Below are positions 1 through 30,813 of a stretch of DNA of 30,813 nt, one piece after another (position 1 is the first letter of the stretch; every line of letters starts with the position of its first letter). The notes beneath the pieces are model-generated. The model made no database searches, was not told the origin of the DNA, and was given only the letters and a program-made list of their open reading frames with translations. The stretch comes from a virus. The DNA is taken from IMG/VR virus record IMGVR_UViG_3300042515_000124, positions 1 to 30,813 of that record. One strand, given 5' to 3'. Made by a program: the position numbers and the translations under genes.

Positions 1-1
1 T

Positions 2-562
2 AGGTCTAGCCCCTCTGTCAAGACACATCTTTACGCCTTCACGAAATCCTGCACGCCAGGCTTGGAAGGGAGTTTGATTGGGGAAGGTAGTCGAATAGCA
101 GTCATACATAGCCCAATAAAGGCTATCACCACTATCCATACAGAAATCTACTTGTGTCGCTGTGCTACCGTCGGTATGTTCATGAGTCTTCATATTCATG
201 ACATAATCTTTTGTCCATGAACTCATACCACCATTACCATATCTCAATCCATTAATATTATTAATGGCTTTCCAGCGAAACTGTGCTTTTTTATAATTAG
301 GATCTAGATCACGAAAATCAAACTGCAAGTTAAAAAATTCTTCGTTGGGCATATTATCCCCATCGATAAGTATGAATCTTTCTGTATCGCTTGCTTCTGC
401 TGCCGCTTTGTGCGCGGCATCGCTACCCTTGACACCATCGACACGCTTGGCATATGGAACCATGTTCTTGATCTTGATCCAGAACTCTTCTTTTTGTGGT
501 TCATCATAACTTAGATATATGCAATCTAAATCAGCAACGTCAACGATATCATCCCAACTCAT
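2..562 (-). CDS. Glycosyltransferase-like protein, C-terminus outside window
   Basis: An open frame starts at ATG 562 and runs 187 codons to the window edge with no stop, so the C-terminus is missing. Residues 62-70 (RFILIDGDN) place an acidic DGD motif at the end of a hydrophobic strand, as in GT-A fold glycosyltransferases, where it binds a metal and nucleotide-sugar. Further on are NGLRYGNGG (104-112) and THEHTDG (126-132), which resemble a protein type I recall from marine T4-like phages, usually annotated as hypothetical or glycosyltransferase. The start overlaps the 115-aa gene by 14 bases, which implies translational coupling; only a weak purine stretch precedes the ATG. It is the last visible gene of the operon starting at 2790. 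The transferase fold is inferred from one motif, and donor and acceptor are unknown. Confidence 0.75.
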   Translation of the reverse strand, partial: MSWDDIVDVADLDCIYLSYDEPQKEEFWIKIKNMVPYAKRVDGVKGSDAAHKAAAEASDTERFILIDGDNMPNEEFFNLQFDFRDLDPNYKKAQFRWKAINNINGLRYGNGGMSSWTKDYVMNMKTHEHTDGSTATQVDFCMDSGDSLYWAMYDCYSTTFPNQTPFQAWRAGFREGVKMCLDRGARP

Positions 563-896
563 AGGTCTTTAATTTCCAGTATTGAACTTCTGTATCATCT
601 TCATTTGCTATTATGCTGACATCTTGTTTATGACACTTCTTGCCATCATTTGAGTCAGGAGATAGTTTGCTAATGATACATGATGGATTGACTGTAGACA
701 ATCTACCATCGATTACTCTTACATCCTGCCTAGCACAAGCAAATGTCACGCTATCTATAATTAGATATTTTCCTTCAGGTTTTTCGCAGGTATAAAACAA
801 CACCTTGCCGTTTTCTTCGTCATAGTATAAACGAAATTCAGGCGGCTCTATTTTAGGAGCCTCGAAAACCATCACATAATCTTTTTCTTCATCCAT
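549..896 (-). CDS. Conserved hypothetical phage protein, 115 aa
   Basis: A small acidic protein with no signal peptide or membrane segment. The first half reads as alternating beta strands: EFRLYYDEENGKVLFYT (20-36), then KYLIID (43-48) and VRVIDGRL (59-66). The pattern of a residue-by-residue strand pair followed by a D-x-R-V-I-D-G motif recalls short proteins common in marine T4-like phages, but I know no function for them. It overlaps the upstream glycosyltransferase-like gene by 8 bases and the downstream one by 14 bases, so it is made with them. Its position between two glycosyltransferase-like genes hints at an accessory role in the same process, but that is guilt by association only. 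The ATG at 896 has a modest AGAGA purine stretch upstream. Confidence 0.8.
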   Translation of the reverse strand: MDEEKDYVMVFEAPKIEPPEFRLYYDEENGKVLFYTCEKPEGKYLIIDSVTFACARQDVRVIDGRLSTVNPSCIISKLSPDSNDGKKCHKQDVSIIANEDDTEVQYWKLKTYELG

Positions 897-1686
897 AGCA
901 GTTCTCTAGTTTATCAGCAAAGGTCTTAACATGATAGTGAAAAGGATACATTTGCGGCACTGTGTTGACACGCAATGTTTCTGGCAATGCTTCATATATC
1001 AACACATCAGTCCAGTCTTCGCTAGGTAATCCATTGATCCATTGTTTCATGTGGACCATAGACAAGTCTTTATAAAAAGGCATAGTGACTTTATCAGCAC
1101 CTATGATGTGTGCCGCATATGCATATACCCAATCAGTAGTAGCAGGTTCTGCTACTCCGCATTTTAATGTAGCACGTATCTGAGGCCAATTCTCAAAAAT
1201 CTGTCGCACTAACTGAAAAAAATATTTTGCAGTTTCGCTTTTCTTAAAATAAGTTATAGAATTATACACATCAGGTAGTTTATTCTCATCGATGAATCTA
1301 CGATAGAATCTTTGCCCGCTAATTTGTTGCTTGAAGTCACGTATGGTAGAGCATATCACTATATCTCTTTGTGTAAGAGTATTCCACCAGTGATCGATAG
1401 ACGCAGGAAGAAACATGTCTGCTTCTAACTTAATAGTATACTCATACGGGCTCGCTTCATACACTTGCCAGTCATTGATCAATTTCCAATTGCTACTAGG
1501 ATCTAGATCACCATATGGTAATGCTATGACTTTATCAAAGTATTTTGAACTATCTACATTATCAGATATCAATGTTATGTTGGCATCCGGCATATGTTTT
1601 TTAATGCTATATGCCAAAACTTCTGCACATTTTACATAATTCACAAATTCTGTGTTTTGTGCTAAAATTACAAATCCTTTATTCAT
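889..1686 (-). CDS. GT-A-type glycosyltransferase-like protein (paralogue B)
   Basis: A 265-aa protein that opens with a Rossmann-like strand (GFVILAQNT, 4-12) and a CAEVLAYSIKK helix. Next come ITLISD (37-42) and, at 76-93, a block containing YEASPYEYTIKLEADMFLP. The EAD at 88-90 sits where the metal-binding DxD of GT8-like enzymes is expected, so one acidic ligand is kept and the first is Glu rather than Asp. A late His (V-H-M-K-Q-W, 211-216) could be a further metal or phosphate ligand. It is clearly paralogous to the next gene upstream: both share YE-x-SPY, the acidic strand, and a later FKK-x-x-x-A-x-x-F-Q element. It overlaps its neighbours by 8 bases on each side. Likely role: glycan or virion-protein glycosylation, substrate unknown. 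It could be catalytically altered because of the EAD motif. Confidence 0.85.
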   Translation of the reverse strand: MNKGFVILAQNTEFVNYVKCAEVLAYSIKKHMPDANITLISDNVDSSKYFDKVIALPYGDLDPSSNWKLINDWQVYEASPYEYTIKLEADMFLPASIDHWWNTLTQRDIVICSTIRDFKQQISGQRFYRRFIDENKLPDVYNSITYFKKSETAKYFFQLVRQIFENWPQIRATLKCGVAEPATTDWVYAYAAHIIGADKVTMPFYKDLSMVHMKQWINGLPSEDWTDVLIYEALPETLRVNTVPQMYPFHYHVKTFADKLENCYG

Positions 1687-2488
1687 GTTTAATCAACTCC
1701 GCATAGTTGTCTTTATTCATGAGGTGAAAATCCGTATCTTTGACTACAATATATTCTTTTCTAATCTTTCCCCTCTGCCAGTTGTCAAACAACATAGTAT
1801 ACTCAGTGTTAAATTCATCAGTACTATTTGGATACACGCTGGTGTTCTTACCAATGTGTAATAGATTCCAAGGTATGATATCTCTGGGTAATATAGTATG
1901 ACCGTTAGTCAATCGTAATGCTAAAGTCAAACCATAATCATTTCTAAAAGTATTTGCTATAAAATGATGTATGTTTGAGTAATGATCAAAATTATCTTGA
2001 ATCATTTTCAAACTTTGAAATATTTGTTCGGCTCTTTTTGTTTTCTTAAATGCTACGGCAGTAGCCCATAATGTCTTAAAACTATATGCACTTAATACTT
2101 CTTGTTCTGCTTTTGGATGCATGTAATATGCAGTATTATCATGACAACAAAAATCATCGTATACTTCGAAACACTTGTTTAGCCTATCACTGTTAACAAC
2201 ATAATCAACATCCAGCAATAATGTCTCATCATATGGACTAAGTTCATATGCTTGATATCTGCCTTTGTTGATCCATATGCCCCAATCTCGTCTATTCTTT
2301 TTATCAGGTACTACGGTTATTACCTTATCGAATTTATAATTGGTTGCGCTACCTAATGATTCTTCATCAGTAACTAAAGTGACTGGCATGTTTAAAAAAT
2401 GATTAATACGCTTTGCAGTATGTTCTGCCATAGCGTAATAATCATATTTGGGTGAGTTAAATGCAAAAAGTAACGCACCGCGTGTCAT
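1679..2488 (-). CDS. GT-A-type glycosyltransferase-like protein (paralogue A)
   Basis: A 269-aa soluble protein with the layout of a GT8-like nucleotide-sugar transferase: an N-terminal strand (GALLFAFNSP, 4-13), helix YYAMAEHTAKRIN, then VTLVTDE (36-42). The strand ETLLLDVDYVV follows, with the DxD motif DVD at 93-95. Mid-protein WATAVAFKKT (141-150) and a late HLMNK (255-259), whose His may coordinate metal, fit the family. It carries DVD where paralogue B has EAD, so this copy looks the more conventional enzyme. It starts 4 bases inside the preceding 101-aa gene (ATGA overlap) with GAGG about 7 bases upstream, and overlaps paralogue B by 8 bases. What is transferred, and to what, cannot be read from sequence. 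Phage tail glycans or host envelope glycans are both possible. Confidence 0.87.
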   Translation of the reverse strand: MTRGALLFAFNSPKYDYYAMAEHTAKRINHFLNMPVTLVTDEESLGSATNYKFDKVITVVPDKKNRRDWGIWINKGRYQAYELSPYDETLLLDVDYVVNSDRLNKCFEVYDDFCCHDNTAYYMHPKAEQEVLSAYSFKTLWATAVAFKKTKRAEQIFQSLKMIQDNFDHYSNIHHFIANTFRNDYGLTLALRLTNGHTILPRDIIPWNLLHIGKNTSVYPNSTDEFNTEYTMLFDNWQRGKIRKEYIVVKDTDFHLMNKDNYAELIKHE

Positions 2489-2790
2489 CTTTTTGCCTCA
2501 AGTTCTTTGAGTTCTTTAAGCCACGAAACCATAGTTTCGTTGTAGATAGTTGTTAATTTAGAAAGTAATTCTACTCTATCTACTTCGACCGGGTTCTCAA
2601 AAGTATCCATAATAATAACTTTATCACCCTGTAGAGAATTTAAAATGCTGATCGTTTCTTTATCAGCCTTCCATAACCCACCCTGATCGGCAACCGTTAA
2701 TTTAGAACTATATTTTTCTTTTAGATAATGTTTAGCGGAATTATGGCTAAAACGTGCTTTTGCATCAGACAAAAGTGTATTGATGTCCAT
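2485..2790 (-). CDS. Small conserved marine-phage-type protein, 101 aa
   Basis: First gene of the overlapping operon that leads to the glycosyltransferases. The protein is charged, mostly helical, with no membrane segment. Visible signatures are LTVADQGGLWKA (31-42), DKVIIMD (56-62), ENPVEVDRVELL (65-76) and a C-terminal helix ending WLKELKELEAKR. This layout resembles short proteins I associate with the tail-fibre region of marine T4-like phages, for which no function is established to my knowledge. A fibre-assembly or chaperone role would suit the position but is only inference. The ATG at 2790 has one of the best ribosome-binding sites in the window (AAAGGAGT, 8 bases upstream) and its own late-promoter-like octamer, so it is probably well expressed. 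Confidence 0.85.
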   Translation of the reverse strand: MDINTLLSDAKARFSHNSAKHYLKEKYSSKLTVADQGGLWKADKETISILNSLQGDKVIIMDTFENPVEVDRVELLSKLTTIYNETMVSWLKELKELEAKR

Positions 2791-2841
2791 ACTTTATACT
2801 CCTTTGCGAGTATTTAGATGGACTTCGTGTGCTGGTAAAAA
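2791..2841 (-). promoter_or_regulatory. Late-promoter-like octamer plus strong Shine-Dalgarno
   Basis: The 51-base gap after the 311-aa gene holds CTAAATAC at 2810-2817. With its flanks it reads TCTAAATACTCG, close to the T4 late element TATAAATACTCCT. It is followed by AAAGGAGT at 2798-2805, 7 bases before the ATG at 2790. This is the only gap in the left part of the window able to hold both promoter and ribosome-binding site, and it heads the glycosyltransferase operon. Promoter activity is inferred from similarity to the T4 gp55-dependent consensus. Confidence 0.6.
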
Positions 2842-3777
2842 TTATGAACCAGTTACTGAACCAGCCAACGTGATTGTGCCCCAAGTATTTGCCAAGTTTG
2901 TAGTCTCGGGTGCTTGGGCAGTCAATGTAGTGGCTGTGCCGCTTGTCACTGTAAATCCATCTGGAACTTCGTCCCAAACTGTATACAATGTCACCACTGA
3001 AGGTGAAGCGTTTGAGTTTACCGCACCGATCACACGAATGAATGTGCTTAGATATGCGGCTGGGCCTGTGCTAGCAGTTTGTGTGAACAATGTTGTGTTC
3101 GCAGTTGTCAATGCATAGAAGCCTGAGTTTGTAGAAATAGTTGGAGCATTACCGCCGCCACCTACTTTAGTTACACCATTATAAGTTGTACCTGCTACAG
3201 AGATTGAACCACTGACAGGTGAACTTAGTGCTACTGTACCAACGTTGCTTGCTAAGTTGTTAAACAACAAATTAATGGTCGTGCCGGCCGGGTGTGAGCA
3301 AGTGATCTTTAGTGAACCACCTGCGTTAAAGAAATAACGTGCGGCATCTGCGTTGGCAAATGTAGCAGTATGTGTGAATGTTAATGCTGCGTTCCATGTT
3401 GTACCGCGTGTAGCAGTATTTGCTGTTGTGCTACCTACTGTTTGAGCATTTAATCTATTACTGTAAATTGTTGATAGGTTAGTAGGAATGGCTGAAACAT
3501 ACGTCACTGTGCCACCTGCTACAGGAGCACTTACGCTACTGATAGTTGAACCCTGATGCGTGGCAGAATTTGATGTTTTATTTACGAGGTTAGCCCATTT
3601 ATCTGCTGTAACTGAGTCGCCGATAGCAACGTTACCCTCAGCAGTCTGTCCGTAGCCTGCATTACCTGTACCTGTGGCCCATGTTACATTTAACGTATTA
3701 GCAGTGGTCGATGAGGGACCTCCCGTTAATGCGTTATAATCTGCTGCCTGTACTAAACCATATTGTGCGTAAGTCAT
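2842..3777 (-). CDS. Tail-fibre/virion-surface-like structural protein, 311 aa
   Basis: A Thr/Ser/Ala/Gly-rich protein with almost no charged residues, typical of beta-structured virion surface proteins. Its N-terminal part holds NAGYGQ (39-44) and a VTADKW...LVNK...HQG stretch (56-76). The centre has ARYFFNAGGSLKI (146-158), a motif I recognise from structural proteins near the tail-fibre genes of marine T4-like phages. The C-terminal part (about 235-300) is strand-rich and includes FIRVIGAVNS and VTLYTVWDE. It shares only the GYGQ element with the neighbouring 309-aa protein. A late-promoter-like octamer and a TAGGA ribosome-binding site precede it. It is probably a fibre or other exposed virion component; the exact position in the particle is unknown. 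Confidence 0.8.
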   Translation of the reverse strand: MTYAQYGLVQAADYNALTGGPSSTTANTLNVTWATGTGNAGYGQTAEGNVAIGDSVTADKWANLVNKTSNSATHQGSTISSVSAPVAGGTVTYVSAIPTNLSTIYSNRLNAQTVGSTTANTATRGTTWNAALTFTHTATFANADAARYFFNAGGSLKITCSHPAGTTINLLFNNLASNVGTVALSSPVSGSISVAGTTYNGVTKVGGGGNAPTISTNSGFYALTTANTTLFTQTASTGPAAYLSTFIRVIGAVNSNASPSVVTLYTVWDEVPDGFTVTSGTATTLTAQAPETTNLANTWGTITLAGSVTGS

Positions 3778-3801
3778 GTTTTCAATCCTACCAATTTATA
3801 T

Positions 3802-3818
3802 TCTTATTTATCTTATAA
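3802..3818 (-). promoter_or_regulatory. Late-promoter-like motif at the 309-aa gene stop
   Basis: The minus strand reads TTATAAGATAAATAAGA, with the octamer GATAAATA at 3805-3812. The TAA stop of the 309-aa gene (3808-3810) lies inside the octamer. A transcript starting about 6 bases downstream would carry the TAGGATTG ribosome-binding region before ATG 3777. The same 17 bases recur upstream of the 309-aa gene at 4756-4772. Basis: resemblance to T4 late promoter TATAAATA and repeated placement. Confidence 0.65.
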
Positions 3819-4737
3819 TGACAATTGCTTCTACTGTACCCGTTTCTACAGTAGGTTTGTCTTCTAAGGATCTGCCAATAGTATTAAACGCAGTGGCTTC
3901 ACCATCTTGTGCGGCTCTGGCTAAACCTTCACCTGCACTTACTAATCGTTGTCCTTTTACAACTTTCCCCACAACTTTAACTTTTACACGACCTGACATT
4001 GCAACAGGGGGATGAGTTTTATCTGGGCCAGCGCCTGAATTCATCAGGTAAGCCGCAGTATTTGATATAACCCCAAAAACATCTTCGCTTAATTCATAAC
4101 GTACTGCTCTAATCTCTTTTCTGCCGCCTAATTCTACTACTGTACCGGGTGTTAGTTCAGTATCAGACTCAAAACGTTCTGCTAAGTCAGCATATGTCGC
4201 TTGCAACGTAGAACCCGAAGTCAATGTCCAAGTTCCTGTTAGTGTTCCTGGATTAGTGTTTGCTCCTGTAGAAATAACAGTAGTAAACGTATTTCCTATA
4301 TTAGCAGTAGTGATGTTCGCATTTCCGGATACGCTGATGTTAACAGAATCTATAGTTCCTACTGTCAACGTATTAGTGATAGTGGCATTATTTGATGCTA
4401 AGTCTCCGGTAATTGTCACACTACCGAAAGTAGTGGTTCCTGTGCTACTTGTACTTGCAAGTATCAACCATTCACTGGCTACACTTTCTCCGTCTGCTGG
4501 ACAAACTCGTAATGTGTTATCGTTCGTGTTGAACCATAACTGACCTCTTAATGGGTTTGCAGGGGGAGTGTTATCCGCGAAATTCTCAAGAACATGAACA
4601 AAATTCGTGTCTAGGGCTTGACCATATCCAGCGTAGTTTCTACCGGGCAACCCCAGCGATGTGCTTGTAGTATTGATCGTACCATCTGCGATAGTAGTCA
4701 GTACTGTTCCGTCGCTTTTAACAATCGTATATGCCAT
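3808..4737 (-). CDS. Tail-fibre-like structural protein with YADLAE-type C-terminal domain
   Basis: 309 aa in three parts. The N-terminal part (1-95) holds LGLPGRNYAGYGQ (28-40) and the signature PLRGQLWFN (62-70), seen in marine T4-like structural proteins. The middle (about 96-178) is a low-complexity Thr/Asn/Gly-rich stretch with hexad-like strands (GSVTITG, ATITNTL, TVGTID, NITTANIGNT), as expected of a trimeric beta-helix fibre shaft. The C-terminal part opens with TYADLAERFESD (181-192) and continues with TPGTVVELGG, VFGVIS, AYLMNS, and GRVKVKVVGKV. This globular domain is common at the end of phage fibre proteins and is distantly like the peptidase-G2/intramolecular-chaperone domains; I cannot see a cleavage site, so self-processing is speculation. 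Own late-promoter-like motif and a CGGAG ribosome-binding site lie upstream. Confidence 0.85.
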   Translation of the reverse strand: MAYTIVKSDGTVLTTIADGTINTTSTSLGLPGRNYAGYGQALDTNFVHVLENFADNTPPANPLRGQLWFNTNDNTLRVCPADGESVASEWLILASTSSTGTTTFGSVTITGDLASNNATITNTLTVGTIDSVNISVSGNANITTANIGNTFTTVISTGANTNPGTLTGTWTLTSGSTLQATYADLAERFESDTELTPGTVVELGGRKEIRAVRYELSEDVFGVISNTAAYLMNSGAGPDKTHPPVAMSGRVKVKVVGKVVKGQRLVSAGEGLARAAQDGEATAFNTIGRSLEDKPTVETGTVEAIVIIR

Positions 4738-4755
4738 AGTAAAATAACTCCGCTA

Positions 4756-4772
4756 TCTTATTTATCTTATAA
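4756..4772 (-). promoter_or_regulatory. Late-promoter-like motif after the 204-aa gene stop
   Basis: The minus strand reads TTATAAGATAAATAAGA. GATAAATA (4759-4766) begins directly after the TAA stop of the 204-aa gene (4767-4769). A GCGGAGTT ribosome-binding region follows, about 10 bases before ATG 4737. All 17 bases are identical to the copy at 3802-3818. The call rests on similarity to the T4 late consensus and on placement. Confidence 0.65.
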
Positions 4773-5381
4773 AGTAATCTGATTAGTGAGGCTCTGTATT
4801 CTCACCGTGTAATCTATCTGAATCTGACGGTTCAAACTCTTCTGGACAGGGTGAAAAATCACATGTGTCAACAGTCGAGTGATGATATTACCATCATTAT
4901 CAGTCCCGTAATTTGCTAATAACCCTAGTTCGTCAAAGATGAAACTTGAGTCAGTTTGTGTGCTGTTATCGAATGCGTCCTGTCCTGCAGGCTCGCCGTA
5001 ATCTAGTAAACATTGAACTAAAATGTCTGTATATAACTTACCTGAAGTATGATTCACAGTCATTTTGTTGCGTGTAGGATCCAAGTTAAAAACGCTGGTA
5101 TCATCAACGATCTTAGCATAAGTCTCGTTGTACAAGGCAGCATTTTGACCTGTAGTGTTGGGTGGAAGATACGTGATGATACCTGTCTCATCTACGCTTG
5201 CCCCACCGTTTCCAAAGGCCATCTGATATATCTCACCGTATCCGCGATTGCTTAATGTGTCAGCAAGTGCTTCACTCATGTTTTCGTAGTTGATGGCGTT
5301 CTTTTTATCTACGTAAACTTCCATAGTATTTGGATCGTAGATTTTTAAGAAACCCTCAATCTTATATGATAATGTGATCAT
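4767..5381 (-). CDS. Tail-associated protein of marine T4-like phages, 204 aa
   Basis: The N-terminus carries a short strand-turn motif (FLKIYDPNTMEVYVDKKNA, 11-29), followed by YENMSEALADTL (32-43) and an MAFGNGG turn (54-60). The C-terminus ends with LLTHVIFHPVQKSLNRQI and then a strand-rich IDYTVRIQS. I recognise this combination (x-K-I-x-D-x-x-T-x-E-x-x-V-D-K-x-NAI plus YENMS and MAFGNGG) from uncharacterised proteins encoded near the baseplate and fibre genes of marine myoviruses. Structural or assembly roles are inferred from position alone. The ATG abuts the TAA of the 54-aa ORF with no spacer (TAAATG), and AGAGGG lies about 11 bases upstream inside that ORF, so the two are likely translated together. 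No membrane segment or signal peptide is visible. Confidence 0.82.
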   Translation of the reverse strand: MITLSYKIEGFLKIYDPNTMEVYVDKKNAINYENMSEALADTLSNRGYGEIYQMAFGNGGASVDETGIITYLPPNTTGQNAALYNETYAKIVDDTSVFNLDPTRNKMTVNHTSGKLYTDILVQCLLDYGEPAGQDAFDNSTQTDSSFIFDELGLLANYGTDNDGNIITRLLTHVIFHPVQKSLNRQIQIDYTVRIQSLTNQITL

Positions 5382-5546
5382 TTAATCGTCAGCCCTCTTT
5401 TGGACAAAAATTTCATTTGTATTAGGATCAAAAATCTTGACATGTGAAGACATATAAACCCCGTTATTTTCATTGGGTTTTTTGGCTTCAACATCCGGCT
5501 TTTTATCGACAGGTTCTGATTTTTGTCCTATAGATTTATTTATCAT
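5382..5546 (-). CDS. Small ORF (54 aa) with partial copy of the next gene's N-terminal motif
   Basis: Starts 1 base after the giant ORF stop and ends directly against the ATG of the 204-aa gene, filling the gap exactly. Residues 1-30 are charged and Pro/Lys-rich (SEPVDKKPDVEAKKP), probably disordered. Residues 35-52 (HVKIFDPNTNEIFVQKRA) match residues 11-29 of the next protein (LKIYDPNTMEVYVDKKNA), so this looks like a partial paralogue that keeps only the first strand-turn motif. A second in-frame ATG at 5453, preceded by GGGG, would give a 23-aa form containing just this motif. The late-promoter-like octamer overlaps the first ATG, so a transcript from it could only use the inner start; read-through transcripts could use the first. 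No function is known. Confidence 0.6.
   Translation of the reverse strand: MINKSIGQKSEPVDKKPDVEAKKPNENNGVYMSSHVKIFDPNTNEIFVQKRADD
5537..5544 (-). promoter_or_regulatory. Late-promoter-like octamer overlapping a start codon
   Basis: GATAAATA on the minus strand begins at the G of the ATG of the 54-aa ORF, 2 bases after the giant ORF stop. If used like a T4 late promoter, transcription would start near 5530-5525, inside the 54-aa ORF. It would then serve the internal ATG (5453) and the 204-aa gene. Supported by recurrence of the octamer at other gene junctions in the window. Confidence 0.5.
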
Positions 5547-8500
5547 TTACGTAACGTCCACTCTTAAGAAATTTGCACCACTGCTAACGGCTATCTGTAA
5601 AGGATCACCTTGCGACTGGTTATAGATTCCTGGTATTTTATTCCAAGTATCATCATAATTTATCTGACTCATACGGTTGTCTTCTAAAAGGCTGTAAACT
5701 GTGCTGTATTTTGGTATATACACATTTACCATTGATCCTAATGCTCCGCGCTGTACATTGATGATATTGTTTTCTTCGTCAACGTTCAGTATAGTCATGT
5801 ACTCTCCGTTAACATAGATGGTTTTACCTTCTAATGTAGTGATAGTCAATATGTCACCTGCTTGTATCCAATCACCTGACTGAATCAGTACGAATGGTCC
5901 TAGACCAGAAACACGCACAGTGATATAATCTTCATCAATATAACCTAATCTTGCTGGATTATTATTGTATACACGAACCTGCAATATATCGAATCTGTTA
6001 GCGATCAGACCTATCTCATGATTACCAAATACTGCTACAGGAGTCGTATTTGTTTGTGTAGTGCTATTGGTTAATTTGCGAACATCATCTACTTGAATTC
6101 TGTCCATGTATTCACCAATATTTTCTGTCATCCAAGTTCTTGTTTCTGTGTTGGCTCTGTAAACACTACCTTCTCCTGTCTTGTCAACAGTTTGTATATA
6201 AGTTTGTGCGTCAGGACTTGCTGAAGGCATCATGCTAGTGATCACCACTGTATCACCTGGTAAGACTTCAGTTAATATACTGACTTCGTTTGCATCATTC
6301 AATCTTAGATTGTTTGAAGATACACGATAACCATTTACAGTTACCCATAGACGGTCTACGTTAGTTTGTTCCCACTGAGTGACGCGAACGTTGACAGGGC
6401 CGGCGATAGATAATGTTTTAGCAGTTCCACCCTGTGTATCGCTGATACTGAATTCATTATCAAATTCATTGATATCTTTGATATAGTATTTCTGACCTGC
6501 AATGATTTGAGGTATTGATGTCGGATCTCCCAACTCTACCCCATCTTCTGTGAAGTATACAGGAGTCTCTGAAACTAATCCATCAACTTCATCAACTGTC
6601 ATTACCCATTGCTCTGTGACATTGTTGTAGTCTGATTGAGTAGCATACTTATTCTCAAGTATGTAACTATCTGCTAACCATACATATCCGCTACCAGTAT
6701 ATGTGTTCACATTAGTTACTGCTTCTGATGCTGTGTAATCTGTCACGCCCGGTGCATACTCATATAATTCAAACTCAGTGGCACTTGTCACATTGATGAT
6801 GAATTTCTGATTATTCAATTGTGTTGAACCACTAACGCCATCAATTCTAATGATATCATCAATTAATAATCCATGAGGTATTGTTGTAGTCACAGTCACA
6901 GGAATAGTCACGTTGTTGACATAACTGATAGGTGATACTTGGATGCCTGTATATTCTGTTGTAAACAAATATTGACGTTGAGTATCATTGAATGTTGTAA
7001 CTGCAATCGTATCTGTTGGAGTAGGTGCCATGCTGACGAATACTAATGTATCGTTAGCAAAATAGATATTATATTCACTTGGATCTATTCTTAATCCATT
7101 GACTTCTACTATCGCATTAGTTGGATTAGAACCACCTAGATAATTATCTAGTGTGTAAGGTCCAACACTACCTTGACCCAAGAACGTCTGTGTTTGTGGT
7201 AACGTAAATCCATATTGCTGTGGCTCTGTTGGTCCAAAGAATGAGTATGATATATAATCAACTGTCTTATCATAACTGCCTGCAAAAATAATCTTGGCAT
7301 TAACTTGATTTGCTGCCAATGTAGCCGCATAATCATTAGTGATAAAGATTGCTGATCCAGAGGCTGAAGTTAAGTATATTGGATCTCCGGCACCGTTTCT
7401 TATTCTGAACTCAGTAGCACTTACAATCTGATATACATAATAAGTTACATGTGGTATGATGCTACCAAATATAGTATCGCTGAACACTATTGGTTGATCT
7501 ACTATTAATCCAACTGTAGAGAATGTAGTCAATGCATGTGTTGCGGCATTTGTTGCTATTACATAGTTTGTCAAGCCTGAAACTAGTTTAGTACCATTAT
7601 AGAATACTGCTGGCTCAGTCCAGAACTGACCTGATGCTCTTTCAAGTATCACAGACATCTGCCCTGCGTCAGTACTTAGTGGTAGTATAGGACCTGCTAT
7701 ACCTGATACTAATGTATCGCTTACAGTTATAGTGTTTCTAACAGTATTGATTGACTTGATATAATACGGAGTGTTTATAGCAACACCACCGAACACATCG
7801 CCTGCAAAATATACTTCTTCGTTTAATGTAAAGTTAGACACATCATCTACTGTGATGAAGTCTGTACCGCTTTCAGTATCAAATGCTGTTACGCTGATAG
7901 GATAACTATCTGGCTGTACTATACCGCCACCGTTATAACCAAGAGTTGTGTAATTACAATCTAAGTTTATTTCATCAAAACCAGTCACAGCATTTATTTC
8001 TATAGGTTCATTTTCTGTGCTTGACTTGATTAACTGATCGCCATTACCTACTTCATATACATCTATGCGTAATTTTTCGCCTGTTGACAATGCTGAATTT
8101 AGTGTGACTACTTTGGTTACCCAATCAATAGTATAATCAGTTGTTTCATATAATGTGACGCTCAACTCGTCAGTCAACAAGAATACACTGATGTATGCAG
8201 GTGTCTGTACCACTTCGCTGAAACTATATTCATTAGATGCGTCTTCTTCTAGTTCAATAGAAACTACGTTGTAGCCCACATGCGCATACTCAGTAGCAGA
8301 CCAATTTGTACCTGCTCTAGTATTAACAATCATAGTTAATTGATCAGATACGATACCCGGCACTAATTCTTCTGGGCCATAACCTGCTTGGAACGGATCA
8401 CCCTGTACAATATACTCTGGTTCTGGAGTTGAGAACACCTGTGTAGTATCCCATATTACTACTGGCGCTGTGATGTCTAAAGTTTGTAACACAGTATTGT

Positions 8501-11500
8501 TGTCACCAACTATAGTCCACTGACCTCTATCTTCTACATAGATGACATTGTTTAAGTTTTCTGTAGTACCGGTTGCTTTGACTGTGAACGTAGTTCCATC
8601 AGTAGATACTCTTACTACACCGCCATCACCTACTAATACTAATGTGTTATCGGCGAATTCTACAGCATTATAATTTGTAGTACCTTGCTGAGTCTGTAGC
8701 CAAATAGTTCCGTTAGTGCTTGATAATACACCACCGTTAGTTCCTACAGTGTAGATAGTATCAAACCCCGAAGTCACACCCTTGAGTGATCTATTGCTCA
8801 ATCCGGTTATTCTAGTCCAAACTGTTTGATTATAATCTCCTTCTCTTACATCCATGCTCTTTAATATAAGTGGATCGGTTTGATTAGCACCTACTGCAAT
8901 ATATCCGTGGAATTGAGTAGTTTCGACATAAGAAATATCAAATAATTGTCTCGTAATGCCGGGATTTTGCGGGAGCACAAAAATCTCGAACCATAATGAC
9001 GCATCATCACTTACGATTATGTTTTTCGTACCTACAGCAAAATATCTATCATTCTCGTATGACACTGCATTTAATTGTAGCCCTGAAGCAATCAAACGTT
9101 GTTTGAAGAAATCAATAGAATCAACCGGAGTACCGATAGGCACAAGATAACCATTAACACTCCATATTGATTTGTCTGCGCTACTGAACAATGGTGTAGG
9201 ACTGTTTCTAGAACTCATGACATAAATGCCATCACCCCTAGTTATATCAGTCAACGATAATGTTTGATTTGCAAGTTTAGATAATAACCAATCATCTTGT
9301 ACTTCTAAGTCTGCGATCACCGCCGCATAATTAGGCAAGTTAGCAGGTGCAATATAATTAGTACCGTCCCACTCTATTGCAGGTATACTGACCTGAGTTG
9401 GGTCGAATGGTAAATCGACCAACTGTGTATCAACAGGATACTGTTGATCAGGCTGGAACATGTTACCTTTATATGTAGTGTTAGGATAAGTCAATCCTGT
9501 AAACAACTGTGTTAGATCCATGCCAGGCATATTGACGGTTGGTGCATAGTATCCTTTAGCACGATCTAATGCATTGAGTCTACGATCATCTGAACGCAAC
9601 TCTTCCCATTTACCGAACACGAATTCGCTATCATTGTTTGATAATGTACATGCCCATACACGGTTGTTGTATTTCACTATGCTTGGTGTGAATATTAACG
9701 GTTCAGGCAATAGCATGAACGAGCCGGGTTTTGTCGCAGTACCAGAAACTCCTGATCCTGCATTTACAGCAGTATCACCTGGATTGATTGCTACTGTAAT
9801 ATTGTTTCCTGCGACACTCAACACATAATATGTTTGCCCAACTGTTAATGTAATACCTGAATCTAAATCATTGAATACGATAGGATCGTTCACAGCAAAG
9901 CCGGTCGCATCATCTAAAGTTATAACAGTAGACGATACATTTGTTATGCTAGTTTGAGTAAATCCTTGATATGGGAAATTGACTCCGCTTACAGGAACTT
10001 GCATCAATGGATCACTGTAAACTTTGAATGTGTTTGCACCGGTTACTTTCAAGAAGTAAGTTGTTATAGTACCAGTAGGAGTTCCACTGCTTATTACTTT
10101 AGTGATAGCACCATCACTCTGTAATGGTAGTGACCAACTATATGTACCTGCTATGATAGGATTGATTCTTGATACAGTCAATGTTAAATCATTGTCAGGA
10201 GTAGTTCCTCCCAATGCATCACCTGGTATAGTGATCGTGTTATTTTGTGTGAATCCAGTACCACCGTCATTGATGATTACATTGTAACCACCTAAAACGT
10301 ATCCTATATCAAAAGTAGGATCCTGTGTGATTTCTTGATTCCAAGTCACCGATCCAGAATCATTAGTCAATACTACAGTGGCTTGACCTGTACCTGTTTG
10401 TGGGTTACTGTTGCAAGTGAAATCTGTTTGATATGCAGTACCGTCATTGATACCTAAAGTACCCGGGTTCTTAGCATATAAAATATCTTCAGAACTTACT
10501 ACTAGTGTAGGATCGCCAGTCACTGTTCTCCAGAATGCATTAGTATTAGATCCTAAATCTTTTATGATATAATACTTGCCTACTGTTACAGCATTTCCAG
10601 ACACAAGATAAGTCGCACCCAATGATGAGAAAACAGTAGTACCTATGAATTTGATCTCGTAATCATCACCTGATACTAATTCGCCTACAGGCAGATATGA
10701 TTTCATCACAGGGCTACCTGTACCTAGCATATTGCCACTGGCAGTAGTTAATGTCACTGATGATTCGTTTTCTACGGCTGCTATGGTAAATTGTGTTGAA
10801 TTTATTATGTGACGAACATAATATGTGTAATCTAACAATGTGCCACCTAGACTTTGTTCAGTGAATACAATAGGCATGCCTACATACATCATGTTTGTAT
10901 CGAAATCAGTATCGACTGTAATAATACCATTGGTTGTAGTGCAACCAGTGGTCACTACTGGAACAAAATATGTTGTGCTTACTTCATATGTTCCGTTACC
11001 GCCTGAACCAGAAATATAACTTACAATATATGTGTTAGGTTGAACGTTACTTCCTGTGACTAATGATCCTGGATATAATATTCCGGTACCGGATGCATTA
11101 GTTACAGTCATCGTTGTACCTAAGAAACTAGCATCATAAGTCAACAAAGTTCCTGCTGTTGATTGGCAATCTATCAATACATTAGTTAAATCATATGCAT
11201 AATATGTTTTACCAGTTACTAATCCACCGATGTTTGATTCTACAGTGAAAGGTATATCAATATATAAGCCGCTATTATTCTGTTTATATGCTATCTGATT
11301 ATAAGGTGCTAATGTCTGTACGATTGTCTTCTCTAATAGATTTCCATATACTAAATCAGGAGTAGTAACATCAGCATAGTTTTGTGATGATGGATAGAAC
11401 GTGAACGCTTGTCCATCTACTTGACCCGGGCTGATCGGTACGCCTACTACCATAGTAGCATTACCTGAACGTGTGGTTAATGTTAATACATTCGCTTGGC

Positions 11501-14500
11501 TAGTAATAAAGCAATATGTGTCATCAGCGGGTGCAACTACTCCAGTAGAGAATGTAGGTCCACCTACAGTAGTGCTAATAGTAATGACATTGATACCAAT
11601 AGTCTTGATATAATAGATCGTTTGTTTATCAATGTTTCCAAAAGTATCAGATGGTTCGCCATTGATTGCTATGCTATCAAATACTACTGGATCGCCAACT
11701 TCTAAGCCATTAGTATTTTCAACTATGATTTGATTTGCCAAGTTTGTCTGATAGACTCTGACCACAGCAGGCTCAGATGAGAATGCGTCTCTCAATGTGA
11801 ATTCTTCGCTACCCAACACTGAAACTACGTAGAACATAGCATTAGTTCCGAACATTCCGCCGCCTGTAGTAAAGTACACGGGTAGATTTGTATAGAATCC
11901 ATTAGTGCCGCCGGTACCTATATCGGTCAATGCGACTCTTACTGAGTTAGTTCCAGAATATGTGTTAGTTACATTTCTGTAGCCTGAGTATATCGATGTG
12001 AGTACCGCAGTATCAATAACTTTCGCTGTGTACATCTTGAAATCAGCAGATGGGATAGGAGCAAGCGATAGTGCGCTACCACTTTCTGTAGTGCTGATCT
12101 TGAATGTATCAAGACCTATGATCTCATTGATGTAATATGTAGTTCCTTCAACTATCTCAGAACCTGTGTCACCTTCAAACTTGACTGGCATGCCAACATA
12201 GAAACCTATCGTTGATCCTGATGGATACTCATCTGTACCTGAACTAGTGTAACTCAATATAAGTTCATTGTTTGACACGATAGCACTTACTGTACGTTCA
12301 AAACTCGACCAATCTACTTGTCTATCATTTGTTACATTGACTAACGGAAATGCTGTACCTTCTGCGCTAGATAATATAGTATTGATGTCAGGTTGTACTG
12401 AGGCTAATGATACGCTACTGCTTGATGCTTCAAGCAAGTAACTGACAAACTCACCACCGTAGAATGTATTAGGAGCCCAATCAGTTACTTGTGTATCATA
12501 TGTTGTTCTGTCAAAGCGCAATGTGATATTGTTTTCTCTGACAGGATAACTTGATGTTATAGGTGTTGCTCTTGCACCATATTCAAAACTTTGACTGCCG
12601 GTGCCTTGACTCAACAATCTTACTCTAGTGTTGTCGTTCAACGCATCTGCATAAGTTGTATACAATGCCGCGATAGTAGTTGGACTTGAATCCAATACGT
12701 TTACATAATAATATTGACGATCTGCAAGACCACCGATATTCTCGGTACCGGCCACATATCGTACTAGATCACCTGTAGTCAATGCTGGAGCATATAGTTC
12801 TATAGTGTTTGTGACAGTATTCACGTTGCCGCTACTAAAAGTGAAAGTATCAGCAGGATCTATAACGATTTCAGGCAGCACGGCATAGCCTTGACCTGGA
12901 TCTATAATGTTTATTCCTACTACACTGTCTAGGCTCATGACAGCCTCAAGAACTGCTTCTTGTCTTGGTTCTGGATATACAGTAGTGTCTATTACTGCTA
13001 TAACTCTAGGAGGGTTAGCATAGCCACGACCGCCATCTAATAATAATACACCCGGTAGATTCATATAAATCAATTCACCCGGTAAGTGATCTACGATAGT
13101 AGTTCCGTCTACGCCCCTAGTCAAGCCAGTAATGATGCCGGTTGCACGATCTACTGTAGCATAACTTATCTTTTCTGAACCTATAGTGAATGTTCCGTTG
13201 ATTGGGAATCCTTGTGGATTATCAACAATGATATTCTGGCTAGTGATAGTTAGATATGATTCTAATGTTGCTATCTGATAATTGTCTTGACCGGATAGAC
13301 TTACTCCGTGATTATCAAACCATTCTTTATATTTTTCAGTCTGCCATATAGGATCATCTGGTAAGAATTCATATTCTGTATCAGCATTGTTGTATACTAA
13401 TTCAGGGCTTACGAATCTATCTATAGTTGTGTCATAAGTCGCAGGCAAATCAAAATCAGTTAATGTGCCTGGATATACATCGCCACCTGTGTAATCGAAT
13501 AAGAATTCTTTGATGACTACGTGATATGGTTTAGTTTCATTCACATAACCTTCTAAGAATAGTTCATTGTCGCTTACGAAATTTTGTAATGGTTTTAGTT
13601 CACGAATTTTGTGGGCCACATCAACTAATGATGTCTTGTTCAACCATGGTAGATAGTTTTGATTTTCATCAGTTTCTTCTTGAATATATTCGAACAACAA
13701 TATCAAACTCTTGTTTCTGTAAATCAACAATTCGTTTGTATAAATCTGTTCGTTCAAGGCGCGCATGATCCAGCGTGTTTCTTCGCTTGGATATACGTCA
13801 TAACTGTCAGTATCGTAGAACGTGCCGCCGAAACCAAATCCGGCTGCGTTGTAATCAAATAGTTCATCTTTGAATCTGATAGTACCGTTCTGTAATCCTA
13901 TTCTAGTCCAAACTCCATCACCATCATAGCGATATGTTTCAGTAGCACCATAGCCGTTTTGTGCTACAGTAACGATAGTACCTGATGCAAATTCAAGCGC
14001 AGATAAATCAGCATATATAGGTACCTGTGTGACAGACTTAGTGTTGTTGTCATAACCTGGTGCCCACCAGTTGATATACTCCCAATAGTTACTAGTATCA
14101 TAATAAGTTCCTGAAGTGTTCAAGAAATTAAATGATCTGATCTCGCTGATCGGGAACAGTTTCATTATAGTGTTTGCAAACTGTAGATAGTTCTTTATCG
14201 CAAGATATCTGTTATAGAAGAAACTCTGTCTTGGTCTTGCCAACACGCCTGATTGTACTGCTTTAGGTAAGAATGGGTTAGGTACTACTGCACCGGTCTC
14301 ATCTACACCTGATAAACTGTCTAATAATCTGTCATATAATGACTGTGGTGTGACATAGCCTCTTGTTCCAGGCACGCCCGGTAAGAAGTCATCAGCATAA
14401 TCTGTTCGTATCAATGTGAATGATTGATGAGCAGGATTATCTTGCTGTCCAGTACTGAATCCTATCTGTAACACAGTGCTATTTGCATTCAAGAATTGTT

Positions 14501-17500
14501 TTGTATTGTAAAGAGCAACAGCATCAGAATTGATAGGAGTCAAGTAACTTATGCCTGATGATACAGGACTGTTTATATAGGCTGCGATATTAATGTCAGC
14601 GAGTGATTTACCTGGTGACACGATACCATAATTTCTGACCCAGAAATAATATACAGGCGTTATAGTATTAGATGAATTCAATACGGTTTGTACTGTGTAG
14701 TTAGTTATGTCTCTAGGTACGCCAGGACCTTGATATGATGAAGGTAATACATTACTTGCTACCCAAGTACATACTGCTACATCGCTGCCTGGGAATAACG
14801 TCCCCCAATAACGTGCGTTGTAACTATTATCATTTTGATGATAATTGATATATTTTATATTTGATGTATCGAACCAGATTGATCCCGTTTGCGCTTCACC
14901 CCATATCATGCCTTGCGGGCTGTTGACGTTGTTATAGTTTGCAGGATCTATGTTAGAAATAACGTCTATGTTCTGCTGTACTGCACCTAACAACTTACCC
15001 TGTAATGGATCAATATAATCTAAGTTGCTTAGAGTATTATTAGTCTCCCCGTCAAACATCTGTATGTTGTATATTCTTTCGATATCAACTACAGGATTTG
15101 CGTGTCTCAATACAGACCAGTTTTTCTCACCTGTGTTATTCACATAAATCACTACTTGACCATCAATGTCTTCAGGTCTGTAGTCAGGGCTACCGATCAC
15201 GATCTTGTCATCTGACCAATCTATAGCAGAACCATATCTTGGCTGACTACCATAAACTAAGTTCTGTGCGTTAACGCTTTGAGCATAAGTGTAATTACCT
15301 ATGTTCTGTAATGATTCGTTATAGTTGCCTAGATACTCGAAAGTATAAACTGCGCCTGCGTTATTAAATGTATCTATGAACTGTGTTGAGTTGTTATCAA
15401 AGATAGTATCATTTTGATAATTTGCATCATCAACAAAGTCAAATGAAGTTAATGTATAGCGTGTTCCTGATGGTGCTGATATAGCGACACTGTTTTGGTC
15501 GTTGAATTTAACAACTGTACCAAATTGACTTGGGCCTGTACTATGTGGATTCTGTACGATCTGAGTTTGTGTGTATAAATCTATACCTAACTCACTCAAT
15601 GTTGTCAAATCTGCTGACAACAATAATTCTTGATTTGCAGAAGCCAGATCAAAATTTATCAAACTAATGATCAATTTGCCATTAACAGAAGATGCTTGGA
15701 CATTTATGATATTAGCATTGTTTATATTAGTTGCTGCCTGAGTGCTATCTCCAACTGAGATGTTAACTAAGTAACCATTCACTAATATTGATCTAGATGC
15801 AGTTACGTTAGTATTTGTTGTTCCGGCTATAATACCGAATCTAGCACCACCATATGTATATCTGAAGGCTGCACCTTCTTGATTTGCTGTGCTTAAGTAG
15901 AACGGTGTACCTACTAATATCTCAGTACCTTGTGTATTATTATCTACGCTAAATCCAAACTGACTTCCGTTTCTAGGATTATTTGCATTACTTAATTCTT
16001 GTACCAATACAAATTCATTACCGCTTACAGTTAGTATGTCACCGATAGTGAAATTACCTAAGTAACTGAACGTAGTGCCGGTGAATGAATAGTCTGTGCT
16101 ATCTATTAATATACCGTTCTTTGTTACAGTTAACGGTTGTCCTACAGTAGGTGCCCATATCAACGTGAAGTCAACTGTATCACCTACCACATATTCTTGC
16201 TGTATCTGATAGTTCTGTACTAATCTATCATAGATATAACTTCTGCCGTTATTAGTTGCGAGATGATCTTGGTTAGGTGCACCTACTACTAATGTAGTAC
16301 CATAATAGTTTGTAGACAATGAATGTCCGAACTTGTCAATAGCAGTAGATCCGCTAGCAATAGTTGTGAGATACTCGTAATCAACACTCTTAGCAGTGCC
16401 GGTACCTGAACCTATTCCTGTAGCAATAAAGTAGATACCTATAGCATTTGTGACGGCACCAACTTCTTCAAAGTCAGTATCACCTATGCTTGTTATCTGA
16501 TATGTCTTACCTACAACAAAACTTCCTGCATCAGTCTCTACGTTAGTTCTACGATATACGTGAACATTATTTCTTGCTGAAGATATATCCTCATCAAAGT
16601 CACTTATGAACAACCAGTTCAAGTCACCAGACAAGGCTGTTGCTTTGCCGAAATTAGTGATGCTTGGATCTATATCGGTCGCGTCAATTTCTTGATAAAG
16701 TATGATATTGTCTGAAACTTTAGTATTGTTTACAGTGTATAAGAATACTTTAGGAGTATTTTCAGGCTGTGATATCACATAGATATTTTGTTCGTGTACA
16801 ATAGTAGTACCGAAACTCACATCACCTGTCAATGTCTCGTCTAATTGATAATCTCCATCAGTCACATCATATTGATAACGATAGACTTCGCCTAAGTTAG
16901 GATCGCTGAATAGATAATCACTTAATGGACTATATGCTACTGCTGAGCCAAACTTCTCGCTGTTTTGTTTATTGAATTCTTTTTCATATGAATAGTTTAT
17001 ATTCTTACGATATACAGCCCAATCTCCGTTTGTGTTCTCGTCTACCCACACTGTGTTCTTGACAAATTCAAAATCTAGTAATGGTAGAGACTGTATATTA
17101 CCCGGCTGTGCAACACGCTGAGTCTGGAACTGTAGTCCTATACCAAAACCTGTTATAGCCTTTGTTCCGTTAGGTAATGATAATGTCACAAGTACTTGTC
17201 TTGTGTTAACAACATTTGTTACTACATAGTAACCATTTACCGCGCTATCAAAATTTATGATACTGAAAATATCAAACTGACTTAGATTGTGATCTTTATC
17301 AAATGTGACTGTGCAAGTATTATTCAAGTTGTTGCGTACCAATATCACTTGACCAATGCTTGTAGGTGTCAATATCTGCCAACTTGCTCTATAGTCTGCT
17401 AGCCATATATAATCACCAACATATATGTTGTTGATCGGTACGATCTCTCTATTTTTGTCTACACCTGTTGGTAGATTATTAAAGAAATAAGCAGAAACTT

Positions 17501-20500
17501 TTACGTCATTTATGTTGACATAGCCTGCATCTGGATATACTTCATAATTAATGTTATCTTCTAATAAAGGTAATATGTTAGGATTGTTGATAGGTCTATT
17601 ATAATTGAACAATGAATATAGAGGAACAAGTTGTTGCGCACCTTCTACGTCATTACCATTAGTTATACCTACGATGCTTGGGTTGGCAGTTAGATTATTC
17701 TCGTTCAATCTAAATTGAATAAAGTTGTCGTTTAATGTTCCGCCGAACGTACCTTGCAATATACCCCAGTTCTCGTATATGTCGTAATCGATACCGCCTT
17801 GAGGTAAGTTAGCACCCTTGAATGCCTTAACTGCGTTCAATGTACCTTTTTCTTTGATCAAGTTTTTATAGATGTTGACCTGTGTGATGTCTGTCAAGTC
17901 AGCACTTGCCATGTATTCTCTTGGTCTAAATCCAATCAAACTGAAACTCAACAAATCTGCATCTTTTTCTAAGTTGGCAGTGTTGGTGTTGTAGTACAAT
18001 GCGCTCTCATAACTACGTGTGCTACTGTTCGGTAATAATCCTTTTTGAATCTCATCGTAATCAGTTTGCTTCCACTCTTCTTCTTTGAATTTCTTTCCAG
18101 GCTGCACGATCTGCAATGCAGTGAAGAATTTGTTTTTGTACTTGACGATAGCGCCCTTAGTATACTTTAAGTCAGGGCTCCACTGTTCGATATTATCTTG
18201 ATTATAGATGAAACCGCTAGCAAATAATGTTCCGTTCCATTCTCCGCTCTTAGTGCCGCGTAGATATATGCGGTTCTGCTTTAATCCTGATATCAGATTA
18301 TAGATAGTGTCGTTGAACAATGTCTCATTCTGGAAAACAATACCGTGTTCGATATTGCTTAGATTGAATTGTCCATATGCTACTGCATCACCTTCGTTGA
18401 GTGGTTTAACAGAGAACAAAGTGCCATCTCTGAATATGTTCAAATCTTTATTCTGTATAGGATACAGATTGTTGTTTAATATGAAATTATTATTAGCATA
18501 AGTCAATGGTTGTACAACTTGACTTTCTTTGTTGATAGTCAATTGTAGTGCCGCTGGATTCAATGTCAATATACTACCTTGTGTCCAGCCTGTCTGTGCC
18601 CAATATAAGAACTCGGCGACCATCTGTCTCCAAGATACTTGTATGTTCTGTATCTGGTCATCAAATACTGCACCATTCTCTTCTAACCAAGCACCGTAGT
18701 TCAACAAGAACTGTGATACTTCTTGGTATGTATAGAATACAGTGCCATATGGTACGATCTCTTCTTGTGCTGTATATCTATCTGCTACTTGTATGCTGAC
18801 ATCTTGTACTGTTATTCTGCTTCTTTGACCATTTGTTATAGGTTTCAAAGTCTTGAAATATGCAGTAGTCTGGCTGTTACCAAACACAGCAAATCCTTCA
18901 GCCACGCTTTGTACTACTACACCTGAGTATACCAATTTTGTCATTGGTTGATTCTCGTATAGTATTACTTGATAACTTTCATCAGGAATCAACAATGAAC
19001 TGTTTCTTGATTCAGGTGTTCCTTTTTCTACAAAGAACTTCAATAATGACTTATCGCTAAAGCCTGCTAGGCGATATACTAATCTTACGTCTAAGTTATT
19101 CAATAGGTCAGTGATGTTCTGGGTAGCATCAACACCTAACTGTTTCTGATAGTCTACTATCCAGTTTAAGTATGATGTCTTGGCGACACCATTGCCATAA
19201 ATCTCTATCTCTGACGGCACTAAGTGTGTTCTACCATTTACTAAGAACTGATTAAACTCAACATTGTATTTGTAGTTGTCAATGTCAGCACCTAGATTAT
19301 AGAATATAGCAGGTTTCAATAATGCTTCAAGGCGCATCAAGTCGAACGGATATGTTGAACTCTTGCGATATGAATATTCTACTGGAGCATCATCACCCAC
19401 TCTCCAATCGCGCTGGAATGATAGTTGATTATAGTTTGCGATGACTGTATCTAATGGTTCTTTTAGATTGCCTTGGTCGTCGACCGGTATGATATCTAGC
19501 AACCCTGGTCTCTGATATAATGGTCTTACTATAGGATCGCCGTTATTATAATCGATACCATCTTGTAAATCTGTCCACAATATCAAGTTGTCACTAGTAT
19601 ATGGTGCGGCTCCATAACGACCTTCCCACCAAGTTGGTTTGTTAGCGTAACCTATCATAGCCCATGGTGTCAAGTTTGGTGTTGAAGTGTCATATACATA
19701 TTCATATATGCCTCTCCAATATCCTTGCAATATCTGGCTACCATCTAACTTGAATGTGCTTTGTTCTCTGTAGTTGTATGTATAAGGGTCGGTTGATCTA
19801 TACAATTGAGTTTTGTAATTCAATCTATTTTGGCCGGCCCAGTCTAAGAAGTTTCTGCTGTATATATCAGTCCATTCAAAATAAGTCAATGATGAATCTC
19901 TGAAGTACCCCGGTACGATCTCTGCAAGATCGACAGGTAAAGTATTGCTTAACTTGATGTTATTATAAACTCTAGTCTCAAATTCTAATAAAGCCTGATC
20001 TCTGAAATCTACAGGTAATCCTATAACTTCATTATAGTCACCGTATAATTTATTATACGAACCATCATGTCCTTGTATGAAATATGTTGGTTCTTGATAA
20101 GTGGTATCTAGTAAAACTTTAGGTTCGTATAATGGATACAAGCCTAATTTAGTAGGAGTGTTTGGAATATATGAACCATATGTCTGGTTATATTCTTTGA
20201 TGATGATCTTATCGCCACTCTCTAAAAATTTAGTTACTGTTACGCTAGGGCTGTCTGTGCTTACGATATATTCAATATTTTTTATTAATTGTTTTGTTAC
20301 TATTATACCTTGTATTCTTCGTTGCGAGTATACCAGCACGCCGTCATAATTGGCTGTGCTGAAATCGTAAATCTTGCTCAATGGGAATACACTAGTCTCA
20401 GACTGGTTAGCAAAATTGTATGTGTTACTGATATATGGCGCCTTGTTAGGTATCATATCAGACCAGAAGAAAGGTTGTTCTTGGCTCTTGACTGAAGTTA

Positions 20501-23500
20501 TAACATCAATCGCTTCATCCAACAACATTGCTGGATCGTATTTTTGCTGGTATGATATCTTATCGACAGTATCGATCAAGAGAGTCTTAAATTTAATGTA
20601 CTCTCTACTGTTGTACATCAAAGCATCATATAAGTTGTTTCTAGGATTTCTTAATAATGCGCCGGGTAATACTAAACTTGCGCTATTCTGAATAATGCGA
20701 TTACCCCATGGCACTAAGTTACCTAGATCACGATAATTGTTAGGACCAAACATTACTCCGGTAGTGTCTGGATTGTTATCATAGATAGATTGATAATGAC
20801 CGCGAATATCTCCTATATCTACAGTTGCAGGATCAGCATTGAATGGATTATTTGATAAGTTGATAGGTATAGTATAATACGCATCTTGGCTTACCTTATC
20901 GCTCAATATCAATACTTGTATAGGTGTATCAATGTCTTCTGTTAACTTGATTGTGATTATAGTTGATGTTGAAGTATTTTCCACAGTATAATCAGTATCC
21001 AACGTCAATATATCATTGTTGTTGTATACTTCAAGGCTTGGCCATATAGTATCATCTACGTTTAACTGTGGTACATTAACAGTCACAGTATAATCAAAAG
21101 TATCACCTGGATCTAATACCGTTACAGGATTGTTTGCTTTATAATCAAATTGGAATAATTGATATTGTGTACTTGGTGCTACTGCTGTCTGCCAGCCGAT
21201 CAATCTTTCATAATCAACTCTAGATGAATAATTGTATACAAAACCATTCTTTACAGTCGATGTTATAGAATTTCCGTTATTGATATAATCAAATGTTTGA
21301 GTATATAATGATACTTCGAATGATATATCACCTACGTTATTGATCGAACTGAAACTGATAGGGAAACCTAAAATCGTGTCATTGATTCCTACGCCAAGTT
21401 TATAGTTGAACAACTTACAACCATCAAATGTTGAAGAGTTATATACAACTTGGTCACCATAACTTATGCCGTTTTCATCAAAGATATCAAACAACGGTGC
21501 TTGATTGACTGTCTGTTTTTGTTGTGCTTGAACATAATCTAAGCCGTTAAAATAGAAAGTTTTTCCTATGTTGTTGAAACCTCTTTGTACCGCAAACATA
21601 TCATCGTCAACAACATCACCGTCTGCTGTTTCAGTAAGTGTAATGACTGGATATGTTTCGGATCCGGTAGTATTAAAGTTTACTGTGTAAATCTTGTTTC
21701 TGATTAATTCATTTTCGTCTGCGGCAAATACTACTCTTGATCCTGGGAACAAGAGTAAGTCAGCGTTATTCTTTGTAGCAGCCACAAAACTTGCACCGGT
21801 ACCCGATGCGATGTCTGCAGGTAAAGGCCAATATACAGTAAGCAAATAAGGATCAGTAGTATCTACAGAAAGAATTCTAGTTCCGGCTGGTAATCTGCTC
21901 TCTTCACCTAAGATCAAATCATTGATCCATTGTCCTTGTGTGAATACACCTGTGACATAATCAGGGTCGATACTTACTGTAGTGACTGTTTTTGGTAGTA
22001 TTTGTCCTGAACCTTGCACGGCGGTTCCTGTACCGAAAGCGGATCCGGTGGCGACGAAATTTTGCGGCATCGCTGAACCAAGACCTACATCTGCACTTAC
22101 TACTGTTATCTTATCGCCTACTTTGTATGTGACTCCTGTAGTACCGGCTACAACGTTCCAATCAGTACCTACACCCAAATCCCATATAAAATACACATTA
22201 CCGGGTACTAATAAACCTGAATTGACCGTAGCATTACCTATCAATTGCCATTGAGTAGTACCTAGACTTACTATTGAATATTCTAAACCAGCAGTCAATG
22301 AATCTGAATTAACTATACCACTTTGTGTTGCTTGGAATAATGTTTTTAATGCTGTACCATTGCCAGTACCATCGCCCGGAGTTAGTGCAGTAAATATAGT
22401 ACCTACGCTATAAGATCCAGGTCCACCTATTGTTACCCAATCGGTAGTGCCTAGATCAGTAATGATATATTCTTCATTGGTCTCGAATTCACCGTCTTGT
22501 TGTGATTCGGCTCCTAATAATTCCCATGTCTCTGCCTCTGTAGTTCCTAGGCTAGTGATCTGATAATATTGATCTTGCAATAATGATGACAGTGTTACAG
22601 ATATATTATTAGGATTAATAGTTCCTTCATATTCAGTATATGTCTGTACATCAGGATAATAATTCTGTTGATTTTCAACAAAGTCAAATGCGTTGGTTGT
22701 TCTTGTATCTATAAAGTCTATATTATTTTTACCAACGATACCTGAATTGAATAACTTCAAATTAGGATAGAATTCAATGATGGGTCTTTTTGCTTTGTTT
22801 AAAGGAGTAGCATAAACATCCGGGATAGTAGGATTGTTATTGTATTCTGCTGTGGAATTGATGACATCAATATGGAACCAGCGATTGCTACGTGACCATG
22901 CATTCTTGTTTATTGAATTTCTTGCTATGGTTATGTAATCAGGTGTTTCTGGAACATTCAAACTATCGTCATATGGTCCTATGTCATACGGTAATATATC
23001 ATATGGACTTGATGTTAGTGTAGTGAAAGGTTCTGGTACTACTAATTCTTCTACTGAGATCAATTCGATTCCTGTACCTACACCTTGAACGTAATATTCT
23101 CCGTCCAAGTAACTTCTAGGAATCACGTCACCGCTAAATTGTACTTTCAATCCATTGGTGAATACTACGCCGTTTTTAGCAGTGTAGTTTATTTTTCCAA
23201 GTATATCGTTAGTTACGTCGATTACGTTAGTCTCATTATTTTCAATTAGTTTGATTATACCAACTCTGTTAGGGTTAGTGCCATCTTGATAATAAAGAGT
23301 ATCTAAAGGTGCAGATATATATGGAATTAATTCTATGTAGCCGGCTAGATTTTTAAAGAAGTTAAGACCTACATATTGTGTACCGTATAACGCAGTGATC
23401 TTTTGTTCGATAGGTATCAATCCTGCAGGGATAAGTCTTAATGTAGGATCATCTCTATCACCTTCGAAAATGATCGTATAGAAATTATCGTTTACTTCTG

Positions 23501-25136
23501 TATAGAAACCTTCTTCATATTGACCTTGATTAATGAAAGCAGTCATGCTTCCTGAGGCAGCCGATATCGGACTGAATGTAGGACCATTCAATGATTCTGA
23601 TATAGTGATGGTGTTATCGCTAGGATTAATACCAGTGATATAATAGATTGTAGGTTCATATTCAACTACTAATCCAGTTGTTGATGGTATAGAGTCACAA
23701 GTAAATATCTTACCCAATTGTATAGCATAAACATTGATCGTGTCTCTTGGTATATTTTGAGAAACATCTATTGTATAAGTTGGTACACCGTTAGCCGCAG
23801 TTGCGATCATATCATAGCCAACTATCTTTGTACCGTTTGTTACTCCTGCACCATTCAATGTATTACCTATACTGAATGCTCCAGAAATAGTATTATAAAC
23901 CCTTAGTTCTGTTCCTACTATCTCTGCATCTAATACTGCATTTTCATTGACTCCGGCAGCGATCCAATCAACATTACCTAATTCATAGATAAAGTATTTC
24001 TTACCTACAACCATAGATGTCGCATCACTAGGAATGATGACGTTAGGATCATATGGTAGTATTCCACCGAAACTTGTTCCGCTAAATGTTAATGTGTTTC
24101 CTACTATTAAGTTAGCAGTATCACTTACTGTTAATCTTCCAAGACCATTTATTGCTGTAGCAGTTATCGTCTTTATACCATTTAATGTTCTATTTTTATC
24201 ATATATGGTTGTGTCGTAGAATATGCTGACATAACCTGTTTCATTCTGTATGCCAGTGTTATAGAACATCACTGTTCTACCATTCAATGAAGTCACTCCG
24301 TCGATGCTTCCTATATCTGAAAGTCTAGCACCATTGATTTGACTGAATGGTAATGTGCTGACAACTCCTACAGTGTTATCACCGGGGAAATTATATTCAT
24401 TTTGTGCATCCTTTTGTGGTACATCAAAAACAACTACACCGTTGTTTGCTCCGTTGTTAGTGACACCGTATACATCTCTAGTCTGCACATTAGTTTGAGT
24501 TGGGTCGTAACCTGTTACGCCTGGAACACCTTGAATCCAAAATTGAGTTTGTTGATTAACGTTGAATGTATATCTACCACCACGCAACATTGTTATCGTA
24601 GGATTATTTGACCCAGCACCTGCGCCCTCTGCTCTTATGTTATATGCACTAGGTAATGCTGTTACTTGATAATCATTTGTCGTATATACTGTTGATGCCG
24701 CTACCGTTACGGCGGGAGGACCATCTGGTAGCCAGTAATACTGACTATAATTGATGATCATGTCTAAATTAGTGAAACTATCCCAACTATAAAATTGGCT
24801 CTTAAACAAATCATTATTGTTGTTTGTGATAGCACCTTGTAATTTTAAAGAATCTAATATACCTGGATAACTGATAAAATCATATGCAGTTACTTCATTG
24901 TTCTTTAAGAATGCTACGCCCGGTTCTAACTGATAATCTCTGCGAACCTTGTTTGGTTCTGTTACATAATAATCTTTCGCATCGACACCATAACCAAACT
25001 TACTACCAACATAACCTTGTATCGTTTTTGTTACAGGTGGATTTACCAATTGGTCTAATGTTGCGGCCAAAAACTGACTATTAGTTTCAGTCTGAAATAT
25101 GCCCGGTAGAAAATCTAGTGTTCTTATTCTGGTCAT
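5547..25136 (-). CDS. Giant modular baseplate/tail structural protein, 6529 aa (gene 7 position)
   Basis: One frame of 19.6 kb with no interruption. Residues 1-160 (RTLDFLPGIFQTETNSQFL, a QLEPGVAF element, YYWLPDGP) match the start of very large structural proteins that follow gene 6 in marine T4-like phages. Other conserved blocks, in order: NPRNNLYDALMYNSREY (about 1500), GHDGSYNKLYGDYNE (about 1690), PTWWEGRYGAAPYT (about 1830), FNDTIYNLISG and FIYNQDNIEQWSPDLKY (about 2285-2320), LEGYVNETKPYHVVIKEFLF (about 3850), and the last 60 residues (TWNKIPGIYNQSQGDPLQI). Between them lie insertions: LGTTDW-type modules (about 375, 850-1045, 2870, 4825), a seven-repeat FG-GAP propeller (about 2725-3335), strand modules with TYYV cores (about 4100-6250) and an Asp-box propeller (about 5315-5555). 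No signal peptide or catalytic motif is seen. The start lies 1 base after the gp6 stop with no clear ribosome-binding site, so translation is probably coupled. T4 gp7 is about 1030 aa; equivalence is positional, not shown by sequence. Confidence 0.9.
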   Translation of the reverse strand: MTRIRTLDFLPGIFQTETNSQFLAATLDQLVNPPVTKTIQGYVGSKFGYGVDAKDYYVTEPNKVRRDYQLEPGVAFLKNNEVTAYDFISYPGILDSLKLQGAITNNNNDLFKSQFYSWDSFTNLDMIINYSQYYWLPDGPPAVTVAASTVYTTNDYQVTALPSAYNIRAEGAGAGSNNPTITMLRGGRYTFNVNQQTQFWIQGVPGVTGYDPTQTNVQTRDVYGVTNNGANNGVVVFDVPQKDAQNEYNFPGDNTVGVVSTLPFSQINGARLSDIGSIDGVTSLNGRTVMFYNTGIQNETGYVSIFYDTTIYDKNRTLNGIKTITATAINGLGRLTVSDTANLIVGNTLTFSGTSFGGILPYDPNVIIPSDATSMVVGKKYFIYELGNVDWIAAGVNENAVLDAEIVGTELRVYNTISGAFSIGNTLNGAGVTNGTKIVGYDMIATAANGVPTYTIDVSQNIPRDTINVYAIQLGKIFTCDSIPSTTGLVVEYEPTIYYITGINPSDNTITISESLNGPTFSPISAASGSMTAFINQGQYEEGFYTEVNDNFYTIIFEGDRDDPTLRLIPAGLIPIEQKITALYGTQYVGLNFFKNLAGYIELIPYISAPLDTLYYQDGTNPNRVGIIKLIENNETNVIDVTNDILGKINYTAKNGVVFTNGLKVQFSGDVIPRSYLDGEYYVQGVGTGIELISVEELVVPEPFTTLTSSPYDILPYDIGPYDDSLNVPETPDYITIARNSINKNAWSRSNRWFHIDVINSTAEYNNNPTIPDVYATPLNKAKRPIIEFYPNLKLFNSGIVGKNNIDFIDTRTTNAFDFVENQQNYYPDVQTYTEYEGTINPNNISVTLSSLLQDQYYQITSLGTTEAETWELLGAESQQDGEFETNEEYIITDLGTTDWVTIGGPGSYSVGTIFTALTPGDGTGNGTALKTLFQATQSGIVNSDSLTAGLEYSIVSLGTTQWQLIGNATVNSGLLVPGNVYFIWDLGVGTDWNVVAGTTGVTYKVGDKITVVSADVGLGSAMPQNFVATGSAFGTGTAVQGSGQILPKTVTTVSIDPDYVTGVFTQGQWINDLILGEESRLPAGTRILSVDTTDPYLLTVYWPLPADIASGTGASFVAATKNNADLLLFPGSRVVFAADENELIRNKIYTVNFNTTGSETYPVITLTETADGDVVDDDMFAVQRGFNNIGKTFYFNGLDYVQAQQKQTVNQAPLFDIFDENGISYGDQVVYNSSTFDGCKLFNYKLGVGINDTILGFPISFSSINNVGDISFEVSLYTQTFDYINNGNSITSTVKNGFVYNYSSRVDYERLIGWQTAVAPSTQYQLFQFDYKANNPVTVLDPGDTFDYTVTVNVPQLNVDDTIWPSLEVYNNNDILTLDTDYTVENTSTSTIITIKLTEDIDTPIQVLILSDKVSQDAYYTIPINLSNNPFNADPATVDIGDIRGHYQSIYDNNPDTTGVMFGPNNYRDLGNLVPWGNRIIQNSASLVLPGALLRNPRNNLYDALMYNSREYIKFKTLLIDTVDKISYQQKYDPAMLLDEAIDVITSVKSQEQPFFWSDMIPNKAPYISNTYNFANQSETSVFPLSKIYDFSTANYDGVLVYSQRRIQGIIVTKQLIKNIEYIVSTDSPSVTVTKFLESGDKIIIKEYNQTYGSYIPNTPTKLGLYPLYEPKVLLDTTYQEPTYFIQGHDGSYNKLYGDYNEVIGLPVDFRDQALLEFETRVYNNIKLSNTLPVDLAEIVPGYFRDSSLTYFEWTDIYSRNFLDWAGQNRLNYKTQLYRSTDPYTYNYREQSTFKLDGSQILQGYWRGIYEYVYDTSTPNLTPWAMIGYANKPTWWEGRYGAAPYTSDNLILWTDLQDGIDYNNGDPIVRPLYQRPGLLDIIPVDDQGNLKEPLDTVIANYNQLSFQRDWRVGDDAPVEYSYRKSSTYPFDLMRLEALLKPAIFYNLGADIDNYKYNVEFNQFLVNGRTHLVPSEIEIYGNGVAKTSYLNWIVDYQKQLGVDATQNITDLLNNLDVRLVYRLAGFSDKSLLKFFVEKGTPESRNSSLLIPDESYQVILYENQPMTKLVYSGVVVQSVAEGFAVFGNSQTTAYFKTLKPITNGQRSRITVQDVSIQVADRYTAQEEIVPYGTVFYTYQEVSQFLLNYGAWLEENGAVFDDQIQNIQVSWRQMVAEFLYWAQTGWTQGSILTLNPAALQLTINKESQVVQPLTYANNNFILNNNLYPIQNKDLNIFRDGTLFSVKPLNEGDAVAYGQFNLSNIEHGIVFQNETLFNDTIYNLISGLKQNRIYLRGTKSGEWNGTLFASGFIYNQDNIEQWSPDLKYTKGAIVKYKNKFFTALQIVQPGKKFKEEEWKQTDYDEIQKGLLPNSSTRSYESALYYNTNTANLEKDADLLSFSLIGFRPREYMASADLTDITQVNIYKNLIKEKGTLNAVKAFKGANLPQGGIDYDIYENWGILQGTFGGTLNDNFIQFRLNENNLTANPSIVGITNGNDVEGAQQLVPLYSLFNYNRPINNPNILPLLEDNINYEVYPDAGYVNINDVKVSAYFFNNLPTGVDKNREIVPINNIYVGDYIWLADYRASWQILTPTSIGQVILVRNNLNNTCTVTFDKDHNLSQFDIFSIINFDSAVNGYYVVTNVVNTRQVLVTLSLPNGTKAITGFGIGLQFQTQRVAQPGNIQSLPLLDFEFVKNTVWVDENTNGDWAVYRKNINYSYEKEFNKQNSEKFGSAVAYSPLSDYLFSDPNLGEVYRYQYDVTDGDYQLDETLTGDVSFGTTIVHEQNIYVISQPENTPKVFLYTVNNTKVSDNIILYQEIDATDIDPSITNFGKATALSGDLNWLFISDFDEDISSARNNVHVYRRTNVETDAGSFVVGKTYQITSIGDTDFEEVGAVTNAIGIYFIATGIGSGTGTAKSVDYEYLTTIASGSTAIDKFGHSLSTNYYGTTLVVGAPNQDHLATNNGRSYIYDRLVQNYQIQQEYVVGDTVDFTLIWAPTVGQPLTVTKNGILIDSTDYSFTGTTFSYLGNFTIGDILTVSGNEFVLVQELSNANNPRNGSQFGFSVDNNTQGTEILVGTPFYLSTANQEGAAFRYTYGGARFGIIAGTTNTNVTASRSILVNGYLVNISVGDSTQAATNINNANIINVQASSVNGKLIISLINFDLASANQELLLSADLTTLSELGIDLYTQTQIVQNPHSTGPSQFGTVVKFNDQNSVAISAPSGTRYTLTSFDFVDDANYQNDTIFDNNSTQFIDTFNNAGAVYTFEYLGNYNESLQNIGNYTYAQSVNAQNLVYGSQPRYGSAIDWSDDKIVIGSPDYRPEDIDGQVVIYVNNTGEKNWSVLRHANPVVDIERIYNIQMFDGETNNTLSNLDYIDPLQGKLLGAVQQNIDVISNIDPANYNNVNSPQGMIWGEAQTGSIWFDTSNIKYINYHQNDNSYNARYWGTLFPGSDVAVCTWVASNVLPSSYQGPGVPRDITNYTVQTVLNSSNTITPVYYFWVRNYGIVSPGKSLADINIAAYINSPVSSGISYLTPINSDAVALYNTKQFLNANSTVLQIGFSTGQQDNPAHQSFTLIRTDYADDFLPGVPGTRGYVTPQSLYDRLLDSLSGVDETGAVVPNPFLPKAVQSGVLARPRQSFFYNRYLAIKNYLQFANTIMKLFPISEIRSFNFLNTSGTYYDTSNYWEYINWWAPGYDNNTKSVTQVPIYADLSALEFASGTIVTVAQNGYGATETYRYDGDGVWTRIGLQNGTIRFKDELFDYNAAGFGFGGTFYDTDSYDVYPSEETRWIMRALNEQIYTNELLIYRNKSLILLFEYIQEETDENQNYLPWLNKTSLVDVAHKIRELKPLQNFVSDNELFLEGYVNETKPYHVVIKEFLFDYTGGDVYPGTLTDFDLPATYDTTIDRFVSPELVYNNADTEYEFLPDDPIWQTEKYKEWFDNHGVSLSGQDNYQIATLESYLTITSQNIIVDNPQGFPINGTFTIGSEKISYATVDRATGIITGLTRGVDGTTIVDHLPGELIYMNLPGVLLLDGGRGYANPPRVIAVIDTTVYPEPRQEAVLEAVMSLDSVVGINIIDPGQGYAVLPEIVIDPADTFTFSSGNVNTVTNTIELYAPALTTGDLVRYVAGTENIGGLADRQYYYVNVLDSSPTTIAALYTTYADALNDNTRVRLLSQGTGSQSFEYGARATPITSSYPVRENNITLRFDRTTYDTQVTDWAPNTFYGGEFVSYLLEASSSSVSLASVQPDINTILSSAEGTAFPLVNVTNDRQVDWSSFERTVSAIVSNNELILSYTSSGTDEYPSGSTIGFYVGMPVKFEGDTGSEIVEGTTYYINEIIGLDTFKISTTESGSALSLAPIPSADFKMYTAKVIDTAVLTSIYSGYRNVTNTYSGTNSVRVALTDIGTGGTNGFYTNLPVYFTTGGGMFGTNAMFYVVSVLGSEEFTLRDAFSSEPAVVRVYQTNLANQIIVENTNGLEVGDPVVFDSIAINGEPSDTFGNIDKQTIYYIKTIGINVITISTTVGGPTFSTGVVAPADDTYCFITSQANVLTLTTRSGNATMVVGVPISPGQVDGQAFTFYPSSQNYADVTTPDLVYGNLLEKTIVQTLAPYNQIAYKQNNSGLYIDIPFTVESNIGGLVTGKTYYAYDLTNVLIDCQSTAGTLLTYDASFLGTTMTVTNASGTGILYPGSLVTGSNVQPNTYIVSYISGSGGNGTYEVSTTYFVPVVTTGCTTTNGIITVDTDFDTNMMYVGMPIVFTEQSLGGTLLDYTYYVRHIINSTQFTIAAVENESSVTLTTASGNMLGTGSPVMKSYLPVGELVSGDDYEIKFIGTTVFSSLGATYLVSGNAVTVGKYYIIKDLGSNTNAFWRTVTGDPTLVVSSEDILYAKNPGTLGINDGTAYQTDFTCNSNPQTGTGQATVVLTNDSGSVTWNQEITQDPTFDIGYVLGGYNVIINDGGTGFTQNNTITIPGDALGGTTPDNDLTLTVSRINPIIAGTYSWSLPLQSDGAITKVISSGTPTGTITTYFLKVTGANTFKVYSDPLMQVPVSGVNFPYQGFTQTSITNVSSTVITLDDATGFAVNDPIVFNDLDSGITLTVGQTYYVLSVAGNNITVAINPGDTAVNAGSGVSGTATKPGSFMLLPEPLIFTPSIVKYNNRVWACTLSNNDSEFVFGKWEELRSDDRRLNALDRAKGYYAPTVNMPGMDLTQLFTGLTYPNTTYKGNMFQPDQQYPVDTQLVDLPFDPTQVSIPAIEWDGTNYIAPANLPNYAAVIADLEVQDDWLLSKLANQTLSLTDITRGDGIYVMSSRNSPTPLFSSADKSIWSVNGYLVPIGTPVDSIDFFKQRLIASGLQLNAVSYENDRYFAVGTKNIIVSDDASLWFEIFVLPQNPGITRQLFDISYVETTQFHGYIAVGANQTDPLILKSMDVREGDYNQTVWTRITGLSNRSLKGVTSGFDTIYTVGTNGGVLSSTNGTIWLQTQQGTTNYNAVEFADNTLVLVGDGGVVRVSTDGTTFTVKATGTTENLNNVIYVEDRGQWTIVGDNNTVLQTLDITAPVVIWDTTQVFSTPEPEYIVQGDPFQAGYGPEELVPGIVSDQLTMIVNTRAGTNWSATEYAHVGYNVVSIELEEDASNEYSFSEVVQTPAYISVFLLTDELSVTLYETTDYTIDWVTKVVTLNSALSTGEKLRIDVYEVGNGDQLIKSSTENEPIEINAVTGFDEINLDCNYTTLGYNGGGIVQPDSYPISVTAFDTESGTDFITVDDVSNFTLNEEVYFAGDVFGGVAINTPYYIKSINTVRNTITVSDTLVSGIAGPILPLSTDAGQMSVILERASGQFWTEPAVFYNGTKLVSGLTNYVIATNAATHALTTFSTVGLIVDQPIVFSDTIFGSIIPHVTYYVYQIVSATEFRIRNGAGDPIYLTSASGSAIFITNDYAATLAANQVNAKIIFAGSYDKTVDYISYSFFGPTEPQQYGFTLPQTQTFLGQGSVGPYTLDNYLGGSNPTNAIVEVNGLRIDPSEYNIYFANDTLVFVSMAPTPTDTIAVTTFNDTQRQYLFTTEYTGIQVSPISYVNNVTIPVTVTTTIPHGLLIDDIIRIDGVSGSTQLNNQKFIINVTSATEFELYEYAPGVTDYTASEAVTNVNTYTGSGYVWLADSYILENKYATQSDYNNVTEQWVMTVDEVDGLVSETPVYFTEDGVELGDPTSIPQIIAGQKYYIKDINEFDNEFSISDTQGGTAKTLSIAGPVNVRVTQWEQTNVDRLWVTVNGYRVSSNNLRLNDANEVSILTEVLPGDTVVITSMMPSASPDAQTYIQTVDKTGEGSVYRANTETRTWMTENIGEYMDRIQVDDVRKLTNSTTQTNTTPVAVFGNHEIGLIANRFDILQVRVYNNNPARLGYIDEDYITVRVSGLGPFVLIQSGDWIQAGDILTITTLEGKTIYVNGEYMTILNVDEENNIINVQRGALGSMVNVYIPKYSTVYSLLEDNRMSQINYDDTWNKIPGIYNQSQGDPLQIAVSSGANFLRVDVT
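6400..12850 (-). repeat. Divergent TYYV beta-module repeats in the giant protein
   Basis: At least ten units share the pattern: a short strand with GL-x-V/D, then P/D-x-V-x-F, a loop with GG, then T/K-x-YY-V/I, then F/I-x-I-S and a Gly-rich end. Examples are IVEGTTYYINEI and TFKISTTESG (about 12,160-12,090), DKQTIYYIKTI (about 11,610), TVGQTYYVLSV (about 9835), INTPYYIKSI (about 7760), IIPHVTYYVYQI (about 7450) and IIAGQKYYIKDI (about 6490). Outliers occur near 23,640 and 24,060. They are divergent at DNA level, so they are old duplications or separately acquired modules rather than recent slippage. Confidence 0.7.
8480..9190 (-). other. Asp-box (BNR/YCF48-like) propeller region of the giant protein
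   Basis: About 235 residues with five Asp-box-like turns of the S-x-D-x-x-x-x-W type: SSADKSIWSV, VSDDASLWFEI, a longer KSMD...TVWTRI, SSTNGTIWLQT and VSTDGTTFTV. Each is followed by strands of the type YFAVGTKN, YIAVGANQ, IYTVGTNGG, LVLVGDGG and WTIVGDNN. This is the repeat signature of beta-propellers of the sialidase/YCF48 kind. No sialidase catalytic Arg triad can be assigned, so a binding or scaffolding role is more likely than enzymatic activity. Confidence 0.65.
15135..16960 (-). other. Seven-repeat FG-GAP-type propeller region of the giant protein
   Basis: Seven blade starts can be read in order: FGSAVAYS, FGTTIVHE, FGKATALS, FGHSLSTN, FGFSVDNN, FGTVVKFN and YGSAIDWS. Most are followed by a strand with V/I-G-x-P or equivalent (LVVGAPNQD, ILVGTPFY, VAISAPSG, IVIGSPDY) and a closing G-x-V/A-Y/F-x-Y strand. 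This is the arrangement of integrin-type FG-GAP beta-propellers, which have seven blades. Extra domains are inserted between blades 3 and 4, 4 and 5, and 5 and 6. Surface recognition is the usual role of such folds; here it is inferred. Confidence 0.65.
18075..18195 (-). other. CBM5/12-like motif in the giant protein
   Basis: Residues about 2315-2353 read EQWSPDLKYTKGAIVKYKN, then KFFTALQ, PGKKF and EEEWKQTD. The pattern W-x-x-x-x-x-Y-x-x-G-x-x-V-x-Y-x-N-x-x-(F/Y)-x-A...P...W matches the short carbohydrate-binding fold of families 5 and 12 (chitin-binding type V/XII). It lies in a block conserved in the protein family, so it may be structural rather than sugar-binding. Confidence 0.5.
22005..22580 (-). 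repeat. Tandem LGTTDW-type modules in the giant protein
   Basis: Four imperfect repeats follow each other over about 190 residues: QITSLGTTEAETWELLG, YIITDLGTTDWVTIGG, YSIVSLGTTQWQLIGN and YFIWDLGVGTDWNVVAG. They share Gly/Thr-rich linkers of the type GTIFTALTPG and GTGNGTA. More units appear alone elsewhere: ELGNVDWIAAG (about 23,990), ITSIGDTDFEEVG (about 16,500), KFIGTTVFSSLG and KDLGSNTNAFW (about 10,650-10,540). The module type is common in marine phage structural proteins. Function is unknown. Confidence 0.75.
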
Positions 25137-25137
25137 C

Positions 25138-28100
25138 TTATGCTACTTGTAATTGATCAGGTGTCAACGCTGATATAACTAAAATACTATCAGCCACTGC
25201 CGCGTTAACGAAAATTTCAAATGGTCTGCATTTGATCTCATATAGAGTCCCAAATGGTTGTGTTGGATCGTTTGGTACTAATACTGCGGAACTGATTAAT
25301 TCTCCGCATTCATTATGTAGATATGCGCTTAATTCTGAAAAGAAGAATGTGTCACCGAAATTCCAATTATTGATATCGAAATAGTTATTCATAGCAGTCA
25401 ATACTGCACTTCGTATCTCGCTATCGCTTGCGGTTGTATCACTTGTTTTAATCACTTTGATAGTACCTTGTAATGCTGGTGAAGCCTTAGGTCCAAACAA
25501 CGGTTTGAACACTACGCTATTTAACACCACACTATCACTCAACATTTTGTAATCTTGAATCTGACCATATGCCGCAGACAACTCATTGATAGTAGGTCTG
25601 CTTGGCTCTAACACTCTGTCAGTAGTATCTTGTATATAATTCTGATATTGAGTGTAGTATGCTTGTGTCACTACATACAAATCAATGATGTTTGTAGTTG
25701 CCGGATCTATGCGGGTAGTGTTGTTGCTATTATGGCGATACTGATAACTTAAACCTTGACGCCCCGGTTTAACACTATATTTTGTTTGCTCTACTAATAC
25801 ATAACTTGCTTGTGTCACAGTCACATCTTGTACTGTTTTGTAAAATTTATTATCTGTGTATGCATAGAACAATTGTCCTACTGGATAATCATATTTCACA
25901 ACTTCAATTTGACTCTTTAATGCATAAGAATAAATCACATCTGTGCTTGGTAACAACTGTAGTCTGGATAGATTTATAGCGTCTTCTACTAACTCAAAGA
26001 ACGCATATTTACCAATGTTTGCGCTACCCGGAGTCACTCCGGTTATCTCTTGGAAGAAGTCAGGATTTACTACAAGCACTCTGTTATTAACATCTGAACT
26101 TGCTACTTCAACTTCAAAATCATTTACATAACCATCACTTTGTACAGTTTGTCCTATGATATTAACTTTTGTATCTTTACCAATAGCACTAGTAGAGTTA
26201 GGTTGTGTGTTAACACCTAACATGTTAATGTAATCTTGTAATATCTTGCCACTGAAAGGATCATATACCAATTCATTTAATGCATATGTGAATCGTGTTT
26301 CATCTACGCTGCCGAAATAATAACGGTTTGATCTCAATAATATAGACCATTTGTTCTCCGCAATATTAGTAAACTTAACAAACCAATTTGGATATGCGCT
26401 TCCTAAGATCGACCAGCGTTCTTGGTTGATCGGTACACTGTTAGTGAATACTAATGTAAAATCTCTCTGTAATTCAATTTGTAGTATAGCCTGTTGTATA
26501 ATAGTTACCGACAATGAATTAGTGAATGATGGAATCACTGTAGTTAATATTGCTCCATTAGGAACATAACCATTTAATGTTACAGGGCCTACACCATTGC
26601 TGAAATTGCCTTGACCTGTATTGCTGCCGTCTCCTACAACATTCAATACTGTAGTCCATATAAATGTACTATCTGCTGTGCTAGCAATACCTGGCACTAA
26701 TCTATTATTTTTATCAAAATAATATCCTGCCGGTGCTATGAATTTTATCAACGCACCTTTAGTGACGTACAATAGATTATTAGAAGCAAGAGTTCCTATC
26801 ATGATAGGAGTCTGTATGGTATTATCTAAGATATAGAAATATCCATTCTCATTATCACCGTTAACATTACTTGTATTCCAATATACAGTTCCAGTACCTG
26901 ACGATTCACTTATGTCAAATCTTTTGTAATGGTCGTTTGTAGGGTTTCCAGTAGCGTTGAGATAATATTGAACTGCTCTATTTTCTGCTAACGCACCGGA
27001 TAATGTATCTGTCAAGAAAGCGATTATGCTACTTGCATTAGTGACGTTTAATTCTAGGTATGCATTGCTATCATCTATCCATAATCCACCATCATTACCT
27101 ATGCTATTAGTGCTTGAGTATTTTCCGGTAGGATCTAGTAAGTCAAGATTTTTTGATACACCAATCGAACTGCGATTGATTGCTTTTGATTTAATGATTG
27201 AACTGTATAATGTATATGGGAAGTTGTTATAGTCTTCACCATTAACCATACGATTTTGTGTATAGTAACGTGTTGGTGCACGTTGCTTGATACTTGGTAA
27301 ACTTTCACGTGCCTGAGCATTGCTTACTGGCTGTGATAATTGCAAGCCAACTGTTAATGTTTCTGCACGACCTTCACGGCTGATATATGTGAATGCAACG
27401 CTGATGCCTTGCATTTCTATCTGATCGATAGTATATGTCAAGCCATTGCTTGCGCGTACATAAGCACGGAATGTGCCGACTGGTATATTGCTAAACACGC
27501 CATCACCGAAAATATAAGTTACTTGGTCATTGAAACGTGAGTTTACGCTGAAAATACTTTTCTTGCTAGTCTCTGTTTGTAGGTAAGCATCAGCATAGAT
27601 GTTATCTACTTTTTCCCATAAAATTCTAGTGTTGTTATTATCATTTAATTGATACAACCATGTGTCTGTGTTGTTGACACCTTGAATATTGATGTCTACT
27701 GCTTGGTTAGCGATCTGTTGTTCTAACACGAAATCATAGTTGTTCAATATACCTTGCTTGAAGTAAAAGAAATATCCTGTATTTGCGCTAGCAAATCCAA
27801 GTCTATCATTTCTATAAAGCATATTGAAACGTCCTGTTGGTGCAGGCGGTATCTCATATAGATAATCTTCATCAACGCTAGTAACGCTGACTAGTTCGAA
27901 ATCCATTGTTTGTCCATCGATAGTGCTAGTGAAAGGTACTATCGGTAATGTATTCTGCGGTATCTGCAAACTATATTCTGCTGTGTTCACACCTAATATG
28001 TCGCTGACGTTTCCAGGACGTCCTATCCTTTGTGTGCTTACTAATGCGGCATTGATGATAGTGTTGAATTGTTCAAACCAATTTTGGTTAGCAGGGTCGT

Positions 28101-28533
28101 TCCATAATATAGGAAGATTGCTTAGATTTACACCATTTAGATCAGTTATGCTTTGGCTAGTTGTGATGCTAGTAACTTTTAAAACACCCTCAGCACATAG
28201 ATTGCGTTTTGGTGTGTAACTTACTAGATTCGCGAGTTTGATGACGCTATCACGGCGTTCTGCTGTATCGATAAAATTTTCACGGGCATTTAAGTCGTTT
28301 CTAAATGCTAGACCTTGACCCATGAACGCCATGACATCAAGCAATGCGATAAATTCACTGCTCTCAATGTAGTCGTTATATGTTTCTGGATAATAGACAC
28401 GCAGGTAGTCGATGAAACTCTTACGTAATGTCTCGTAATCATAACTTCGGAAGTCGGCCTCACGAAAAGTTTGATAGATTGCTTTCCAATCGTTGACCCC
28501 GAATAATGCTGCCTGTCTTGAACTTGTAGCCAT
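25138..28533 (-). CDS. gp6: Baseplate wedge protein gp6-like
   Basis: 1131 aa; in T4, gp6 (660 aa) forms the inner ring that holds the baseplate wedges together and controls contraction. The N-terminal block DFRSYDYETLRKSFIDYL (27-44), FIALLDVMAFMGQGLAFRND (61-80) and RRDSVIKLANLVSYTPKR (93-110) is the hallmark of the family. APTRYYTQNRMVNGEDYN near residue 414 corresponds to the conserved region of baseplate J-like proteins. The C-terminus (SEIRSAVLTAMNNYF, then FFFSELSAYLHN) matches the end of the family. The extra length lies mostly between about 450 and 1000, strand-rich. It follows gp25 as in T4-like phages and is followed after 1 base by the giant gene. ATG 28533 was chosen because an AGAGA ribosome-binding stretch and a late-promoter-like octamer precede it. 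Confidence 0.95.
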   Translation of the reverse strand: MATSSRQAALFGVNDWKAIYQTFREADFRSYDYETLRKSFIDYLRVYYPETYNDYIESSEFIALLDVMAFMGQGLAFRNDLNARENFIDTAERRDSVIKLANLVSYTPKRNLCAEGVLKVTSITTSQSITDLNGVNLSNLPILWNDPANQNWFEQFNTIINAALVSTQRIGRPGNVSDILGVNTAEYSLQIPQNTLPIVPFTSTIDGQTMDFELVSVTSVDEDYLYEIPPAPTGRFNMLYRNDRLGFASANTGYFFYFKQGILNNYDFVLEQQIANQAVDINIQGVNNTDTWLYQLNDNNNTRILWEKVDNIYADAYLQTETSKKSIFSVNSRFNDQVTYIFGDGVFSNIPVGTFRAYVRASNGLTYTIDQIEMQGISVAFTYISREGRAETLTVGLQLSQPVSNAQARESLPSIKQRAPTRYYTQNRMVNGEDYNNFPYTLYSSIIKSKAINRSSIGVSKNLDLLDPTGKYSSTNSIGNDGGLWIDDSNAYLELNVTNASSIIAFLTDTLSGALAENRAVQYYLNATGNPTNDHYKRFDISESSGTGTVYWNTSNVNGDNENGYFYILDNTIQTPIMIGTLASNNLLYVTKGALIKFIAPAGYYFDKNNRLVPGIASTADSTFIWTTVLNVVGDGSNTGQGNFSNGVGPVTLNGYVPNGAILTTVIPSFTNSLSVTIIQQAILQIELQRDFTLVFTNSVPINQERWSILGSAYPNWFVKFTNIAENKWSILLRSNRYYFGSVDETRFTYALNELVYDPFSGKILQDYINMLGVNTQPNSTSAIGKDTKVNIIGQTVQSDGYVNDFEVEVASSDVNNRVLVVNPDFFQEITGVTPGSANIGKYAFFELVEDAINLSRLQLLPSTDVIYSYALKSQIEVVKYDYPVGQLFYAYTDNKFYKTVQDVTVTQASYVLVEQTKYSVKPGRQGLSYQYRHNSNNTTRIDPATTNIIDLYVVTQAYYTQYQNYIQDTTDRVLEPSRPTINELSAAYGQIQDYKMLSDSVVLNSVVFKPLFGPKASPALQGTIKVIKTSDTTASDSEIRSAVLTAMNNYFDINNWNFGDTFFFSELSAYLHNECGELISSAVLVPNDPTQPFGTLYEIKCRPFEIFVNAAVADSILVISALTPDQLQVA

Positions 28534-28551
28534 AGTTTATCTCTAATTTAA

Positions 28552-28559
28552 TATTTATC
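28552..28559 (-). promoter_or_regulatory. Late-promoter-like octamer upstream of gp6
   Basis: GATAAATA on the minus strand, 18 bases before the gp6 ATG (28533). The spacing allows transcription start and a short leader with an AGAGA ribosome-binding stretch, making this the best-placed of the late-promoter-like sites for a conventional leader. It resembles the T4 late consensus TATAAATA. Confidence 0.65.
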
Positions 28560-28566
28560 AAACCTA

Positions 28567-28581
28567 AAAAACCGAGTTTTT
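28567..28581 (-). other. AT-rich inverted repeat between gp25 and gp6
   Basis: AAAAAC-TCG-GTTTTT can form a 6-bp stem with a 3-base loop directly after the gp25 stop codon. One more T follows the stem. With a single C-G pair the stem is weak, so termination is doubtful. It may only pause polymerase or protect a 3' end. Confidence 0.3.
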
Positions 28582-29032
28582 AAGATTGTACACGGGCTTG
28601 ATTAGTACTGCTGTCGAAAAAGACGCTGAGTAAAAGAGCCTGATTAAAAGGTTGTACGCCTATCTGAACTTCCATCAATATGCCATTTTCTTGAGGGTAT
28701 GCTTTTACATAATCTATTAATATTCTAGGATCTTGACTGGCCACTCGTCTGATTTCGTTATCTAATGCAAATTGCATGTCAGGAGTGTTAGGTTCGAATA
28801 CAAAATTCCATAATGTAGTACCATAACTAGGTTGTCCAACCTTTTCTCCTTGGCGTATGTTCAAAGCATTTATAAAATCTCTGATAACTAAATTTTCATC
28901 GGTTAATTTAAACTTTTTACCTGGATTGATGGGGTTTATCATAGAACCCACACCGCCACCTGTGCCGGTGGGCGCATTAGTTGTTTTAGGCTGATTTGCG
29001 CCTATAGTGCTGAATCCTACATATTGTGACAT
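28580..29032 (-). CDS. gp25: Baseplate wedge protein gp25-like
   Basis: 150 aa, close to T4 gp25 (132 aa), with a Gly/Pro/Asn-rich N-terminal extension of about 35 residues. gp25 sits in the inner baseplate, where it joins the wedge core (gp6, gp7, gp53) to the sheath and starts sheath polymerisation; TssE is its type VI secretion relative. Family signatures: VIRDFINALNIRQGE (49-63), YGTTLWNFVFEP (70-81) and ALDNEIRRVASQDPRILI (89-106). The core motif is usually E-P-R; here it is D-P-R at 101-103, a conservative change seen by direct reading. It lies immediately before gp6, the usual T4-like order. The start ATG has no Shine-Dalgarno, and a late-promoter-like octamer ends only 4 bases before it. 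Confidence 0.95.
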   Translation of the reverse strand: MSQYVGFSTIGANQPKTTNAPTGTGGGVGSMINPINPGKKFKLTDENLVIRDFINALNIRQGEKVGQPSYGTTLWNFVFEPNTPDMQFALDNEIRRVASQDPRILIDYVKAYPQENGILMEVQIGVQPFNQALLLSVFFDSSTNQARVQS

Positions 29033-29036
29033 ATTA

Positions 29037-29044
29037 GTATTTAG
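29037..29044 (-). promoter_or_regulatory. Late-promoter-like octamer just before gp25
   Basis: CTAAATAC on the minus strand lies in the 17-base gap after the hub-like gene, 4 bases before the gp25 ATG. If the start site is about 6 bases downstream, as in T4, the message would begin at or beside the ATG and be leaderless. The same octamer heads the operon at 2810-2817. Confidence 0.45.
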
Positions 29045-29049
29045 TTACT

Positions 29050-30813
29050 TTATGTGGCTGCCCCTATACCAGTAGCACTATCTCCATCTGCTACGTTAGG
29101 AGTTGTAGATGATGCTATAGCAGATGCTATAGCAGGATATTGGTTAGGTAAATCGTCAATTTGTGCTATTATTGTTTCCCATTCTTCGATGGCAGCGTAA
29201 TACTCATCTCTTGCTTCATCTATCGCAGGGTCGCCAGCCGGATAGTTAAACTGCGTAGTTAGGTATGCATCTAGTTTCGCTTCAATGTTTGCTTCAGCCG
29301 CTGATCTTTCTTTTGTCAATATATCTGATTCAGCGATATAATCTCTTCCCTGTTGTTCGATATCATCGATAGTGCCTTCTGCGGCTTCATCGATTTCACC
29401 GAATGTAGGTGTCGGTATTCCAGGATCACCCAATTGACTTGTTACAGCCTCTGTTATAGTGCTTCTATCCGTAGTGTTAAATCCAACACTAGGTATCTTT
29501 ATTCCCGACCCAGGACTTGCTAATGAAGACATTGCGCTTTGCAACTCGCTGGCGGCGCCTGCAGGTAGACCAGCAGATAATAGACCCTTTAGTCCATCTC
29601 CTGAACTTGTTGCTTTGCTTAATAAGTCTGATGCATCTTTTGTGAGATTATCTACCCCAGTCAATGCTTTGTTAAACGATCCTGTTATAGCATCCTTCAA
29701 TGTTCCAGTACCCGGTAAACTTGGTAATGCCCCAGCGGCTAGATTAGTCACAGCAGAAGCCATTCCTTGTCCACCAGGCAGTTTAGACAAACCACTTGCT
29801 ACTGAGGAGTTGACTGTTGATATCAATCCTGATTTAATATTACTTGCTGTCTGTGCTAAACCTTGTGCCGATGTCAAAGAAGATGATAATGATGACGGGC
29901 TAGCAAATGCAGTGGCTACTGTAGTTGCAGTTTTTGACACAGCCGATAACTTACCAGTGACTGATGCTAAAGCGTTGTTGCCAGTTACCGAACCTAAAAT
30001 AGTGCTGGCTTTCACTAAACTGTCAGCAACACTACCTGCATTGGGCAATATAGATTTTGCTTGATTTAACAGACCTCCGGCTGCGCCGCCTACCGCATCA
30101 ACTAGTCCGCCTTGACCTAAAATAGAAGTACCTGTTTGTGATGCTATCTCATTGATGCTTGATTCTGAGGCAGCCATAGTACCTTCGGCCGATTTTTTAG
30201 CAATCTCAGTAAGATTCTGCGGCACACCTGCTTCTAATGGCTTGAATGAGGCTTTGATTGCGCTGAATGCAGATGCGGCTACACCTTTGGCTTGATCAAT
30301 TACAGCATCAAGGCTGGGTGACTTGATGAGTGCATCTACTGAGTTCTGTATTCCACTTAAAGCCCCATCTAAGCCGTCGCCTATACCTGATGCAAAATTA
30401 CCAGACGCAATATCTTTGATTACTCCATCTACTTCTCCGGTAACTCCGGCAATGGCTGCTCCTGGATTGCCTAATGATTTGACTGCATCTAATGTAGAGT
30501 TTAATCCGTTTTTAGTTGTGGCAAGAACCATGCCACCTATCTGGCTAGCGGTCTCGGCACCGCTTATAGCACCTGCTGATTGCAATGATGTTTGAGCCTG
30601 CTGTAATGTCTTACTCAATGACGCACCTTGTGCAGGAACGCTTGATATCAATTGTGGCAATGACTGCGCACCTTCTTGACCAGTAAACAAATTCTGTGTC
30701 AATGATTTAGAAACATTTCCAGTAGACTGAGCCAATGAATTAACTAATGCCGCGCTTCCGGGCTTGATAGTTCCCGCTTGCTCAAGTTGAGTTGCTGTCA
30801 ATGCATATTTACC
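29050..30813 (-). CDS. Tail-hub-like Ala/Ser/Gly-rich protein, N-terminus outside window
   Basis: 587 codons remain open to the right edge, so the true start is not in the window; the in-frame TTG at 30801 lies within coding sequence. The visible start GKYALTATQLEQAGTIKPGS is a motif I recognise from large baseplate-hub or tail-lysozyme-type proteins of marine T4-like phages, followed as usual by LFTGQEGAQSLPQLI. The next 400 residues are low-complexity helical Ala/Ser/Gly/Leu sequence with repeated short amphipathic helices and no charged core. Residues about 470-550 are acidic and helical, probably coiled coil. No catalytic domain is visible in this part; any lysozyme or OB-fold domain would be upstream. 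It directly precedes gp25, consistent with a hub component. The precise role is unproven. Confidence 0.75.
   Translation of the reverse strand, partial: GKYALTATQLEQAGTIKPGSAALVNSLAQSTGNVSKSLTQNLFTGQEGAQSLPQLISSVPAQGASLSKTLQQAQTSLQSAGAISGAETASQIGGMVLATTKNGLNSTLDAVKSLGNPGAAIAGVTGEVDGVIKDIASGNFASGIGDGLDGALSGIQNSVDALIKSPSLDAVIDQAKGVAASAFSAIKASFKPLEAGVPQNLTEIAKKSAEGTMAASESSINEIASQTGTSILGQGGLVDAVGGAAGGLLNQAKSILPNAGSVADSLVKASTILGSVTGNNALASVTGKLSAVSKTATTVATAFASPSSLSSSLTSAQGLAQTASNIKSGLISTVNSSVASGLSKLPGGQGMASAVTNLAAGALPSLPGTGTLKDAITGSFNKALTGVDNLTKDASDLLSKATSSGDGLKGLLSAGLPAGAASELQSAMSSLASPGSGIKIPSVGFNTTDRSTITEAVTSQLGDPGIPTPTFGEIDEAAEGTIDDIEQQGRDYIAESDILTKERSAAEANIEAKLDAYLTTQFNYPAGDPAIDEARDEYYAAIEEWETIIAQIDDLPNQYPAIASAIASSTTPNVADGDSATGIGAAT

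Follow-up and report, generated by a model that had tools for sequence, protein, structure and literature searches.

A giant phrog_10938-type protein of 6,529 amino acids encoded in the gene-7 position of an environmental phage

Organization of the locus

The window (the whole stretch of DNA analyzed here, 30,813 nt) is the entire 30.8-kb virus record IMGVR_UViG_3300042515_000124. The gene order on the minus strand is as follows: an Ala-rich ORF, gp25, gp6, the giant ORF, a 54-aa ORF, the gene of a 204-aa phrog_11259 protein, two fibre-like ORFs (labelled so by eye from the sequence), and small genes (Table 1). The PHROG search yielded no match for the Ala-rich ORF (29050-30813). The window gp6 aligns with gp6 of P-SSM2 (hhalign, P 95.9%); it is enlarged compared to T4 gp6 (660 aa), as are its counterparts in RaK2-type relatives. 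A single nucleotide separates the TAA stop codon of gp6 from the ATG of the giant ORF (junction GCATAAGATG), which suggests that translation of the giant gene is coupled to that of gp6.

An ORF of 50-54 aa is retained 3' of the giant gene in contigs L117, L118, L093, L094, L101 and L106. It looks like a partial duplicate of the 204-aa protein, whose N-terminus is similar to the C-terminal half of the small ORF. The 204-aa ORF was considered as a candidate gp8, and this assignment is unsupported (hhalign P 0.1-0.2% against gp8). Downstream of the tail genes, positions 889-2488 of the minus strand contain two adjoining ORFs that by eye resemble glycosyltransferases, with no confident family match.

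Table 1. Features of the window (all amino acid positions refer to the giant protein)
Feature	Coordinates	Strand	Characteristics
gp25 baseplate wedge homologue	28580..29032	-	150 aa; phrog_261 / 43
gp6 baseplate wedge homologue	25138..28533	-	1,131 aa; phrog_10646 (E 1.7e-254), phrog_219 (E 1.8e-22)
Giant ORF	5547..25136	-	ATG start; 6,529 aa, 720 kDa, pI 4.3; phrog_10938-type, gene-7 position
Core block I	24714..25136	-	aa 1-141; in 50/50 homologues, same order
Variable insertion site, blocks I-II	23490..24242	-	aa 299-549; 0-250 aa, 36 homologues
Core block II	22692..23207	-	aa 644-815
Variable insertion site, blocks II-III	21768..22661	-	aa 826-1123; 0-366 aa; 4 of 7 LGTTDW copies
Core block III	20457..21758	-	aa 1127-1560
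Core block IVa	18807..20174	-	aa 1655-2110
Core block IVb	18207..18779	-	aa 2120-2310
CBM5/12-type (chitin-binding-like) W module	18072..18197	-	aa 2314-2355
Core block IVc	17637..18071	-	aa 2356-2500
FG-GAP beta-propeller-like region	15117..17099	-	about aa 2680-3340, between IVc and V
Core block V	14157..15119	-	aa 3340-3660
Core block VI	13302..14099	-	aa 3680-3945; last block in common with sequenced isolates
C-terminal part, FCCH-like and other modules	5550..13301	-	aa 3946-6529
Possible second propeller-like insert	8637..9269	-	about aa 5290-5500; Pfam DUF6242, E 3.9e-4, below cut-off
Small conserved ORF	5382..5546	-	54 aa; between giant gene and 204-aa gene
phrog_11259 protein, conserved downstream neighbour	4767..5381	-	204 aa; E 1.6e-65

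The giant open reading frame

The giant ORF contains no internal stop over 63.6% of the window and is 6.3 times as long as T4 gp7 (1,032 aa), in agreement with the initial annotation, which had described one uninterrupted frame covering 64% of the window, about six times the length of T4 gp7. At the composition of this ORF, the chance of a stop-free run of 6,529 codons is about 10^-205. The protein is rich in Thr, Val, Asn and Gly, and contains 10 Cys residues. Compared with the homologue on contig L092, each block of 650 codons shows a divergence of 0.51-0.62 at third and 0.17-0.31 at second codon positions; since third positions are the more divergent in every block, the coding constraint extends over the full ORF.

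The unusual length of the frame and its origin from a 30.8-kb metagenomic contig could point to an assembly chimera or to a collapsed read-through of several genes, a concern that had been raised along with the initial annotation. However, the separately assembled contig L011 is nearly identical to the giant gene (10 differences per 18,850 nt, 8 of the 10 at third positions), and contig L012 shows 88 differences per 8,792 nt, 66 of them at third positions. A scan of viral contigs for relatives of the giant protein returned 119, of which 80 were kept; 23 further distinct homologues on other contigs are long frames of 5,717-6,510 aa, having in common the N-terminus (RIRTLxFLPxIFxTxTN.QFL.ATLDQL) and, in nearly all cases, the C-terminus GDPLQIS...FL. 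The match to an independent contig, together with 23 divergent homologues arranged in the same way, practically rules out an assembly artefact. As several homologue-bearing contigs are 200-364 kb long, the phages with this gene are jumbo phages. The giant gene is real and common to dozens of environmental jumbo phages.

Family assignment and presence in virions

The N-terminal 60% of the giant protein matches phrog_10938 (hmmscan), a 3,324-position profile annotated as "virion structural protein", with E-values of 7.9e-33, 5.7e-83, 2e-81 and 6.3e-54 for successive N-terminal pieces, and the profile search gave no phrog_10938 match for the last two C-terminal pieces. RaK2-type proteins match the family of the giant with P near 100% (hhalign). 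The NCBIfam search of the giant gave nothing useful, PDB sequence searches produced no match except a sub-threshold one over the CBM-like module, and the scan of viral contigs with the Atu_ph07 core returned that phage as the sole match.

The order gp25, gp6, large protein is the same in GAP32, RaK2, XaC1, Vibrio 2.275.O, PA5oct, Atu_ph07 and Phosso, where the phrog_10938 members following gp6 are 3,341, 3,326, 3,332, 3,771, 3,857, 4,449 and 4,555 aa long, respectively. The exception in the family is the Salicola phage SCTP-2, whose homologue (3,807 aa) is encoded apart from gp6; in this phage a further ORF of 3,096 aa lies directly before the homologue (L007:557-9847). With its profile match, core blocks I-VI in order (see below) and position directly 3' of gp6, the giant is an expanded phrog_10938 member, descending from a RaK2/PA5oct-type protein.

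The window phage is uncultivated, and presence of the protein in virions is reported for relatives. The homologue CBB_236 was found there by mass spectrometry (MS) with 21 unique peptides (PMC5259590), and 17 MS peptides were reported for the virion protein gp245 of phAPEC6 (382 kDa), adjoining the gp6-like gp244 (PMC7247149); from the size of gp245 and its position beside gp244 we infer that it is a homologue of the giant. For PA5oct gp355, ESI-MS/MS detection is annotated in its record. In relatives, the MS peptides cover a small part of the protein (about 8%), so that proteolytic maturation is possible, and the location within the virion is not given by MS.

Core blocks and inserted modules

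Using block profiles built from the environmental family, we located eight core blocks (I, II, III, IVa-c, V and VI, about 2.1 kaa), which follow one order in 50 of 50 proteins of 3,122-6,529 aa. In 36 homologues, no site between aa 1161 and 2747 changes in length by 25 aa or more, and about 2,300 window residues fall into 45 variable sites. The spacing between blocks I and II reaches about 510 aa among homologues. Blocks IVc and V are separated by about 220 aa in GAP32, about 220-510 aa in compact isolates, roughly 710-1,180 aa in larger environmental forms, and about 1,530 aa in Atu_ph07 and Phosso, and the tail after block VI varies from about 500-900 aa up to 2,584 aa.

AlphaFold models were obtained for the segments aa 1560-2640 (pLDDT 76.6) and aa 3290-4100 (pLDDT 73.2, pTM 0.38). 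The only clear match of the former in PDB (Foldseek) is the CBM5/12 module; in BFVD, this segment matches unannotated phage proteins and the structural protein of Atu_ph07. The CBM5/12-type W module itself matches 2d49 (Foldseek prob 1.00, TMt 0.69) and, below the cut-off, Pfam CBM_5_12 (E 0.0074). The window contains two copies, the second being weaker (aa 5150-5177); in PA5oct, Atu_ph07 and L141 the module is found elsewhere in the chain. The FG-GAP region scores 35.4 bits with Pfam FG-GAP_2 (cut-off 23), and an LGTTDW module sits between its repeats (aa 2876-2915).

Recurring small modules were found by iterated profiles, the window containing seven LGTTDW, 11 FCCH-like and two IGxE/RG..G copies. 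In 24 giants, all 61 LGTTDW copies and 228 of the 280 FCCH-like ones fall into variable columns (22 and 99, respectively, are expected by length), an enrichment that is partly circular, since modules coming and going make columns variable. In the C-terminal part, two anchors, CT1 (aa 5180-5260) and CT2 (aa 6255-6345), are conserved and recur in environmental relatives, and the last 2,579 aa (aa 3951-6529) had no tblastn match in 50,697 phage records.

Growth and fission of the gene

In a FastTree tree built from 1,345 columns of core blocks IVa-VI and rooted at the midpoint (the rooting being not independent), protein length forms a ladder from compact forms of 3.1-3.9 kaa through L134/L137 (4.5-4.7 kaa) and a clade of 4.5-5.2 kaa to the window clade of 5.7-6.5 kaa; Atu_ph07 and Phosso reached 4.5 kaa by a rise of their own. 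The extra length of the giants lies between the blocks and in the C-terminal third absent from sequenced isolates, which supports growth of the protein through inserted small beta modules. The ladder fits stepwise growth, with the direction of the change in size taken from the midpoint root.

The initial annotation had proposed that a single ancestral scaffold grew as domains were inserted into it, and the block order (50/50), the recurrent insertion sites and the length increasing along the tree agree with this. It had also placed conserved blocks in order from the first to the last 60 residues. The fixed order, with variable stretches in between, was confirmed, and the conservation reaches the last residues only in environmental contigs, as in sequenced isolates the conserved blocks stop near residue 3,945. 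Separate genes in homologues, which it had set against a single protein, occur in two relatives. The giant gene is divided into 4,110 and 1,087 aa in L064 and into 6,260 and about 613 aa in L107, one of the 23 long-frame homologues above, in both cases with an ATGA stop/start overlap (L064:18322-18325 and L107:18834-18837). The two genes are split at different points and both are nested in the giant clade, and the splits are apparently derived fissions, though a sequencing frameshift may be the source of either. Two relatives having divided the gene, a single chain is not essential.

Relation to T4 gp7

The giant occupies the slot directly after gp6, as gp7 does in T4 (order gp25-gp6-X), and in this sense its assignment to the gene 7 position stands. 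The accompanying claim that its scaffold is that of T4 gp7 found no support. The giant has no match to phrog_964 or to the Pfam domains Gp7_helical, Gp7_5th and Gp7_6th (hmmscan), and in hhalign, where other T4 baseplate proteins served as controls, every slice of it gave P <=1.1% against a six-sequence gp7 profile, whereas the positive control, T4 gp7 against cyanophage gp7, gave P 88-96%. The gp7/TssG fold is marked by a trifurcation domain and a three-helix bundle, and Foldseek against PDB found no gp7 match for the two AlphaFold segments modelled, the second of which has a pTM of 0.38. The N-terminal helix of the family was compared with the cyanophage gp7 N-terminus and with gp6, and nothing was found. 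Neither T4 nor P-SSM2 matches phrog_10938; in four clade contigs of 335-364 kb, phrog_10938 is present and T4 gp7 was not found. Moreover, no recognizable gp8 comes after the giant, the next genes being the 54-aa ORF and the phrog_11259 gene.

The KGT motif at about aa 2393 was considered as a Tail_P2_I/TssG/gp7 signature and rejected, being not significant and having neither a Pfam nor a fold match. Thus, homology to T4 gp7, sought by hmmscan, BLAST, hhalign slices and the structure of two segments, is not supported, and "gene 7" here denotes a position. From these negative tests it follows that either the gp7 place is taken by a non-homologous protein or the homology is beyond the reach of these tests.

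Proposed role

We consider it probable that the giant, as an expanded phrog_10938 member, assembles into the baseplate wedge in the place of T4 gp7 with its modules directed outward. Made right after gp6, it would join gp6 and gp25 in each wedge and occupy the place held by gp7 in T4. The core blocks would serve as the wedge scaffold, and the inserted modules (FG-GAP propeller, CBM5/12-type, FCCH-like, LGTTDW) would point outward, where they could make the periphery larger, anchor fibres or contact glycans on the host surface; judging from the module types, many binding surfaces on one baseplate are plausible. As no test shows T4 gp7 homology, the wedge role rests on the gene order and on the MS data for relatives, while the SCTP-2 homologue encoded apart from gp6 and the gene split in two relatives count against it.

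The gene order also agrees with a true T4 gp7 orthologue, diverged past sequence recognition and enlarged by insertions, which would be the T4/TssG/P2 gpI member of the (gp6)2-gp7 heterotrimer. Contractile systems in general have the (gp6)2-gp7 / (TssF)2-TssG arrangement (PMC6300606), so this place is expected to be occupied by some protein, and no other gp7 was found in the large contigs of the clade. The KGT motif also resembles FYxxKG of T4 and cyanophage gp7, and hhalign pairs this segment with cyanophage gp7, non-significantly. However, with positive controls working, hmmscan, the Pfam Gp7 domains and hhalign were negative, as was Foldseek for aa 1560-2640 and aa 3290-4100, which makes such orthology doubtful. 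It is rather unlikely that the giant is a peripheral tail-fibre or adhesin-like protein beside gp6, the gp7 role being played by an unrecognized gene elsewhere. Its beta-rich, acidic make-up of repeated modules, including CBM5/12 and FG-GAP ones, short Foldseek matches to tailspike and baseplate receptor-binding domains, and the separate location of the SCTP-2 homologue agree with this, but the strictly ordered core of about 2.1 kaa with a length-invariant stretch of 1,590 aa is unlike fast-varying fibres, and the place after gp6 is kept in nearly all lineages.

The family provides a phylogenetically ordered series of one virion protein from 3.1 to 6.5 kaa, in which insertion sites, modules and later fissions can be read, and this makes baseplate enlargement in jumbo phages testable. 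In addition, position-based "gp7" labels can hide proteins with no detectable gp7 homology.

Comparison with known systems

T4 gp7 shares with the giant the slot after gp6; no sequence, profile or (for the two segments) fold similarity was found between them, and their sizes differ six-fold. The closest known proteins are those of RaK2/GAP32/CBB, XaC1, Vibrio 2.275.O, Atu_ph07, Phosso and PA5oct (3.3-4.6 kaa), which likewise follow gp6, have core blocks I-VI in the same order with roughly 21-35% identity and, in several isolates, are followed by a phrog_11259 protein of about 200 aa, as in the window. The giant differs from them in being up to twice as long, with extended insertions separating blocks I and II, II and III, and IVc and V (the FG-GAP propeller), and in its C-terminal part of 2.6 kaa that has no counterpart in isolates.

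Cyanophage gp7 proteins resemble the giant in their slot after gp25-gp6 and in size: gp7 of P-SSM2, encoded between gp6 and gp8, is 5,195 aa long, and other proteins annotated as gp7 "baseplate wedge initiator" have 4,878 aa (Sf-CH5), about 4,446 aa (P-HM1), 4,225 aa (ACG-2014f) and 4,067 aa (Bellamy). In Synechococcus phage S-SSM7 (L127:8989-25695) there are two large "gp7" genes, of 3,007 and about 3,000 aa, with a gp9-like gene between them. Small modules (IGxE/RG..G, GGxGY, FCCH, CBM5/12-type) are common to cyanophage gp7 and the window giant; no global homology was found between them, the best BLAST E-value being 0.032 and the hhalign matches only module-sized. The T4 gp7-like segment of cyanophage gp7 (P 88-96%) was not detected in the window family. 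Tentatively, two or more giants without common ancestry (T4/cyanophage gp7 and phrog_10938) may have come to occupy the gene-7 place, each growing by the uptake of modules from a shared pool. On this reading the window clade is the extreme, where some 0.7 MDa per copy would make up a baseplate periphery of interchangeable beta modules, the counterpart inside one gene of cassette exchange among fibre genes.

Proteins of up to 7,694 aa, some tentatively structural and with no family named in the text consulted, are reported for huge phages (PMC7162821), so the giant, at 6,529 aa, is similarly very large and is not a size record. Hence, giant proteins in the gene-7 slot (cyanophages) and phage proteins of up to 7,694 aa are already known, while what is new is the clade of 5.7-6.5-kaa proteins, the C-terminal part that it does not share, and the map of blocks and modules that marks the sites of growth.
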